Assembly: GCA_001648575.1 (NCBI GenBank)
Contig: LQXN01000066.1
Location: 62,001-126,000 of the forward strand
DNA length: 64,000 bases
DNA from: Sutcliffiella horikoshii DSM 8719
Lineage (GTDB): Bacteria > Bacillota > Bacilli > Bacillales > Bacillaceae_I
Reading direction: 5' to 3'
Shown: in pieces, positions 1 through 64,000 of the stretch
Numbering within the stretch: the stretch's first letter is position 1
Layout of the letters: each line of letters begins with the position of its first letter
The notes under the pieces: generated by a model
Database searches by the model: none
Told to the model about the DNA's origin: nothing
The model's input: the letters and a program-made list of their open reading frames with translations, nothing else
Translations under genes and position numbers: made by a program

Positions 1-179
1 TGAGTGATAAGACAGATATTAAACTTCCTTATGAGACCAAGGTCTTAGCCCGTTCGGACGAAAAAACAATAATTTTGGCAACAGACAATATCGAAAAAAT
101 CCTTACTGAAAACCCGCTTGCTTCATGCTTTGCTTTAAAAGGTGCTTTTCAACATACTCCTGAAAAAGTAATAATATAA
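1..179 (+). CDS. 3' end of a small unidentified protein
   Basis: An open frame runs from base 3 to a TAA at 177-179 and encodes about 59 residues, beginning SDKTDIKLPYETKVLARSDE and ending EKVII. Bases 1-2 are TG, so a single missing base before the window (A, G or T) would supply a start codon directly before the serine. The whole gene may therefore be 60 codons with only its first base missing. The residues are mixed and charged and show no membrane segment or motif I recognise. It ends two bases before the repeat element at 181. Coding status is supported by the uninterrupted frame and plausible composition only; function unknown. Confidence 0.5.
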   Translation, partial: SDKTDIKLPYETKVLARSDEKTIILATDNIEKILTENPLASCFALKGAFQHTPEKVII

Positions 180-180
180 A

Positions 181-367
181 GGCTCTGTTGAACACCGCTG
201 TTGATTTCCGCAATAGTCTTCGCTTTCCGCGGGGCGACAATCTTGAGCCTCCTCACAACGTTTGGGGGTGTCAAGATTGTCGCTATTCTCCCGCTGGAGT
301 CTACGCCTTTTGCTTCAATCAACAGCTGGAAATCTACTCATTATCAACAGTAAACTTTAACAGAGCC
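181..367. mobile_element. MITE-like repeat, type A (GGCTCTGTT ends)
   Basis: A 187-bp noncoding element starts with GGCTCTGTT (181-189) and ends with its perfect inverted copy AACAGAGCC (359-367). It is flanked by AATATAAA on the left (173-180) and GATATAAA on the right (368-375), a near-perfect 8-bp direct repeat. Inside is a palindromic core starting CTGTTGATTTCCG and ending CAATCAACAG, with a strong inner stem CGACAATCTTGA (235-246) against TCAAGATTGTCG (271-282). The core is related to the B elements elsewhere in the window but the ends differ. GGCTCT-type ends and an 8-bp duplication resemble those of ISL3-family elements, so mobilisation by such a transposase is an inference. No transposase gene is present. 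Confidence 0.75.
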
Positions 368-393
368 GATATAAAAAAACACTCTTCTTTCTA

Positions 394-433
394 ACCAGCT
401 TGTCTCATATATATGTGACAAGCTGGTTTTTTA
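394..433 (+). terminator. Intrinsic terminator downstream of the type A repeat
   Basis: The arms AACCAGCTTGTC (394-405) and GACAAGCTGGTT (417-428) are perfectly complementary around an AT-rich loop and are followed by a T run. This would end transcription from the small gene at 1-179, now separated from it by the 187-bp repeat. Confidence 0.85.
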
Positions 434-467
434 TAGGAAACACTGGAAAGAAGAGGGTGGGGAGATC

Positions 468-1490
468 GTGAAACGCAGTTGGATGAGTGCTTGTCAAATC
501 GGAGCGGTGTATGTGGGTACGATAGTGGGAGCCGGATTTGCCACAGGGAAAGAGATAGTTCAGTTTTTTACCCAATATGGCTGGATCGGTTTTTTTACAA
601 TATTACTTAGCGGATTTCTGTTTATATGGTTAGGAACTAAAATGATGTTGATTTCTAAACGTATAAAAGCAAATTCCTATAAAGAATTCAATGAATATCT
701 CTTTGGGGCTTCAGCCGGGACCGCTGTGAATATATTTATGTTGGTCATCCTCATTTGTGTCGGGGCAGTCATGCTTTCCGGGGCAGGAGCGGTGTTTGAG
801 GAACAGCTTGGATGGTCGTTTCAACTGGGGTTGTTGGTCACTGTTATATTGTCAGTGAGTGTCGTCCTCTTTGGGGTGAGAGGGCTTGTTGGAGTCAATA
901 TTATTGTCGTTCCTGTAATGGTTATCTTTAGTTTTATCATAGCCGGAAACGCCATATTGGAGAATGGTTTTTCCTTTATGGATCTAAACCCAGTCAGCAC
1001 TAGTGTGAAGGGCTGGCTTGCACCTTTTATGTACGTATCGTTCAATCTAGCCATGGCACAACCTGTGTTGGTTCCTTTGGCGGTTGAAGCAAACGATGAC
1101 TGGGTGATCAAGCGCGGCGGTTACATTGGTGGTGCAGTCTTATGTTTTATTTTATTGACCTGCCATATTTCTTTAGCTTCGCTTCCAAATTTTTCATCTT
1201 TTGAAATTCCAATGGCGGAAGTGGTTAAATTGAGTATGCTTTCTTTCTTCGGGATATATGTGTTCGTCATTTATGGAGAGATATTCACATCTGTTGTAAG
1301 TGATATCTTTGGTTTGCAAAGACAATTGGAGAGTATGCTGAACGTTTCCAGGTATGTCATTACAATGGTACTAATCAGCATCATTTATATGATAAGTCAA
1401 ATCGGCTATGGTAGTTTGATTGAGCATTTATATCCTCTTTTTGGCTATGTAAGTATGGCGTTTCTTCTGCTGTTGATTATTAGAAAATGA
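468..1490 (+). CDS. ykvI: YkvI-family membrane protein
   Basis: A 340-residue polytopic membrane protein of the YkvI/COG3949 family. The N-terminus, with a GAVYVGTIVGAGFATGKE stretch, resembles the first helix of LeuT-fold transporters, and about ten hydrophobic segments follow. The substrate is not known. The GTG start at 468 is chosen because a strong GGGTGGGGAG ribosome site lies at 455-464. In B. subtilis ykvI lies directly upstream of the queuosine genes queC-queF. Here about 4.7 kb of other genes separates it from queC, so the neighbourhood is related but expanded. Family assignment is from sequence resemblance; no transport role can be claimed. Confidence 0.85.
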   Translation: MKRSWMSACQIGAVYVGTIVGAGFATGKEIVQFFTQYGWIGFFTILLSGFLFIWLGTKMMLISKRIKANSYKEFNEYLFGASAGTAVNIFMLVILICVGAVMLSGAGAVFEEQLGWSFQLGLLVTVILSVSVVLFGVRGLVGVNIIVVPVMVIFSFIIAGNAILENGFSFMDLNPVSTSVKGWLAPFMYVSFNLAMAQPVLVPLAVEANDDWVIKRGGYIGGAVLCFILLTCHISLASLPNFSSFEIPMAEVVKLSMLSFFGIYVFVIYGEIFTSVVSDIFGLQRQLESMLNVSRYVITMVLISIIYMISQIGYGSLIEHLYPLFGYVSMAFLLLLIIRK

Positions 1491-1559
1491 AAATGATCTG
1501 TTAATTGGAGCGGAGGCTAAGCTTTTGATAAAAGGCGATGTTTTTGTTGGTAGTAATCC

Positions 1560-1581
1560 GTGGGGCTTAAGGCCGCCCCAC
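1560..1581. repeat. Inverted repeat between convergent genes
   Basis: GTGGGGC (1560-1566) pairs with GCCCCAC (1575-1581) across an 8-nt spacer, between the ends of ykvI and the convergent gene at 1616. There is no clear T run on either side, so it is a weak candidate for a shared terminator. Confidence 0.4.
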
Positions 1582-1615
1582 AGATAGCGCATCTGTTCAT
1601 CAGCTGCACACGAAC

Positions 1616-2017
1616 TTATCGTATGAAGGTAGCAACCACAGCCACAATTGGAATGGCAGTCATCAAGACATTTCCCATTAAAAAGAAAGTCATTAATTTC
1701 ACTTTAAGATCTGGTGCCTGACTTTCCAGTGCGGACTTCTTCATTAAATTCATGATGAAATTAACCAGAACACTTGCACCTATAATAACTAGTGGTATGA
1801 TGACGTCAATAGTAGAATCCATCAAGTTAATAAAACCAAAAACAATAAGTATGATCGGCAATGCTTCAATTACGGCGACGTAAATAAAAAACTTTGTCTG
1901 GATCTGAGACAAAGAGCCCGGCTCAACAACAAGTTTCTCCATGCTTGATCTTAGGGCAATTGAAATACCAAAGCTTGCAATCACAGCAGCTAACACAAAT
2001 AAATATAAAGCGTCCAA
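1616..2017 (-). CDS. Orphan ATP synthase subunit c-like membrane protein
   Basis: 133 residues with four hydrophobic segments (about 4-22, 42-66, 72-93 and 107-131). The first half reads like an F0 subunit c hairpin. A polar loop containing VEPGSLSQIQTKFF stands where c subunits have their arginine-proline-glutamate loop, and the second helix contains VAVIEALPIILIVFGF, close to the c-subunit VALVEALPII motif with its ion-binding glutamate. The second half is a further hairpin without an obvious carboxylate, so the protein is nearly twice the normal 70-90 residue length. No other ATP synthase genes are nearby. A ribosome site precedes the ATG. The c-like fold is inferred from the motif; whether it forms a ring or moves ions is unknown. 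Confidence 0.6.
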   Translation of the reverse strand: MDALYLFVLAAVIASFGISIALRSSMEKLVVEPGSLSQIQTKFFIYVAVIEALPIILIVFGFINLMDSTIDVIIPLVIIGASVLVNFIMNLMKKSALESQAPDLKVKLMTFFLMGNVLMTAIPIVAVVATFIR

Positions 2018-2087
2018 AAAATCTCCTCCTGTACAAATATCATAAATTTCTATTTTATCTCAAATTTTACAATTATGATATCAATTA

Positions 2088-2702
2088 TCAGAAATTTAAT
2101 GGAAAAATAACCAAAAGCCATAAATCAAAAATTAAATGGGAGATAATTATCATCGCAAGGGATTTCTTCCATTCATATAGTGCTCCCCAAGTAATCCCGG
2201 CGGTCAAGGCGGCAGCGACAAGCATAGGGTTTCCCGTCCAAATATGTGCTAAAGCATACATAGTGCTTGCTATAAGGACACCTTTATATCTGCCTGTTTT
2301 CTGTACCAACCTCGTTTGTAAAAACCTTCTCCAAAAAACCTCCTCCCCGGGTATGATAATGACAACAAGTGCAATATAATGCCACCAAAATGTTGGACCA
2401 ACCACACTATATAAATCTTCCACAAAAGGTAATAAAGGAAAAGGCAGAACTTTTAATAACAGATATGCGACCAAAAAAATGGCGTATAAAATTGTACCCG
2501 TCACAAACCCATAGCTAATATCCTTAAAGGAGAAAAAAGCTTTCTTAATTGAATATGATCTATCACCAATTAAACTGATGCAAATTAGTGTGAGTAATGA
2601 AAAAGTAAATAAAATCCAAAATTGGTCAGTCAGCTGAAAACTGATCCCTAATAACAGATTTGCCAGTGCCCAAACTCCAATTATCCAAAGTGTCTGTTTC
2701 AT
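2088..2702 (-). CDS. CPBP-family intramembrane metalloprotease
   Basis: 204 residues with about six to seven membrane segments. It carries the hallmark EExxxR motif (GEEVFWRRFL, about residues 118-127), a second conserved histidine in YALAHIW (about 154) and a third in IISHLIFDLW near the C-terminus. These are the expected zinc-binding residues of CAAX/Abi-type membrane proteases. A GGGGGAT ribosome site precedes the ATG at 2702. Family members process prenylated or bacteriocin-related peptides or have unknown substrates; no bacteriocin genes are adjacent, so the substrate cannot be named. Confidence 0.85.
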   Translation of the reverse strand: MKQTLWIIGVWALANLLLGISFQLTDQFWILFTFSLLTLICISLIGDRSYSIKKAFFSFKDISYGFVTGTILYAIFLVAYLLLKVLPFPLLPFVEDLYSVVGPTFWWHYIALVVIIIPGEEVFWRRFLQTRLVQKTGRYKGVLIASTMYALAHIWTGNPMLVAAALTAGITWGALYEWKKSLAMIIISHLIFDLWLLVIFPLNF

Positions 2703-2806
2703 ATTTTATCCCCCGCAAATATTCTTGACCTTATTTTAACAGTAAAGCGCTGCTACATAAACGTACATACTACAAGAGATAACCATATCAAGAAGGAGTT
2801 GTGAAA

Positions 2807-2923
2807 ATGACACAATCTAAAAGCCAACAGGAAAGACAACGAAAAGTGAGAAAACAGTCCCAAAATGAACATGGTAAAGTGAAAAGTTTCGAACAACTTG
2901 CACAAGAAGCAGACAAAAAATAA
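2807..2923 (+). CDS. Small hydrophilic protein, 38 residues
   Basis: A short gene beginning MTQSKSQQERQRKVRKQ and ending LAQEADKK. It is preceded by an excellent AAGAAGGAG ribosome site about 8 nt before the ATG and followed closely by an intrinsic terminator. The product is highly charged, lacks hydrophobic segments and is rich in Gln, Lys and Arg. Such short basic proteins are common among small sporulation or DNA-associated proteins of Bacillaceae, but I do not recognise the family. Coding status rests on the ribosome site and terminator pairing. Confidence 0.6.
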   Translation: MTQSKSQQERQRKVRKQSQNEHGKVKSFEQLAQEADKK

Positions 2924-2934
2924 AAAATCAGATT

Positions 2935-2969
2935 AGAGCCAACCTGCCATTTTGGAGTGGCTCTTTTTA
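2935..2969 (+). terminator. Intrinsic terminator after the 38-residue gene
   Basis: AGAGCCA (2935-2941) pairs with TGGCTCT (2958-2964), followed by a run of T. Confidence 0.8.
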
Positions 2970-3135
2970 TATGGCCATTTTCGTAAACTTTTTTGCTCGT
3001 CTTTACTAACAATGCCGACTTTTTGCTAGTGATTAACAACAATCTTTTGGAAGAGAGGCTTATTGGAACGGTGTATATTGAAAGTGATTAAAAAGCATAC
3101 TATGGGAAGATATTACAGATAAAGGGGCATGCTTA

Positions 3136-3900
3136 ATGGGAAATCAACATGAAAAGAAAAGGTATGTTGCCATATTAAGCCCCTATACATCAAGTATTTT
3201 GCATTACCGCAAACCATTCGTAGTAGCTTGGTGGGGAGCAGCATTTCCAGGTTTCGGTCATTTTATGCTCTCGAAATACCTAACTGCTTTCATTCTTATA
3301 TCTTGGGAAGTGATCATCAATAACTTGGCACATCTTAATGAGGCCATCTTTCTTTCCATGATAGGCAGATATGAAGAAGCAATCGCGGTTCTGGATCAAC
3401 ACTGGATTATCCTCTATATTTGTATGTATGTTTTTTCAATATGGGACAGTTACCGGCTGACAATTGAAATGAATAAACATTATTCTTTAGCCTATTATGA
3501 AGATTTCCCGATACTCATTAAAAATACTTCCTCTATTGAGATTAATGTGCTGGATAAAAAGAATCCTTTACTTGCCATTGTTTGGTCATTATTGGCACCA
3601 GGACTCGGAAACCTTTATGCAACAAGGGTCCTGTCCGTTATTTTCGTTCTGACTTGGTGGCTGGTTATTACTTATCAAGCAAATGTGTTTCCTGCTATCC
3701 ATATGACATTGGTTGGGAATTTTGATGAGGCGACAAAAATATTGGTTCCGCAATGGTTCCTGTTCGTCCCTTCGATTTATTGTTTTGCCGCTTATGATTC
3801 ATATGTCAGCGCGGTTGAGCTAAATAAATTTATTGATAAATACATTGCCAAAGAATTGAAAAGAAAGTATCAGGATAGTCAGTTTAAAATGCCTTTATAG
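3136..3900 (+). CDS. Membrane protein with two copies of an about 90-residue domain
   Basis: 254 residues made of an internal duplication. Repeat 1 (about residues 32-117) and repeat 2 (about 148-233) share the order: PG(F/L)G with a first helix, a W-rich second helix, an amphipathic stretch with (R/N)(Y/F)(E/D)EA, a third helix, and a closing (W/Y)DSY....E(M/L)NK. The C-terminal tail is basic. A single-copy relative lies at 29116-29589 in this window, with the matching PGFGQLLNKKY and MWDAF signatures. Function unknown; resemblance to small prokaryotic TM2-like membrane domains is possible but not claimed. AAAGGGG 8-12 nt before the ATG supports the start. The next gene follows 16 bp downstream and may be co-transcribed. 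Confidence 0.7.
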   Translation: MGNQHEKKRYVAILSPYTSSILHYRKPFVVAWWGAAFPGFGHFMLSKYLTAFILISWEVIINNLAHLNEAIFLSMIGRYEEAIAVLDQHWIILYICMYVFSIWDSYRLTIEMNKHYSLAYYEDFPILIKNTSSIEINVLDKKNPLLAIVWSLLAPGLGNLYATRVLSVIFVLTWWLVITYQANVFPAIHMTLVGNFDEATKILVPQWFLFVPSIYCFAAYDSYVSAVELNKFIDKYIAKELKRKYQDSQFKMPL

Positions 3901-3916
3901 AAAAGAGCTGGAAGTA

Positions 3917-4399
3917 ATGTACCTTTTCGCTACATTTAAATACAATATGGAAATGGAACTTACATTACGTGAATTAGAAAAGCTGGGACTCACAAAAGAA
4001 CAAATTCTTGTCATACCTCTTGATAAGATGAAATTCCAAACTAAAGCAATTGATTCCATGCATCGCTCGGATGGAAGGAGCCTTATTGATTTAGCTGCTA
4101 TCTTTGGAATTATCTTTATGTTGCTTGGGGTTATCTATGGATATGTCTTTTATCTGGGACCGATTCTTTGGGGACTTTTCGGTTTGGTTTTCGGAGCTAT
4201 CCTCGGATTTTTGGTTGATTATTATTTTACTAAAAAAAGTGAGTTTTCTATGCGTAAGCGCGGCTCTGACGCTGATCTTGTCCTCCTGATACATTGCCCT
4301 CAGGAGAAACAGGAGAAAGTGGAGGATATACTGTGGAACAATATGGTGCTGGGTATAGGAACACTTGACAGTAAGACTTCAGAAAATAAAATATATTAA
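3917..4399 (+). CDS. Small membrane protein, unknown function
   Basis: 160 residues. The N-terminal 55 residues look cytosolic, with a small ferredoxin-like or stress-protein-like pattern (MYLFATFKYNMEMELTLREL). Two glycine-rich membrane helices follow at about 57-78 and 80-103, ending in a charged tail with a VLLIHCPQEKQEKVEDILW stretch. The repeat of aliphatic strands before and after a glycine-rich membrane hairpin resembles YflT/17M-like general stress proteins, but this is weak. It sits 16 bp after the duplicated membrane-protein gene and is followed at once by a terminator carrying a B element. Function unknown. Confidence 0.6.
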   Translation: MYLFATFKYNMEMELTLRELEKLGLTKEQILVIPLDKMKFQTKAIDSMHRSDGRSLIDLAAIFGIIFMLLGVIYGYVFYLGPILWGLFGLVFGAILGFLVDYYFTKKSEFSMRKRGSDADLVLLIHCPQEKQEKVEDILWNNMVLGIGTLDSKTSENKIY

Positions 4400-4401
4400 A
4401 T

Positions 4402-4430
4402 AGTGCCTTTCCTTCAAATGGAATGGCACT
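4402..4430. terminator. Left copy of the terminator hairpin at B element 1
   Basis: AGTGCCTTTCC (4402-4412) pairs with GGAATGGCACT (4420-4430) except for one T-T mismatch. No T run follows, because the B element starts directly at 4431. It matches the right copy at 4607-4635 at 25 of 29 positions. A perfect ancestral hairpin would explain both copies, each having lost one pair. Confidence 0.75.
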
Positions 4431-4606
4431 CAGACTGTTGACAAACTAAGAAATAGTTAAGTTATCTGTTGGAACAGTTGATTTTCGTTCCAGGCGCTTC
4501 GCTTTCCTGCGGGGTCTTACATGTCCCTTCCTCCCGCAGGAGTCTACGCTCCTTCCACTGCGATCAACTAGGGAATTTCATTATTTTAAGCTTTGTCTAC
4601 ACACTT
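4431..4606 (+). mobile_element. B element 1 (internally deleted)
   Basis: A 176-bp noncoding element that starts CAGACTGTTGACAAAC and ends GCTTTGTCTACACACTT. The core begins GTTGATTTTCGTTCCAGGCG and ends CACTGCGATCAAC, an imperfect long palindrome. Compared with other copies it lacks the central GGCGGTCC...CCTCCTC segment, between CTTTCCTGC and GGGGTCTTAC. It is flanked by two copies of the same terminator hairpin, between convergent genes. Confidence 0.8.
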
Positions 4607-4635
4607 AGTGCCATTCCTCTAAATGGAAGGGCACT
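4607..4635. terminator. Right copy of the terminator hairpin at B element 1
   Basis: AGTGCCATTCC (4607-4617) pairs with GGAAGGGCACT (4625-4635), with one A-G mismatch, and is followed by an ATTTTATTTTATT tract. It also lies directly after the stop codon of the minus-strand DUF2254 gene, so it can serve both convergent genes. Confidence 0.8.
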
Positions 4636-4639
4636 AATT

Positions 4640-5974
4640 TTATTTTATTAATAGTTTTTGATATTCCTTCCCCTGTCCAAGTGAAAACAATAGCTCCTTT
4701 AGGTTCCTGTTCAACCTTTCCATCTCCAGTTCGTAATAGGTTTCCTCCTTTATAGTTTCTGTCGTATGCTTTGTATATTTCCATATTGCTTTTTTGCGAA
4801 ATGTAGGAGAGTGGTCTGCAATTATTTTTAATACATGTATTATGGATGAGATAACATCTATGTCTATTTTTCCGTATCGCAGAATTGGTGAAAAAGCAAT
4901 ATCGAGATAATCGAAAAAGTCCGGTGTTTTTATAATCACTCGTAAATTCCTGTTTTTGTCATTAAAGTATGGTTGTGGGCCCTGCATGGATGCAAGCTTT
5001 GATAGCAAGGTCCCTAGTTGTTCTATGCAATGGACGGCTGTACTGGGATCATTTATACCTGAGGATAGTGCTCTTACCCCAATTTCAGTTACTTTTCTAA
5101 TTCCAAATTCAACATCCTCCAATGGTGCCCGGGAAATGGAAACGGTTATAAAAGATAGAAAAGAATTTTCATTTATTTTGTCACCTGATCCCCAAATTGA
5201 TAAAAGTGGTGTATGTTCATTAATGTAGTCGCCTTGCTGCCGTTCAACCCGCACGATACAATCAGCATCATATGCTTTCTTCACTAAAGCTTTTATATCG
5301 ATATACTGTACATATCCTGGTTCTTTACTCATGACTGTTATAGGTTCTTTAGTAGTGATATCTTGACTCTCCCAATCATCCCATGGTGCATCGTGAATGG
5401 AAGCGTCACTTTCTTCAAATAATTCTTCCATGCATTCCACCGTTTCAACCGTGATATTATGAAGTAAATTACTGACTTGTATCCATGTAGTGACATGTTG
5501 GATGAAAAAGACGAATACAATTAAGCATAAAATGGCAATAGCTACCGCAAACGATGGAACCAGGAAGAGTTGCTCTTCTGTCGTTTCCTTCAGGAACAAT
5601 AGCAGTATGATGCAATAGATGAACCCGGCGGTGAAAATTCCGAGGACTCTTTGTGTCGCATGGTCGGTAATGAAATTTTGCAGGGCTCTGGGTGAAAATT
5701 CTGAAAGGTATGTGGTCAAGACGACAAGAATGGTTGAAAATGTGATAGTAGTCATTGTTAACAACGAGGACGCTATGGAGCTGAGAATTGTCTGGGAAAG
5801 ACCTATATCAGAAAGGAATATCGCCGGTATATACTTCTCGGCTCCTTTATAGGAAAGAATATAATTATCAAGCAATAATGTACCAATTGCGAGTATGAAA
5901 GCCATTGTCCAGTAAAAAGAGGGCAAATACCAAAAACTTGTCCTTAAACGTAAAATACTGGCTGATCTAGCCAT
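4640..5974 (-). CDS. DUF2254-family membrane protein
   Basis: About 444 residues. Four membrane segments lie in the first 170 residues, with the conserved stretch SSIASSLLTMTTITFSTILV followed by a serine- and phenylalanine-rich SEFSPRALQNFI. A long soluble C-terminal part carries the family's SGINDPSTAVHCIEQLG motif. DUF2254 proteins are widespread predicted inner-membrane proteins of unknown function. The ATG at 5974 is preferred because GAAAGGG lies 8 nt upstream; a GTG at 5983 would sit directly on that site. The stop codon abuts the shared terminator of B element 1. Confidence 0.85.
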   Translation of the reverse strand: MARSASILRLRTSFWYLPSFYWTMAFILAIGTLLLDNYILSYKGAEKYIPAIFLSDIGLSQTILSSIASSLLTMTTITFSTILVVLTTYLSEFSPRALQNFITDHATQRVLGIFTAGFIYCIILLLFLKETTEEQLFLVPSFAVAIAILCLIVFVFFIQHVTTWIQVSNLLHNITVETVECMEELFEESDASIHDAPWDDWESQDITTKEPITVMSKEPGYVQYIDIKALVKKAYDADCIVRVERQQGDYINEHTPLLSIWGSGDKINENSFLSFITVSISRAPLEDVEFGIRKVTEIGVRALSSGINDPSTAVHCIEQLGTLLSKLASMQGPQPYFNDKNRNLRVIIKTPDFFDYLDIAFSPILRYGKIDIDVISSIIHVLKIIADHSPTFRKKAIWKYTKHTTETIKEETYYELEMERLNRNLKELLFSLGQGKEYQKLLIK

Positions 5975-6070
5975 GGCGAACACCCTTTCAAGAAAAAGTT
6001 ATTACAAGGAATGTGTAGAATCTTTTATAAAAATATGTTATAGTAACAAAGTTAAATTGAATAAAGTCTT

Positions 6071-6086
6071 ACGCCGATTGCGGCGT
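6071..6086 (+). repeat. Hairpin 5' of the preQ1 aptamer
   Basis: ACGCCG (6071-6076) pairs perfectly with CGGCGT (6081-6086) around ATTG, only four nucleotides before the preQ1 aptamer. It may be a 5' stabilising stem of the leader RNA. Confidence 0.5.
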
Positions 6087-6090
6087 CAGG

Positions 6091-6167
6091 AGAGGTTCTA
6101 GCAAATACCCTCTATAAAAAACTAAGGACAGATACCAAACTATATTCCTTAGGATATAGTTTTTTTA
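6091..6167 (+). promoter_or_regulatory. preQ1-I riboswitch controlling queCDEF
   Basis: AGAGGTTCTAGC (6091-6102) followed by ACCCTCT (6107-6113) and TATAAAAAACTAAGG is the preQ1-I aptamer: P1 hairpin, C-containing loop and A-rich tail. The terminator is ACTATATTCC with GGATATAGT and seven Ts, ending near 6167. CTAAGGA at the end of the aptamer is the perfect complement of TCCTTAG in the terminator loop and arm, so it can form an antiterminator. Ligand-stabilised folding of the tail would release TCCTTAG and allow termination. The mechanism is inferred from pairing and from characterised preQ1-I switches. It sits about 90 nt before queC, whose pathway makes preQ1. Confidence 0.93.
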
Positions 6168-6258
6168 TTTTTTCTGATGTTATGCGCTAGCCCTCATTAT
6201 TTTTGGTTAGTGCTTTTTTGTGAATAGAGATAGATTGTAAAAAAGGAGTGAAGACACG

Positions 6259-6930
6259 ATGAAGCAAAAGGAAAAAGCGATGGTCGTGTTCAGTGGAGGG
6301 CAAGACAGTACCACATGCCTAATATGGGCAATGAAGGAATTTGATGAGGTTGAAGCAGTAACCTTCCATTATGGCCAACGACACGAACTGGAAATTGATT
6401 GTGCTAAAAATATTGCAAAAGAACTTGGAGTAAACCACCGTATTCTAGATATGTCCCTGTTAGGACAACTGACTCCAAATGCTCTGACAAGAGATGATAT
6501 TGAAATTGAAGAAAAAGAAGGGGAATTGCCTAGCACATTTGTTGATGGTAGAAACCTTTTATTCCTTTCCTTTGCAGCTGTTGCCGCAAAGCAGATAGGA
6601 GCGAGACATATCGTGACTGGTGTATGTGAAACAGACTTCAGCGGATATCCTGACTGTCGTGATGTTTTCATTAAATCAATGAACGTGACATTGAATCTCT
6701 CTATGGATCATCCATTTGTCATACACACTCCATTGATGTGGCTGAACAAGGAGGAAACATGGAAGCTTGCTGATGATTTGGGTTCCTTGGAGTTTGTCAG
6801 GACCAAAACTTTAACCTGTTATAACGGAATCATTGCCGATGGGTGCGGCGAGTGCCCGGCATGTAAACTTAGAAAACGTGGATTAAATGATTACTTATCT
6901 ACAAAAAATAAAGGAGTTGTATCCTCATGA
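6259..6930 (+). CDS. queC: 7-cyano-7-deazaguanine synthase
   Basis: 223 residues. It converts 7-carboxy-7-deazaguanine to preQ0 with ATP and ammonia, in the cytosol. The N-terminal PP-loop [10 protein letters not shown] (about 11-20) binds ATP, and the C-terminal zinc knuckle appears as [19 protein letters not shown], giving the four expected cysteines. The length matches the family. AAAGGAGTG precedes the ATG. It is first in the queCDEF operon behind the preQ1 riboswitch, and its stop overlaps the start of queD. Confidence 0.97.
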
Positions 6931-7370
6931 TGCAACAGATTTACCCACAAGTTCAGCATGATTACTGCTATGAACTTAATAAAGACATGCATATAGCTGC
7001 TGCACACTATGTACCGTCAGATGCCGCAGGGAAGTGCAAGCAAATTCACGGTCATACCTACTTTGTCAATGTTACAGTTGCAGGTGATGAACTGGATGAG
7101 GCTGGCTTCCTTGTCAATTTTCAGGCGCTAAAGAAGCTTTTGCATGATAAATTTGACCATACGGTTCTAAACGAACATAAAGACGTATTCAATGACCAGG
7201 ATCCAAATTTTTTCCCTACGACGGAAGTGGTTGCAAGAACTATGTGGGAAACAATTGAGAACCATTTAAACTCCCTTTCTTCCAAACCTACCTGTCTTCA
7301 GGTGTTTGTAAGGGAGACTCCGACAAGTTATTGCTTGTACCGTCCAAAAAAGGGGAAGAAAAATGAGTGA
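6927..7370 (+). CDS. queD: 6-carboxy-5,6,7,8-tetrahydropterin synthase
   Basis: 147 residues. It converts 7,8-dihydroneopterin triphosphate to 6-carboxytetrahydropterin, step two of 7-deazaguanine synthesis. Zinc-binding histidines are visible in AAHYV (about residues 25-29) and in the [13 protein letters not shown] block (about 36-48), whose cysteine is the catalytic one. The FDHTVLNE and FPTTEVVA motifs are typical. The start codon ATGATG overlaps the queC stop by four bases, so translation is coupled; either ATG (6927 or 6930) may be used. The 3' end overlaps queE by eight bases. Confidence 0.96.
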
Positions 7371-8082
7371 ATTAATACCAGTACTTGAGATATTTGGTCC
7401 TACAATCCAAGGGGAAGGGATGGTCATCGGGCAGAAAACGATGTTTGTGCGAACTGCAGGATGTGATTATCGCTGCTCTTGGTGTGACTCTGCTTTTACC
7501 TGGGATGGCAGTGCAAAGGAAGATATTAAATTGATGTCCCCGGTTAATATTTTTGGCCAATTAAAAGATATTGGCGGGTCGGCTTTCAATCATGTAACCA
7601 TATCCGGAGGTAATCCTGCTCTACTTAAGAATATTGGAGCACTTGTCCAAATTTTACATGATAATAATATAAAAGTGGCCCTTGAAACCCAAGGAAGCAA
7701 GTGGCAGGACTGGCTTTATGATATTGACGACCTGACAATTTCGCCAAAGCCCCCAAGCTCACAAATGAATACCGATTTCACTATTTTAGATGACATCTTA
7801 AAAAGGGTGGACCTGGTTAATGTTTCACTTAAGGTGGTAGTTTTTGATGAAGCGGATTTGGCTTATGCGAAAAAAGTCCATCTAAGATATCAGGAAATTG
7901 CTTTTTATGTCCAAGTTGGAAATGAAGACACTACTACAGAAGAAGACGCTAAGCTTGTCAGCAATTTGTTAGGTAAATATGAATGGTTGATCGATCAAGT
8001 AATGAAAGATGATGAAATGAATAATGTCCGAGTTTTACCTCAATTGCATACATTAGTTTGGGGTAATAAGCGCGGAGTTTAA
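7363..8082 (+). CDS. queE: 7-carboxy-7-deazaguanine synthase (radical SAM)
   Basis: 239 residues. This radical SAM enzyme contracts 6-carboxytetrahydropterin to 7-carboxy-7-deazaguanine. The cluster-binding motif is CDYRCSWCD (CxxxCxxC, about residues 34-41), preceded by the substrate-binding [13 protein letters not shown]. The SGGNPALL motif follows, and SPKPPSS lies near residue 128. Length and motif order are those of the Bacillus form of QueE. The start lies inside the last codons of queD, after a GGGAAGAAAA ribosome site, and a 17-bp gap leads to queF. Confidence 0.95.
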
Positions 8083-8099
8083 TAAAGGAGAGAATAAAT

Positions 8100-8597
8100 A
8101 TGTCAGGAAGAAAAGATTCAGAATTGGAAGGTGTAACATTGCTTGGGAATCAAGGTACAAGCTATTTGTTCAACTATTCCCCGGATGTGTTGGAAACATT
8201 TGAAAACAAACACCCGAACAGGGATTATTTTGTAAAATTCAATTGTCCGGAGTTTACAAGTTTATGTCCGAAAACCAATCAGCCGGATTTCGCAACCATT
8301 TACATCAGCTATATACCAGGTGAGCTTATGGTAGAGAGCAAGTCCTTGAAGCTTTACCTTTTCAGCTTCCGAAATCACGGCGATTTCCATGAGGATTGCA
8401 TGAATATCATCATGAACGATTTGATTGAATTAATGGACCCTAGATATATAGAGGTATGGGGTAAATTCACCCCGCGTGGCGGAATTTCCATTGACCCTTA
8501 CACCAACTATGGAAAACCTGGCACTAAATATGAAGAAATAGCTCAGTACCGCCTCATGAACCATGACCTATATCCGGAAAAAGTCGATAATAGATAA
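8100..8597 (+). CDS. queF: NADPH-dependent preQ0 reductase
   Basis: 165 residues, the unimodular QueF form. It reduces the nitrile of preQ0 to preQ1 amine, the final step before insertion into tRNA. The active-site cysteine is in [14 protein letters not shown] (about residue 56) with the aspartate six residues on. The QueF signature [20 protein letters not shown] follows. AAAGGAG lies 8 nt before the ATG. The gene ends the que operon and is followed by the terminator that B element 2 occupies. Its product preQ1 is the ligand of the riboswitch 2 kb upstream, which closes a feedback loop. Confidence 0.97.
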
Positions 8598-8604
8598 GAC
8601 TTAA

Positions 8605-8624
8605 AGCACAATTAAGGATGTGTT
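8605..8624 (+). terminator. Left, degraded copy of the queF terminator hairpin
   Basis: This 20-nt segment (arms AGCACAATT and GGATGTGTT) matches the right copy at 9011-9030 in 16 of 20 positions. Its pairing is partly degraded to wobbles and one mismatch, and it has no T run. Its final TGTT runs into the element's CACAAAC end. Confidence 0.55.
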
Positions 8625-8803
8625 CACAAACCCATCTTTAGATTTGCACCTTCTTGTTGATCTTCGTTCCAGGCGCTTCGCTTTCCTGCGGGCGGTCCGG
8701 GAGCCTCCTCGGCTATGCCTGCGGGGTCTCCCATGTCTCTTCCTCCCGCGGTAGTGTAAGAGCCCTCCACTACGATCAACATGGGTTTTGCATATTCCTA
8801 AAG
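8625..8803 (+). mobile_element. B element 2a, left member of a tandem pair
   Basis: The core runs from TTGATCTTCGTTCCAGGCGC (8658 onward) to CACTACGATCAAC (8768-8780). The left end is shortened to CACAAACCC; the canonical TGTTGACAAA seems fused to the TGTT of the hairpin. The right end stops at CCTAAAG without the usual TTTGTCTACACACTG, and the next element begins at once. The inner helix here is GGGAG (8699-8703) with CTCCC (8728-8732). Confidence 0.75.
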
Positions 8804-9010
8804 ATTGTTGACAAACCTTAAAATAGTAAGGTTATCTGTTGGAACAAGTTGATTTCCGTTGCAGGAGTTTCGCTTTCCAGCGGGCGGTCCGTAAGCCTCC
8901 TCACTTCGTTGCGGGGTCTTACCAGTCCCTTCCTCCCGCAGGAGTCTACACTCCTTCCACTACAATCAACAGGGAATTTATAACTTGAAAAGAGCTTTGT
9001 CTACACACTG
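8804..9010 (+). mobile_element. B element 2b, right member of a tandem pair
   Basis: A nearly complete element beginning ATTGTTGACAAACC and ending GCTTTGTCTACACACTG. The core starts GTTGATTTCCGTTGCAGGAG. The inner helix is GTAAG (8891-8895) with CTTAC (8918-8922). The right end abuts a perfect terminator hairpin. Confidence 0.8.
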
Positions 9011-9038
9011 AACACAACCAAGGTTGTGTTTTTTTTAA
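9011..9038 (+). terminator. Right copy of the queF terminator hairpin
   Basis: AACACAACC (9011-9019) pairs perfectly with GGTTGTGTT (9022-9030) and is followed by a run of T to about 9036. Confidence 0.85.
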
Positions 9039-9094
9039 TACTAAAATCCTCCCCTTTTGAGAATAATAACCAAAAACTTAAAAGGAGAATCCAA

Positions 9095-10108
9095 TTGACC
9101 AATCATAATCCCGGACTGACCTGTGCCGAAAACAGCACCTTATGGGTATTGTATTTGAACAACTCCATGACAACGTGTGTACTTAGATACTTTTTAGAAT
9201 CTGTACAGGATTTAGAAATAAGAAAAGTTATTGCCAAAGCTTATGATATAGCGACAAATAATGAAAACGAACTTAAGGCAGTTTATTGGAAAGAACAACT
9301 TCCATTGCCAATAGGTTTCTCTGAAAATGATGTAAATCTAAAAGCCCCAAGATTATTTTCTGACACCTTCATGCTAGCCTACATACTCCAGATAGCGAAA
9401 GTTGGATTGGTGACATATGGTGCTAGCTTAGGTTCTGTTGCAAGAAAGGATATAAGAAAGCTCTATTCTGCCTTCCTGCAACGAACAATGGACCTATACG
9501 AGGATACAACTGAAATACTTCTGAATAAAGGATTATATTTAAAGAAACCATATTCCGTTAATCCCCGAAAAGCTGAATTGGTAGATGATCATAAATATTT
9601 CAGTGGGGTTAACCCTTTTGTTAGTAAAAGGCCGCTGAACACCATTGAAGTAACCCACTTATGCCTCAATATTGAAACTAATCAAATTGGAAAGGAATTA
9701 TGTACTGCTTTTTCCCAAACGGCCGTCCAGGCGGAAGTTCGCGAATTTATGAAAAAAGGAAAGCAATTGGCGTACAGTCATATAAAGAGCTTTATTGAAC
9801 TGTTGATGAAGGATGATATTCAAACTCCTTTGTCTGCTGATATTTCCATAACAGATTCGACGATACCACCATTCTCTGACAAGTTGATGATGTTCCATAT
9901 TAGCTTAATGGTTGCTGCCGGCATTGGAAATTATGCGACAGCATCCTCTGCCAGCCAAAGAACTGATATTGCATTTAATTATGAAAAGCTTTCTTCAGAA
10001 TCTGCATTGCTGGCGAAATCTGGAGCAGATATCATGGTGACTCATCGCTGGATGGAAAAACCCCCATCCACTGCGGACCGGGATGTACTTTCTAAGAAGA
10101 GGGAATAG
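9095..10108 (+). CDS. DUF3231 family protein (spore-coat F-like)
   Basis: 337 residues from a TTG at 9095, chosen because AAAAGGAG lies 8 nt upstream. Two related halves are visible. The first has ENSTLWVLYLNNSM then LPIGFSENDVN and APRLFSDTFMLAYI; the second has TNQIGKELCTAFSQTAVQ and PPFSDKLMMFHISLM. This duplicated ferritin-like/CotF-like helical architecture is the DUF3231 family, found in spore formers and probably spore-associated; no biochemical function is known. The C-terminus ends in a basic, disordered tail. It stands alone between the queF terminator and a reductase gene. Confidence 0.85.
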   Translation: MTNHNPGLTCAENSTLWVLYLNNSMTTCVLRYFLESVQDLEIRKVIAKAYDIATNNENELKAVYWKEQLPLPIGFSENDVNLKAPRLFSDTFMLAYILQIAKVGLVTYGASLGSVARKDIRKLYSAFLQRTMDLYEDTTEILLNKGLYLKKPYSVNPRKAELVDDHKYFSGVNPFVSKRPLNTIEVTHLCLNIETNQIGKELCTAFSQTAVQAEVREFMKKGKQLAYSHIKSFIELLMKDDIQTPLSADISITDSTIPPFSDKLMMFHISLMVAAGIGNYATASSASQRTDIAFNYEKLSSESALLAKSGADIMVTHRWMEKPPSTADRDVLSKKRE

Positions 10109-10164
10109 TTGTAGAAAGCGCCTGAATTTGGTATAAAAGAAATAACAAAGGCAGAGGAGAATCT

Positions 10165-10836
10165 ATGATGGCCCTAAAAAGAAGTGCATTAATAATTGGC
10201 TCAACAGGCTTGATAGGAGCACATTTGAAAGAAGAGATTTTGGGAAATCCAGATTATGATACTCTCACAACCCTAATAAGAAGTCACACTCAAGAAGAAC
10301 ATGAAAAATTAACCGAAGTTAAAATCGATTTTGATACCCTCCATATTAATCAGAATTATTTTCAAGTGGATGATTTATATATCTGCCTGGGGACAACTAG
10401 AAAAAAAGCTGGCTCAAAAGAAAATTTCCGTAAAGTGGATTATGGATATGTAGTGGAAGCTGCAAGGCTTGGCAAGGAGAATGGCGTCAAGAGATTAGCT
10501 GTGGTTTCAGCTATCGGGGCTGATGAAGAATCCAGTTTTTTTTACAATCAGGTAAAAGGGGAGATGGAAAAAGAGGTAGCTGAATTGGGAATTCAGTCCA
10601 CTTATTTTTTTAGACCTTCTTTGCTTCTTGGGGAAAGGAAAGAGTTGAGATTAGGTGAGAAAGTTGGAGAAGTACTAGGGAGGGCTGTGCAACCCATACT
10701 GAGGGGGAGATGGGAGAAGTATAGATCCATACATGGGAAAGAAGTTGCCAAGGCTATGGTGAAATTTTTGAAAAATGGAAGAAATGGAGTCCATGTAGTG
10801 GAATCAGACATGATTGCCAAAATAGGAAAACTTTGA
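10165..10836 (+). CDS. NAD(P)-binding epimerase/TIP30-like oxidoreductase
   Basis: 223 residues with an N-terminal Rossmann motif GSTGLIGAHL (about residues 12-21), then YICLGTTRKKAGS where the family has its second cofactor loop. VVSAIGADEESSFFYNQVKGEMEKEV follows the atypical-SDR pattern with YNQVKG near residue 128; here YxxxK is retained as Y-N-Q-V-K. The C-terminal half has FFRPSLLLGERKE. This matches the atypical short-chain dehydrogenases related to HTATIP2/TIP30 and bacterial NAD-dependent epimerases; the substrate is unknown. The GAGGAG ribosome site fits either of two adjacent ATGs. Confidence 0.85.
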   Translation: MMALKRSALIIGSTGLIGAHLKEEILGNPDYDTLTTLIRSHTQEEHEKLTEVKIDFDTLHINQNYFQVDDLYICLGTTRKKAGSKENFRKVDYGYVVEAARLGKENGVKRLAVVSAIGADEESSFFYNQVKGEMEKEVAELGIQSTYFFRPSLLLGERKELRLGEKVGEVLGRAVQPILRGRWEKYRSIHGKEVAKAMVKFLKNGRNGVHVVESDMIAKIGKL

Positions 10837-10906
10837 AATAGTACTATTGGTTCGTTTTCATTTTAACAAAGCAGGGAATAAGTATAAAAAAATAGGAGTG
10901 TCCTCT

Positions 10907-11221
10907 ATGAGCCAAACGAAAGAGTTTCGGAGAATTCGTAAATCTGGCCATTTAACCATTCCCAAGTCAATTCGTGAGCAATTGCAAATTTCCGATGGCG
11001 ATGTATTGATGATTATGGAACAACCTCTTGGATTAGTAATGAAACCGATTGATGAAGACCATATTTATAATGAATCTATAGTTTCCAACAATGGAAAAGT
11101 CAATATTCCCATTGAGATCAGGCGTAACTTGAACATAAGTGAGGATACCCATTTTTCCGTCAAACTGGATAAGGAAAGGGAAGCTGTCGTTCTGGAAATT
11201 TTAGAGGAGGAAACAGGCTAG
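10907..11221 (+). CDS. Double AbrB/SpoVT-type DNA-binding protein
   Basis: 104 residues with two swapped-hairpin AbrB motifs in tandem. The first is about residues 6-46 (RRIRKSGHLTIPKSIREQL) and the second about 55-98 (SIVSNNGKVNIPIEIRRNL). Each shows the alternating pattern with (T/N)IP.(S/E)IR. Most AbrB-like transition regulators and antitoxins carry one such domain and dimerise; a single chain with two could form an intramolecular pair. No toxin gene adjoins it. The start at 10907 is preferred over an in-frame codon at 10847 because ATAGGAGTG lies 8 nt upstream. A terminator follows. Confidence 0.85.
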   Translation: MSQTKEFRRIRKSGHLTIPKSIREQLQISDGDVLMIMEQPLGLVMKPIDEDHIYNESIVSNNGKVNIPIEIRRNLNISEDTHFSVKLDKEREAVVLEILEEETG

Positions 11222-11236
11222 CGGTACGAATAAAAG

Positions 11237-11273
11237 GCTCAACGGAAATAAATGATTTCCATTGAGCTTTTTT
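11237..11273 (+). terminator. Intrinsic terminator after the AbrB-like gene
   Basis: GCTCAACGGAAA (11237-11248) pairs with TTTCCATTGAGC, with one mismatch, followed by six Ts. Confidence 0.85.
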
Positions 11274-11365
11274 GAATGGTGATGAAATTGTTCGGCTGTC
11301 TAAGATAGTTCATCATATAAATGCATTTTTTAATTAATCTCATTTCTGGAAAAAAGAGCTTACCT

Positions 11366-11548
11366 TTATAACCCCTTTACAATCTTATAATTTTTATGGT
11401 TTACTACCGTACGCTGTTCTAATTCTAAGTCGCGATAGTTGTTCATATAAGTCAGGTCTACTATAACAGAGTTTTCATTTACTTTTTCTACTACTCCTTG
11501 CAGACCTTCACGAAATTCGATGATATTCCCTACTTCAGCTTTTTTCAA
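11366..11548 (-). CDS. ykvS: YkvS-like DUF2187 protein
   Basis: 60 residues, MKKAEVGNIIEFREGLQG onward, with alternating strands ENSVIVDLTYMNN and VVNHKNYKIV. This matches the DUF2187/YkvS family of small KOW-like beta-barrel proteins in Bacillaceae. Function unknown. The start follows GGGGGAGATAT. In B. subtilis ykvS lies near the que and ykv genes, so the region is partly collinear. Confidence 0.85.
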   Translation of the reverse strand: MKKAEVGNIIEFREGLQGVVEKVNENSVIVDLTYMNNYRDLELEQRTVVNHKNYKIVKGL

Positions 11549-11905
11549 CTATATCTCCCCCTAAATAAATGTTATCGCCAGTCAACAGATAGAATGTTTG
11601 TCTGGTTTTTTATTTTTGTGAAATAATGGATAAAAAAGTGTTACATACAGTTTGCATTATTTTTTCGGTCTCGTAAATAGTTTCCATGTATTTTATCAAA
11701 ATTTTCTTTTAATTAATCCGAAGGGACTGTAACCGAAAGTTTGTATAAGACATATAGTTAAGTAGGGCTGTTTAAGCCCCATTCATTTTATTCCTTATCC
11801 CCCATGGAATCCCTTCTGTACAAGGAAGGGATTTTTTATTTTAGCTTGTTTATAAAAATGATGGTAAAATATTTGAAGAAAGATTTGAAGTTGGAGTGAT
11901 GAAAT
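11549..11905. other. Intergenic region with an orphan terminator
   Basis: 357 bp without a convincing gene. It holds a GGGCT/AAGCCC mini-hairpin around 11766-11780 and a strong plus-strand terminator at 11808-11837. A short untranslated transcript ending there is possible, but I see no near-consensus promoter at a fitting distance. Confidence 0.4.
11808..11837 (+). terminator. Orphan intrinsic terminator
   Basis: AATCCCTTC (11808-11816) pairs perfectly with GAAGGGATT, followed by six Ts. No plus-strand gene lies within 500 bp upstream, so it ends either long readthrough from the AbrB gene or an unannotated small transcript. Confidence 0.75.
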
Positions 11906-12100
11906 ATGAATGAGACATTGGCTGAAGAAATTTTGGACAAGCTCAAAAATGGCGAGTTAAATGAATATAAAATTCAAAAAGAGGAATTTATGGTATTCAG
12001 GAAAGTTCTAGTTGCCCGGGAGGATTTTAAGCACTTTCGCGGAATAGCAAGGCATAAAGGGGAAGTGATTTATCAATATATACAAGAGGCTAGAAGTTAA
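11906..12100 (+). CDS. Small conserved-looking protein, 64 residues
   Basis: MNETLAEEILDKLKNGEL onward, a soluble charged protein with predicted helices at about 1-16 and 23-36 and a C-terminal helix EVIYQYIQEARS. TTGGAG lies about 9 nt before the ATG, and a terminator follows directly. The pattern of a KxGE(L)xEY segment then VLVAREDFKHFRG suggests a small alpha protein, but I do not recognise a family. Function unknown. Confidence 0.65.
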   Translation: MNETLAEEILDKLKNGELNEYKIQKEEFMVFRKVLVAREDFKHFRGIARHKGEVIYQYIQEARS

Positions 12101-12140
12101 ACAGGCAGCGGAGGATGTACCTGTCCTCGCTACCTGTTTT
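12101..12140 (+). terminator. Intrinsic terminator after the 64-residue gene
   Basis: ACAGGCAGCGGAGGA (12101-12115) pairs with TCCTCGCTACCTGT with two mismatches, followed by a T run near 12137-12141. Confidence 0.8.
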
Positions 12141-12210
12141 TAATTGTTTTCAGTAAACTTTCTTTACGTTATGCTTTTTTCTGATGAGTATAGAAACATC
12201 ATTGAACTCA

Positions 12211-12693
12211 TTACTTCACTAGCTCTTTTCTCAGTTTTCTTAATGCTTCTGTGCGCCATGATTTGACGGCGCTAATAGAAACTCCCTCTTGCAGGGCGAT
12301 TTCCTCTATTTTTCTCCCCTGACCTATGTATGCAATCAGCCAGGTTTTCTGTTTTCCGGTAAGGAGCGGAGCATACTTTTCCAGACCCTCCAAACTTTCC
12401 ATATCTGATAAGGATGGGAGATATGACTGCTCTGGTAAGTGTTCTACAAATGCATGGTTGCTCTCCCATTTAACCTCATTTTTTAAGTGGTTAAGTAATT
12501 TTCCCTTAATCGATGAATAAGCATAAGAAGTAAACGATCCTTTTTGATGATCCTGTGTATGCATTATCTCCCATAGCACGATGGTTGCCTCATGAAAATA
12601 TTGATCTTTATCCTTGTAGATATTCAAAGATTTAATGATATGGTGTATCATGGGAGTATACTGGATAAGTACTTCTTCGAAAGTTGATTCCAT
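12211..12693 (-). CDS. Sigma-70 family (ECF-like) RNA polymerase sigma factor
   Basis: 160 residues. Region 2 spans about 5-75, with YKDKDQYFHEATIVLWEIM and the -10-contacting GSFTSYAYSSIKGKLLN. Region 4 spans about 100-157, with LTGKQKTWLIAYIGQGRKIEEIALQEGVSISAVKSWRTEAL as the helix-turn-helix that reads the -35 element. No anti-sigma gene lies beside it. Two-domain sigma factors of this type often direct small stress or envelope regulons; the signal here is unknown. The gene stands alone between two plus-strand genes. Confidence 0.88.
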   Translation of the reverse strand: MESTFEEVLIQYTPMIHHIIKSLNIYKDKDQYFHEATIVLWEIMHTQDHQKGSFTSYAYSSIKGKLLNHLKNEVKWESNHAFVEHLPEQSYLPSLSDMESLEGLEKYAPLLTGKQKTWLIAYIGQGRKIEEIALQEGVSISAVKSWRTEALRKLRKELVK

Positions 12694-12896
12694 TTATCTT
12701 TCCTGACGAAAAGCTAGCTTTTCTTTATTCCCGGTAAGACAAATATAGTCAATTCCACATAGGTTGACATGCGAGTGATCGAGGCATAGACTGTGTTATA
12801 GTAATGCCTTATAAAGGATTCTCCTATATGTAATGAAGAGTATGGAGGTTACCTGTTTGGTAATATCGACGATAATGATAAAAAGGGGTAATTGCC

Positions 12897-13223
12897 ATGG
12901 AACATAAAAAAGAAGATAAGTTAGCGAATCAATCCATGTATCTATGGAAAAATGATGCTGATCGAACAGTACAGGGGTTCTTATTGTATCCAGAGAACAT
13001 ACCCGATATACAATATATAAAGAAGTTATTGCGCCATATGTATATGGCAAATGAAGTATTTAAAATGTCCATCTGGTTTGAAGGGGATGTAATACAAATC
13101 ACCGGAAAAATCCAATCCTTTCGCTATAAGGCGAACAAGCTTACTATAAAGGATATGGATAAAAACATCTATCATATTCGAATATTTGATGTAGTGGAGA
13201 TAATTAGGCGTCCACAAAGGTAA
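12897..13223 (+). CDS. YolD-like small protein
   Basis: 108 residues. A central segment (LLRHMYMANEVFKMSIWFEGDVIQITGKIQ) and a following strand-rich part with KLTIKDMDKNIYHIRIFDVVEI resemble the YolD family, whose members often sit beside UV-damage polymerases. No such polymerase is adjacent here, so the assignment is tentative. AAAGGGG lies about 8 nt before the ATG. A terminator follows at once. Confidence 0.55.
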   Translation: MEHKKEDKLANQSMYLWKNDADRTVQGFLLYPENIPDIQYIKKLLRHMYMANEVFKMSIWFEGDVIQITGKIQSFRYKANKLTIKDMDKNIYHIRIFDVVEIIRRPQR

Positions 13224-13249
13224 GAGTCCTCACCGGGCTCTTTTTTTTA
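13223..13249 (+). terminator. Intrinsic terminator after the YolD-like gene
   Basis: AGAGTCC (13223-13229) pairs with GGGCTCT (13235-13241) with one mismatch, followed by a long T run. Confidence 0.8.
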
Positions 13250-13351
13250 TGTCCTGCTCGTGGAAGAAGAGGTATATTAGCGACCATTATAGGAAAAATA
13301 AGAGAAGGATTTTTATGGAATCATTAGTCAATAGAGGGAGGGGGAATCATA

Positions 13352-14872
13352 GTGAAAAACATTTTCAAAAAATTGTTTACATCTGGTTCCAAGTCTACTC
13401 CTAACAAAGTGGAGAATATGACGGTAACGGATTTGCTTCTTCAAATGGAGAAATCTGTAGACTTTCTCCGGTTCTCCAATAGAACAAATGATGGAAGTAA
13501 AATGGTTTGGATCAATTACTACTATACGTTAATAGACACGGATTTTTTACACCGTGATATCCTTAATAGCATATCTACAAGGCCTTGGTCCAATTTGCAA
13601 GATTTGAAGAACATTCTGCCCATTGAAGTCGTGACCATCAGTTCCGATCCTGAAGAAATCCGGGAAAAACTTTTGACTGGATTCATTTTTATTCAAATTG
13701 GAGAGAAGGAAAAGACAGGGCTCTTGGTCCGGTCAGAGTTTGTCCAGACCCGTTCTGTCTCTTTGCCGGAAGTGGAGTTCAGTGTAATCGGCCCAAAAGA
13801 ATCGTTTGTTGAGAATATAGATTCCAACATCAACCTTGTAAGGCGCAGGTTAAGCACACCAATGCTTACCATCGAACAAAAAATGCTCGGGGCAATCTCC
13901 CGGACAAGGGTTGCCGTTCTATACATTGATGGAATAGTAAATGAAGATAATGTCCAAACCGTCCTTAAAAGACTTGATGAGGTACAATTCGATCATATAA
14001 ATGACAGCTCATATGTCACTCAATTAATATCAGACAATGGCAACACTGTATTCCCCCTTTTGCTGGATACAGAAAGGCCGGACCGGGTCGTTTCAGCTCT
14101 GACCGAGGGAAAGGTAGTCATGCTTGTCGACGGTTCCCCGCATGGACTGATTGGCCCGACAACTCTGGTGGAATTCTTCTCCTCTTTTGAAGATTACTAT
14201 TTAAGCTATTGGCTGTCATCCTTTTTCCGTCTTATTCGACTTTTTGGGGTGGCCTTCTCCATATTGGTAACACCTGTATATGTGGCTGTATTAAGCTACC
14301 ATTATGAATTGATTCCCAAAGACTTGCTTAGCACATTGATAGCTTCCAGGCGTGAGGTGCCTTTGCCGCCTATATTGGAAGCGATCTTTCTTGAATTGAC
14401 AATAGAATTGCTAAGGGAAGCAGGAGCAAGGCTGCCCACCAAGGTAGGTCAGACGATCGGTATCGTGGGGGGGATCGTGATCGGGACTGCTTCGGTTGAG
14501 GCTGGATTGACCAGTAACGTCCTTTTGATCATTGTTGCCCTTGCTGCACTTGCATCCTTTACAACACCTGTCTACAAAATGGGTAATACGATCCGCCTGT
14601 TGAGATTTCCTTTCCTTTTGTTTGCAGAGCTATGGGGGCTTTTGGGGATTGTCTTCTGTTTTTGTATATTGGCCGCTCATCTTCTGAGATTGACCTCCCT
14701 TGGAAGGCCATATCTAGAACCGATTTATCCTCCTAGGGTGAAAGACATGAAGGATGCGCTGTTAAGGCTTCCGTTTACCGTGCAAGGAGAAAGGCCAGGC
14801 CAATTAAGAACGAAGAATCCCAATAGAAGGACGAAAGTTAAACCGAAACGAAAAAAAGACATTGATGAATAA
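13352..14872 (+). CDS. GerA-type spore germination receptor A subunit
   Basis: 506 residues. A large N-terminal soluble part (about 1-270) has the family's QKMLGAISRTRVAVLYIDGIVNE and VDGSPHGLIGPTTLVEFFSSFEDYY signatures. A membrane part follows with about five helices, including PPILEAIFLELTIELLREAG, the best-conserved GerAA stretch. A basic tail is rich in Arg and Lys. GerA-family A subunits form the nutrient-gated part of the germinosome in the spore inner membrane. The start is GTG at 13352 behind a strong GGGAGGGGGAAT site. It is the first gene of a complete A-B-C tricistron; the germinant cannot be predicted. Confidence 0.95.
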   Translation: MKNIFKKLFTSGSKSTPNKVENMTVTDLLLQMEKSVDFLRFSNRTNDGSKMVWINYYYTLIDTDFLHRDILNSISTRPWSNLQDLKNILPIEVVTISSDPEEIREKLLTGFIFIQIGEKEKTGLLVRSEFVQTRSVSLPEVEFSVIGPKESFVENIDSNINLVRRRLSTPMLTIEQKMLGAISRTRVAVLYIDGIVNEDNVQTVLKRLDEVQFDHINDSSYVTQLISDNGNTVFPLLLDTERPDRVVSALTEGKVVMLVDGSPHGLIGPTTLVEFFSSFEDYYLSYWLSSFFRLIRLFGVAFSILVTPVYVAVLSYHYELIPKDLLSTLIASRREVPLPPILEAIFLELTIELLREAGARLPTKVGQTIGIVGGIVIGTASVEAGLTSNVLLIIVALAALASFTTPVYKMGNTIRLLRFPFLLFAELWGLLGIVFCFCILAAHLLRLTSLGRPYLEPIYPPRVKDMKDALLRLPFTVQGERPGQLRTKNPNRRTKVKPKRKKDIDE

Positions 14873-14895
14873 TGGTCCAGATAGGAGGTAAGGCA

Positions 14896-15999
14896 TTGCA
14901 AAAGATCCCAAAGCAATTTCAGGTTTCAGCGTTTTTAGTGTTTTATTTAATACATAGCACACAGTTTGGAGTGGGAGCCCTTGGGTATCAAAGGGTCATT
15001 GCAATGTCTGCCGGCTATGATGCTTGGATAGGAATCATATTATTCGGGTTCATCACACATGTCGTGGTCTATATGATTTACAAGATTTGTGAAAAAAGTG
15101 ATGGAGACCTTTCCAGTGCACATCGAATGGCATATGGCAAATGGATCGGCAAGCTTTTTACCTTGTTTTTCGTTATTTATTTTATCTTTACTACAGTAAC
15201 CGTACTTCGCACCTACATTGAAGTCATTCAAGTTTGGCTGTTTCCTGATCTTAGTACATGGTTCTTCTCGTCCATTTTTTTGCTCCTAGTAGTTTATATT
15301 ATCTCAGGTGGGTTCCGAGTGATTACAGGAATTGCATTTTTAGGTGTGGTGCTCCCCTCCTATTTATTTATAACGATGATCATCCCATTGGAATACGCAA
15401 ATTTTAGAAATTTGCTCCCAGTGTTCGATCACCCTGTAAAGGACATCCTTCTTTCCGGGAGAGATATGACTTTAAGTATGCTGGGATTTGAAACATTGCT
15501 GATATTTTATCCTTTCATCAATAAACCGGAACAATCAAAGAAATGGGCCCATCTAGGTATTTTAATGACTTGGTTCATCTATTTGTTCTTTGCGCTGGTC
15601 ACCTTCTCCTACTTTAGTGAAGGGAAGCTGGAGAAGAATATATGGGCTACTTTATCCATTTGGAAAATCATAGAGCTTCCTTTTGTTGAGAGGGTGGAGT
15701 ATATAGGTATTGCCAACTGGTGTTTGATCATCTTGCCGAATGTTTGCATATTCCTTTGGTGTTCAAGCAGATTGGCTAAAAGAATGACAAGAATCCGCCA
15801 CAGGACTGCGCTGACAGTCATCACCGTTTTAACATTTATCTTAATGTTGCAGTTTGAAGACCGAAAACTGATTAATGAACTGAATACATACATGGGGATT
15901 GTAGGCTTTTATATGGGATATGTTTACATTCCATGCCTTTTTGTAATTATCTCATTTGTGCATTGGAGAAGGAGGAAAAAAGAAAATGCAGATTCTTAA
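14896..15999 (+). CDS. GerB-type spore germination receptor B subunit
   Basis: About 367 residues with ten membrane helices, an amino-acid permease-like (APC superfamily) protein that supplies the nutrient-binding pocket in GerA-family receptors. The early LVFYLIHSTQFGVGALGYQR and the later GFETLLIFYPFINKPEQSKK are typical. I prefer the TTG at 14896 because a near-perfect TAGGAGGT site precedes it by 7 nt; an ATG at 14872 that overlaps the previous stop is the alternative. The C-terminal 14 nt overlap the start of the C subunit, so the operon is translationally coupled. Confidence 0.92.
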   Translation: MQKIPKQFQVSAFLVFYLIHSTQFGVGALGYQRVIAMSAGYDAWIGIILFGFITHVVVYMIYKICEKSDGDLSSAHRMAYGKWIGKLFTLFFVIYFIFTTVTVLRTYIEVIQVWLFPDLSTWFFSSIFLLLVVYIISGGFRVITGIAFLGVVLPSYLFITMIIPLEYANFRNLLPVFDHPVKDILLSGRDMTLSMLGFETLLIFYPFINKPEQSKKWAHLGILMTWFIYLFFALVTFSYFSEGKLEKNIWATLSIWKIIELPFVERVEYIGIANWCLIILPNVCIFLWCSSRLAKRMTRIRHRTALTVITVLTFILMLQFEDRKLINELNTYMGIVGFYMGYVYIPCLFVIISFVHWRRRKKENADS

Positions 16000-17068
16000 A
16001 GTTTTTCTTTGTGTCCTATTTTCTTTATTGCTTACTGGATGCTTGGAAAAGGAAATACTTGATGATATCAATATTGAGACAGTAGAGGGATTTGACCTGA
16101 TTAAAGAAAGTGAAGAAGAAGTATTGGGAACGTTTCTTGTCCCCATTTACCAGGCAGACAAGACCGTCGTGAACGAAACGTTCTCGGCAGTTTCCAACCT
16201 GAACAAGGACATACTGCGAAACGCACAAAAAGAGTCATCGGCTCCTATTGTCAACGGAAGTTTGGAACTGGTGATGTTTAACATGCCTTTGGCTGAGAAA
16301 GGCATAATACAGTTGGTGGATGGATTGCAGCGAGATGCCAGCATCGGAACTGGCCTTTATCTGGCGATTGTGGAAGGGGAGGTAAAAGAAATATTAACAC
16401 AGGATTTGGGAATGCGCGGAACTGGGGATCACCTCTTTAACCTTATCAAACATAATATAGAACGCAGGGATGTCCCCAAAACGAATCTGCATATTTTTTT
16501 ATCTGATTATTACCAAAAAGGAAAAGATCCCAGCCTCCCATTATTGAAAAAAACAGAAGACAAAGCAGAAATAATCGGTGTAGTCGTGTTAAAAGGAGAC
16601 AAATACGAGATGTCGATACCAACCGAAAGCCTGTTTTATTTTAAGGCTTTAGTGGATAAGTATTCTAATGGAAGTATGTTTGTAGAAGATCCGGACGATG
16701 GTGAGTATATTTCCGTCAGAAGCATTGAGACGGATAAGCAGCTTGAAGTCAGCTGGAACAATGATATCCCCTCCATTAAGATAAAAATTAGGGTGGATGG
16801 AGTGTTAAGGGAGTTTTCGGGACTTAAAGCTACCCAAAAGAAACTTGAAAAGTTCCAGAAATTATTTGAGGACAAAATTATTAAAGAATCCCAATCCATG
16901 ATTAAAGAATTTCAAGAAAAAGGAGTTGATCCTTTAGGATTGGGTTATGAAGTGAAATCGAGGAAACGAGGATTCGACTTTAAAAAATGGGAAGAACAAA
17001 TATATCCGACAGTGAAAATTGATGTTGATGCTGAAGTAAGAATTATCAGCACTGGAATATCAGAATAG
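15986..17068 (+). CDS. GerC-type germination lipoprotein
   Basis: About 360 residues. The ATG at 15986 is chosen since it gives a clean lipoprotein signal, MQILKVFLCVLFSLLLTGC, with lipobox LTGC and lipidated Cys18 (cleavage by Lsp expected); an upstream in-frame ATG at 15956 would spoil it. AGGAGG precedes. The family's features include DINIETVEGFDLIKES near the N-terminus and GVDPLGLGYEVK near the C-terminus. The lipid-anchored C subunit stabilises A and B in the spore inner membrane. It overlaps the B gene and ends the germination tricistron. Confidence 0.94.
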   Translation: MQILKVFLCVLFSLLLTGCLEKEILDDINIETVEGFDLIKESEEEVLGTFLVPIYQADKTVVNETFSAVSNLNKDILRNAQKESSAPIVNGSLELVMFNMPLAEKGIIQLVDGLQRDASIGTGLYLAIVEGEVKEILTQDLGMRGTGDHLFNLIKHNIERRDVPKTNLHIFLSDYYQKGKDPSLPLLKKTEDKAEIIGVVVLKGDKYEMSIPTESLFYFKALVDKYSNGSMFVEDPDDGEYISVRSIETDKQLEVSWNNDIPSIKIKIRVDGVLREFSGLKATQKKLEKFQKLFEDKIIKESQSMIKEFQEKGVDPLGLGYEVKSRKRGFDFKKWEEQIYPTVKIDVDAEVRIISTGISE

Positions 17069-17129
17069 GAAAGATGGGGCAGCAATTGAATATACTATAT
17101 AACTACTATCCTTATAAAGGAGGATATCT

Positions 17130-18086
17130 ATGCCTCAGAAGGTCCTGTTATATTGCGATCCCGGTATCGATGATTCATTGGCCATCATCTATGCACTGTT
17201 GAACCCGGAGATTGATTTGGTTGGAATCGTGACAAGTTACGGAAATGTCGACCAAGAACAAGCAACTCAAAATGTTGCCTATTTGCTCGATCTTGCAAAC
17301 AAACAAGATGTGATATTGATCGGAGGGGCTAAAACCCCACTCTCAGGTGAATTCACGCCATATTATCCTGAAATACACGGGGAAGAGGGGCTGGGTCCAA
17401 TAAAACCTCCGGCAACCATCAAAGGTGAGCTATTAAATTTTGATGCCATTTTTAATGTGATTGAAGAGTACGGGGAGGAATTGGTTATTGTGGATATCGG
17501 CCGCTCCACTTCTCTTGCTATCTCCTTTAACCTTGGCGGGGAAAAAACGATGAACACTGTTAAGGGCTTCTATTTAATGGGGGGTGCCATTCTTACACCA
17601 GGAAATGTTACCGCAGGAGCGGAAGCAAACTTTTACGGAGATCCCATCGCAGCCGGTATTGTAATGGATAAGGCGGAACGGGGCGTATTATATCCTTTGA
17701 ATGTCACGAATGAGGCAATTATCACACCTGAGATGATTGATCAAATCATGGTAGAAGAGAATAATCCTTTTCAAGCCCTGATAAAAGAAATTTTTGACTA
17801 TTATTTCGAAGCATATCAAAAACTTGTTCCTGGAATAGAAGGAAGCCCTTTACATGATGTATTGACACTTTATGCCGTCACAACTCCTCAGGCATTCAAA
17901 TATGTGGAAAAAGTAGTATCAGTCGGATTGAATGATGGGCACCTACGGGGAGTCAGCATGGCAGATTTTCGGCCAAAACCAGATGAAGAGGGAAATAAGC
18001 TTACAATCGCTTTGGAAATGGATTATCCATCCTTCACTGAAGATTTTGTGAAAATCATGTCTAGTTCGATTTCCAACTTAACATGA
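17130..18086 (+). CDS. Inosine-uridine-preferring type nucleoside hydrolase
   Basis: 318 residues. The calcium-binding N-terminal motif reads YCDPGIDDSLAI (residues 8-19), slightly different from the usual DTDPGxDDxxA because a cysteine-aspartate replaces the first aspartate pair. FYLMGGAILTPGNVTAGAEANFYGDPIAA holds the catalytic core and the next metal ligand region; HDVLTLYAV is the C-terminal signature. Such enzymes split nucleosides into base and ribose. A perfect AAAGGAGG site precedes the ATG. It starts 61 bp after the germination lipoprotein gene with no visible terminator between, so co-transcription is possible. Nucleosides are common germinants, and spore-associated hydrolases of this family can degrade them; a link here is inferred only. 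Confidence 0.93.
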   Translation: MPQKVLLYCDPGIDDSLAIIYALLNPEIDLVGIVTSYGNVDQEQATQNVAYLLDLANKQDVILIGGAKTPLSGEFTPYYPEIHGEEGLGPIKPPATIKGELLNFDAIFNVIEEYGEELVIVDIGRSTSLAISFNLGGEKTMNTVKGFYLMGGAILTPGNVTAGAEANFYGDPIAAGIVMDKAERGVLYPLNVTNEAIITPEMIDQIMVEENNPFQALIKEIFDYYFEAYQKLVPGIEGSPLHDVLTLYAVTTPQAFKYVEKVVSVGLNDGHLRGVSMADFRPKPDEEGNKLTIALEMDYPSFTEDFVKIMSSSISNLT

Positions 18087-18115
18087 TTTTGGTTGCAGGC
18101 GGCAGATAAAATAAG

Positions 18116-18150
18116 ATTCAGGAGCTGAAAAAAGCTGCCTGGATTTTTTT
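18116..18150 (+). terminator. Intrinsic terminator after the nucleoside hydrolase gene
   Basis: ATTCAGGAGCT (18116-18126) pairs with AGCTGCCTGGAT, with one bulged base and a wobble, followed by seven Ts. Confidence 0.8.
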
Positions 18151-18254
18151 CTATTCCTTTAAGCATCTATTTGATATGATTAAATTATAGGAAAATTTGA
18201 AACAAATAGATTACTGGTTGTTTTAACCAAGCAAGGTATAAAGGGGAATAGTAC

Positions 18255-18587
18255 ATGTCATTTCATCAATGTCCTAACTGCAAAGAGGAAGTACAATATA
18301 AAACCAGATTGAAATCCGTATTTTTTGGCTACCGTCCCATCAAGTGTGAGGGGTGTGACACTATTTATGAAGTAGATGAGAAGTTTCGCTTCCTTTTATC
18401 TCTTTACACAGTCTTGATACCGATCCTAATCGCTTATATGCTGAGCGCCATGTTAGGTATCCTGCACACAAGATGGAGCCAGGTTCTGATTGTTTTGGTG
18501 TTCGGATCTGCAGGGGTGTTATATGCAGCGACAAAGGTCAGCTATAAAAAATCAAAACAACAGCATGTAGAAGAAAAGAAGAAATGA
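18255..18587 (+). CDS. CxxC-20-CxxC zinc-ribbon membrane protein (TIGR04104-like)
   Basis: 110 residues. The N-terminal zinc ribbon has CPNC (residues 6-9) and CEGC (about 31-34), the cysteine pairs being separated by about 21 residues. Two hydrophobic helices follow (about 46-66 and 75-92) and a lysine-rich tail. This matches the TIGR04104 family of putative zinc-finger membrane proteins found in Bacillaceae; function unknown. AAAGGGG lies before the ATG. A 52-residue membrane gene follows 23 bp later. Confidence 0.85.
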   Translation: MSFHQCPNCKEEVQYKTRLKSVFFGYRPIKCEGCDTIYEVDEKFRFLLSLYTVLIPILIAYMLSAMLGILHTRWSQVLIVLVFGSAGVLYAATKVSYKKSKQQHVEEKKK

Positions 18588-18610
18588 GTTTATTTAAGTG
18601 AGGGATTGAT

Positions 18611-18769
18611 ATGACTTCTTTCTTATCGGCAGTAGGCTTTATCATAATTATTTATATCCCGATTTTCTATCGACTACATGCAACCAACAGGAAGTTGGAA
18701 GATCGGATCATACAGCTGGAGGCTAAATGGGAAACGCGTAATGTGGTATCCATTCATAAAAAGAAATAA
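18611..18769 (+). CDS. Small single-span membrane protein, 52 residues
   Basis: MTSFLSAVGFIIIIYIPIFY is one membrane helix with the N-terminus probably outside, followed by a charged helix NRKLEDRIIQLEAKWETRN and a basic tail. GTGAGGGATTG lies about 8 nt before the ATG. It directly follows the zinc-ribbon gene and is closed by the bidirectional terminator occupied by B element 3. No family recognised. Confidence 0.65.
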   Translation: MTSFLSAVGFIIIIYIPIFYRLHATNRKLEDRIIQLEAKWETRNVVSIHKKK

Positions 18770-18783
18770 GTAGAACACATAAA

Positions 18784-18820
18784 AACGAGAAGAACCCCAC
18801 CCGGGTCCTTCTCGTTTTTA
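18784..18820. terminator. Left copy of the bidirectional terminator at B element 3
   Basis: AACGAGAAGAACCC (18784-18797) pairs with GGGTCCTTCTCGTT, with one mismatch. A runs and T runs lie on the two sides, so it can stop transcription from both directions. The right copy at 19030-19065 has the same arms with a different loop and one changed base. Confidence 0.8.
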
Positions 18821-19029
18821 TGTGTAGACAAAGTTCTTTTTGAGTTATAAATTCCCTGTTGATCGTAGTGGAAGGAGCGTAGACTCCTGCGGGAGGAAGG
18901 GACAGGTAAGACCCCGCAGGCGTAAGCCGAGGAGGCTTACGGACCGCCCGCTGGAAAGCGAAGCTCCTTGAACGAAGATCAACTGTTTCAACAGATATCT
19001 TAACTAATTTTTAGTTTGTCAACAGTCTG
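18821..19029 (-). mobile_element. B element 3 (inverted orientation)
   Basis: A full element reading on the minus strand. On the plus strand it starts TGTGTAGACAAAG and ends GTTTGTCAACAGTCTG. The core runs from GTTGATCGTAGTGGAAGG to AACGAAGATCAAC. The inner helix is CTTAC/GTAAG type with the small hairpin GGC-TTAC-GCC at its tip. It lies between two convergent small membrane-protein genes. Confidence 0.85.
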
Positions 19030-19065
19030 AAACGAGAAGAACCCCATCAGGGTCCTTCTCATTTT
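19030..19065. terminator. Right copy of the bidirectional terminator at B element 3
   Basis: AAACGAGAAGAACCC (19030-19044) pairs with GGGTCCTTCTCATTT with two mismatches. It is the outer end for the minus-strand gene at 19094-19249. Confidence 0.75.
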
Positions 19066-19093
19066 ATTGTTAGGTTTGGTAACCGTTCCATCC

Positions 19094-19249
19094 CTAAACT
19101 TGATTTAATACCCAGATTAAAAATCCACCGACTATAAGTAGTGAAATAGCATGTAGAACAAAAGAACCGATGAAGTCCCTTAAAACAATGAAAAAATGAA
19201 ACTGACTCTTTTTGTTATTGCGTACAATTCTTCTCGCTCTTGTATCCAT
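19094..19249 (-). CDS. Small single-span membrane protein, 51 residues
   Basis: Starts MDTRARRIVRNNKKSQFHFF and ends GGFLIWVLNQV. A basic N-terminal tail is followed by a long hydrophobic segment (about 19-50) that could form one membrane span and a half. GTAGGAGTGAAGTG provides a strong ribosome site 7-8 nt upstream. Its 3' end faces the B element 3 terminator. No family recognised. Confidence 0.65.
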   Translation of the reverse strand: MDTRARRIVRNNKKSQFHFFIVLRDFIGSFVLHAISLLIVGGFLIWVLNQV

Positions 19250-19477
19250 CACTTCACTCCTACACACATGAGGAAATTTGTAAGTATATTATACAAAATA
19301 TTCAAACAAATATTAAGTGATAAAGTAGAATTTTGTAAAAAAAACTAATTATATGTACTCTAGTGTCATTTTACCATAACTAATGAACAAGTATTAATAA
19401 TTTTATCGGTATAATGTTCACGATGTTTAGAGTGATAATTTCCTAAGTCGGTTCAGGGAAAAAATGAAAATACAATA

Positions 19478-19526
19478 TTGACGGGTTTATCTGTCTTAGT
19501 GTACTATCTAACTAGAACACTAAGAC
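19478..19526 (+). promoter_or_regulatory. Promoter and palindromic GntR-type operator of the ABC cluster
   Basis: TTGACG (19478-19483) and TACTAT (19502-19507) with an 18-bp spacer form a sigma-A-type promoter. A perfect 10-bp inverted repeat, GTCTTAGTGT (19493-19502) and ACACTAAGAC (19517-19526), overlaps the -10 and the likely start site. A GntR-family repressor bound here would block the promoter. The regulator gene is the second gene of the operon. AGTGT..ACACT half-sites fit what is known of YtrA-type regulators. Confidence 0.8.
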
Positions 19527-19541
19527 GCGAGGGGAATGTTT

Positions 19542-20336
19542 ATGGAAATCAATGTTTTTAAAGGGCTGTTGAGAAAAGAATGGCTTTTATTAAGAAACAC
19601 CTTTTTGTTGCTTATATGTTCCATGTTGTTCATATGGGTTGTAGGATTTGGTTGGAGCTTACTAACTGGAAACGCAGATATACTTCTTTTGTTTACAACC
19701 ATGATTATTGTTGCACATGTTCTTTACGTGACGTGGATAGTGGGGGCAGGTCTAAACATGGAAGAAAAATCGCAGCTTTGGCTGCACAATCCCAATTCTA
19801 CAATGACACTATTAGGCAGCAAATTATTTACAGGAATTTATCTTCAAATAATCAGCATCTTAGTTGCACTCCTATTACTTGTAATCACGGTAAATTTGTC
19901 GGTGATGGAAATGATTGGACAGTTCGAATTGGAGACATTGACCATCCAAATGGTCTTCTCGGTGGTGATACAGGTAGTTGTCAGTGGTTTGGAACTCGGA
20001 ATGTACTACATGTTTTTTTGGTCCATCTACCACGGGATGGGACGATTCCATAAAATATTGAAGTTCAGAGTGGTGCTCTTCATTGCTTTTATTATTTTAT
20101 TCATTACCGCGATGAATTATCTAGAGAGCTATTTATTAACGGGTTTTGAAACCGTGTTACCTGTACCGATAGAAATGGGAAAATTCATGGGTTTCTATAT
20201 CGAAGGAGACGGTATAAGTGTAAGTTCTGATGGTGAAACCATCACTCTCGCAAATATAATCATTTCAATTATTAAAGCGGCAGGTCTGTTCTACCTTTCA
20301 AGCTTGCTCCTGAATAAGGCGGTGGAAGTAAAATGA
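19542..20336 (+). CDS. ABC-2-like membrane protein, first gene of the transporter cluster
   Basis: About 264 residues with six or seven hydrophobic segments and no nucleotide-binding motif. The N-terminus (MEINVFKGLLRKEWLLLRN) and the MEEKSQLWLHNPNSTMTLLGSKLF stretch correspond to REQKLKLWLHNPQPSYALLSSKLF in the permease at 21411, so the two are paralogues. ATG 19542 is preferred because GAGGGG lies 7 nt upstream. The gene ends overlapping the GntR gene by four bases. It likely forms a heteromeric membrane pair with the 21411 protein. Substrate unknown. Confidence 0.8.
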   Translation: MEINVFKGLLRKEWLLLRNTFLLLICSMLFIWVVGFGWSLLTGNADILLLFTTMIIVAHVLYVTWIVGAGLNMEEKSQLWLHNPNSTMTLLGSKLFTGIYLQIISILVALLLLVITVNLSVMEMIGQFELETLTIQMVFSVVIQVVVSGLELGMYYMFFWSIYHGMGRFHKILKFRVVLFIAFIILFITAMNYLESYLLTGFETVLPVPIEMGKFMGFYIEGDGISVSSDGETITLANIIISIIKAAGLFYLSSLLLNKAVEVK

Positions 20337-20719
20337 CAGCAAAGTATCAGTCCGATAAACCAATATATATGCAAATCATCGATCGGCTCAGCAAAGAAAT
20401 TGTGCGCGGGGTCTTGAAGCCGGGGGGGAAACTACCATCCGTCCGGGAAATGGCCATTCAATCTGGGGTGAATCCTAACACTATTCAAAGAACATATAGT
20501 GAGTTGGAGAGGATGGAGATCGTGGAAACGAGGAGAGGTCAAGGGACATTTGTTACAGAAAACGAGGGGATACTTATGCAACTAAAAAAAGGGATGGAAA
20601 CGAGAGTGGTGGAAAGCTTTATACAAAGCATGAGAGAGATAGGGGCTTCTGAAAAAGAAATGGTGGAGAGCGTCGTGAAATTTTTGGCAAAGGGGGAAAA
20701 AGAGCATGATAAAATTTGA
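20333..20719 (+). CDS. GntR-family repressor (YtrA type)
   Basis: 128 residues. An N-terminal winged helix (about 9-72) has KLPSVREMAIQSGVNPNTIQRTYSELERM and RRGQGTFVTE, followed by a short helical C-terminal dimerisation tail typical of the YtrA subfamily, which lacks a ligand-binding domain. YtrA-type proteins repress their own ABC operons and respond to envelope-active compounds. Its operator is probably the perfect palindrome at 19493-19526. It overlaps both neighbours, so the stoichiometry is fixed by coupling. Confidence 0.92.
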   Translation: MTAKYQSDKPIYMQIIDRLSKEIVRGVLKPGGKLPSVREMAIQSGVNPNTIQRTYSELERMEIVETRRGQGTFVTENEGILMQLKKGMETRVVESFIQSMREIGASEKEMVESVVKFLAKGEKEHDKI

Positions 20720-21398
20720 GCAGGTTAGTAAAAAATATGGAAAGGATATTGCTGTAAAGGAAGCTGATTTGTCTTTGGAAAAGGGAAGGATAATTGGATT
20801 GCTTGGACCTAATGGGAGCGGGAAATCCACAACCCTCAAGTTGATCGCTGGCCTGGTCAGACCTGATAAGGGTGTGGTCAGTGTGGATGGGGAAAAGGCA
20901 AACAGGCAGATTGCGAATAAAGTGGCATATTTAACTGAGCTTGACTTATTTTATGATACCTTGACTGCTGGAGAAATGATTGATTTCTATGCCTCACAAT
21001 TCAAAGATTTCCAGAAGGAAAAAGCAGAAGAGCTATTATTATTCATGAAACTGGATCGGACAAAAAAGATAAAGGCATTATCCAAAGGGAATAGGGGGCG
21101 GCTTAAGCTGGTGCTGGCGTTATCAAGGGATGCAGAATACATCCTTTTGGATGAGCCTTTTTCCGGGCTGGACCCTATGGTAAGAGATTCGATTGTGAAA
21201 GGATTGTTGACTTTTCTTGATTTCGGTAAACAGACACTTATCATTGCCACCCATGAAATTGATGAAATTGAATCATTACTCGATGAAGTGATTCTCATTA
21301 AAAATGGAAACCTCATCTCTCATGAAAACGTAGAGGATGTAAGGGAGTCAGAAGGACTTTCTATAAAAGAATGGATGATTGAAAATTTACAAGAATAG
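20706..21398 (+). CDS. ABC transporter ATPase (YtrB-like)
   Basis: 230 residues. Walker A is GLLGPNGSGKSTT (about 33-45), Walker B is YILLDEPFSGLDP (about 149-161), and the H-loop histidine is in IATHEIDEIE. The signature motif is the unusual LSKGNRGRLKLVLA rather than LSGGQ, as in YtrB-type exporters. It overlaps the repressor gene by 14 bp and pairs with the permease that follows. Confidence 0.93.
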   Translation: MIKFEQVSKKYGKDIAVKEADLSLEKGRIIGLLGPNGSGKSTTLKLIAGLVRPDKGVVSVDGEKANRQIANKVAYLTELDLFYDTLTAGEMIDFYASQFKDFQKEKAEELLLFMKLDRTKKIKALSKGNRGRLKLVLALSRDAEYILLDEPFSGLDPMVRDSIVKGLLTFLDFGKQTLIIATHEIDEIESLLDEVILIKNGNLISHENVEDVRESEGLSIKEWMIENLQE

Positions 21399-21410
21399 GA
21401 GGGGCTAAGA

Positions 21411-22184
21411 ATGAGCTATTATTCGGGACTTTTATCAAAGGATTGGAAGTTTTCGATGAAAGGGCAGCTGCAGAGTTATTTATTTCTGCTGCTTATCTGG
21501 ACGCTCAGTGTCGCTGTATCTTTCAGGTTGAGTGAACCATTGATAGCTATGTCTATCGGAGTAACTCTCATTGTCATACACATCTTATACGTTCCAACAG
21601 ATATGATCATTAATCTTGGAAGAGAACAGAAGCTGAAATTATGGTTGCATAATCCGCAACCTTCTTATGCCCTCCTTTCAAGCAAACTGTTTATCTCCAT
21701 TCTTAATTGTCTGCTATCCATAGCTTTTGCAGTACTGTTGTATGCAGTCGTTTGCTTGTTATTCAATGTACCTTTTTTACAAGGAAAGACACTGTCAGAA
21801 TCCTTTGCTTTGTTGTGGTCCGTCATAGGGTTTGGTCTATATTTGGGTGTCTGGGCTGTCTTTCTCTGGTCACAATATGCGGCATCAATAGGAAAACGGT
21901 TTGAAAAGCTTCGCATCGCCATAAGTGGATTGATTGCATATGTCATCTTTCAGCTTCATGAAGGTTTTATACTCAGTACCTTGTTTGACAGTATGAAGGA
22001 AATAGGCAGTTTCCCTGTAGTTTCTATTGGAACGAAAGTCATCAATGAAACGAATGAATATCAGGAAATATCGATGGGAGTATCCATGTCTGAATTCTCA
22101 TTGGCATTGGTGGCATTATTTTTAGCGATTTCACTTTTTGTATTTTTACTGTCTGTGCGTAATATGAAAAAAATTGAAATTTAA
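21411..22184 (+). CDS. ABC transporter permease
   Basis: 257 residues with about six membrane helices and short loops, paralogous to the protein at 19542. The family-like LWLHNPQPSYALLSSKLFIS lies near residue 71. A GGAGGGG site precedes the ATG. It stands between two ATPase genes in one operon and probably assembles with the 19542 protein and the 20706 ATPase. Confidence 0.85.
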   Translation: MSYYSGLLSKDWKFSMKGQLQSYLFLLLIWTLSVAVSFRLSEPLIAMSIGVTLIVIHILYVPTDMIINLGREQKLKLWLHNPQPSYALLSSKLFISILNCLLSIAFAVLLYAVVCLLFNVPFLQGKTLSESFALLWSVIGFGLYLGVWAVFLWSQYAASIGKRFEKLRIAISGLIAYVIFQLHEGFILSTLFDSMKEIGSFPVVSIGTKVINETNEYQEISMGVSMSEFSLALVALFLAISLFVFLLSVRNMKKIEI

Positions 22185-22198
22185 GGAGAGCTTACACA

Positions 22199-23116
22199 AT
22201 GAATGAAGTTGCAATAAAGCTTTTGAATGTTTGTAAGGACATTGGAAGCAAAGAAATCATCAAGGATGTTTCTTTTGAAGTGTATAAAGGTGAAGTGTTC
22301 GGTTTTCTTGGCCCGAATGGTGCCGGTAAGACTACCACTATACGTATGATGGTAGGACTGATGAGCATCACATCAGGTGATATCATTATTGATGGGGCAA
22401 GCATAAAGACTGATTTTGAGAAAGCTGTACGTCAAGTAGGTGCGATTGTTGAGAATCCAGAAATGTATAAATTTTTAACTGGTTACCAGAACTTGAAGCA
22501 GTACGCACGAATGGTGCCAGGTGTTACGAAAGACAGGCTTGATGAAGTGATTGAACTTGTGGGGCTTACGGCCCGAGTTCATGAAAAGGTGAAAACTTAT
22601 TCTTTAGGGATGAGACAGCGCCTTGGTATTGCACAGGCCTTATTACACAAACCAAAAGTGTTGATTCTTGATGAGCCGACAAATGGATTGGATCCTGCTG
22701 GTATCCGGGAAATCCGGGATTACTTGCGTAACTTATCCAAGGAAGAGGGGATGGCAATTGTTGTCTCCAGTCACCTTCTTTCTGAAATGGAACTTATGTG
22801 TGACAGAGTGGGGATCATTCAAAAAGGTGAATTGATTGATATCCAGAGTATCAGAGACTTTATCCAAGACGGAGGCAAGACACTCTACCAATTGGAATGC
22901 GGAGAAGTGGAAGGTGCGATGGTTCTTTTGGGTGAAATTGGCATCTCATATACGGTTATCGGTAGTGCTTTACAAGTCGAAATAGACCGGGCGGGTGTTC
23001 CTGGAATAATTAAGAGATTGGTTGAAAAAGATATTGCTGTATTTGAAGTGAAAGAAGTGACGAAAACGCTGGAAGATAAATTCTTGGAAAAAACGTCACA
23101 GGAACGGGGTGCCTGA
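22199..23116 (+). CDS. ABC transporter ATPase (BcrA-like)
   Basis: 305 residues. Walker A is GFLGPNGAGKTTTIRMM (about 37-53), the signature is YSLGMRQRLGIAQALL, Walker B is VLILDEPTNGLDPAG and the H-loop is VVSSHLLSEME. The C-terminal 80 residues after the core form the small domain typical of bacitracin-type and other drug-export ATPases. It is coupled to the permease that follows 5 bp later, so this is the second complete exporter of the cluster. Confidence 0.93.
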   Translation: MNEVAIKLLNVCKDIGSKEIIKDVSFEVYKGEVFGFLGPNGAGKTTTIRMMVGLMSITSGDIIIDGASIKTDFEKAVRQVGAIVENPEMYKFLTGYQNLKQYARMVPGVTKDRLDEVIELVGLTARVHEKVKTYSLGMRQRLGIAQALLHKPKVLILDEPTNGLDPAGIREIRDYLRNLSKEEGMAIVVSSHLLSEMELMCDRVGIIQKGELIDIQSIRDFIQDGGKTLYQLECGEVEGAMVLLGEIGISYTVIGSALQVEIDRAGVPGIIKRLVEKDIAVFEVKEVTKTLEDKFLEKTSQERGA

Positions 23117-23121
23117 TAACA

Positions 23122-24078
23122 ATGAAAAATTTAATTCAAAATGAACTGATTAAGTGGTTCAGAAGGCCGAGCTTTTATGTGATGAGTGCGATATTGATGC
23201 TGTTATCCATAGTCGGAATTCTATTGACCATCATGATGGGCTCAATGCTGGATGAAGCTAGAAATCAAGGAGGAGCAGAACAGTTAAGCTGGCGTGAAAG
23301 CCTTGAGCAGGAAAACGAGTATCTTCAAATGACAATCGATACAGAAGGAGGGGAAGTTGGACACTTTGAACGACAACTTGCCATCAACGAGCACCGATTG
23401 GAAAATGATATGGAGCCTGCAACTGGCAATAGTGTATGGACATACATAGACGAAAATCTTGGTCTCACAAATCTTATCACCCTGTTTGTCGTCATCATTG
23501 CAGGTGGGATGATTGCCAGCGAGTTCACCTGGGGAACCATTAAACTGTTGATGATCCGTCCTATTAGCAGGAGTAAGATATTGGTGGCAAAATATTTGAG
23601 TGTACTTGTGTTCATGGTCATTTTCATGGCGATACTGTTTATCACCTCCTTTGTGACAGGGGCCATAGCATTTGGTTTTGATCAAACCCCTTCTCTATTG
23701 TATCTTGGAGGAAATGTCCACGAGGTACATCCGATGTTGTATCTGATGCTGAAGCTTGGTCTCAATGGTTTGGGAATCGTCATGTTTGCTACGATTGCTT
23801 TCATGATCTCAAGTGTATTCCGGAATAATTCCTTGGCAATCGGGATATCTTTGTTCTTACTGTTCACCGGAACACAGATCACTACACTTGTAGGGATGAA
23901 ATTCGAAGCGGCAAAGTTTTCTCCCTTTGCGAATATACACTTCCAGACGTTCCTTGAAGGTATGCCTGTAGTCAGCGGCGTTACTTTCTGGTTTTCCGTT
24001 GTGATGTTCCTGGTTTATTTTGTACTGCTTCATGTAGTGAGCTTTGTGACGTTTGTGAAACGTGATATAGCAGCTTAA
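23122..24078 (+). CDS. ABC-2 type permease
   Basis: 318 residues. One N-terminal helix (about 18-40), a large extracytoplasmic loop (about 45-105) and five further helices follow the ABC-2 membrane pattern, with the conserved ASEFTWGTIKLLMIRPISRSK coupling helix (about 133-153). It pairs with the BcrA-like ATPase just upstream and ends the cluster. Such pairs export peptides, antibiotics or lipids; the substrate is unknown. Confidence 0.9.
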   Translation: MKNLIQNELIKWFRRPSFYVMSAILMLLSIVGILLTIMMGSMLDEARNQGGAEQLSWRESLEQENEYLQMTIDTEGGEVGHFERQLAINEHRLENDMEPATGNSVWTYIDENLGLTNLITLFVVIIAGGMIASEFTWGTIKLLMIRPISRSKILVAKYLSVLVFMVIFMAILFITSFVTGAIAFGFDQTPSLLYLGGNVHEVHPMLYLMLKLGLNGLGIVMFATIAFMISSVFRNNSLAIGISLFLLFTGTQITTLVGMKFEAAKFSPFANIHFQTFLEGMPVVSGVTFWFSVVMFLVYFVLLHVVSFVTFVKRDIAA

Positions 24079-24104
24079 CCAAAATGGATAGTAAGTGTCT
24101 TGAA

Positions 24105-24136
24105 GCCTGCCCTGAATGGGGCGGAGGGTTTTCTTT
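24105..24136 (+). terminator. Terminator after the ABC cluster
   Basis: CCTGCCC and GGGGCGGAGG form an imperfect stem followed by GTTTTCTTT. The trailing GGTTTTCTTTAA is repeated exactly after the next hairpin at 24243-24270. Confidence 0.7.
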
Positions 24137-24158
24137 AAAAGATTAGAAAGTATAAAAA

Positions 24159-24195
24159 TCTGTTGATTTCCGTTCCAGGAGCTGCGCTTTCCTGA
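24159..24195 (+). repeat. Remnant of a B-type element core
   Basis: CTGTTGATTTCCGTTCCAGG and then AGCTGCGCTTTCCTG match the left half of the repeat core seen in the full elements. The right half and both ends are missing. Like the full copies it lies between two terminator hairpins. Confidence 0.65.
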
Positions 24196-24242
24196 TTGCG
24201 GAAAGGAACAGCGGCGTAAAACTAACCATGAAGTTTTAAAGG

Positions 24243-24270
24243 ACCGGGCGGTTTTTGCCCGGTTTTCTTT
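24243..24270 (+). terminator. Second terminator after the ABC cluster
   Basis: CCGGGC (24244-24249) pairs perfectly with GCCCGG (24257-24262) and is followed by TTTTCTTT. Confidence 0.85.
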
Positions 24271-24364
24271 AACTTGCAATAAAGTGTGTGAGGATTGAGT
24301 AATGGTGGTATAGAAATTGAAAGACGAGTTTGTCCTTGTTTTTTGCCTATAAAATTAAAAGTAG

Positions 24365-24743
24365 GTGATAAGGATCGAATTAGTGAATATTTCTTATATG
24401 AAAAAAGGACAGATATTAGGTTATTTTGATAAGTTTCCGCATTCTAAGGTGCTTTTTTCACCGATAAAGAGGTACTATTTTACTTCTTATGTGTATTGGG
24501 ATGAGCGTGATCCAGTAGTATCCCAAGATGATCTGGAAAAGATGGAATTGCTTTTTAACAGCTACATGGGAAGGGAAGCCTTCTATCTTAAAAGAAGTGG
24601 CGCAGGGGGAACGGGGCATCCTTCTTAATCAATATAGGCCAACACCTCCGCTTGCTTTCAGCTTCTACTTTACTGATGCAAAGGGGATGACCTATAGATC
24701 AAGTTGGTTTAATGATCATCATGACGAAAATGGTCAAGCCTAA
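24365..24743 (+). pseudogene. Frameshifted small gene, unknown function
   Basis: Two overlapping frames read as one protein. Frame one (24365-24628) encodes 87 residues, ending FYLKRSGAGGTGHPS. A second frame, to a stop at 24743, continues naturally as LKEVAQGERGILLNQYRPTP and ends DENGQA. The switch lies at the AAAA run 24590-24593: with one A fewer, the sequence reads straight through to give about 125 residues. This is either an inactivating single-base insertion, a slippery run or a base-calling error. The predicted fused protein has no membrane segment and no recognised domain. Its 3' end overlaps the convergent gene at 24699 by 45 bp. Confidence 0.6.
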
Positions 24744-25154
24744 AAGTATGGTCAACCAATACAAATTGCTTACTTTGTGGAGAGCGCTTATTTGGGAAGG
24801 CGGCAGTTGGGTGGATGCACGGTTGTCTGGGTGCAACAGCCACTGCTGAAGATTACTGAGGGCCGGTGAGATAAAGCCAATCACAATGATTTGAATAGTG
24901 AGATATAGTACAAGTGAGCCGAATAGCCAGATTTGGAGAATAGAGCCATAGCTGCCAAAGAGGACAAGCAGAATTCCGGTAATCACTGCTAATGTGCCGC
25001 CGGTTTTGGGAAAATAGTCTAGCTTGTGTTGAAGCAGGACATTGTGACGCAGATCAGAAATGGTTTGATGTTTCCTTAGTAATATAGTTCCGAAAATAGT
25101 GGGACCAATTCCAATGATTGAAACCATAACATGAAATAGTACTAGCCATTTCAT
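24699..25154 (-). CDS. DUF2269-family membrane protein
   Basis: About 151 residues with four membrane helices (about 5-25, 53-71, 78-100 and 131-150) and short charged loops. The N-terminus MKWLVLFHVMVSIIGIGPTI and the central KTGGTLAVITGILLVLFGSYG resemble the DUF2269 family of small predicted membrane proteins; function unknown. ATG 25154 is preferred over ATG 25160 because GGGGGG lies 7 nt upstream. The 3' end overlaps the frameshifted convergent gene by 45 bp. Confidence 0.75.
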   Translation of the reverse strand: MKWLVLFHVMVSIIGIGPTIFGTILLRKHQTISDLRHNVLLQHKLDYFPKTGGTLAVITGILLVLFGSYGSILQIWLFGSLVLYLTIQIIVIGFISPALSNLQQWLLHPDNRASTQLPPSQISALHKVSNLYWLTILLGLTIFVMMIIKPT

Positions 25155-25230
25155 AGGCATCCCCCCAATAATATTGATACTTCAATATATGTGGGGGATG
25201 GTGGTTTCATGTTTATAAAGCTGATTAACT

Positions 25231-26919
25231 TTACATTTCTTCGGGAGCCTGGATACCTAGTAAACGGAGTGATTCCTTAATTGTAATGGCTGTTGCTGCC
25301 ACAAGGGAAAGCCTTGCAGTTTTTTCATCATCTTCTGTCAGGAATTTCACTTGACCGTACCAGCTGTTAAAACTTTGGCAGGTGTCAACGATATGCTTTG
25401 CTAGTACAGATGGATCAAATTCAGCACATGCTTTTTCGATCATCACTGGGAACTCATGCAATAGTTTTGTTAATTCCCAAGAATAAGAGTCTTTAATACC
25501 TTTCTTGATTTCCCCAGCTGTCCATTTCCCCTTTTTTAGGATGGAATTAGCACGGGCATAGGTGTACTGAACGTAAGGACCGGTTTCCCCTTCAAATTTC
25601 AACATATCCTCAAGAGAAAATTCAACCGAATTCACCCGGTGGTTTTTTAAATCATGAAAGATGATGGCACCCACCCCAACCTGGTGTGCTACTTCCCCTT
25701 TATCAGGAAGGTCAGGGTTTTTACTTTGAATGTTTTCCTCAGCCAGTTGAATGGCTTCTGTGATTACTTCCTCAAGCAGAACGACTTTTCCTTTTCTTGT
25801 GGACATCTTTTTCCCATCCTTCAGAAGAAGGCCAAAAGGTACATGATGCATTTCCTCAGCCCAAGTAAAACCTGCTTTTTTCAATACAGCTTTCACTTGC
25901 TGAAAATGAATGGATTGCTCCTGCCCAACGATATAGAGTGCTTTTGAAAAGTCATACACCTGCTTTCGATAGAGAGCTGCAGCAAGATCCCGTGTGGCGT
26001 ACAGGGTAGCACCGTCGGATTTCTTTATGAGACAAGGTGGCAGTGAAGGGGTTTCCTCAAGCTTGACAACCGTTGCGCCATCAGATTCGACGAGTAGACC
26101 TTTTTCTTCCAAAAGGGAGACGACAGCCTTCATCTTATCATTATAAAAAGCTTCCCCATTAGTGGAATCAAATTGTACATCGAGGAGTTTATAAATTTTA
26201 TCAAATTCCTTCAAGGATTCCTCCCTGAACCATTTCCATAGGCTGAGCGCCTGTTCATTTGCATCCTCTAGCTTTTTAAACCAATAGCGGCCTTCTTCAT
26301 TTAATGTTTGGTCATCTGAAGCCTCATCATGAAATTTCACATATAACTTAAGCAACTCTGGTATAGGATTTGACCGTACCTTTTCTTCCTCACCCCATTT
26401 TAAGTAAGCTGCTATCAACTTGCCAAATTGAGTCCCCCAATCCCCAAGATAATTGATGCGCACAGTCTGGTATCCGCATTTCTCCAATATATTTGCAATG
26501 GAATTGCCGATGACTGTAGAACGAAGATGTCCCATTGAGAATGGTTTTGCGATATTCGGGGAAGACAGGTCCAATACCACTTTTTCCCCTTTACCGATTT
26601 CAAGACTGCCATATTCGTTTTGTTCTTGTAAGATTCTTTGAACGACAATTTGTTGGATGGTGTCTTTTTTAAAAAAGAAATTTACATACGGCCCAACAGC
26701 TTCGGTCTTTTCTATCAAAGGACTTTTAAGGGTTTCGGCAAGTTCATTCGCGATGAGTTGTGGTGCTTTTCTTTTTTGTTTTGCAAGCCCAAAGCATGGA
26801 AAAGCCAGGTCTCCATGTTGGTCATGTTTAGGTTTTTCCAGCAAGCTTATCACTTGGGCTAATGAGAGTTCCGGGATTGCCTCGTGTAGGGCTTCCGCTG
26901 CGATATTTATTAGTTTCAA
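25231..26919 (-). CDS. argS: Arginyl-tRNA synthetase
   Basis: 562 residues. This class I synthetase charges tRNA-Arg. The HIGH-like signature appears as SSPNIAKPFSMGHLRSTVIG (about 118-137), and KMSTRKGKVVLLEEV gives a clear KMSKS-like loop (KMSTR, about residues 368-382). The C-terminal DALR anticodon domain (about 440-562) includes YVQYTYARANSILKK. The start is a TTG at 26919 behind AAAGGAG. It is preceded on the same strand by a T-box leader and terminator, so it is induced by uncharged tRNA. The length (562) fits the family. Confidence 0.96.
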   Translation of the reverse strand: MKLINIAAEALHEAIPELSLAQVISLLEKPKHDQHGDLAFPCFGLAKQKRKAPQLIANELAETLKSPLIEKTEAVGPYVNFFFKKDTIQQIVVQRILQEQNEYGSLEIGKGEKVVLDLSSPNIAKPFSMGHLRSTVIGNSIANILEKCGYQTVRINYLGDWGTQFGKLIAAYLKWGEEEKVRSNPIPELLKLYVKFHDEASDDQTLNEEGRYWFKKLEDANEQALSLWKWFREESLKEFDKIYKLLDVQFDSTNGEAFYNDKMKAVVSLLEEKGLLVESDGATVVKLEETPSLPPCLIKKSDGATLYATRDLAAALYRKQVYDFSKALYIVGQEQSIHFQQVKAVLKKAGFTWAEEMHHVPFGLLLKDGKKMSTRKGKVVLLEEVITEAIQLAEENIQSKNPDLPDKGEVAHQVGVGAIIFHDLKNHRVNSVEFSLEDMLKFEGETGPYVQYTYARANSILKKGKWTAGEIKKGIKDSYSWELTKLLHEFPVMIEKACAEFDPSVLAKHIVDTCQSFNSWYGQVKFLTEDDEKTARLSLVAATAITIKESLRLLGIQAPEEM

Positions 26920-27002
26920 ATGTACCCACTCCTTTATAAAAGTCTATTTTCGTATACTTTGTTGCTTTGTATTTTTCTTACTGTCATGCTCTTTCCTAAA
27001 AA

Positions 27003-27225
27003 TAAAAAACCCGCCTCTTTCATAAAATTGAAAGAGACGAGCTTGTTGTATGCCCGCGGTACCACTCTGATTGCTTTCACAAGGAAAGCCGCTTGTCATC
27101 CATATGGGGGATGTGCCCATTCACCTCAAAAGTGCGCTTCGTTCCATAGACTTCCAGCAGGCTTCCACCATCCCTGCTTCGCTTCTCTTTTGCCGTCTAA
27201 GGACTACTTTCTTTATCATTGGGAA
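27003..27225 (-). promoter_or_regulatory. T-box leader of argS
   Basis: On the minus strand the leader contains AATGATAAAGAAAGTAGT near its 5' end (about 27220-27203), stem I sequences, and the diagnostic T-box AGAGTGGTACCGCGGG (about 27068-27053). A terminator follows: arms TCTCTTTCA and TGAAAGAGG with a T run near 27009-27003. The T-box can pair with the free acceptor end of uncharged tRNA to form the antiterminator. The likely specifier is CGC, an Arg codon, at 27134-27136, placed just before ACTTTTGAG as in other T-boxes; this placement is inferred by pattern only. Confidence 0.9.
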
Positions 27226-27273
27226 AATATATGTAATTTCACATTATTATACACAATTAGTTTGGAGAAGCAA

Positions 27274-27459
27274 CTACTTTTTCTTCACAGATTTAAAAAC
27301 GGTTGCTTGATCTTCTGGAGTTGGAGGAATAAAGACATTTAACATTGCATCAAGCTCTTGACTGAGCCTTACCGTTTCAACAGAGGTTAGTCCAGTTTTA
27401 ATTGCGGTCTTTACCATTTGGTCGCGCTTCTTTTCTACAGCAAGTTCTACGGGTTTCAT
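27274..27459 (-). CDS. Spo0E-like aspartyl-phosphate phosphatase
   Basis: About 61 residues from the ATG at 27459, chosen because GGGAG lies 8 nt upstream. It has the family's helical hairpin with the hallmark SQELD motif (LSQELDAML, about residues 32-40) and the preceding TGLTSVETVRL. Spo0E-like proteins dephosphorylate Spo0A-P and restrain sporulation. The aspartate in SQELD is the catalytic position. The extended C-terminus ends in basic VFKSVKKK. It stands alone upstream of the argS T-box. Confidence 0.85.
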   Translation of the reverse strand: MKPVELAVEKKRDQMVKTAIKTGLTSVETVRLSQELDAMLNVFIPPTPEDQATVFKSVKKK

Positions 27460-27468
27460 CTTCATCAC

Positions 27469-27776
27469 TCCCTCAGACGATTTCCTATATTATAGATGAA
27501 AATACCCTGTAAGAAAATAGTCTATGTGTAAAAAGTAGGAGCAAAAAGGAGAAATAATGAAACAAAAAGATCATTAATATTATTACTATTATTCCTTTTT
27601 AAATAATAGATAGAGTGTTGTTTTAAGTCAACAAGAGAGAAACCGCTAGTTTTGTCGAGGGGAAGGAATCTACCAATTATAAAAGAATAGTTAATGTAAA
27701 GAGAAAACAACAATGGCATCTAGGATTGGTGTTGTTCATAGATTGGAAGTAGCATATTTCAAGGAGGAGGATATTT
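27469..27776. other. Intergenic region, no gene seen
   Basis: 308 bp, AT-rich, with divergent genes on both sides. It should hold the promoters of the Spo0E-like gene (minus) and the 27777 gene (plus). I see no strong hairpin or near-consensus promoter. Confidence 0.4.
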
Positions 27777-28055
27777 ATGAAAGCTAAAGTAGAGACAGTG
27801 GAGAAAATGAATGTTTATGCGAACGAGTTAGTCAAAATGATTGTTAAGGACGGACAGTCTTTAGAAGATGAAAAGTTAAGAATTGCATTTGAAAATGTAG
27901 TCAGAGCCATGGTAGATATGACAAACATCCAGCTGGAACGAGAAAATGATACAAACAACACCCTTCAAACAACCTTAAGCAGAATGAAAATAGCCCACAA
28001 TTGCATCAATACAAATGCTTCTTCAAGTAACAAAATCCAGAATAAGCGATCTTAA
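27777..28055 (+). CDS. Small helical protein, 92 residues
   Basis: MKAKVETVEKMNVYANEL onward, a soluble protein with one long amphipathic helix (about 1-60) and a Ser/Asn-rich tail. The perfect AAGGAGGAGG site lies 8-9 nt before the ATG. No membrane segment or known motif. The gene ends just before the terminator hairpin that B element 4 occupies. Function unknown. Confidence 0.65.
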   Translation: MKAKVETVEKMNVYANELVKMIVKDGQSLEDEKLRIAFENVVRAMVDMTNIQLERENDTNNTLQTTLSRMKIAHNCINTNASSSNKIQNKRS

Positions 28056-28070
28056 TAAGGAAGATAAGAT

Positions 28071-28097
28071 AGAGCCCTTGATCAAGATCAGGGCTCT
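28071..28097. terminator. Left copy of the terminator hairpin at B element 4
   Basis: AGAGCCCTTGATC and GATCAGGGCTCT pair almost perfectly. The right copy at 28292-28319 differs by only one extra base in the loop. No T run follows this copy. Confidence 0.85.
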
Positions 28098-28291
28098 CTG
28101 ACTGTTGACAAAGCCCTAAATATTTTTAAATTTGCATCATGCTGTTGATCTTCGTTCCAGGCGCTTCGCTTTTCGCGGGCGGTCCGGAAGCCTCCTCGGG
28201 CTTACGCCCTGCAGGGTCTTCCCTGTCCCTTCCTCCCGCAGAAGTCTGCGCGCCTTCCACTACGATCAACACAGGTTTTGCATATACACTG
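28098..28291 (+). mobile_element. B element 4
   Basis: A 194-bp element beginning CTGACTGTTGACAAAG and ending GCATATACACTG, with a short deletion before the right end. The core runs from GTTGATCTTCGTTCCAGGCG to CACTACGATCAAC. The inner helix is GGAAG (28186-28190) with CTTCC (28218-28222), and the tip hairpin is GGGC-TTAC-GCCC. It is nearly identical to B element 6 over about 170 bp, although the flanking terminators are unrelated. Confidence 0.85.
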
Positions 28292-28321
28292 AGAGCCCTT
28301 GATCAATGATCAGGGCTCTTT
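28292..28321. terminator. Right copy of the terminator hairpin at B element 4
   Basis: AGAGCCCTTGATCA pairs with TGATCAGGGCTCT, followed by TTTC. The stop codon of the minus-strand hydrolase (28303-28305) lies inside this hairpin. Confidence 0.85.
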
Positions 28322-29109
28322 CTATCGGCGAGGTTGCCCGTTAATTTTTCGATGAATTTTTCTATAATAATGTTTAATTCATTTGGGTATTTTGTTGGAA
28401 CTTGATGCCTGGCTCCAGTTACATAGACAACTTTCGTTTCTGGAAGAAGGGATAGAAATTCATTTTGATAATGGTGTACATAATAATCCCGCTCTCCATA
28501 AACAAGCAGGATTGGGGAAGTGATATCTTTTAATCTTTCAGTGCAATTGTATCGAAGCCCCTCTTTATAATATTCTTTCAGGGTTTCAGGTGTTGTTTTC
28601 ATGATATAAGAAGATATTTCTTCTCCATATTCATTTGAATATGCATGTGCCTTGGCAATGACCTTTGCAATAAGTTCCATTCCATTTAAATGGGAGGCAA
28701 GAATTCCAAGTAAGAACTCACTATAGAGGAGAATGGAATTCACTTTTGGAAAAGCCCCGACCAATATAAGGCCTTCCACCATATCAGGGTAGGTTATACT
28801 TGTTTCAAGAGCGATGGAAGCCCCGTTTGAATAACCGCAAATGAACACATTTTCAATATTTAATTGTTGACATACTTCATATATATCCTTTGCAAGAAGC
28901 GGGAAGCTTATAGGTGAATCACTTCTTCCGCTATTGCCATTACCACGTAAGTCCAAATATAGCAGTCGATATTGATTGCATAATGGGAGCTGTTGTTTAA
29001 AAGTGACATGACCCATACCTGGTGGATGGAGGAATAAGATGGTTTTCGGACCGTTTCCTATCAAGCGATAGAATATTTTTACATTGTCCTTTGTCTTTAC
29101 AAACCCCAT
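28303..29109 (-). CDS. Alpha/beta hydrolase
   Basis: 268 residues. The nucleophile elbow is GYSNGAS (about 98-104, Ser100), the oxyanion-hole region LFLHPPGMGH lies near residue 26, and the acid and histidine are in VYGERDYYV and GARHQVPTKYP. The order is that of small esterases and lactone hydrolases; the substrate is unknown. AGGAGG lies 11 nt before the ATG. Its last codons (S-P-D-H-stop) are encoded by the terminator hairpin of B element 4, so the element's target overlaps coding sequence. It is 6 bp downstream of the membrane-protein gene at 29116. Confidence 0.9.
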   Translation of the reverse strand: MGFVKTKDNVKIFYRLIGNGPKTILFLHPPGMGHVTFKQQLPLCNQYRLLYLDLRGNGNSGRSDSPISFPLLAKDIYEVCQQLNIENVFICGYSNGASIALETSITYPDMVEGLILVGAFPKVNSILLYSEFLLGILASHLNGMELIAKVIAKAHAYSNEYGEEISSYIMKTTPETLKEYYKEGLRYNCTERLKDITSPILLVYGERDYYVHHYQNEFLSLLPETKVVYVTGARHQVPTKYPNELNIIIEKFIEKLTGNLADRKSPDH

Positions 29110-29115
29110 GGACCA

Positions 29116-29589
29116 TTAAACCTCCTGTTTTTTCCTATTCTCCATGTACAAGATAATGCCCCGGACAATAAAGCCGAGCACAAGACCCGGGATGACAAAT
29201 AACATGGGCATGAAGACTGGACCCAATAAAGTCCCGAAAATTTTAATTTTTCCAGAAAGCATCAATCCGACAGTCACCATATAAGCACAGCTGACAAACG
29301 GAAGGTAGGAGTAAGGTGATTTTCCCCCTCCTGCATCTTTAAAGGCATCCCACATGGAGAAGAAGTATAAACACGGGTAAAACATCAACCATAAATAATT
29401 TGTCTCAAGGAATGCTTGTTCGATCTCACCGTTGAAGCTATACATGATAATGGAATTGAAATTAGCTAGAACATTGATGAGGAATTCCAAAATAATGAAT
29501 ACAAGTCCCTTGAAATATTTTTTGTTGAGTAATTGGCCAAAGCCTGGAAGGGCAATACTCCATAATAGTCGTTCAAGGGATTTATCCAT
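29116..29589 (-). CDS. Membrane protein, single-copy relative of the 3136 gene
   Basis: 157 residues with four hydrophobic segments. The first 90 residues match either half of the duplicated protein at 3136-3900: ALPGFGQLLNKKYFKGLVFI, a second helix, then EIEQAF and FFSMWDAFKDA. The C-terminal two helices (about 100-150) are extra. Function unknown. It is transcribed with the hydrolase that follows 6 bp later. Confidence 0.7.
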   Translation of the reverse strand: MDKSLERLLWSIALPGFGQLLNKKYFKGLVFIILEFLINVLANFNSIIMYSFNGEIEQAFLETNYLWLMFYPCLYFFSMWDAFKDAGGGKSPYSYLPFVSCAYMVTVGLMLSGKIKIFGTLLGPVFMPMLFVIPGLVLGFIVRGIILYMENRKKQEV

Positions 29590-29734
29590 AATGTGATCCT
29601 ATATATGTAATTATTCCTGATAAAATCATGCATTTCTCCCGCATGTTAACTCCTCCAATAATTACTCTAACATTAGCTTGACCTATTGCTCCTAAATTAT
29701 GTTAATTTATTTGTTTAAAGACATGAAAAAACAC

Positions 29735-29770
29735 AGGGCGAAAAACATATACCCTGCGCTATTAATTTTC
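29735..29770 (-). terminator. Terminator of the YjcZ-like gene
   Basis: On the minus strand AGCGCAGGG pairs with CCCTGTGTT, with G-T wobbles, and a T run follows. Confidence 0.65.
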
Positions 29771-29778
29771 AAGCTAAT

Positions 29779-29883
29779 TTAGCACAAATAAGCCGATCCA
29801 ATTATGACGAGAAGAATAAATAAGATGATAAACAGTGTAAAGCCTGAACCATGGCCTCCGCAAGTCCCAACACCTTTGCTCAT
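29779..29883 (-). CDS. YjcZ-like small sporulation protein, 34 residues
   Basis: Reads MSKGVGTCGGHGSGFTLFII and then a hydrophobic helix ending GSAYLC. The Gly-rich start followed by one helix (ILFILLVIIGSA-like) is the YjcZ/YrzQ-type pattern of tiny spore membrane proteins in Bacillaceae. AAAGGAGAGAGG lies 4-8 nt before the ATG, and a terminator follows. Confidence 0.8.
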   Translation of the reverse strand: MSKGVGTCGGHGSGFTLFIILFILLVIIGSAYLC

Positions 29884-30052
29884 TTACCTCTCTCCTTTCT
29901 AAAGTTGATACACTACCTTATGTAACAAACACCCAATGTGTATAGGCGAATGCCCGGTAAAAAAGTAAAATGCCCAATACAAGTAATAGGACAAAATCCT
30001 TTTCTCATAAAAATAATTAGAGCTTTCTATGATTAAAGGAGTGAGGTAGAAG

Positions 30053-30949
30053 ATGTTTACAAGGATGAACCGTCTGCAAATACCATTGCCTAAACCGAAA
30101 AATCCTGATCCGAATGGAGCGGCTGCCGTACAAGAGCTCCTAGGTGGAAAGTTTGGGGAAATGTCCACGCTGAACAACTATATGTTCCAGTCGTTTAATT
30201 TTCGGAATAAAAAAAAGTTGAAACCTTTTTTTGACTTGGTGGCAAGCATTACTGCAGAAGAGCTTGGGCATGTCGAGTTAGTGACCACAACAATCAACCT
30301 GATGCTTGAGGGAGTTACATACCCTGCTCCACCTGATGCGACCCCATTAAGGGATACAAAGGATTTTCGTAACACTTATCACTATATAGTAAATGCTCAG
30401 ACGGCCATTCCAGGGGACTCCATGGGAAGAGCATGGACCGGGGATAATGTCTTTAACAGTGGAAACCTTGTATTAGATTTACTCCATAATTTCTTTCTGG
30501 AATGTGGGGCAAGAACCCATAAGATGAGAGTATATCAGATGACAGATAATCCAGTGGCAAGGGAGATGATAGGCTATCTGCTAGTAAGGGGAGGCGTCCA
30601 TGTTGTTGCATACGCAAAGGCGCTCGAGATAGCGACCGGGGTCGATATCACCAAGCTTGTTCCGATACCCAGTCTTGAGAACAGATCATTTGAAACGACA
30701 AGGAAATTTGAAGCGGAAGGGGTGCATCGGAAGCTCTATACCTTCAGTGCCAATGACTACAAGGATGTGGCCATGATCTGGAAGGGCAATCATCCTGAGG
30801 ATGGTGGCAAACTGGAAGTGATACAAGGGACACCGCCAGGAGGACCTATGCCGGATCTAGAAAGTGTGCCAGAGGAATTCGCACCCGGGATATCTCATGA
30901 GGATTTTATGGAAATCGCTAAAAGACTGCAACGTTCTGCCGGTATTTAG
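30053..30949 (+). CDS. Manganese catalase
   Basis: 298 residues. It dismutates hydrogen peroxide with a dimanganese centre. A first glutamate ligand candidate lies in GGKFGEMSTLNNYMFQSF (about 33-50). ITAEELGHVELV (about residues 68-79) supplies the Glu-x-x-His pair. Further ligands are expected in NFFLECGARTHKMRVY (about 150) and LVRGGVHVVAYAKAL (about 183). The length and motif order fit the family, which is often spore-associated in bacilli (CotJC-like relatives). AAAGGAGTGAGG precedes the ATG, and a terminator follows. Confidence 0.95.
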   Translation: MFTRMNRLQIPLPKPKNPDPNGAAAVQELLGGKFGEMSTLNNYMFQSFNFRNKKKLKPFFDLVASITAEELGHVELVTTTINLMLEGVTYPAPPDATPLRDTKDFRNTYHYIVNAQTAIPGDSMGRAWTGDNVFNSGNLVLDLLHNFFLECGARTHKMRVYQMTDNPVAREMIGYLLVRGGVHVVAYAKALEIATGVDITKLVPIPSLENRSFETTRKFEAEGVHRKLYTFSANDYKDVAMIWKGNHPEDGGKLEVIQGTPPGGPMPDLESVPEEFAPGISHEDFMEIAKRLQRSAGI

Positions 30950-30966
30950 ACATTAGGCTCTTTTCT

Positions 30967-31003
30967 CAAAGCTTGTAGAGATGATAATCTGCAAGCTTTT
31001 TGT
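30967..31003 (+). terminator. Terminator after the Mn catalase gene
   Basis: AAAGCTTG-AGA and TCTGCAAGCTTT pair with one mismatch, followed by a short T run. Confidence 0.8.
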
Positions 31004-31111
31004 CGTTTTAAGTGATAAGGTGATGAAATTTATATTTTATTGTTGGAAAAGATATGCTAACATCATTTTATACATAGAAAAAAGTAAAATTATGAGGAGA
31101 ATGGAACAAAA

Positions 31112-32146
31112 ATGAAAAAGAAAGTAATTGCAGGTGCCCTTGTAACATCCTTTATGTTTTCTGGACATGCTTATGCCTCTGATTATACAGTGAAATCAGG
31201 TGATTCGCTTTGGAAGATTGCCACTAATCATCAGGTGACAGTGAATAATATCAAGACGTGGAACAACCTGAAAAGCGACATCATCTTCCCTGGCCAAACG
31301 TTATCCCTGAAGGCCATTGGAACGGGCACTAGTAAACCTGCCCCAACGCAACCCGCCCCAAGTCAACCGGCGTCCTCTACGTATACGATCAAAGCAGGAG
31401 ACTCATTATCTGTAATCGCTAGAAATCATCAAACAAGCCTAGCTGACTTATTGAAACTGAATCCAGCCATCACAGATGTTAACAGGATCTTTATCGGACA
31501 AAAAATCAATGTGGCTGCAGCTTCTGGTACTACGCCGAGCCAACCGTCCCAGCCAGCACCAAGTCCCAGCAAACCAGCACCTGCTACAGGTACCTACACC
31601 ATAAAAAGCGGAGACAACCTCTCATCAGTGGCAAGTAGACATAATGTGACATTGAGTGCATTATTAACCGCAAACCCTGCTATAAAGGATGCCAACCGTA
31701 TTTCAATTGGACAAGTTATCGTAATTCCAGGAAATGCTACAAGCACCCCTGCAGGTGACCAGTCTTCCTGGCAAGCAAAGGCGGATGCCATCATAGAAAC
31801 AGGTAAAAAGTACATGGGGGCAAAATATTTATATGGAGCATCCACTAATAGAACAGATGCATTTGACTGTTCATCTTATACTGTAAGGGTATTTGCTGAG
31901 AATGGCATCAACCTGCCTAGAACATCTGCACAGCAAGGGAATACTGGAAAAGAAATACCACTAAGTGAAATTCGCAAAGGGGACCTTGTATTTTTTGATA
32001 CAGAGGGCGACGGAGTGATCAATCATGTATCCATCGTGATGGATTCCAACACTTTACTGCATGCTGCTACGAATACTGGTGTCGCATTCGCATCATATAA
32101 TACCTATTGGAAACCAAAAGCGGTGAAGGCGGTAAGGGTTTTATAA
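31112..32146 (+). CDS. D,L-endopeptidase with three LysM domains and an NlpC/P60 domain
   Basis: 344 residues. A signal peptide (1-23, ending HAYA-SD) is followed by three LysM peptidoglycan-binding modules (about 24-68, 94-138 and 163-207) joined by Pro/Ser/Thr-rich linkers. The catalytic NlpC/P60 domain (about 225-344) has Cys in FDCSSYTVRVF, His in INHVSIVM and a third polar residue near LLHAATNTG. This is the architecture of the B. subtilis LytE/LytF/CwlS endopeptidases that cleave stem peptides during growth or separation. GAGGAG lies 8 nt before the ATG. It stands alone; a sigma or WalR site is not evident. Confidence 0.95.
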   Translation: MKKKVIAGALVTSFMFSGHAYASDYTVKSGDSLWKIATNHQVTVNNIKTWNNLKSDIIFPGQTLSLKAIGTGTSKPAPTQPAPSQPASSTYTIKAGDSLSVIARNHQTSLADLLKLNPAITDVNRIFIGQKINVAAASGTTPSQPSQPAPSPSKPAPATGTYTIKSGDNLSSVASRHNVTLSALLTANPAIKDANRISIGQVIVIPGNATSTPAGDQSSWQAKADAIIETGKKYMGAKYLYGASTNRTDAFDCSSYTVRVFAENGINLPRTSAQQGNTGKEIPLSEIRKGDLVFFDTEGDGVINHVSIVMDSNTLLHAATNTGVAFASYNTYWKPKAVKAVRVL

Positions 32147-32267
32147 TCGATAGGATTTACACAATGTTAATAAAGGCATTAAACAAGCTTAATAAACAAT
32201 AGGTAAAATAGGTTTTGTAAGGTTGATACACACTCTTTGCCGTAACAAAGATGTTGCCGAATCTAGC

Positions 32268-32297
32268 TTGACATGAATTACTCCCCTTTTTCATAAT
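32268..32297 (+). promoter_or_regulatory. Sigma-A-type promoter for a candidate small RNA
   Basis: TTGACA (32268-32273) and CATAAT (32292-32297) with an 18-bp spacer. No gene with a ribosome site begins between here and the terminator at 32371. Confidence 0.6.
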
Positions 32298-32303
32298 GGA
32301 TAG

Positions 32304-32400
32304 ATGCAATCAATCAACCTAAATCCTTACCTGTGAAATTGGCTACTTCCCAAACTTAATGCCAGGAAAAAAGAGATGAATCGGATGCATCTCTTTTTTT
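32304..32400 (+). ncRNA. Candidate small RNA of about 97 nt
   Basis: Bounded by the promoter at 32268-32297 and a perfect terminator at 32371-32403. The longest ATG frame inside is eight codons without a ribosome site. The first 65 nt are weakly structured and pyrimidine-rich in places. No family recognised. Confidence 0.4.
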
Positions 32401-32403
32401 TGT
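32371..32403 (+). terminator. Intrinsic terminator of the candidate small RNA
   Basis: AAGAGATG (32371-32378) pairs perfectly with CATCTCTT (32388-32395), followed by a T run. Confidence 0.85.
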
Positions 32404-32562
32404 CCATTTTTTCATCTCCTCCTCAAGTCTTAGTATCTTTCAGTATAAAGCTGGAAATGACTGTAGGTAAAAGAATGAAAGAAAACCATTCTGAAGATTG
32501 TTATCCAAAATAACGCAAAGATCTATACTGATAGTGAGAACAAAACAAAGGAATGATGGAGG

Positions 32563-32688
32563 ATGAAAAAAATGCTTACACTTTTATTGGGAAGTAAAAA
32601 AAATGCTTTGCAAAAAAACTCTTATGCGTCGATCGATGAAAAGAGAATGGAAGTATTTCTAAAAAGTGACTTTGCACGACGTTTCTAG
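32563..32688 (+). CDS. Small basic protein, 41 residues
   Basis: MKKMLTLLLGSKKNALQKNS onward, ending KSDFARRF. The start is preceded by TGGAGG. The first ten residues are hydrophobic, the rest basic and polar. A terminator-like AGAAGGAGC/GGCTTCT hairpin with a T run follows at about 32686-32722. I do not recognise the family. Confidence 0.55.
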   Translation: MKKMLTLLLGSKKNALQKNSYASIDEKRMEVFLKSDFARRF

Positions 32689-32843
32689 AAGGAGCTGCTG
32701 ATAATTGGTGGCTTCTTTTTTTTGTTTAGTATCCTATAAATCATGCAATTCTAAAAATATAAACAATTTTCAATCAAACTCCTATAAAATGGTATACTAG
32801 TGGAAAAGAGAGACAAAAGAAGGATAAAAAGGGTGAAAAGGAT

Positions 32844-34976
32844 TTGTATGAAGAGAGTCAGATAATCAAAGAGATAATAGCAGGGAAGAAAGAAAAGTAT
32901 GACCATATCATTGAATTCTATAAGGATAAACTTTATGCTGTGGCACTTCGGCTTACCGCCAGTGAGGAAGACGCCGAGTCCATTGTGAAACAAGGTTTTA
33001 AGAAAGTGTATGAAAAACTAGATACATATGAAGAATCATTTTTGTTCCCAGAGTGGCTGTATGATCAGTTTATACCACTTTTTAAAGAGGCAGGTGCATC
33101 AAGAAGCATCACTCCACTCCAACTGCCATTACACAATCCCCATCACATTAAATTGGAAGAAGCGCTTCACACAATGCCGTATCAATTGAAGTTGGAATTT
33201 CTGCTCAGACGTATTCTCCAATTTTCATCAACGAAAATATCCAATTTAATGGAAAATAGTGTAAATGAAATCGAAGGCAGATATAAGGACTCATTGATAC
33301 ATATCCGTCAATATACATTATTGGACACCCATCAGGAAAAAAGTGAATGTCATAGTATCGGTGAATTGACAGAATTCCATGATGGTGAAGTCGAAGAACA
33401 GGTTGAGGAGGCAATAAAGGATCATCTAGAATTCTGTCCAGATTGCAGGAACGTATTAGAAGGACTGAAAAAAGAAGAAGTTTTCCTCGATTTCGTCCTG
33501 GAGTTTCCGAAGCTAAGTGAAGCTTTTAACAAAAAAGTACTTGAAGATTTAGTCGCCTATGTGCCCAAACAGCCAAAGCACCGTACCTGGAAATATCAAT
33601 TCAGTGTCCTGGGAATCCTTTGTGCGATTTTTCTATTCGGTGTATTTATATTACCGAGTCTAAAACCTTTGGCAGGGATGGTCACCACATACATTCAGTA
33701 TGGGACTATTTATAATGTTTGGTCGGAAGGTACGTATGTTGCAACAGACAAAGAGATTTCTTTTGAAGTGACAGAAGTGGAAATGGACTCTGACTTTATG
33801 TACATTTATTATGATATTCAAAGAGAGGGAGAGGAATCACCTGTTTCTCTTTTTGAAGAAATAGATTTTTATAGCCACAAGCCAGTGAAAATTATAGGCG
33901 AGGAGGACCAAGAGTATGAGATTCAGGTCACTCAGCCAGATTATCTGCGATACGGAAGAAAGAAAGTGGAAGATATTGAAGGAGAATACCGCCCATTCTT
34001 TGTAGTGAAAATCAAGGACAAGGAAACCCTTCCCGATCAGTTTGATATCAGAATAAATTTTGTGAGGCTTCTGGACAAATATGGAAATTGGAAATTGGAT
34101 GTCCCCATCAGGTATGACAAGATGGAAGACGAAGCCGTTACAGTCAAACTAAATAAAGAAATTAACATAGGAAATAAAATGATTCTTGAGTTCGTGGATG
34201 TCACCTACAGTAAAAATATAACCACTTTTAGATATCACCAAAGACAGACTGAAGAAGAAAGGGAAAGGGTTTCAGCAGTACTTAAAGAACACAATCAGGA
34301 ATACCGATTGCAGGAATATGGCTTGGGCCACCATATCGGTCTGAACGTGGTCACAGAAGGTGGGAATTATGTAGTGCCGTTATACTTCTATGACATGGAA
34401 ATGCCCGATCCGGATAAACCGATAGAAATGTACTTTACTCATTATTATACGGATACCGAATTCTATGATTTGAAAGGGAAAATAAAAGATCCGATGAGAG
34501 AGTTGTTCGCTCAAATAATGGGGGTTTATTATCATGAGCCTGCCTTCTTTTCGATGGAGATTCCACTTGAAGAAACAGAAAAAACCCTTTTGGATGGTAG
34601 AATAAACGAATTTAAGCTGACAGATTACTCTATTGTCGCAACAAAGGATGCTGCGGGTGATGTCAGTCAGTATGAATTTATCATTAATGGAGAAAGTGAG
34701 GCGCAAGACGGGATTACAAGTGAAATAGGTTGGGAGATTCTCGATGAGAAGGGGGAGTATGTTCATACAGGAGGATGGTATCATTATGAGGATCGGGATA
34801 AGGATGGTCCTAGAAAACTGTTTCATGGAGATATTCACCCAAAATATGACCATGGGAGCTTCCCTGAAACATTGTTATTAAAAGTGGAAAGTATCTATAT
34901 ACAGTTCAATGATTTAGAAGGAGAACTGTTCCCATTATTCATAGAAGAGGAAAATGAAGGTGGTTCCGATGATTAG
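32844..34976 (+). CDS. Fused ECF-sigma-like / anti-sigma zinc-finger membrane protein, copy 1
   Basis: 710 residues from a TTG start. Residues 1-80 resemble sigma region 2 but are degenerate (SEEDAESIVKQGFKKVYEKL in place of AEDLVQETFL). Residues 100-160 resemble a weak region 4. A zinc-binding anti-sigma motif, HLEFCPDC (about 193-200), comes next. There is one membrane helix at about 248-272. A long extracellular part of about 430 residues follows, with the YGTIYNVWSEGTYVATDKEISFEV block seen in DUF4179/DUF5643-type proteins. A sigma-like domain covalently joined to its anti-sigma and sensor would be membrane-tethered. The AAAAGG ribosome site is close to the TTG, so the start is less certain. 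The next paralogue overlaps by 8 bp. Confidence 0.75.
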   Translation: MYEESQIIKEIIAGKKEKYDHIIEFYKDKLYAVALRLTASEEDAESIVKQGFKKVYEKLDTYEESFLFPEWLYDQFIPLFKEAGASRSITPLQLPLHNPHHIKLEEALHTMPYQLKLEFLLRRILQFSSTKISNLMENSVNEIEGRYKDSLIHIRQYTLLDTHQEKSECHSIGELTEFHDGEVEEQVEEAIKDHLEFCPDCRNVLEGLKKEEVFLDFVLEFPKLSEAFNKKVLEDLVAYVPKQPKHRTWKYQFSVLGILCAIFLFGVFILPSLKPLAGMVTTYIQYGTIYNVWSEGTYVATDKEISFEVTEVEMDSDFMYIYYDIQREGEESPVSLFEEIDFYSHKPVKIIGEEDQEYEIQVTQPDYLRYGRKKVEDIEGEYRPFFVVKIKDKETLPDQFDIRINFVRLLDKYGNWKLDVPIRYDKMEDEAVTVKLNKEINIGNKMILEFVDVTYSKNITTFRYHQRQTEEERERVSAVLKEHNQEYRLQEYGLGHHIGLNVVTEGGNYVVPLYFYDMEMPDPDKPIEMYFTHYYTDTEFYDLKGKIKDPMRELFAQIMGVYYHEPAFFSMEIPLEETEKTLLDGRINEFKLTDYSIVATKDAAGDVSQYEFIINGESEAQDGITSEIGWEILDEKGEYVHTGGWYHYEDRDKDGPRKLFHGDIHPKYDHGSFPETLLLKVESIYIQFNDLEGELFPLFIEEENEGGSDD

Positions 34977-37035
34977 TGAGGAAAAAACCATTGATGCCGT
35001 CCTTGCAGGAAACACCTTGGCTTTTGAGCCTGTCATAGAAAAATACAAAAATAGTGTTTACGCTATTGCTCTGAGACTTTGCAGGAATTTTGAGCAGGCA
35101 GAAAGCATCACAAAGGAAAGCTTTTTACATGTCTATGAGAACCTTGGAAGCTATCAAGAATCAGAGAGTTTTTCTTTCTGGTTCTACAAGGAAATCTCTA
35201 TAAAATTAAATGAATTAAAAGAGACTCCGGAAAATCAAGATTACTACAAAGAGGGGATGTCTAATAACCCTTTTTTTAAAAAAATAGAAGAATCATTACT
35301 TACTTTACCCTGGCAGAATAAGTTTGCCCTTTTGTTTAGTTATTTATCTATAGAATTGGATGACACTCAGATTGCATTGATGTTAGAGATGAATCTGGAA
35401 GAATATAGCACTATCATTCAAACTGCCAGGGATCGTTTGCAAAAGAACATTTTAGAAATGCCGGAAAGGGAGCTGCGGCAGGACTGTCTTGATATAGAGG
35501 AATTGGTTGGGTTTCATAGGGGTGATTATGTAAAAAAAAGAGCGGACATAGAAGACCACTTGGAATTTTGCCCGGGTTGCAGGGAAGTCCTTGATGTGTT
35601 GAAGCGTGAAGAGAAAGTGTTGAAGCAGGTGTTGCGACTGCCTCAGCTTAATACAGAATTCAATGAAAATGTGTTAAAGCAACTCCCACCATATGCTACA
35701 AAAATAGTAAAAAAGAGAACATGGAAGTATCAACTGGGTGTTATAGGGGTCATCGTGGCCATGATTATGATGGGGACCATTGTTCTTCCCATCATCATTC
35801 CTTGGACACAAATGGTCGGCAACTATGTGAATCATGGCAGCTTTTATAATGTTTGGGCTGAGGGGACATATACGGCAACAGATAAGGAAATTACTGTGGA
35901 AATCACAGCGGTGGATGTAGATCCCCTGCATATCCTGGTGCATTACGAGGCTACAAGTGATAGTAAGGATGTTGATTATCTCGGAGGGAATGACCTTTTT
36001 TCAGTCCATGCATTGGATGAGGAGGGGAATTCTTACCCCTTGGAATCCGCCCATCCGGTATTGACAGGAGAAGGATATCCCAATATTGTAGCAGAGAGCA
36101 AAGGAGTACGCAGTTTCTATGTAAAGGCTTTGAATGAAGGGGTACTACCAGATGAATTTCACCTTAATTTTAACTTTCAGCGCATTAAAGGCTGGGGTGG
36201 TGACTGGAAAATAGAGGTTCCCATCCAATATGAAAAAGTCGTGGAAGATGTAGAAATCATAGATCTTGATATCGTGACGGTGATAGATGACAAAATTGAA
36301 GTTACGTTACTTACTTTGGAAAAAGGGAAGTACGGCAGCAGGCTGAAATATGATGTGAAGTTGAAAGAAGAAGAAATGAAACGCATTGAGACCAACCTGA
36401 AGAAAACAGATCAAAAATATGATAGCCATTATTCCCAGAGTTATTATGATGTGTTCGCAGGTGTTGTTCTTGTAAATAATGATGAAGAGTATTTGACTCC
36501 GATTGCATATCCCTCCATGAATGAAATGATGGATAAGAGGCCGTTTCAGATTGATTTTTCCAAGCTATACACAGACAAGGAGTATATGGAATTAAAAGGG
36601 GAAGCTACTGAAGATGGAAAATACTCTGCTGAAATCAGGACGGTTAATTATACAGAGCCCGGTTTCTACTCGATGACCATTCCTTTGGAAGAAACGAAAG
36701 AAGAAGCGATGAATATAGATTTGGACGGTTACACAATGAATAACCTGACAGTGAAAAAGAATGAGAAACTTCCAACAAAAGTCATCATAACAGCTGATAG
36801 AACCCGACATGATAAAGTGCGAACCTTTTACTGGGGGTTTTCAGATGAGAATGGTCAAAGGTTGGATATTCACAATAGATATAGTAACGAGTGGTTTAAT
36901 GATGAAAAAAGTCTTGGCCTGGAAATGATAAATGTGGATGTTGATAATGAAATAACACATATGATGATCCATGCCATCGCGATTTCCAATGATTATCTGT
37001 TTGGAGAAAAAGTATACAGGATTCCGTTAGAGTAG
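34969..37035 (+). CDS. Fused ECF-sigma-like / anti-sigma zinc-finger membrane protein, copy 2
   Basis: About 688 residues and the same order as the copy before it: degenerate region 2 (EQAESITKESFLHVYENL), region-4-like helices (WQNKFALLFSYLSIELDDTQ), zinc motif HLEFCPGC (about 197-204), one membrane helix (about 253-276) and a large extracellular domain with YNVWAEGTYTATDKEITVEI. ATG 34969 is preferred since GAAGGTGG lies 5 nt upstream; ATG 34954 is possible. The shared architecture and head-to-tail order point to duplication, though the extracellular parts have diverged. Whether either sigma domain is released and active is unknown. Confidence 0.75.
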   Translation: MISEEKTIDAVLAGNTLAFEPVIEKYKNSVYAIALRLCRNFEQAESITKESFLHVYENLGSYQESESFSFWFYKEISIKLNELKETPENQDYYKEGMSNNPFFKKIEESLLTLPWQNKFALLFSYLSIELDDTQIALMLEMNLEEYSTIIQTARDRLQKNILEMPERELRQDCLDIEELVGFHRGDYVKKRADIEDHLEFCPGCREVLDVLKREEKVLKQVLRLPQLNTEFNENVLKQLPPYATKIVKKRTWKYQLGVIGVIVAMIMMGTIVLPIIIPWTQMVGNYVNHGSFYNVWAEGTYTATDKEITVEITAVDVDPLHILVHYEATSDSKDVDYLGGNDLFSVHALDEEGNSYPLESAHPVLTGEGYPNIVAESKGVRSFYVKALNEGVLPDEFHLNFNFQRIKGWGGDWKIEVPIQYEKVVEDVEIIDLDIVTVIDDKIEVTLLTLEKGKYGSRLKYDVKLKEEEMKRIETNLKKTDQKYDSHYSQSYYDVFAGVVLVNNDEEYLTPIAYPSMNEMMDKRPFQIDFSKLYTDKEYMELKGEATEDGKYSAEIRTVNYTEPGFYSMTIPLEETKEEAMNIDLDGYTMNNLTVKKNEKLPTKVIITADRTRHDKVRTFYWGFSDENGQRLDIHNRYSNEWFNDEKSLGLEMINVDVDNEITHMMIHAIAISNDYLFGEKVYRIPLE

Positions 37036-37128
37036 CGTTTCCCTTTTAAAAGTTTCCCTTTCCCAATTCCAGTGATATCCTGCTATAATGGTTACTAGAC
37101 GAAATGGACGATGAAGGAGTACTTTCAC

Positions 37129-37431
37129 ATGAATGAAAAAGCGATTCAAACCTTTCGGGACTGCATCCCATTATTCCAAGTGCTGGCGGACGAGGCAAGG
37201 CAGGACATCATTCTCCTGTTGGCAGAAAAAGAGGCATTGACGGTAACGGAAATTGCCGATGCATCCCGTCTTTCGAGGCCTGCAATATCCCATCATTTGA
37301 AGATCCTGCGAGACAATAAATTCGTGGAGATAGAGCAAAAGGGGACACAACGCATCTATTCCTTGAGTCTTGACTCTTCAGTTGCCACGCTTAAGAACTT
37401 GATTGAGATCGTGGAAAGTGAATGTTTATAG
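37129..37431 (+). CDS. ArsR-family transcriptional regulator
   Basis: About 100 residues, a winged helix-turn-helix with LADEARQDIILLLAEKEALTV and the recognition helix SRLSRPAISHHLKILRD (about 48-64). GTQRIYSLSL forms the wing. The metal-binding CxC of ArsR/SmtB sensors is absent from helix 3, so it is probably not a metal sensor. ATG 37129 is preferred since GAAGGAG lies 9 nt upstream. A terminator follows at 37446. Confidence 0.88.
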   Translation: MNEKAIQTFRDCIPLFQVLADEARQDIILLLAEKEALTVTEIADASRLSRPAISHHLKILRDNKFVEIEQKGTQRIYSLSLDSSVATLKNLIEIVESECL

Positions 37432-37445
37432 TTTTTTTTGTGGAG

Positions 37446-37470
37446 CAGCCATTTACATGTGGCTGTTTTT
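37446..37470 (+). terminator. Terminator after the ArsR-family gene
   Basis: CAGCCA (37446-37451) pairs with TGGCTG around ATTTACATG-like loop bases, followed by five Ts. Confidence 0.75.
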
Positions 37471-37559
37471 CTGCATCTTATAAAACTCTCTTTCATCCGT
37501 TACATCTTAAATAGGAAGCGTTATAATGGAGTTATCAAGATGGAAAGGGCGTGTATTTG

Positions 37560-38345
37560 ATGGAATTGAATTTAAAAGGGAAGACGGCTCTTGTGTTGGC
37601 TTCAAGTCAGGGTCTTGGTAAAGCTATTGCAGCATCCTTTGTAAAAGAGGGGATCAATGTAGTGCTTGCCAGCAGGAACGAAGAAAAACTTAATGAAGTG
37701 AAAAATGAGCTTAAAGGTATGGATGCGGGTCAGGTTACTTTCATCCAAACGGATATTACAGATCAGCTTCAGATCAAGCAAGCCGTTCAACATGCAATAG
37801 ATACATATGGACAATTGGATATTTTGGTTAACAATGCCGGTGGACCTCCTGCAGGTACATTCGAACAGATTACAGATGAACAGTGGCAGCAGGCCTTTGA
37901 ATTGAATCTTTTAAGCTATATCAGGACCATCAGGGAAGCATTGCCGCACCTGAAGAAAAATGGCGGGAAGATCATTAATATCGCTTCCTCCTCGATCAAA
38001 GAACCGATTCCCGGTTTATTGCTTTCCAATACGTTCCGCACAGGAATTGTAGGACTTACAAAAACATTAGCAAGTGAGCTTGCACAAGATAATATCTTGA
38101 TAAATACGGTCGCACCGGGACGAATCGCGACAGACCGTGTTGCATTCCTTGATGAAGTGAATGCAGACAAACAAGGCATTTCCAAGGCGGAAATGGAAGA
38201 AAAGGTTAAGGCAGGCATTCCGCTTGGCCGTTACGGCGAACCGGAGGAATTTGCAAAAGTGGTGACATTCTTGGTTTCCGATGCAAACAGTTATATGACA
38301 GGGAGTTCGTTCCTTGTAGATGGTGGAATGGTTAAATCCATCTGA
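37560..38345 (+). CDS. SDR-fold protein lacking the usual Tyr-Lys pair
   Basis: 261 residues. The cofactor motif is ASSQGLGKAIA (about 15-25) in place of TGxxxGxG, and NNAGG follows near residue 90. The catalytic serine region IINIASSSIKEP is present. The YxxxK positions read SNTFR (about 159-163), so both Tyr and Lys are replaced. This is known in a subfamily of beta-ketoacyl reductase-like SDRs (cd05344-type), whose activity is uncertain. The C-terminal PGRIATDR and GEPEEFAKVVTFLVSD motifs are intact. The start at ATG 37560 has GGAAAGGG upstream; an in-frame GTG nine bases earlier is less well placed. Confidence 0.88.
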   Translation: MELNLKGKTALVLASSQGLGKAIAASFVKEGINVVLASRNEEKLNEVKNELKGMDAGQVTFIQTDITDQLQIKQAVQHAIDTYGQLDILVNNAGGPPAGTFEQITDEQWQQAFELNLLSYIRTIREALPHLKKNGGKIINIASSSIKEPIPGLLLSNTFRTGIVGLTKTLASELAQDNILINTVAPGRIATDRVAFLDEVNADKQGISKAEMEEKVKAGIPLGRYGEPEEFAKVVTFLVSDANSYMTGSSFLVDGGMVKSI

Positions 38346-38393
38346 TTGTGTTGTTCGAAGCTTGTTAGTCAGTGAGAAGGGAAGCTAGGAAAT

Positions 38394-39008
38394 ATGAAGA
38401 ATTTGCTTTTATTGATTGTTGGTGGATTTGCAATTGGGATCATCCTGGGGGTATTGAATGTACAATTCGATTTCTGGGTCTTTGTGGTCCTGTTGATTTT
38501 GGCGTTCATCGCTTTATCTTATCGGGATGTCCGCTATATGTTCTTATCAAGAAATGTAGAGAAAATCGAGAAATATCTGGAGAAGAAGCGTCGCGAGCCA
38601 TATTATGGGTTCATTCTGGAGCTTGCAGATGGGAATCTTCCTGCAGCCAAAAAAGAACTAGAGGATCTCGAACGGAAATGGAAAGGAAAGAAGACGGCGG
38701 TTTTCTGGGCACAGTATTATTTAAGGGTCGAAAACTATGCCAAAGCAAGAGAGAAAGCTGCAAAGATTGAACAAGCAGAAATTAAGACCTATGTATTTGC
38801 TGGGATTGCTGTGGGTGAAAAAGAGTATAAGAAAGCAGAAGAATTAAAGGGCCAGTTGAAAAAAGAGTGGATGAAATACGCCATTGAGACAGAAGTGGCA
38901 TTACAGCAAAAAAACTATACACTTGCTAATGAAAAGAAAGAACTTGCCCTTCAATCGACAAAGGGTCTCCAATATTACATGTTATATAAAGAGTTTAAAG
39001 ATAAATAA
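38394..39008 (+). CDS. Membrane-anchored TPR-like protein
   Basis: 204 residues. Two N-terminal membrane helices (about 2-19 and 26-43) are followed by a cytosolic or extracytosolic helical part of about 150 residues. Its paired helices, such as AQYYLRVENYAKAREKA and KKAEELKGQLKKEW, resemble degenerate tetratricopeptide repeats. AGCTAGGAAAT lies before the ATG. Function unknown; it lies between an SDR and the hut operon and may have its own promoter. Confidence 0.65.
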   Translation: MKNLLLLIVGGFAIGIILGVLNVQFDFWVFVVLLILAFIALSYRDVRYMFLSRNVEKIEKYLEKKRREPYYGFILELADGNLPAAKKELEDLERKWKGKKTAVFWAQYYLRVENYAKAREKAAKIEQAEIKTYVFAGIAVGEKEYKKAEELKGQLKKEWMKYAIETEVALQQKNYTLANEKKELALQSTKGLQYYMLYKEFKDK

Positions 39009-39021
39009 CCTTACAAACTCC

Positions 39022-39050
39022 TTGACAGGAATGCTAGAACAAATTTACAC
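39022..39050 (+). promoter_or_regulatory. Candidate promoter of hutP
   Basis: TTGACA (39022-39027) with TTACAC (39045-39050) at a 17-bp spacing. The -35 is consensus and the -10 is weak, as expected of an activated or catabolite-controlled operon. I saw no clear cre site. Confidence 0.5.
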
Positions 39051-39101
39051 TTGATGTAGATATTAGTTGTTAGAAAATTTTCAGTATTGAGGAAAATGCA
39101 T

Positions 39102-39542
39102 ATGGTACTAGCAATAGATCAACGAATCGGAAAGTATGCAATACTTCTTGCGATGAACGGGGACCAAGAGGATTTTATGGTGGCAACTCCGTCCCATTGG
39201 AAAAGTTGTATGGGAAAGGTCGGTTCCATGGATTCGCAAAAAGTGGTGGCTGCAATTGAAACAGCCGCCAAAAGAGAAGGTATCATCAAAACGGATGGAT
39301 ACCGGGAAACACATGCACTGTATCATGCCATCATGGATGCTCTTAGCGGTGTAACTCGCGGCCAGGTACAACTTGGCTCTGTCATGCGAACGGTAGGATT
39401 GCGTTTTGCGGTGGTAAGGGGAAACCCGTATGAAAATGTTGAGGAAGGCGACTGGATAGCCGTCGCACTCTATGGGACCATCGGGGCTCCTGTCAGGGGA
39501 TCGGAGCATGAAACGATCGGTCTTGGAATAAATCATATATAA
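39102..39542 (+). CDS. hutP: Histidine-responsive antiterminator HutP
   Basis: 146 residues. HutP binds UAG-type triplets in the hut leader when L-histidine and magnesium are present and prevents terminator formation. The core [19 protein letters not shown], the [16 protein letters not shown] block and [20 protein letters not shown] are highly similar to B. subtilis HutP. Start ATG 39102 is preferred since GAGGA lies 8 nt upstream and the length then matches; two upstream in-frame codons (TTG 39087, ATG 39096) are too near the ribosome site. The binding site and terminator lie just downstream. Confidence 0.95.
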
Positions 39543-39550
39543 ATAAAACG

Positions 39551-39620
39551 CCCATAGTTGCTGATTAATAGGGGGCTGTACTTTGACACATGTTACATGG
39601 TTGAAGTATGGCCTCCTTTT
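39551..39620 (+). promoter_or_regulatory. HutP-dependent leader terminator of hutH
   Basis: Between hutP and hutH, GGGGGCTGTACTT (about 39571-39583) pairs imperfectly with AAGTATGGCCTCC (39604-39616), followed by TTTTG. CATAGTTGCTGATTAATAGG just upstream and in its 5' arm provides UAG/NAG-type triplets for HutP. The function is inferred from the B. subtilis hut operon, where HutP acts at the same place. Confidence 0.75.
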
Positions 39621-39676
39621 GTGTGTAAAAAGGGGGAAAAAGGATGGAGAAACAGCGGGAGAAAGGGAGAGTTGCG

Positions 39677-41176
39677 ATGATTAAAATGAACGGGGAATCG
39701 TTGACGCTTGAAAAGTTGCACAGGATTCTTTTTGAAGGGGACCGGGTTGAAGCGTGTAAGGAAGCGATGGTAAAAGTGGTCGCTAGCCGAGCGGCCGTAG
39801 AGAATATTGTGTTAGAGGGCAAGGTCGTATATGGAATTACAACAGGATTTGGCAAGTTCAGTGATGTCTTGATTCCGTTTGAAGAAACAGCAGCTCTGCA
39901 AAGGAATCTGATTCATTCTCATGCTTGCGGGGTGGGTGATCCATTTGCAGAAGTAATCGGGCGGGCGATGTTGGTGCTGAGGGCAAATGCACTCTTAAAA
40001 GGGTTCTCAGGCGTCCGGCCAATCGTCATCGAAAGACTATTGGAATATGTGAATGAAGGCATTCACCCGGTTGTGCCACAGCAAGGCTCACTCGGGGCAA
40101 GCGGAGATCTTGCCCCACTGTCCCATTTAGTGCTGACCTTGCTTGGGGAAGGAGAGGTTTTCTATAAAGGGGAACGCAGGGAAACTGCCGGTGTCCTGGC
40201 TGAAAAAGGAATCACACCGATTGAATTGAAAGCCAAAGAGGGGTTGGCGTTGATTAACGGCACACAGGCGATGACAGCGGTGGGAGTGGTTGCTTACTTA
40301 GAGGCAGAGACAATGGCTTATCAAGCGGAATCCATTGCTGCGATGACTTTTGAAGGACTTGAGGGGATTGTGGACGCGTTGGACCATGATGTCCACCGGG
40401 TTCGGGGTTATCAGGAGCAAGTGGATGTGGCTGAGCGGTTCCGAACACTTCTGGACGGAAGCAAGCTTGTGACAAGGCAAGGAGAGAAGCGTGTGCAGGA
40501 TGCCTATTCATTAAGATGCATTCCACAAGTGCATGGAGCTTCCTGGCAGGTTCTTGGTTATGTAAAAGAAAAGCTGGAAATAGAAATCAATGCGGCAACA
40601 GACAATCCATTGATTTTCGATGATGGAGGCAAGGTGATTTCCGGTGGGAACTTTCACGGGCAGCCTATCGCTTTTGCGATGGATTTTCTGAAACTTGGGG
40701 TGGCAGAGCTTGCAAATATTTCCGAGCGCAGGATTGAACGGTTAGTCAATCCCCAGCTGAACGATTTGCCTCCTTTCTTGAGTCCGAAGCCAGGACTCCA
40801 GTCAGGTGCGATGATCATGCAATATTGTGCCGCATCGCTAGTTTCAGAGAATAAGACGTTGGCACATCCGGCAAGTGTGGACTCGATACCTTCTTCTGCC
40901 AACCAAGAAGATCATGTGAGCATGGGGACAATCGGTGCAAGGCATGCCTACCAGATAATTGCCAATGTGCGAAGGGTGCTCGCCATCGAATGGATGTGCG
41001 CCATGCAAGCCCTCGAATTCCGCGGAGTCTTCCTCTCCGCACCACTCATGCAAAAATGGTACCAAGAAGGCCGGTCCATCGTACCAAGCATAACCGAAGA
41101 CCGCATCTTCTCCAAAGACATCGAAGCATTGGCAGAGTGGATGAAGAATAAGGGGAGCGTTCTGTGTAGAGCGTGA
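39677..41176 (+). CDS. hutH: Histidine ammonia-lyase
   Basis: About 499 residues. It converts histidine to urocanate. The Ala-Ser-Gly triad that forms the MIO group is in [15 protein letters not shown] (about residues 138-152). Further signatures are [30 protein letters not shown] and [15 protein letters not shown] 39677 is chosen over ATG 39644 because AAGGGAG lies 8 nt upstream and the family starts there. The last 50 or so codons (40975-41128) show a sharp shift in synonymous codons: no third-position T in that stretch, mostly C or A. Confidence 0.96.
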
Positions 41177-41183
41177 AATTCCT

Positions 41184-41202
41184 AGGGGGGTCTGTCCCCC
41201 CT
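41184..41202. repeat. GGGG-TCTG-CCCC hairpin motif, copy 1
   Basis: AGGGGGG (41184-41190), TCTGT loop, CCCCCCT (41196-41202): a perfect 7-bp stem. TCAGAAATTTAAT follows. A related copy (GGGG-TCTGA-CCCC) is at 46640-46652. Both lie about 55 bp after a stretch of C/A-biased silent sites on the + strand. Confidence 0.7.
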
Positions 41203-41308
41203 CAGAAATTTAATATCACCGCAACAACTCTGTAACAATCCAGAAACTGTAGTTGGTTCAAGTATTAAATCTTATTATCATAAATCGATTTAAGGGGATG
41301 AAGGAGAT

Positions 41309-45205
<3,897 letters not shown>

Positions 45206-45220
45206 ATAGATTGATAGAAA

Positions 45221-45251
45221 GGGCGACTGCCTGATAGGAGCAGTCGCCCTT
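45221..45251. terminator. Left copy of the hut terminator at B element 5
   Basis: GGGCGACTGC (45221-45230) pairs with GCAGTCGCCC across CTGATAGGA. The 31-nt copy at 45702-45732 is identical, including the asymmetric loop. Only the right copy is followed by a T run. Confidence 0.9.
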
Positions 45252-45701
45252 AGACTGTTGACAAACTCTAATCATCTTTAGAATTGCATTTTCTTGTTGA
45301 TCTTCGTTCCAGGCGCTTCGCTTTCCAGTGGGCGGTCCGTAAGCCTCCTCGGCTTTGCATGAGGGCACTGAAAAAACAAAAAACTAATCTTATTTTGAAT
45401 TTCTAGCTGTTGATTGGAGCAATAGGCGAAGACTCCTGCGGGGGGATAGCGACAATCTTGAGACCCCGCAGGGCGCAGCCCGAGGAGGCTCAAGATTGTC
45501 GCCACGCGGAAAGCGTAGCCGTTTGCGGAAATCAACAGCGGTATGAAACAGATAACTAAAATATTGTACTTTTTCAGTGGCCTTGCTTTGCCTGCGGGGT
45601 CTTACTTGTCCCTTCCTCCCGCAGGAGTCTGCGCGCCTTCCACTACGATCAACATGGGTATTACATGTTCCTGAAGATTCAAGACTTTATCTACACACTG
45701 A
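45252..45701 (+). mobile_element. B element 5, interrupted by a nested repeat
   Basis: The left part begins AGACTGTTGACAAAC and runs to CCTCCTCGGCTTTGC. The right part resumes with TTTGCCTGCGGGGTCTTAC and ends TTTATCTACACACTGA. The outer inner-helix is GTAAG/CTTAC. Removing the nested 214-bp element restores a canonical B element. The flanking hairpins are identical, so this is the best-preserved site. Confidence 0.85.
45366..45579. mobile_element. Nested MITE-like repeat, type C (CACTGAAAAA ends)
   Basis: A 214-bp element with inverted ends CACTGAAAAA (45366-45375) and TTTTTCAGTG (45570-45579). Its core, read on the minus strand, matches the core of the type A element at 181-367, including the inner stem CGACAATCTTGA. 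It sits inside B element 5. CTTTGC occurs on both sides and may mark a target duplication. No transposase. Confidence 0.7.
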
Positions 45702-45738
45702 GGGCGACTGCCTGATAGGAGCAGTCGCCCTTTATTTA
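45702..45738. terminator. Right copy of the hut/ykwC shared terminator
   Basis: Identical to the left copy for 31 nt, followed by TTTATTTATT. It lies just after the minus-strand ykwC stop, so it serves both directions. Confidence 0.9.
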
Positions 45739-45742
45739 TTAT

Positions 45743-46624
45743 TTATTTCTTATCATGGAAGAGTTTATAAAGTGCCTGGGTTCCGCTATCCGATTCCCCT
45801 TGGGAGGAAAGTTTTACATACATCTCCCGTGCAAGGGTAAGGCCCGGTACATCAAGGCCCATTCGGTCTGCTTCATCAAGGGCGATTTCCATGTCTTTTA
45901 TAAAATGTTTTACGAAAAAGCCCGGCTCGTAATTACCAGCGATAATGCGAGGTGCAAGGTTTGACAAAGACCAGCTTCCTGCTGCTCCGCTTGAGATGCT
46001 TTTAAGTACACTCTCTGGATCCAAGCCAGCTGCATCAGCATATGCCAACGCCTCACAAACACCAATCATATTGGTGGCAATGGCAATCTGGTTGCACATT
46101 TTTGTATGTTGCCCAGCTCCTGCCTCGCCTTGATGAATGATGTTTGCACCAAACGAATGAAAGATTGGAAGACAAGCCTCAAAAGCATCTTTGTCTCCAC
46201 CAACCATTACGGTCAGCCTACCTTCCCGCGCACCGATGTCTCCACCAGAAACGGGGGCATCTAAACTGTGTAAGTGCCGTTCCTTTGCTTGATGATAGAT
46301 TTGCTTGGCGAGTGTCGGCGTCGAGGTGGTCATATCAATGAGATAGGCACCATTCTTTGCATGGTTTAAAATGCCATTCTCACCCAAATACACATCCTCT
46401 ACATCCTTAGGATAACCAACCATCGTAATTACCACATCCGCTCCGCGCGCAGCCTCCTTGGCACTACTCCTCCAAACAGCCCCACGCTCCACCAACCCCA
46501 TAGCCTTCTCCTGCGACCGAGTATACACACACACCTCAAAACCACGCTCCAACAAATGCCCCGCCATACTACTCCCCATCACACCAGTGCCAATAAATGC
46601 AACTTTAGTTATTTCTGTATTCAT
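45743..46624 (-). CDS. ykwC: Beta-hydroxyacid dehydrogenase family protein (YkwC-like)
   Basis: About 293 residues. The N-terminal NAD-binding motif FIGTGVMGSSMAGHLLERG is followed by the substrate-site DAPVSGGDIGAREGRL and the catalytic lysine in GAGQHTKMCNQ. This is the 3-hydroxyisobutyrate / tartronate semialdehyde reductase family; the substrate is unknown. Start ATG 46624 lies 10 nt after AGGAGG. The first 80 or so codons (46381-46585) use third-position G and T almost exclusively, unlike the rest of the gene, which makes the + strand C/A-rich here. A GGGGTC-AGA-CCCC hairpin abuts the ribosome site. Confidence 0.92.
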   Translation of the reverse strand: MNTEITKVAFIGTGVMGSSMAGHLLERGFEVCVYTRSQEKAMGLVERGAVWRSSAKEAARGADVVITMVGYPKDVEDVYLGENGILNHAKNGAYLIDMTTSTPTLAKQIYHQAKERHLHSLDAPVSGGDIGAREGRLTVMVGGDKDAFEACLPIFHSFGANIIHQGEAGAGQHTKMCNQIAIATNMIGVCEALAYADAAGLDPESVLKSISSGAAGSWSLSNLAPRIIAGNYEPGFFVKHFIKDMEIALDEADRMGLDVPGLTLAREMYVKLSSQGESDSGTQALYKLFHDKK

Positions 46625-46639
46625 GCGCAAAATCCTCCT

Positions 46640-46652
46640 GGGGTCTGACCCC
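46640..46652. repeat. GGGG-TCTG-CCCC hairpin motif, copy 2
   Basis: GGGG (46640-46643), TCTGA loop, CCCC (46649-46652), followed by TTTTCAAAATTTT on the + strand. It sits directly 5' of the ykwC ribosome site and has the same orientation and distance to a C/A-biased block as copy 1. Confidence 0.7.
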
Positions 46653-46910
46653 TTTTCAAAATTTTTTTATAATCCTTTTAGTCTCCCGCAATTTTCATCT
46701 GTTTTTCATTCTCTCATTATACATTGTTCGCTAGTAGTCTGGTAGGTTGTGTTATGGATGGTTTGGAGAGAGTTTAGGTGTAGTAAGGTGCGGTGTAATT
46801 AGTTATAATATTTAGAAAAATAAAGAAATTTGTAGTATAATAGGGAATATTGGAAATTGTTTTGGAGCGGATTATTTAAAATCATGAATTTATTAAGAAG
46901 GGAGGAATGG

Positions 46911-48779
46911 ATGTTGAGGACCTCTGAATCTTTCATTAAGGGTAGTAAAGAACAACCGATAGAATCAATCACGAAAGTGCAATTGATCATTGTGGTATCT
47001 GAAGCGGGAATTATCCAATATGTATCATCCACTTGTAAAGCTTTACTGGGCTATGCAAAGAAGGAGTTGATAGATACCCGGTTGGAGACATGGATTAATT
47101 CCGAGGATTTGTATTTAATCGAGAGTTTGATCTATCAGCCTTCCCATCAGACGCATTGCTACTTCCGCATGAAAAAGAAAGATGACTCACTCATTTGGAT
47201 GGATGCCATTCTTTCTGAAGTGAATTCACCGATGGCGGAGGAAAAGGAAATAGTGTTGCAGCTCTCTCGCACCTCGGACCATGAAAATCCAACCAAACAT
47301 GAGATGGGATCCTCTATCACAATGTCAGCATTGCCAAACAAGCAGGATATACATAATGAGGAACTGGAAGAAGTGCAGGAGAATGAAGATTATTCCGCAT
47401 ACGATCTTATTGAGTATTTACCAAATGGGGTTTTCATTTTTGTAGATGGAATAATCAAGTATGTCAATGAAGCAGGTACCGCCATGCTCGGTGCAGATAA
47501 GAAGGAACAAATACTAGAAACTTCAGTTTATGAATACATAGAAGAAAATTATCATGAGATAGTCGAAAAACGGATTAAATCTGTCCAGCAGGGCTTTCGT
47601 GTCGGTCAGATGGAGCAACGGTGGAAGCGGTTTGATGGAAGGGCGATAGATGTAGAGATCATCTCCAACCATACCATGTTCAAAGGGAAATCTGCGTCTT
47701 TTGTGATGCTGGTTGATATTTCACATAGAAAGAATTTTCATAAAATACTTCAGAATAGTAGAGAGCGATTCCGGAAGTTGATACAAAACTCTATCGATAC
47801 CATTGGTGTCATTTGTGATGAGAAATGGACTTTTATTAATGAGTCGGGATTGAAAATGTTTGAAGTGGATAACTATGGAGATATTTTTGGTCAGTCTGTA
47901 TATGGAAATATTAAGGAAGAAGATTTTCAAATAATATGGAGGGAAGTTCACCAACAACAAGGTGGGACAAAGTTACCGACATATTTCCAAGAATGGACGA
48001 CGATGAAAGGTAATAATGTCTATACCGAGTTTGTTGGGATCCCTACCACTTATCTTGGAAAAGAAGCGCTTCAGGTCATCATTCGCGATATAACAGAACG
48101 AAAACAGGCGGAGGCATTGATGCTTCAATCGGAAAAACTCTCGGTAGCTGGGCAATTGGCCGCTGGTATCGCCCATGAAATTCGGAATCCTCTTACCGCG
48201 ATCAAAGGGTTTTTTAAACTTCTTGAAAGGGACATGGAGGAAAAGAAAGAGTATTTTCAAATCATTGAATCAGAACTGAGTAGAATAGAGCTTATCTTAA
48301 GTGAACTGCTCTTATTGGCTAAGCCTCATCAAGTTTATGTTCATCAGGTTTCCGTGCATTCCCTGTTAAAAGATGTCGCAACATTGCTCGAAACGCAGGC
48401 AATCATGAATAATGTATGGTTTGATTTGAAAATGAATGCTGATGCTCCAACGTTTATATGTGATGAGAATCAAATGAAACAGGTGTTTATCAATTTGATC
48501 AAGAATGGTATTGAGGCGATGCCAAACGGAGGGACTATTTTTATTGATACTGAAGATATGGAAGATGAAGTGATCATCAGACTTCGTGATGAAGGAACTG
48601 GAATTCCGGAAGATATCATCGCAAGATTGGGAGAGCCCTTTTTTACGACCAAAACAACTGGTACGGGATTAGGGTTGATGATTACATTCAACATAATTAA
48701 AAACCATAATGGCAAGGTTCATGTCACAAGTGAAGTGAATAAAGGGACGACAATAGAAGTCCGCTTTCCAAGAGGTTAA
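46911..48779 (+). CDS. PAS-domain sensor histidine kinase, sporulation-kinase type
   Basis: About 622 residues and no membrane helix, so probably cytosolic. Three PAS-like domains lie at about 20-110, 160-280 and 285-400, the last two closed by MLVDISHRK and IIRDITERKQAE. A HisKA domain follows, with His in AAGIAHEIRNPLTAIKGF (about 422), and then a HATPase domain with NLIKNGIEAMPNGG, DEGTGIPED and TGTGLGLMI. No response regulator is adjacent. The layout is that of KinA/KinE-type kinases that feed the Spo0F phosphorelay. ATG 46911 is chosen because GGGAGG lies directly upstream; an in-frame codon at 46857 lacks a site. Confidence 0.9.
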   Translation: MLRTSESFIKGSKEQPIESITKVQLIIVVSEAGIIQYVSSTCKALLGYAKKELIDTRLETWINSEDLYLIESLIYQPSHQTHCYFRMKKKDDSLIWMDAILSEVNSPMAEEKEIVLQLSRTSDHENPTKHEMGSSITMSALPNKQDIHNEELEEVQENEDYSAYDLIEYLPNGVFIFVDGIIKYVNEAGTAMLGADKKEQILETSVYEYIEENYHEIVEKRIKSVQQGFRVGQMEQRWKRFDGRAIDVEIISNHTMFKGKSASFVMLVDISHRKNFHKILQNSRERFRKLIQNSIDTIGVICDEKWTFINESGLKMFEVDNYGDIFGQSVYGNIKEEDFQIIWREVHQQQGGTKLPTYFQEWTTMKGNNVYTEFVGIPTTYLGKEALQVIIRDITERKQAEALMLQSEKLSVAGQLAAGIAHEIRNPLTAIKGFFKLLERDMEEKKEYFQIIESELSRIELILSELLLLAKPHQVYVHQVSVHSLLKDVATLLETQAIMNNVWFDLKMNADAPTFICDENQMKQVFINLIKNGIEAMPNGGTIFIDTEDMEDEVIIRLRDEGTGIPEDIIARLGEPFFTTKTTGTGLGLMITFNIIKNHNGKVHVTSEVNKGTTIEVRFPRG

Positions 48780-48975
48780 AAGGGAGAACAAGGGTGGGAC
48801 AAGAATATAATAGGGGAAAAGTGCTAATCCTTAAAATAATATACCGCCTAGTTGTTGGAATCCAGCGCAACCAATGGCAAACCATCTGTATTACTTTACA
48901 GAAAATTCCCTATACATTTTCCTTAAAGGATAGTATCATAGGAGACTAATCTTTGAAATAGGAGTAATAAAAAAC

Positions 48976-50319
48976 ATGAAACAGCATGAACAATGGACAT
49001 CAAAAGTCGGCTTCATATTAGCAGCAGCGGGATCGGCAATCGGTCTCGGGGCCATTTGGAAATTTCCTTATATGGCTGGAATGAACGGTGGAGGGATATT
49101 TTTCCTCTTGTTTATCCTCTTTACACTCCTGATTGGAGCACCGATGATCTTGGCGGAGTTTATTATAGGAAGATCTACACAAAAGGATGCCATAACTGCA
49201 TATAAAGTGTTGGCAAAGAATTCTAAATGGCATTACATAGGAATCCTTGGTGTAGGGGCTTCTTTCATCCTCCTTTCTTTTTATAGTGTGGTTGGTGGTT
49301 GGATTGTTACATATTTAGGGAAGAGCATCACTGGCGGATTATCACAATTCACCCTTGAACAATATGGGGGGTTGTTTGATCAGGCCATAGCAAATCCCGT
49401 TCAGGTGTTGATAGCCCAATTTATATTTTTAGGAATTACGATATGGGTTGTGCAAGCAGGGGTTCAAAGCGGAATTGAAAAAGCCAGTAAAATATTAATG
49501 CCATTATTATTCATCATTTTTATTGTATTACTGGTTAGATCTCTCACGTTAGACGGCGCAATGGACGGTGTGCGTTTCTTCTTACAGCCAGATTCTTCCC
49601 TTATCACGCCTAATACATTTTTAATGGCATTGGGAATGGCCCTTTTCTCTTTAAGTGTAGGTATTTCCATAATGGTCACCTATAGTTCTTATCTGGAAAA
49701 AGGAGAAAATTTAGTTCGGTCGGCAGGATCGGTGGTGGGACTTAACATCATCATTTCTTTACTTTCGGGTCTTGTCATCTTCCCGGCGGTATTTGCATTG
49801 GGATTACAGCCTGATGAAGGACCGGGCTTGGTGTTTGTCGTGCTTCCGGCAGTTTTTGACCAATTGCCGCTTGGCGGTATTTTCTTGACCCTGTTCTTGG
49901 TACTGCTTTTATTTGCGACCTTGACCTCTGCCTTTTCCATTTTGGAGATTATTGTTGCAGTCATTGTAAAGGATAATCAAGACAAAAGAAGAAGAATTGC
50001 AATCATAGCCGGTTTCATCATTTTTGTAATGGGAATTCCTTCAGCACTTTCATTTGGTTTACTCTCACATATTAACATTGGGGAACTAATTATTTTTGAT
50101 GCTGCAGACTTCCTAGTGAGTAATATCGCATTGCCTCTTGGTTCATTTTTGATATCAATATTCGTTGGGTGGCGAATTCCTAAAAATATTTTGGAAGATG
50201 AGTTCTTCCAAGGCTCAACAGTGAAGAAAGGCTTGTTTCAAGTATGGTATTACTTGATCAGGTATGTGATCCCATTTGCTATCCTCTTGGTATTCTTTCA
50301 ATCCATCGGGTTATTTTAA
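48976..50319 (+). CDS. Sodium-dependent transporter, NSS family
   Basis: 447 residues with about eleven membrane helices. The first helix carries the sodium- and substrate-binding [20 protein letters not shown] (about 11-30), a hallmark of neurotransmitter-sodium symporters. ATAGGAG lies before the ATG. Substrates of this bacterial branch (YhdH-like) are usually amino acids. A terminator follows at once. Confidence 0.92.
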
Positions 50320-50326
50320 TAGCTAT

Positions 50327-50357
50327 CAATAATCGTCGGACAACTTGTCCGGCGATT
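50327..50357 (+). terminator. Terminator after the NSS transporter gene
   Basis: AATCGTCGGACA pairs with GTCCGGCGATT, with one wobble, and a T run follows. Confidence 0.85.
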
Positions 50358-50632
50358 TTTTATTAGGCCATCTTTGAGCAAATTCCGATTTCCAATTACA
50401 TGCCAGCATGATGAAAAGAGCTTTTTGTGGGCACACCAATTTCATTCTATAGGATAAACAAGGAACCTATTACATAATTTCCTATTGGGAAACTTGGTAC
50501 CCAGGGCAGCTAATAACCCCACTATTTTCTCTCCATTTTCCCAATATGATTTTCCTGTATCAGATGGTAAACTCTTGTTAATAGTTCTTAATAGTGAGAA
50601 TTATTAAAAATCTTATTCAAGGAGTGAATCTA

Positions 50633-51778
50633 TTGAAGAAGTGGATGAAGAGTTTTTCAGTTATACTTATTGCAATATTGGCTTTCTCGTTAGCTTTTGG
50701 AACTGCTCAGGCAGAGTCTTCTAATCCGAATGCTAGTGTAAAGAAAGAATACTTAATTGGGTTTGCAAAAGGAAACAAGGCAAGTGCACAGACCTCCCAA
50801 AATCTGGTTACAGCAGCAGGGGGAGAAGTTCAACACACATTCCAATACATGGATGTAGTGGAAGTTTCGTTACCTGAAAAAGCTGCAGAAGCATTGAAGA
50901 AGAATCCTAACATAGCATTCGTAGAGGAAAACGTAGAGGTTATGGCGACTGCCCAAACAGTACCTTGGGGCATCCCGCATATCAAAGCAGACAAAGCACA
51001 TGCTGCCGGTGTGACAGGAAGCGGAGTGAAAGTGGCAATCCTTGATACAGGGATCGACGCCAATCATGCAGACTTAAATGTAAGAGGCGGAGCAAGTTTT
51101 GTGGCAGGTGAGCCGAATGCCCTTCAAGATGGAAATGGACACGGAACTCACGTGGCCGGTACGGTTGCCGCATTGAATAATTCAACTGGCGTTCTAGGGG
51201 TCGCTTACAACGCAGACCTTTATGCGGTAAAAGTTCTTAGCGCTTCAGGTAGTGGGACTTTAAGTGGCATCGCACAAGGTATTGAATGGTCCATTGCAAA
51301 TGGAATGGATGTAATCAATATGAGTCTTGGTGGAAGCTCTGGGTCTACTGCACTCCAACAAGCTTGTAATAATGCCTACAATAGAGGCATTGTTGTAATT
51401 GCTGCTGCTGGGAATTCCGGCTCTTCAGGAAATCGCAACACTATCGGGTACCCTGCAAGATATAGTTCAGTAATCGCAGTGGGAGCAGTGGATTCCAATA
51501 ACAACCGCGCTTCTTTCTCCAGTGTTGGAAATGAGCTGGAAGTAATGGCGCCGGGTGCTAATATCTTGAGCACGACTCCTGGTAATAACTATGCATCCTT
51601 CAACGGAACGTCCATGGCAGCTCCACATGTTGCAGGAGCAGCAGCATTGATAAAAGCAAAATATCCTAGCATGACAAATGTCCAAATTCGTGATCGTTTA
51701 AGAAATACGGCTACAAACCTTGGTGATCCTTTCTTTTATGGAAACGGAGTAATCAATGTAGAAAGTGCTTTACAATAA
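50633..51778 (+). CDS. Secreted subtilisin-family serine protease
   Basis: 381 residues from TTG 50633, chosen since CAAGGAG lies 8 nt upstream. A signal peptide ends TAQA-ES (about 27). An I9 propeptide (about 35-105) is followed by a mature enzyme that probably begins [13 protein letters not shown]. The catalytic triad is Asp in AILDTGID, His in [10 protein letters not shown] and Ser in [15 protein letters not shown], with the oxyanion Asn in [10 protein letters not shown]. The mature part resembles alkaline subtilisins of the BPN'/Savinase group. No prodomain-independent accessory domain. A terminator follows. Confidence 0.96.
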
Positions 51779-51806
51779 ATAATTATCCCCCCTGTAACAC
51801 CAATAA

Positions 51807-51840
51807 AAAATGCCTGTCCCTTTAACGGGGCGGGCATTTT
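51807..51840 (+). terminator. Terminator after the subtilisin gene
   Basis: AAAATGCCTGTCCC and GGGGCGGGCATTTT pair with one mismatch. Confidence 0.8.
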
Positions 51841-51997
51841 GAGTTTCTCCTGGAAAAAACCACTCTCATACCCTAAACTTTATGCTACCTTTAAAAGGAC
51901 AAATACCAAAAAAATATTTTTTCCCTAAAGTTGAAACTATTTCTAGTCAGTATGCATCTTAAATTTAGAACAAATAGAAAAAGGGGGTGAGCATGCT

Positions 51998-52567
51998 TTG
52001 CACCTAGTAGACAGACTGAAAAACAAAGAAGAATCCGCATTGCAGGAACTAATGTCCCTTTATGGAGACTATCTTTTCCGGACAGCGTTCCTGCTATTAA
52101 AGGATAAACAAGCCTGTGAAGAAGTCGTACAGGACACCTTCATTACAGCGTACGAAAAAATTAATCAATTGGTTGAAGAAGAAAAATTGAAAAGCTGGCT
52201 CACCTCGATTACCATCAATCGCTGCAGGATGCTAATGCGGAAATGGAGTTGGAAGAATATCCTCTTAAATTTTGATTGGACAGAACGGGTTCAAGGGGAT
52301 GAAAAAGTTGATGGTCCTGAGACGAGACTTATTGTAAATTTTGAAAATAAATCCCTCAGTGAAGCGATACAGAAATTGGATTACAAATATCGGGAAGTAA
52401 TTATTCTTTATTATTTCAATGAATTAAAAGTCAGTGAAATCGCATTGTTGTTGAAGATGGCGGAAAGTACGGTAAAATCCAGACTGAAACGGGGCCGGAC
52501 TTATTTGAAGGATATTTTGGCGAAAGGGGAGGATGGAAGTGTCTCTGAAAGAAAATCGAACTTTTAA
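51998..52567 (+). CDS. ECF-type RNA polymerase sigma factor
   Basis: 189 residues with canonical regions 2 (EEVVQDTFITAYEKINQL, about 44-61) and 4 (YREVIILYYFNELKVSEIALLLKMAESTVKSRLKRG, about 131-166), unlike the degenerate fused copies at 32.8-37 kb. The TTG start lies 9 nt after GGGGGTGAG. It overlaps the next gene, a short membrane protein, by 35 bp; that gene is likely its membrane regulator. Confidence 0.9.
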   Translation: MHLVDRLKNKEESALQELMSLYGDYLFRTAFLLLKDKQACEEVVQDTFITAYEKINQLVEEEKLKSWLTSITINRCRMLMRKWSWKNILLNFDWTERVQGDEKVDGPETRLIVNFENKSLSEAIQKLDYKYREVIILYYFNELKVSEIALLLKMAESTVKSRLKRGRTYLKDILAKGEDGSVSERKSNF

Positions 52568-52877
52568 GGATAAATTGAATCAGGAACTTGCAGAGGTCCG
52601 TTTTAGCGGACATGGAAAGGTGTTAAGTAAAACACATCCAAAGAGCTATAGAGAGAAGCTTTCATCCATTTGGAATAAGGAATTGCATATTCCTGTTTTA
52701 CCTATTGTGTTGGCAGCTGGATTGATTATGACGACGGTTAGTATGAAAAGCACCCTGTTTGACCGCGCTCCAAATCTAATGGCAGACCGGGAAATGATTG
52801 AATTTGCAGGTTACACCTATTGGAAAGATGACTTTGAAAGAGCGGTGAAACTTCATGAAAATAAGAATCAAAATTAA
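52533..52877 (+). CDS. Putative single-span partner of the ECF sigma factor
   Basis: 114 residues with an N-terminal charged part (1-50), one hydrophobic segment (about 53-70) and an outer tail. No zinc-finger CxxC is visible, so the common ZAS anti-sigma fold is not apparent. Its place, overlapping the sigma gene and the following gene, is typical of an anti-sigma factor, but this is inferred. Starts at an ATG in GGAAGTG-type context. Confidence 0.65.
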   Translation: MEVSLKENRTFKDKLNQELAEVRFSGHGKVLSKTHPKSYREKLSSIWNKELHIPVLPIVLAAGLIMTTVSMKSTLFDRAPNLMADREMIEFAGYTYWKDDFERAVKLHENKNQN

Positions 52878-55089
52878 GCACCTTGTTCTGACTGTAACGG
52901 CTTTGGCATTATTCGTCCCTATTTTTCTTTTTTTAATTCAACCTCAGCTGACCATTTACATGGCTGAGAGGCAAATGGCAAAAGGGGAGCCGGCAGGAAA
53001 AGAAAGAATACTAGATCTTTTGGATAACGGAAATATCTTTTCAGAGCAACGGTTCTCTCTTATAAGGGAATACATGATAAATGATTCGACATCCTTGGAT
53101 TATGATGTTTATGTTGGAACAACCTCGACATACTGGTCTGACGTTGATCAGGCTAAAATAAAATTCTCCATGGAGGAACGATTGCCTTATCTTCTAGAGT
53201 ATATTGAAACGGGGCCGATAGACGGTTATATGGAATCGGCTGCAGGTGAAGCGGCAAATCATTATCATTTTGAAGGAGATTGGATAAAGGGCGATAAAGT
53301 GCTGCAAGTGGCATTGGACAGAGGGAACAGTACGTACTTCAGATCCGACTTGGCAACAAAGCAGATCGAACTCGCAGTTCGGAATGGAGAATATGAGCGT
53401 GCCTTAAGCTATATTGAAAAGTTCTATAAAATCGTATCAGAAGACGACATATACACAAATGCAGTGGCGGTAAAAGCACATGCAGAAATTCTTTTGATCA
53501 ATGGGGAGTATCAAAAGGCACTTGCCATTGTTGAGGAAGCCTTGTCGGATTTATATACAAAGCACGAAGAAAACCACGATATAGAAAGCAGAGATAATGA
53601 AGAATCTCCCGTAGAAAAGCGGCTCAGAGATATTAAAGACAGAATAAAAGATGGGGGATACACATTCAATACAGTAAGTGGAAAAGTGTTTAAAAACGAA
53701 AGGGGAAAGTCGCCTTTTGAAGGAATCGGTGTCTTCCTCCGAGAGAAAAATGCCCTGCATTACAGTATTTCTTTTGGGCCAGGTGAACATTACCAAGCGG
53801 TGACGGACAAAAATGGTGAATACAAGTTCCATAATGTCCCTCCTGGAAGTTATCAGCTGTTTTTTGGTTTTACCTTCGATCAAATAGACGGTTATGCACT
53901 ATCCATGCCTTCCAATCCGTGGATTGAAGTGGAAGACGGGGACGTAATAGCCTATGATTCAATTATTAATCCGTTGATTGAAATTTATCACCCGGTAAAT
54001 TCTGAAGAGATTATAAGAGATGATATTCAATTTTCATGGGAACCTGTAGAAGGAGCGGCCTATTACAGCATCAGTGTTGGAAGGGAAATAGAAGGCGGGG
54101 CGATTTCCTATCATCTGAAAAGTGGCATCAAAACACCAGAGTTTACCGTAACAAAGGAAGAACTTCATTATTCTCAAGGGGGAATCCAATTTACTGAGGA
54201 AAGTGATTGGGAGGAAATAGACTACAACTCGGTACTTGGCTTTGCGGATCCGAGCGGCCGCTTTTTCTGGAATGTGCAGGCTCATAATGAAGATGGCGAT
54301 CTCCTTACACAAAGTCAGGGATATAGATTAGGAGAAGATACATTTGGAAACTTGCCCATGTTCTATCTGAAAAATCGAGAGCTGACAGAAGCAGATAAAG
54401 TATTGCTAAAGAACAAGCCTGAGGAAGCATTGGGAATGTATAAAGAAAGCTTTGAGAATAATCCAGATGATTTGCACAGTCTACTCATGATCAGTAAAAT
54501 TATCGGTGTCGAATCAGATGTGCACAATAACTCGTCAAAAGACTTGGCAATCCCTTACCTTGAGGAGCTGGCAAGGAAAGCGCCGAGTGAATCCATTTTC
54601 AGTGATATTTTAGAGTATCATTATGAAAAGAAGGATTGGCACTCCTATGATATGTGGTATGGAGAATACCAAAAAATCAAGGGAGATATACTGGATGAAT
54701 ATATAGAAGGAATGCGCGCAAACGCCCTCATGAAACAAGGGAAGTACACGGAGGCAAGAACCCAATTTCAACGGGTGATGGAGCAAGGATATCGACATGA
54801 GCAGATAGGGGAATGGATTGCTTTAGAAATATTTCTTGGAACCCCGCTGGAAAGAGTGGAAGCCTTGGGGAAAAAATATCCTGAGCAAGGTATCTATGAC
54901 ACGAGGATTGACTGGAAGAGATTAGTCGGAAATATCATACACGAACAAGTAGAATATGATGATTATAATGTTGAATTAAAGAAAGTGATGGAATGGCTGG
55001 TAAAAGAGGAAAACAAACAAATAGAATCGTGGAAAACATCTACGGATAAGGTGGAGTTAAAGAGATTTGTAGACGAGTTGAGGAAGTAG
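52855..55089 (+). CDS. Large membrane-anchored protein with TPR-like and CarboxypepD_reg-like domains
   Basis: 744 residues. An N-terminal membrane helix (about 9-29) is followed by an extracellular region. Helical repeats (about 90-250) read like tetratricopeptide repeats. A beta domain (about 270-330) with the KTxDKNGEYKFHNVPPGSYQL-like pattern (here VTDKNGEYKFHNVPPGSYQL) matches carboxypeptidase-regulatory-like domains, and a second beta region around 375-480 is fibronectin-like. C-terminal helical repeats (about 510-740) follow. It is co-transcribed with the ECF sigma factor and a small membrane protein, so it may be the regulated output or sensor. Function unknown. Confidence 0.75.
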   Translation: MKIRIKIKHLVLTVTALALFVPIFLFLIQPQLTIYMAERQMAKGEPAGKERILDLLDNGNIFSEQRFSLIREYMINDSTSLDYDVYVGTTSTYWSDVDQAKIKFSMEERLPYLLEYIETGPIDGYMESAAGEAANHYHFEGDWIKGDKVLQVALDRGNSTYFRSDLATKQIELAVRNGEYERALSYIEKFYKIVSEDDIYTNAVAVKAHAEILLINGEYQKALAIVEEALSDLYTKHEENHDIESRDNEESPVEKRLRDIKDRIKDGGYTFNTVSGKVFKNERGKSPFEGIGVFLREKNALHYSISFGPGEHYQAVTDKNGEYKFHNVPPGSYQLFFGFTFDQIDGYALSMPSNPWIEVEDGDVIAYDSIINPLIEIYHPVNSEEIIRDDIQFSWEPVEGAAYYSISVGREIEGGAISYHLKSGIKTPEFTVTKEELHYSQGGIQFTEESDWEEIDYNSVLGFADPSGRFFWNVQAHNEDGDLLTQSQGYRLGEDTFGNLPMFYLKNRELTEADKVLLKNKPEEALGMYKESFENNPDDLHSLLMISKIIGVESDVHNNSSKDLAIPYLEELARKAPSESIFSDILEYHYEKKDWHSYDMWYGEYQKIKGDILDEYIEGMRANALMKQGKYTEARTQFQRVMEQGYRHEQIGEWIALEIFLGTPLERVEALGKKYPEQGIYDTRIDWKRLVGNIIHEQVEYDDYNVELKKVMEWLVKEENKQIESWKTSTDKVELKRFVDELRK

Positions 55090-55099
55090 TAATAGAGGA

Positions 55100-55124
55100 A
55101 AAGGAACGCCAGGAGCGTTCCTTT
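55100..55124. terminator. Left copy of the terminator hairpin at B element 6
   Basis: AAAGGAACGC (55100-55109) and GCGTTCCTTT (55115-55124) around CAGGA. The right copy has identical arms with loop ACGAA. Confidence 0.85.
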
Positions 55125-55343
55125 CAGTGTGTAGACAAAATTATTTTATCTTTAAGATATGCAAAACCTGTGTTGATCGTAGTGGAAGGCGCGCAGACTT
55201 CTGCGGGAGGAAGGGACAGGAAGACCCCGCAGGGCGTAAGCCCGAGGAGGCTTCCGGACCGCCCGCGAAAAGCGAAGCGCCTGGAACGAAGATCAACAGC
55301 AGGATGCAAATTTAAAAATATTTAGGGCTTTGTCAACAGTCTG
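55125..55343 (-). mobile_element. B element 6 (inverted orientation)
   Basis: A complete 219-bp element. On the plus strand it starts CAGTGTGTAGACAAAA and ends GCTTTGTCAACAGTCTG, which is the canonical pair of ends. The core and inner helix (GGAAG/CTTCC) are nearly identical to B element 4. Confidence 0.88.
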
Positions 55344-55372
55344 AAAGGAACGCACGAAGCGTTCCTTTTTCT
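55344..55372. terminator. Right copy of the terminator hairpin at B element 6
   Basis: AAAGGAACGC (55344-55353) and GCGTTCCTTT (55359-55368) around ACGAA, followed by a T run. Confidence 0.88.
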
Positions 55373-55455
55373 AATAGGCTGTTTTGTATTTTCCAATCAA
55401 CCCTTTATATTAATTACTGACCTTTTTTACCTGTTGAAGCAATGAAAAGATAACA

Positions 55456-56610
55456 CTAAAGTTTCCGCAAGAATTCCTCTAAACGCTCCATTGCTTTTTC
55501 CAGTGTTTCCATATCATAAGCGTATGAAAGTCTGACATATCCTTCTCCAAGTGCCGAAAAAGCACTTCCCGGCACCACTGCAACTCCAGCTTCCTCTACA
55601 AGTTTCAAAGAGAAATCGAAGGAGGTCATACCGAATTTTTTTATGGAAGGAAACAGGTAGAACGCACCATCCGGTTTCACGACATCCAGTCCCATTTCCA
55701 AAAGGCGGCCATATACATATTCCATTCTTGCTTTATATTGTACTTTCATTTCATTTGCGTCATCAATGCCTACCGTTAAAGCTTCCAATGCGGCATATTG
55801 GGAGACGGAGCTTGCACAGGAAACGTTGTACTGATGGACCTTTAACATCTGGTTCATGACATATTCAGGGCCGAATACAAGGCCGATCCGCCATCCGGTC
55901 ATGGAATGGGATTTTGATACTCCGTTGATAACTATGGTTTTTTCCCTCATGCCAGGCAGGGTTGCAATGGATAGGTGTTTGCCTGCGAAAACAAGTTCGC
56001 TATAGATTTCATCAGACAAGATAAATATATCTTTATCTTCTAACAATGTGGCAATCTTCATTAGCTCCTCACTTGGTAAAGCAGCACCAGTAGGGTTCGA
56101 AGGGTAAGGAAGAATGATGCACCGGGTCTTTTCTGTCAAATTTTTCTCTATCAACTCTGCAGTTAATTGGAACCCTGTTTCCCGTGTATCGATGTGTACT
56201 GGGGAAGCACCGCAAAGCCTGATGATCGGTTCATACCCGGGGTACACAGGACCTGGAAGTATGACTTCTGTGCCAGGTTCCAAAATCGTCCGGAACGCAA
56301 TATCAATCCCTTGGCTCGCTCCAATGGAAACAATGATTTCGGATTCGGGATTATAAGACATATTGTACTTTTCTTTGACAAAGCTAGCTGCAGCGTTTCT
56401 TAATTCTAAGATGCCAGCATTTGGCGTGTAGACCGTCCTGTTTGCCTCTATTGCCTCGTTTGCAGCTTTTTTTACATGCAAGGGAGTAGGGAAATCAGGT
56501 TGTCCAATTGTCAGCGAAAGTACATCCTCATATTGTGAAACAAGGTTGAAGAATTTTCGGATACCTGAAATTTCAATATTACGTACATTTGAATTGATAA
56601 GATGTTCCAT
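55456..56610 (-). CDS. patA: Aminotransferase A-type, PLP-dependent
   Basis: About 384 residues of aminotransferase class I. The PLP-lysine is in NGVSKSHSMTGWRIG (about 235), the PYPSNPTGAALP motif holds the Asn that contacts PLP, and SDEIYSELVF holds the Asp and Tyr. The length and sequence resemble B. subtilis PatA, which acts on amino acids such as lysine; the exact substrate is unknown. ATG 56610 is preferred since AAAGGAGC lies 7 nt upstream; an in-frame codon at 56637 lacks a site. Confidence 0.85.
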   Translation of the reverse strand: MEHLINSNVRNIEISGIRKFFNLVSQYEDVLSLTIGQPDFPTPLHVKKAANEAIEANRTVYTPNAGILELRNAAASFVKEKYNMSYNPESEIIVSIGASQGIDIAFRTILEPGTEVILPGPVYPGYEPIIRLCGASPVHIDTRETGFQLTAELIEKNLTEKTRCIILPYPSNPTGAALPSEELMKIATLLEDKDIFILSDEIYSELVFAGKHLSIATLPGMREKTIVINGVSKSHSMTGWRIGLVFGPEYVMNQMLKVHQYNVSCASSVSQYAALEALTVGIDDANEMKVQYKARMEYVYGRLLEMGLDVVKPDGAFYLFPSIKKFGMTSFDFSLKLVEEAGVAVVPGSAFSALGEGYVRLSYAYDMETLEKAMERLEEFLRKL

Positions 56611-56744
56611 ACAAAATGCTCCTTTGTTTATGTACATATACTTTTAAGTTAGTGTAACCGACTTTTTTATCCTTGTCCAAAGGAATATGGGTACAGGTGT
56701 AGTATATGTAAGTACAGGATGATAAGACGGGAGGGGAATGGAGA

Positions 56745-57197
56745 ATGGTTAAAATCTGGTTTGTAGTGCTTGCACTATTTGGTGGAATACTTGGAGGGAT
56801 ACAGGCTCCAATCAATAGTCAGCTTGGACGGAAAATAGGAAGCATAGAGGCTTCATTCATTTCTTTCTTTATAGGGACTGTGTTTCTTTTATTACTTACA
56901 ACCTTCTTCGGTAAAGGAAATCTTCTGCAGGTTACAAGTGTACCAAAATGGCAGCTTGTCGGCGGATTCCTTGGCGCGTGCTTTGTTACATTCGTTATCA
57001 TTGCCGTCCCGAAAGTGGGTGTTGCTTTGACAATAATCTCAGTTATTGTCGGGCAAATGATAATCAGCCTTGTGATTGATCACTTCGGATTGTTTGGTAC
57101 AGGAAAGATTGCAATGAACAGCCAAAGAATCATAGGAATAATCCTTATGCTTGTAGCTTTAATATTTATTTACCGGGGCACGGTTGCAGTTAAATGA
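56745..57197 (+). CDS. DMT-family small transporter (DUF606/YdcZ)
   Basis: 150 residues with five hydrophobic segments. GGILGGIQAPINSQLGRKIG (about 13-32) and the later VGQMIISLVIDHFGLFG are hallmarks of the DUF606 half-size drug/metabolite transporters. Members often work as pairs; only one copy is present here. A GGAGGGGAAT site precedes the ATG. Confidence 0.85.
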   Translation: MVKIWFVVLALFGGILGGIQAPINSQLGRKIGSIEASFISFFIGTVFLLLLTTFFGKGNLLQVTSVPKWQLVGGFLGACFVTFVIIAVPKVGVALTIISVIVGQMIISLVIDHFGLFGTGKIAMNSQRIIGIILMLVALIFIYRGTVAVK

Positions 57198-57500
57198 ATG
57201 ATTCCCACATGCGCTAATTAATTCCTGAAATCGATGAATATAGGTATGAAGAGGGATTTCAAGATACCTAGTGTCATGATGGAAACGTTTGTTTGCTTTG
57301 TTGTTTACTATGGAAGACCTAGAAAAATGAGAAGCTAGTAGGATAGGAAAAAACTTACATAATGTTTATAATTAGTATAAACACAGAATATTCACATAAT
57401 TATTCCTCCGTTTCCATTGCCTGTATTAGTGCACTCCTTTCACCTTAGGATTAACTGGGATTTGGTGTCTGTTGGATTCCGCCTGAAAGGGGATTGTGTA

Positions 57501-57722
57501 ATGGATATTGTGTTGCAGATTTGGTTAAGGTTGTTGGAAAGATATGCAGAGGAGTTGTTTTTTCAGGATTCATCGTCAGGGGTCTTTTCATTTTTAATCG
57601 TTGGGGTGCTCGCTTATTTGTACAAGCAGGAAAAAGAGATAAACCGGAAATGTGCCTGCTGTCAGACTGCTGAGAAAAAAGGAGAGAATCGGCAACCCGA
57701 CACAAAAGAAGAAGCGGAATGA
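57501..57722 (+). CDS. Small membrane protein with a CxxCC motif
   Basis: About 73 residues, MDIVLQIWLRLLERYAEEL onward. One hydrophobic segment (about 30-45) is followed by KCACCQTAEKK and a charged tail. ATG 57501 has GAAAGGGG upstream; the longer frame from 57417 has no ribosome site. The stop codon lies inside a terminator hairpin shared with the convergent gene. Function unknown. Confidence 0.6.
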   Translation: MDIVLQIWLRLLERYAEELFFQDSSSGVFSFLIVGVLAYLYKQEKEINRKCACCQTAEKKGENRQPDTKEEAE

Positions 57723-57742
57723 TTTTCCGCTTCTTCTTTACT
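57708..57742. terminator. Bidirectional terminator overlapping both stop codons
   Basis: AAAGAAGAAGCGGAA and TTTCCGCTTCTTCTTTA form a long near-perfect stem around TGAT. The plus gene ends within the loop, and the minus gene ends in the right arm, so the last residues of both proteins are constrained by the hairpin. Confidence 0.85.
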
Positions 57743-57974
57743 GTAGATGTGAAAATTGCTCTAATAAGTCATTATATTCACTAGATAGAGTTTTGAATTT
57801 TTTGCGATTACCGGCGGCTAAAGCTCGATCTATTTCGTTCATCAGCCTGCTTTTGTGAAATTGGAAGACAGAAGAGTCGACAATGATTTGAGCGACTTTC
57901 TCCTCTCGGGTCATTTCAAAGCTTTTGAAAGTGGAAACAGATTGTTCTGGTTGAAAAGAAAAATGCTTATTCAT
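57738..57974 (-). CDS. IDEAL-domain protein
   Basis: 78 residues. The C-terminal half (about 38-74), with FHKSRLMNEIDRALAAGNRK followed by KFKTLSSEYNDLL, is the IDEAL domain, a short helical module in Bacillaceae proteins of unclear role, including some competence- and stress-related ones. GGGGGTAG precedes the ATG. Confidence 0.8.
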   Translation of the reverse strand: MNKHFSFQPEQSVSTFKSFEMTREEKVAQIIVDSSVFQFHKSRLMNEIDRALAAGNRKKFKTLSSEYNDLLEQFSHLQ

Positions 57975-58397
57975 AATTTCTACCCCCTGTGCTAGATTTT
58001 GGGTTGCGTGGTAATGGGTGAATCATGAAAAGGATAAAGTGCACTAATATCTCTCATCCTTTTTCCTATTATCTGATATTTTGTCCTGTTTGTGAAGTCT
58101 TGTTTTTAGAAAATTTAGATATATCAGAAAAAATAGTGACAATTCTGTAAATGAGTGGCAATGGATTTAGTAGTATTGGTTACTTATTCTTGAATATACC
58201 CAAAAAGTGAAAGCTGAAAACAAAGTACGGCATAATTGGGATCCGATATGAATTCAAGTGGTTTCTTTTTTGATGAACAGAATCGGGAATAACATTTATA
58301 TGAAGTATATTTTTTTGAAATTTCCCTTGTATTATATTGCGAAAACGAATATTATTAGATAGGTTTTAATAATACATTCGTTTTTGGGGGATTTTTT
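57975..58397. other. Intergenic region upstream of the purine permease
   Basis: 423 bp. The last 60 bases hold the PurR-like inverted boxes listed separately. I find no guanine-riboswitch core. The rest is AT-rich with no gene that I can support. Confidence 0.4.
58342..58385 (+). promoter_or_regulatory. Inverted PurBox-like operator
   Basis: AAAACGAATATTATT (58342-58356) and AATACATTCGTTTTT (58371-58385) form two inverted copies of a CGAA-containing box, with 14 bp between. PurR of bacilli binds paired PurBoxes of the form with CGAAC. The site immediately precedes the purine permease gene. The T run at the right edge also lets it act as a stem-loop. Confidence 0.55.
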
Positions 58398-59696
58398 GTG
58401 TTCGAAAACTACTTTGAATTAAAAAAATATGGTACAAGTGTTAAACAAGAAATATTTGCGGGTATTACCACTTTCCTTACAATGGTCTATATTATTTTCG
58501 TCAACCCTGCCATTCTTTCAGCTGCGGGCATTCCGTTTGAACAGGTATTTATGGCGACAATCATTGCCGCCGTCATCGGGACGTTAACGATGGGATTATT
58601 TGCGAAATATCCAATAGCTATAGCTCCTGGTATGGGGTTGAATGCGTATTTTACCAGTGTAGTGGCTACACAAGGTTTAACCTATCAAGCAGTTTTAGGA
58701 ACTGTTTTTCTTGCCGGACTTGTAATAATTATATTAAGTTTGACTAAGTTGAGAAAAGCGCTAATTGAGGCCATTCCTGCTCCATTAAAATATGGGATTA
58801 CTGCCGGGATTGGTTTGTTTATCGCCTTTATCGGGTTAAAGATGGCTGGCATCGTTGTTCCAAGCGAAGAAACGATGATTACTTTAGGCGATCTCACAAG
58901 CCCAGTGACAGCACTTGCTATCGGTGGTTTATTCATAACGTTGATACTGATGGCAAGACGTGTTTCAGGTGCTCTGTTCTATGGAATGTTAATTACTGCT
59001 GTTGCTGGTTATCTATTTAATATGCTTCAATTCAATGGGATTGTAGATCTGCCGCCAGCACCTCAGTTCATTCATATTGGGGAAGCCATTAGCGGTGTGT
59101 TCGCAAATGGTCTATATACAGTTGTTTTTGCTTTTATTCTTGTAACTATTTTCGACTCGACCGGGACACTTGTTGGCGTAGCTGAACAGGGCGGATTCAT
59201 GAAAGATGGAAAGTTGGCAAGAACAAAGCCTGCCACACTTTCTGATGCATTCGCAACAACCGCGGGAGCTGCACTCGGAACAAGTCCATCATGTGCATAT
59301 ATTGAATCCTCAGCAGGTGTTGCTGCAGGAGGGAGAACCGGATTGACATCTGTTGTAGTTGCTGGATTGTTTTTGCTATCCATGTTCTTCTCGCCTGCCA
59401 TTTCTGTCATTGCAGGATTGCCTGCGATTACAGCTCCGATATTAATTATTGTCGGCTGCTTCATGATGGAAGGGCTGGCGAAGATTGATTGGAAGAAGTT
59501 TGATGAGGCTTTCCCGGCGTTTGCCATCATATTGACGATGCCTTTGACTTCAAGCATCGCAACGGGTATTGCGGTAGGATTCATTACGTATCCGGTTATG
59601 AAAATCGTAACTGGAAAGGGCAAGGAAGTGCACCCCTTGATTTATGTGTTTGCTGTTATCTTTTTGATTCAAATGGTATATTTCCCTGCTCATTGA
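58398..59696 (+). CDS. NCS2-family purine permease
   Basis: 432 residues, about fourteen hydrophobic segments. The N-terminus YGTSVKQEIFAGITTFLTMVYIIFVNP is typical of AzgA/PbuG/PbuO-type guanine-hypoxanthine permeases, as are GMGLNAYFTSVV and GTSPSCAYIESSAGVAAGGRTG. The start is GTG at 58398 with GGGGG upstream. PurR-like boxes in front point to purine control. A bidirectional terminator follows. Confidence 0.95.
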   Translation: MFENYFELKKYGTSVKQEIFAGITTFLTMVYIIFVNPAILSAAGIPFEQVFMATIIAAVIGTLTMGLFAKYPIAIAPGMGLNAYFTSVVATQGLTYQAVLGTVFLAGLVIIILSLTKLRKALIEAIPAPLKYGITAGIGLFIAFIGLKMAGIVVPSEETMITLGDLTSPVTALAIGGLFITLILMARRVSGALFYGMLITAVAGYLFNMLQFNGIVDLPPAPQFIHIGEAISGVFANGLYTVVFAFILVTIFDSTGTLVGVAEQGGFMKDGKLARTKPATLSDAFATTAGAALGTSPSCAYIESSAGVAAGGRTGLTSVVVAGLFLLSMFFSPAISVIAGLPAITAPILIIVGCFMMEGLAKIDWKKFDEAFPAFAIILTMPLTSSIATGIAVGFITYPVMKIVTGKGKEVHPLIYVFAVIFLIQMVYFPAH

Positions 59697-59737
59697 TAAC
59701 TAGTGAATAGAAAAAAATATGATAAAAGCCTTCAACA

Positions 59738-59782
59738 AGAAAGCGCGTCCCGTTTATTCATCATAGGGACGCGCTTTTTCTG
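59738..59782. terminator. Bidirectional terminator between the permease and padR-like genes
   Basis: AGAAAGCGCGTCCC and GGGACGCGCTTTTTCT pair almost perfectly with flanking A and T runs. It overlaps the 3' end of the minus-strand gene. Confidence 0.85.
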
Positions 59783-60335
59783 CGGATGACATATTATTTG
59801 CTTGAAATAAGCCTTGGTCTGACTCATCTTGCAGTTTGGTAAGCCATTTTAATTCGACTTTACACAATTCATGGGCATTTTCCATGATTGCCTGTGAGCC
59901 CTTAGGAGCGTGAATTCCGTAAAGGTTGTAGACCCTTTTGAGCATTTCCAGCTGTAATTTTGTATGGGCGATCCGCTGTGAAAGAGCCTCACGTATCACA
60001 TCTTCTTCCCCAAGGTGAATAAAGGCCATTGCCGTGTACATCGGATGAAAGTGAGTGGTTTCTGTCTGGATTTGTTTTTTTAGCAATTGTTGAAAAGCCA
60101 ATTTACCACTTGGGGTTATGCTATAGATGGTTTTATCAGGCCGGCTCTGATCTGTAACCACTTTTTTTACTTCGATAAGCTCCTTATTGAGAAGCTGTTC
60201 TACAGCATAGTACAATGATCCCTTAGCCATTTTTATATATTGTTCCATATTTCGCTCATGCATTACTTGCTGAATTTCATATGGGTGCTTGTCTCCTTCT
60301 AAAAGGAGTCCCAAAATTATAAGTTTCATTGCCAT
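59754..60335 (-). CDS. PadR-family transcriptional regulator
   Basis: About 193 residues. An N-terminal winged helix (about 1-80) has KLIILGLLLEGDKHPYEI and MAKGSLYYAVEQLLNKELIE, followed by the PadR C-terminal helical dimerisation part. PadR regulators often control drug or phenolic-acid responses; no target gene is evident. ATG 60335 is used because a GGTGTGAG site precedes it; a GTG nine bases upstream is possible. Confidence 0.88.
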   Translation of the reverse strand: MAMKLIILGLLLEGDKHPYEIQQVMHERNMEQYIKMAKGSLYYAVEQLLNKELIEVKKVVTDQSRPDKTIYSITPSGKLAFQQLLKKQIQTETTHFHPMYTAMAFIHLGEEDVIREALSQRIAHTKLQLEMLKRVYNLYGIHAPKGSQAIMENAHELCKVELKWLTKLQDESDQGLFQANNMSSAEKARPYDE

Positions 60336-60344
60336 TTCGCTCAC

Positions 60345-60877
60345 ACCTTTATTAAGAAGGCTATTTTCATTAACTTTGTTGTTTTACGTATTAATAATGA
60401 ACCAACCGTGATCCTCTCTTGCTGTCAGCTCTATCCCCGCAGTACAATATCTGCTTCCTGTATATTTTTAATGTATGGAAGCAGTAGAGTGCATTTTCCG
60501 CCAAATAACGAGTGAATAGGAAGTTTTTTGAGAAAAGAGCCATTTAGACTGTGTGGTATATTTCTATTATATAGGAAAGAAGTAGATACGGACATTTATG
60601 ATGGGTTAAAAAATTGTGTATCAGGGGTAAAAACCGGATACCTTTACCAGAGGTGATTATAATGAACAAACAAATTCACCCTTGCAAAAAAGAAATTTAA
60701 AAGCTGACTATTCAGATCAGTTTTTGAGTTTAATCTTTTTTATTACCTAGACGAGGGAACTTATGATGCCTATAATAAGTAGAGTGCAATTTTTGTATAT
60801 AATACTTGAAGTAACCATTATATTTTTTATTTTGGACATGATAAGAAATGTAGTGATAAATGGAGGATCTTTAGTGA
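60345..60877. other. Intergenic region between divergent padR-like and kinase genes
   Basis: About 530 bp, AT-rich. It must carry both divergent promoters. A 12-codon ATG frame with AGAGGTGAT upstream occurs at about 60661-60699 but is too short to support. No strong hairpin. Confidence 0.4.
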
Positions 60878-62140
60878 ATGATTTATCTTATCAAACCGTT
60901 AATTGTTAATATAACCATCATTTTTTCATTGATGTTCAATGCAAATCTTTTTTTTCCTTTCAGTAAAAGAAAACCACTTACCTTTAAACAGCAAACCATT
61001 CTGGGTCTTTTCAGTGCTTTTTCTGCAAAACTCTGTATGCTGTATCCAATTGAAACGTTGGAAGACACCAATTTTGACTTTCGGATGATCCCGATTCTTC
61101 TGGTCACTTTATATGGAGGATGGTATCCAGGACTGCTTTGTACGGCGATTGTGGTAATTATCCGTTATTCCATTGGTGGTGAGTATGTATATGTGGGTAT
61201 AGCGGTTTCCATTTTGGCATGGGGTATAGGTCTTTTATTCCGCTCGGTCTTCCTGAAAAGTAGCAATAAAGTGTTATACGGAATGATGGTTATATCTTTT
61301 TATTATCTCGGTTATATTTTCATCCTGTTCAGCACCGTGCCATTCCTGAATATCAACTTTTATATGGTGTACTTCCTTGCCTTTGGAATTACTTTTACTG
61401 CTTTGATCTACACAGTCGAGAAGTTGATCATTGCCAATCAACAGTTTGATGAGACCTTATACTTGGATAAACTATCCACTGTCGGGCAAATGGCTGCAGC
61501 TTTCGCGCACGAAATAAGAAACCCAATCACAACCGTCCGTGGTTTTATCCAATTTATCAATAATGATACGAAAGATGAAAAACTTAAGCAATTCGCACCA
61601 TTGATACTTGAGGAATTGGACAGAACGAACAAAATCATTACTAACTACCTGACAGTTGCACGCCCCCCTAATTTTTCCTTAACATACATTGATGTAAACA
61701 AAGTGCTCCAGGATTCGGTTGACCTGATAAGGCCATTTGGTTCTTATCGGAATGTAACCATAGACCTTAAGCTTGAAGGAGAGCACTTTATATACAGTGA
61801 TGAATTACATCTAAAGCAAGCTCTTATGAACATTATTAAAAACGGGATTGAGGCAGTAGATGAAGAACAGGGTGGATACGTGACAATTCACAAACAGACC
61901 GGTGAAGAAAAAGGTACCATTGTCATTGAATTTACTGATAATGGTGTTGGTATGACAGAGGGACAACTGGAAAAAATCGGCCTTCCTTACTATACTACAA
62001 AATCAAAAGGAACCGGATTGGGAAGCATGATTACCAATCGTCTCATACATGAGATGAAGGGGAAGATCCAATATGAAAGCAAAGTCCATATAGGAACAAA
62101 AGTAACGGTCATCTTGCCAACAATTAAAAATACGAGTTGA
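60878..62140 (+). CDS. KinB-like membrane sensor histidine kinase
   Basis: 420 residues. Six or so helices (about 1-185) form a 5TM-LytS-like sensor with the TLYGGWYPGLL-type conserved loop. A HisKA domain follows, with His in AAAFAHEIRNPITTVRGF (about 210), and a HATPase domain with NIIKNGIEAVDEEQGG, DNGVGMTEGQLEK and KGTGLGSMI. The same layout is seen in KinB and related sporulation kinases that phosphorylate Spo0F. No response regulator nearby. GGAGGA lies 9 nt before the ATG. The partner lipoprotein of KinB (KapB) is not adjacent. Confidence 0.9.
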   Translation: MIYLIKPLIVNITIIFSLMFNANLFFPFSKRKPLTFKQQTILGLFSAFSAKLCMLYPIETLEDTNFDFRMIPILLVTLYGGWYPGLLCTAIVVIIRYSIGGEYVYVGIAVSILAWGIGLLFRSVFLKSSNKVLYGMMVISFYYLGYIFILFSTVPFLNINFYMVYFLAFGITFTALIYTVEKLIIANQQFDETLYLDKLSTVGQMAAAFAHEIRNPITTVRGFIQFINNDTKDEKLKQFAPLILEELDRTNKIITNYLTVARPPNFSLTYIDVNKVLQDSVDLIRPFGSYRNVTIDLKLEGEHFIYSDELHLKQALMNIIKNGIEAVDEEQGGYVTIHKQTGEEKGTIVIEFTDNGVGMTEGQLEKIGLPYYTTKSKGTGLGSMITNRLIHEMKGKIQYESKVHIGTKVTVILPTIKNTS

Positions 62141-62155
62141 TTCACCTAAATCTAA

Positions 62156-62196
62156 AAAGGACTGGTTATGACAAAAGTCATTGCCAGTCCTTTTTT
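62156..62196. terminator. Bidirectional terminator between kinase and lipoprotein genes
   Basis: AAAGGACTGG and CCAGTCCTTT pair perfectly with an inner ATGACAAAAGTCATT stem; T runs lie on both sides. Confidence 0.85.
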
Positions 62197-62200
62197 ATGA

Positions 62201-62614
62201 TTAATGCTCCCAAGAGGAAACCTTTCCTGTGTTACGGTTCACTTTATACCACCCACGTGAAAGGTTTTCTGGGTGATTGTTAAAATGGACTAGGTCTGTA
62301 GCATGAAACACGTAAAAGTTCCCTTCCATTCCTTCAAAGGATACAGAAGTGCTGTCGTGCTCCTTTAGGTCCAAATAATCCATCACTCTAGATTTTGCTT
62401 CTTCTTTTGAAGCTATTTTTCTTGCTGGAGTTTCTTCCACATTTATCATTGCATCGTTTCGCGCGTCCCTAATCAGTTCATCGCTAGACAGCCTGCCGGA
62501 ATCTTTTCGTGCTTCCATAATGGACGGCCCTTTTGTATTTTCCATCCCGTTTTGATTGCTGCAACCTCCTAATAGAAGTGTCACGATAAGAACTGCAATT
62601 AAATATTTTGACAT
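62201..62614 (-). CDS. Putative lipoprotein
   Basis: About 137 residues. The signal MSKYLIAVLIVTLLLGGC has lipobox LGGC with lipidated Cys18. The mature part is polar, with LSRGWYKVNRNTGKVSSWEH at its end, a PepSY-like closing motif. ATG 62614 is preferred because AGGAGG lies 8 nt upstream. Function unknown; a sporulation or envelope role is possible. Confidence 0.75.
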   Translation of the reverse strand: MSKYLIAVLIVTLLLGGCSNQNGMENTKGPSIMEARKDSGRLSSDELIRDARNDAMINVEETPARKIASKEEAKSRVMDYLDLKEHDSTSVSFEGMEGNFYVFHATDLVHFNNHPENLSRGWYKVNRNTGKVSSWEH

Positions 62615-62810
62615 TAAAATCAACCTCCTATCTTGAAGTATTTATTGATTAGTATGAAATAGGTGGGTTAATTTCATGCAAGTAAGGACTTTTCCTTATA
62701 AAAGCAATGCTAAGTGTAAACTTTCAGTAAATTATATGGCAAAAAGCAGGGAGTGGGGAGGTTGTTAGAGAATAGTTTCCATACAACATAAATTATTGGG
62801 GGAAGTTACT

Positions 62811-64000
62811 ATGGCTAATTTAGAAAAAAAGGTCATACATGATATCGGGGAGGATAAACCTAGATCACCGATCGCACTTTATTTTTCTTTACCAATCCTA
62901 TCTTGGGCATTATATGATTTTGCGAACACCATTTTTTCATCTAACATTATTACAATATTTTTCCCGTTTTATTTACAAGAAGTAATAGGAACAAACGAAA
63001 GAATGGATCAAATTGCAAGTACGTTTCTATCCTATGCAAATGCTACGGCAAGCTTCTTTCTTGTTATGTTTTCCCCGTTGTTCGGAGTTTTGATAGACAG
63101 GACAGGGAAGAGGAAGGGTTTCATCATCCCCTTTACTTTGATTGCGGTCATGTCCACTATCTTCATGGGTGTATTTGCTTCATTTGAGTCCTCTCAATTA
63201 ATATTTGGCCTGCCGTTAAGTTTTGTTTTAGTACTCATTTTATTTGTGGTAGCAAAGTTCTTCTTTCATTCTTCGCTTATTTTCTATGACACCATGCTAC
63301 CGGATCTTGGCACGAAGAAAGAACTCCCGCTGATATCAGGATTCGGTATCGCAGTAGGGTACATGGGAACACTCCTAGGATTGACTGTATATCTTTATGT
63401 AGGGGACAGCGGTTTTCATAAAGCTTTCATTCCGAGTGGTATATTATTTTTGCTCTTCTCACTTCCATTGTTTTTCTTTTTCAAAGAAAAGCCAAAAGAG
63501 GTCAAGGAAAAAAAGTCCTTTTTCAGTGGATATAAAGAGATCTATCAAACATTTAAGGAAATGCGACTTTACCGACCAGTGTTTCTTTTCATGATTGCCT
63601 ACTTCTTTATCAACGATGCGATTGCGACAGCCATTGCCATGATGGCGATTTATGCCAGGGCCATTGGAGGATTCAGTGCTTCTGAATTTATCCTGCTATA
63701 TCTTGTTTCAACAGTTTCGAGTATTATCGGTTCCTTTGTATATGGATACATCGCAAGGAGCATAGGCTCCAAATCAGCAGTTGCATCCGTCGCAGCACTG
63801 TTGATTGTAGCCCTGTGTTTTGCAGTGTTTTCCATTGCTTCATGGATGCTGTGGGTTGCAGGTAGTCTGTTCGGAGTGGCACTTGGCGCAACTTGGGTCA
63901 CTTCGCGTACACTCATTGTAGAATTGACACCAGAAGGCAAGCGGGGCCAGTTCTTCGGGTTATTCGCATTCTCGGGGAAAGTGTCATCAATAGTTGGACC
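62811..64000 (+). CDS. UMF1/Atg22-like MFS transporter, 5' part
   Basis: At least 396 residues, running off the right edge in frame. The start follows GGGGGAAG. Early signatures LSWALYDFANTIFSSNIITI and later PLFGVLIDRTGKRKGFI match the UMF1 (Atg22-like) branch of the major facilitator superfamily. The late ELTPEGKRGQFFGLFAFSGK, a conserved loop of the family, lies at about residue 371-390. About eleven membrane helices are present before the cut. Substrates of bacterial members are unknown. Confidence 0.88.
   Translation, partial: MANLEKKVIHDIGEDKPRSPIALYFSLPILSWALYDFANTIFSSNIITIFFPFYLQEVIGTNERMDQIASTFLSYANATASFFLVMFSPLFGVLIDRTGKRKGFIIPFTLIAVMSTIFMGVFASFESSQLIFGLPLSFVLVLILFVVAKFFFHSSLIFYDTMLPDLGTKKELPLISGFGIAVGYMGTLLGLTVYLYVGDSGFHKAFIPSGILFLLFSLPLFFFFKEKPKEVKEKKSFFSGYKEIYQTFKEMRLYRPVFLFMIAYFFINDAIATAIAMMAIYARAIGGFSASEFILLYLVSTVSSIIGSFVYGYIARSIGSKSAVASVAALLIVALCFAVFSIASWMLWVAGSLFGVALGATWVTSRTLIVELTPEGKRGQFFGLFAFSGKVSSIVG

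Follow-up and report, generated by a model that had tools for sequence, protein, structure and literature searches.

Insertion of IS1182-family elements at hairpins is already in print. According to the parts of Wan et al. (2017; PMC5678879) drawn on here, IS1272 replaces hairpins, all or part of the hairpin is removed, and target duplication is absent. These parts also report that for some older IS1272 copies the target is not an inverted repeat, treat the IS1182-family transposase as a DDE enzyme, and cite Siguier et al. for some IS1182 members that target palindromes. Excerpts of PMC4923244 place TnSha1/IS1272 in hairpins, 5/7 of which were confirmed as terminators, and state that the hairpin is deleted. 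IS1182 is among the families over-represented between convergent genes in the portions of PMC9208149 used here, and those of PMC3196728 describe one IS1182 element with 4-bp repeats. A rule of whole-hairpin duplication is not described in the portions of PMC10969869, PMC9208149 and PMC3196728 covered, and a literature search, which took in few subscription journals and does not prove absence, found no report of such a rule. We found whole-hairpin duplication only as a drawing from 2017, pathway b in Fig. 13 of PMC5678879, where it is offered as an alternative for IS1272.

The insertions that prompted this study come from Sutcliffiella horikoshii and were met in the window, the whole stretch of 64,000 nucleotides that was analysed. 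The first-pass annotation of this DNA knew of no described system with such a rule; this has to be corrected, since hairpin targeting has been published for IS1272, a member of the same family (PMC5678879 and PMC4923244). As far as these parts go, IS1272/TnSha1 is similar to our elements in being assigned to the IS1182 family, in using hairpin targets of unrelated sequence, and in having been explained by a cruciform model. It differs in that its hairpin is deleted, duplication is absent, and its major transposase has 548 aa, compared with about 450 aa here. At our loci the stem-loop is not replaced; the whole hairpin is duplicated in 67/71 IS copies and in 87/95 rows of miniature elements (MITEs). 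Group IIC introns also insert beside terminator hairpins, are RNA-based, and are not known to leave a target duplication. They were rejected as a candidate; an Rfam scan of the window at gathering thresholds lists only a PreQ1 riboswitch and no group II intron. The riboswitch (6086-6131) lies upstream of a gene run including a queF-like gene (8100-8597) and is ordinary.

MITE copies in the window and in the genome

The features at the six loci of the window are as follows; hairpins carry no strand.

Site A, 4402..4430, left hairpin copy (direct reading and flank alignment)
Site A, 4431..4606, plus strand, MITE of 176 bp (flank alignment)
Site A, 4607..4635, right hairpin copy (flank alignment; single close homologue in relatives L174 and L175)
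Site B, 8605..8624, left hairpin, decayed, about 16/20 (flank alignment)
Site B, 8625..9010, plus strand, MITE whose left end is truncated; another sequence resembling a left end lies inside it at 8801 (flank alignment)
Site B, 9011..9030, right hairpin with a T run after it (flank alignment)
Site C, 18783..18817, hairpin copy (flank alignment)
Site C, 18818..19029, minus strand, MITE of 212 bp (flank alignment)
Site C, 19030..19064, second hairpin copy (flank alignment)
Site D, 28071..28097, left hairpin (flank alignment)
Site D, 28098..28291, plus strand, MITE of 194 bp (flank alignment)
Site D, 28292..28319, right hairpin (flank alignment)
Site E, 45220..45250, left hairpin, 31/31 (flank alignment)
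Site E, 45251..45700, plus strand, long MITE of 450 bp (flank alignment)
Site E, 45701..45731, right hairpin (one homologous hairpin in 10/15 relatives)
Site F, 55100..55124, hairpin copy (flank alignment)
Site F, 55125..55343, minus strand, MITE of 219 bp (flank alignment)
Site F, 55344..55368, second hairpin copy (flank alignment)

All six loci read in the first-pass annotation as having a hairpin on both sides were recovered by flank alignment. The true left-right pairs score 12, 19, 21, 25, 29 and 31, and the best of the 30 mismatched left-right pairs of the six sites scores 10 (mean 6.1). Five of the six are unmistakable duplicates of 25-35 bp: among them the hairpins are 29 bp at site A (score 21), 35 bp at site C (29), 27/28 bp with one extra loop base at site D (25), and 25 bp with identical arms at site F (19). 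Site B is decayed and is the weakest of the six (score 12), and only CACAAACCC is left of its truncated left end. Within the element at site E there seems to be a second unit, inversely oriented. A lone left-end-like sequence with 2 mismatches lies at 57663-57677, with no right end within 1.3 kb. The interior of the MITE (4480-4570 in the window, and other copies), GTTGAT..CGTTCCAGGCGCTTCGCTTTCC..GATCAAC, has inverted ends of its own and may be a separate repeat captured between IS-type ends. The earlier count of five of six sites between convergent genes holds only when the 57-aa minus-strand ORF at 19094-19267 counts as a gene, and falls to 4/6 when it does not.

The left-end 14-mer occurs 154 times with at most one mismatch in the 4.68-Mb assembly, versus 2 occurrences for a reversed control. 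The first 100 of these 154 matches, all exact, were taken together with the window, which gave 109 distinct left ends (at most two mismatches); because it was built in this way, the sample is biased toward intact left ends. A right end was found inside 1.3 kb for 95/109, and 14/109 were unpaired. In these 95 rows the end-to-end distance is mostly 207-221 bp. The element is thus a non-autonomous one of ~210 bp that is short, lacks a transposase gene and has ends in common with an IS, as expected of a MITE. When the 60-bp flanks were aligned, the median score was 23 for true pairs versus 7 in 8930 mismatched pairs, which bears out the expectation that left and right hairpins match better than a shuffled control. 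Scores of at least 13 were reached by 91/95 rows versus 1.1% of the 8930 controls, and scores of at least 16 by 85/95 rows versus 0.18%. The 91 include L082, which scores 14, yet its duplicate does not abut the element. L015 scores 12, the row at window 8801 is the inner end of site B, and L029, which has a hairpin on one side only, is palindromic and therefore counted twice.

An anchored ungapped duplication of at least 15 bp was present in the 87 rows mentioned above, and 31 of these are perfect. The duplicates mostly abut the element ends and are stem-loops, with a median RNA folding energy of -14.7 versus -2.4 kcal/mol for shuffles. Comparison of left-right with mismatched flanks revealed that the hairpin sequence is alike within a locus and not between loci; the earlier view that the hairpin is unrelated between loci and is not part of the element is therefore upheld. 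At four loci of this genome (L024, L028, L044, L073), adjacent elements have a common hairpin, so that three hairpins bracket two elements, and the duplicated hairpin seems to have been reused as a target. The MITE left end is abundant in 4/16 genomes of the genus (G000 145, G016 61, G010 56, G011 39; others 0-5). This pattern is a lineage-specific burst.

Related insertion sequences and their target habits

The MITE ends are shared with a family of related IS. The typical IS ends are CAGACTGTAGACAAA...TTTGTCTACAATCTG, of which the MITE is identical at 14/15 positions on the left and 13/15 on the right; on visual inspection, no likeness of the MITE interior to the IS was noticed. These IS are 1498-1845 bp long and encode a transposase of about 450 aa, and usually 12-15 of 16 end positions match as inverted repeats. 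The size range of the IS1182 family is 1.3-1.95 kb. L109 and L111 have a single long ORF per element, and an intact relative in L284 is annotated as IS1182 family. The genome itself has a broken copy of 1498 bp, found via DUF772 and DDE_Tnp_1_6 matches; its ends are CAGACCGTAGACAAA...TTTGTCTACAAGCTG, and the hairpin duplicated on its flanks has partly decayed. Four separate pieces of it match the NCBI IS1182 model NF033551 with E values from 4e-8 to 1e-40, each below the whole-protein cut-off of 270 bits.

We searched 18 genomes of the family with the last 131 residues of the broken copy. The nearest open copy, in G009, is 92% identical over the query and has a 449-aa frame and a 30-bp perfect duplication; its protein is identical to a protein on a Sutcliffiella horikoshii plasmid, which by itself would make Sutcliffiella the probable genus of the window. 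G001 has a 68% copy with a 22-bp duplication, and G013 has four 50% copies with duplications of 20-27 bp. G010 and G016 gave no match to this query. Two short pieces matched in G011, where the loci end close to the match and an intact copy is possible. With the same query, G000 has the broken copy only and no intact related transposase, and for this reason the driver of the MITEs is judged by the similarity of the ends. On this basis the MITEs would be miniature non-autonomous derivatives of the IS1182-family IS, mobilised by its transposase. The first-pass annotation set the pattern apart from that of most DDE transposases; this is right for the length of the duplication and wrong for the enzyme, as the related IS encodes an IS1182-family transposase, a DDE enzyme according to the part of PMC5678879 used here.

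The autonomous copies follow the same rule. We took the best 80 of 500 confirmed loci, found with a hairpin-type query in named genomes, by name all Bacillus relatives; strict end calling found both ends in 75 (5 without a right end) and enough flank in 71 (4 without flanks). A stem-loop duplication of 19-42 bp with at most two mismatches is present in 67/71 and is perfect in 64, and the flanks have a median score of 25 versus 7 for mismatched pairs. The four misses are L212 and L213, with doubtful ends, and L253 and L277, with two different hairpins. Plasmid records with 42-100% identity showed perfect stem-loop duplications in 11/14: Sutcliffiella, Klebsiella, two Providencia, Alkalihalophilus (ISBspe1), Aminobacter, Rhizobium, Acetoanaerobium, Staphylococcus agnetis and two Enterococcus faecium copies. 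Ten of these 11 belong to other hosts, among them Alphaproteobacteria, Enterobacterales and Clostridia. Among the remaining three, L283 and L288 have two different hairpins, and the ends of L282 (ISEfa7) were not resolved. ISEfa7 and ISBspe1, whose transposases are about 59% and 49% identical, resemble our elements in that their copies L317 and L307 have perfect 20-bp duplications; they differ in being autonomous and from other genera, and L283, with its two different hairpins, is another ISEfa7 copy.

Other IS1182-like elements have other habits. ISCfr1-type members share the IS1182-family annotation and terminal inverted repeats with our elements; they differ in having only 27-31% identity and, if the end is put at G, 4-bp duplications in 7/7 examined, some of which can also be read as 6 bp. 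Two further groups come from the same bacterial family as the window. One, a 522-aa type found in the Sutcliffiella genomes G005 and G009 (L113, L117), has no duplication and is likened to IS1272, whose own sequence stood outside the comparison. In the other, L114, L118, L121, L125 and L126 have 9-10-bp duplications that are GGACCTGTCC- or GGACAGGTC-like; L122, whose duplication is unclear, was put in this group by likeness. No ORF was obtained from L119. A tree of 46 transposases places the 35 rows with hairpin duplication on one side of a branch with support 95/96, the seven 4-bp rows stand apart with support 98/97, and the 522-aa type is a separate branch. These supports are to be read with the facts that rows were picked with labels known, hairpin rows were chosen for having the duplication, two of the four groups consist of just two long-branched rows, and the programme itself gives a long-branch warning. 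L210 (no ORF over 400 aa), L125 (its ORF lost to a script overlap rule), L309 and L316 are outside the tree.

Empty orthologous sites

To survey empty sites, orthologues of the genes next to the MITEs at A, D, E and F were located in the same genus. At site E, 10/15 relatives (L128-L137) have one recognisable homologous hairpin shortly after the gene, and the sequence conserved among them starts within a few tens of bases after this hairpin. Site A has one close homologue in each of the two relatives listed above and one diverged hairpin in most others. At site F, one AAGGA(A/G)CG-type hairpin was seen by eye in L144-L153, some imperfect, and a 700-bp scan recognises 6/10 of them. Thus, the single-hairpin empty sites predicted in the first-pass annotation were seen at A, E and F.

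The wider scan covered 700 bp downstream of the gene; L180 and L304 were too short to judge. At the own sites, which served as a positive control, it found element-end pairs at 4/4 and the hairpin pair at 3/4 (A, E, F). An earlier 260-bp scan was a poor control, because it recognised the known hairpin pair at just 1/4 occupied own sites. In relatives, element-end pairs were found by the 700-bp scan at E in 0/15, at F in 0/15, at A in 1/13 (G016) and at D in 1/15 (G016). Two similar hairpins were found at E in 0/15, at A in 0/13, and at F in 1/15, which is an unrelated tandem array (L157); the result for hairpin pairs at D carries no weight because the scan misses the own pair there. The G016 element at site D has the same orientation as that in the window, and G010 has a partial element there, so the insertion at site D may predate these species. 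At site A, the G016 element has one truncated hairpin.

Geometry of the duplication and a model of insertion

The geometry was analysed in 86 distinct MITE targets and 67 IS targets. The duplication is the whole stem-loop, 18-39 bp in MITE and 19-42 bp in IS targets, with one broad hump around 25. A fixed-length duplication was dropped, as lengths run from 18 to 42 bp and the 67 IS copies alone show 18 distinct lengths (19-42 bp). For IS1182, the direct repeats in the ISfinder tables reportedly cover a very long range, and the curators may know of long repeats. The centre of the duplication is exactly the dyad of the hairpin. In register, the outer six positions form a mean of 5.64 Watson-Crick pairs in IS (n=67) and 4.97 in MITE targets (n=86), versus only 1.3-1.94 when the frame is shifted by 1 to 4. 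The first duplicated base is A in 73/86 MITE and 56/67 IS targets, and the edge lies 1-3 positions beyond the first G:C pair in 71/86 and 60/67, which puts the joining point in an A/T collar around the base of the G:C stem. A pair at position -1 occurs in 78% of IS targets and 52% of MITE targets; pairing can thus often be extended outward, and the cut does not just mark where the possible stem ends. At five loci (L253, L277, L283, L288, L082) the two ends adjoin two different hairpins, and these copies resemble recombinants between copies or outcomes of one-ended events.

From these data we propose, at a probability of about 80%, that an IS1182-type transposase targets hairpins, that joining at a cruciform followed by repair duplicates the whole stem-loop, and that the MITEs are derivatives of such elements. 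The transposase would pick short, near-perfect hairpins, mostly with terminator-like A/T runs, and the palindrome would extrude as a cruciform. Each 3' end of the element would then be joined to the 5' foot of the hairpin, one per strand, and repair would turn both single-stranded hairpins into full duplex copies. Such repair predicts a duplication of exactly one whole stem-loop with most A/T runs outside. Cruciform insertion with gap repair had been suggested in the first-pass annotation, and it gains support from the empty sites, the flank identity and the dyad-centred variable length (18-42 bp). It appears to be the shape of the DNA, and not a fixed cutting distance, that determines how long the duplicated target is. 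We lean slightly toward a further step, in which this DDE clade, found in Bacillota and Proteobacteria, would be a structure-specific integrase that cuts both strands symmetrically at the feet of the cruciform, as a Holliday-junction resolvase does, and reads length from secondary structure.

The near-perfect dyads would also suit a symmetric transposase dimer that recognises a linear double-stranded palindrome and makes ordinary staggered cuts, with no cruciform. The other IS1182-like branches, which duplicate 4 or 9-10 bp, some of it palindromic, need no extrusion either. However, whereas the duplication should have a set length if a rigid complex acted on B-DNA, the distance from cut to dyad forms a single broad hump between about 9 and 21 bp. 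This makes the linear palindrome unlikely. Somewhat less probable again is joining to a single-stranded hairpin, at a replication fork or an R-loop at a terminator, with the second strand made later. Terminators do form hairpins in RNA and in transient single-stranded DNA, and in 76/86 MITE and 62/67 IS targets the sequence just outside is rich in A or T on one side or both, which fits intrinsic terminators. Yet DDE enzymes join both strands of duplex, and orientation relative to the A/T run is unbiased: among the 153 targets the run is on the right side only in 40 and on the left side only in 42, so the element appears not to read the direction of transcription. That the element carries its own terminator, or that two hairpins pre-existed without any target duplication, would explain why hairpins adjoin the element exactly and is nonetheless highly improbable, given hairpins that are alike within loci and unlike between them and the single hairpin at empty sites A, E and F.

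With about 150 natural insertions and the empty sites, duplication of the whole stem-loop moves from a hypothetical pathway of 2017 to an observed pattern. The pattern suggests unusual behaviour of a DDE enzyme, in which the length of the duplication is set by the shape of the target. Since the target modes split along the IS1182 tree, their cause in the protein is directly searchable. The insertions are also a natural record of sequences that form hairpins or cruciforms in cells. Each insertion would double the terminator and so make a new target, of which L024, L028, L044 and L073 seem to be instances. Termination would survive the insertion, and because the terminator is kept and not broken, this is a plausible low-cost insertion strategy.
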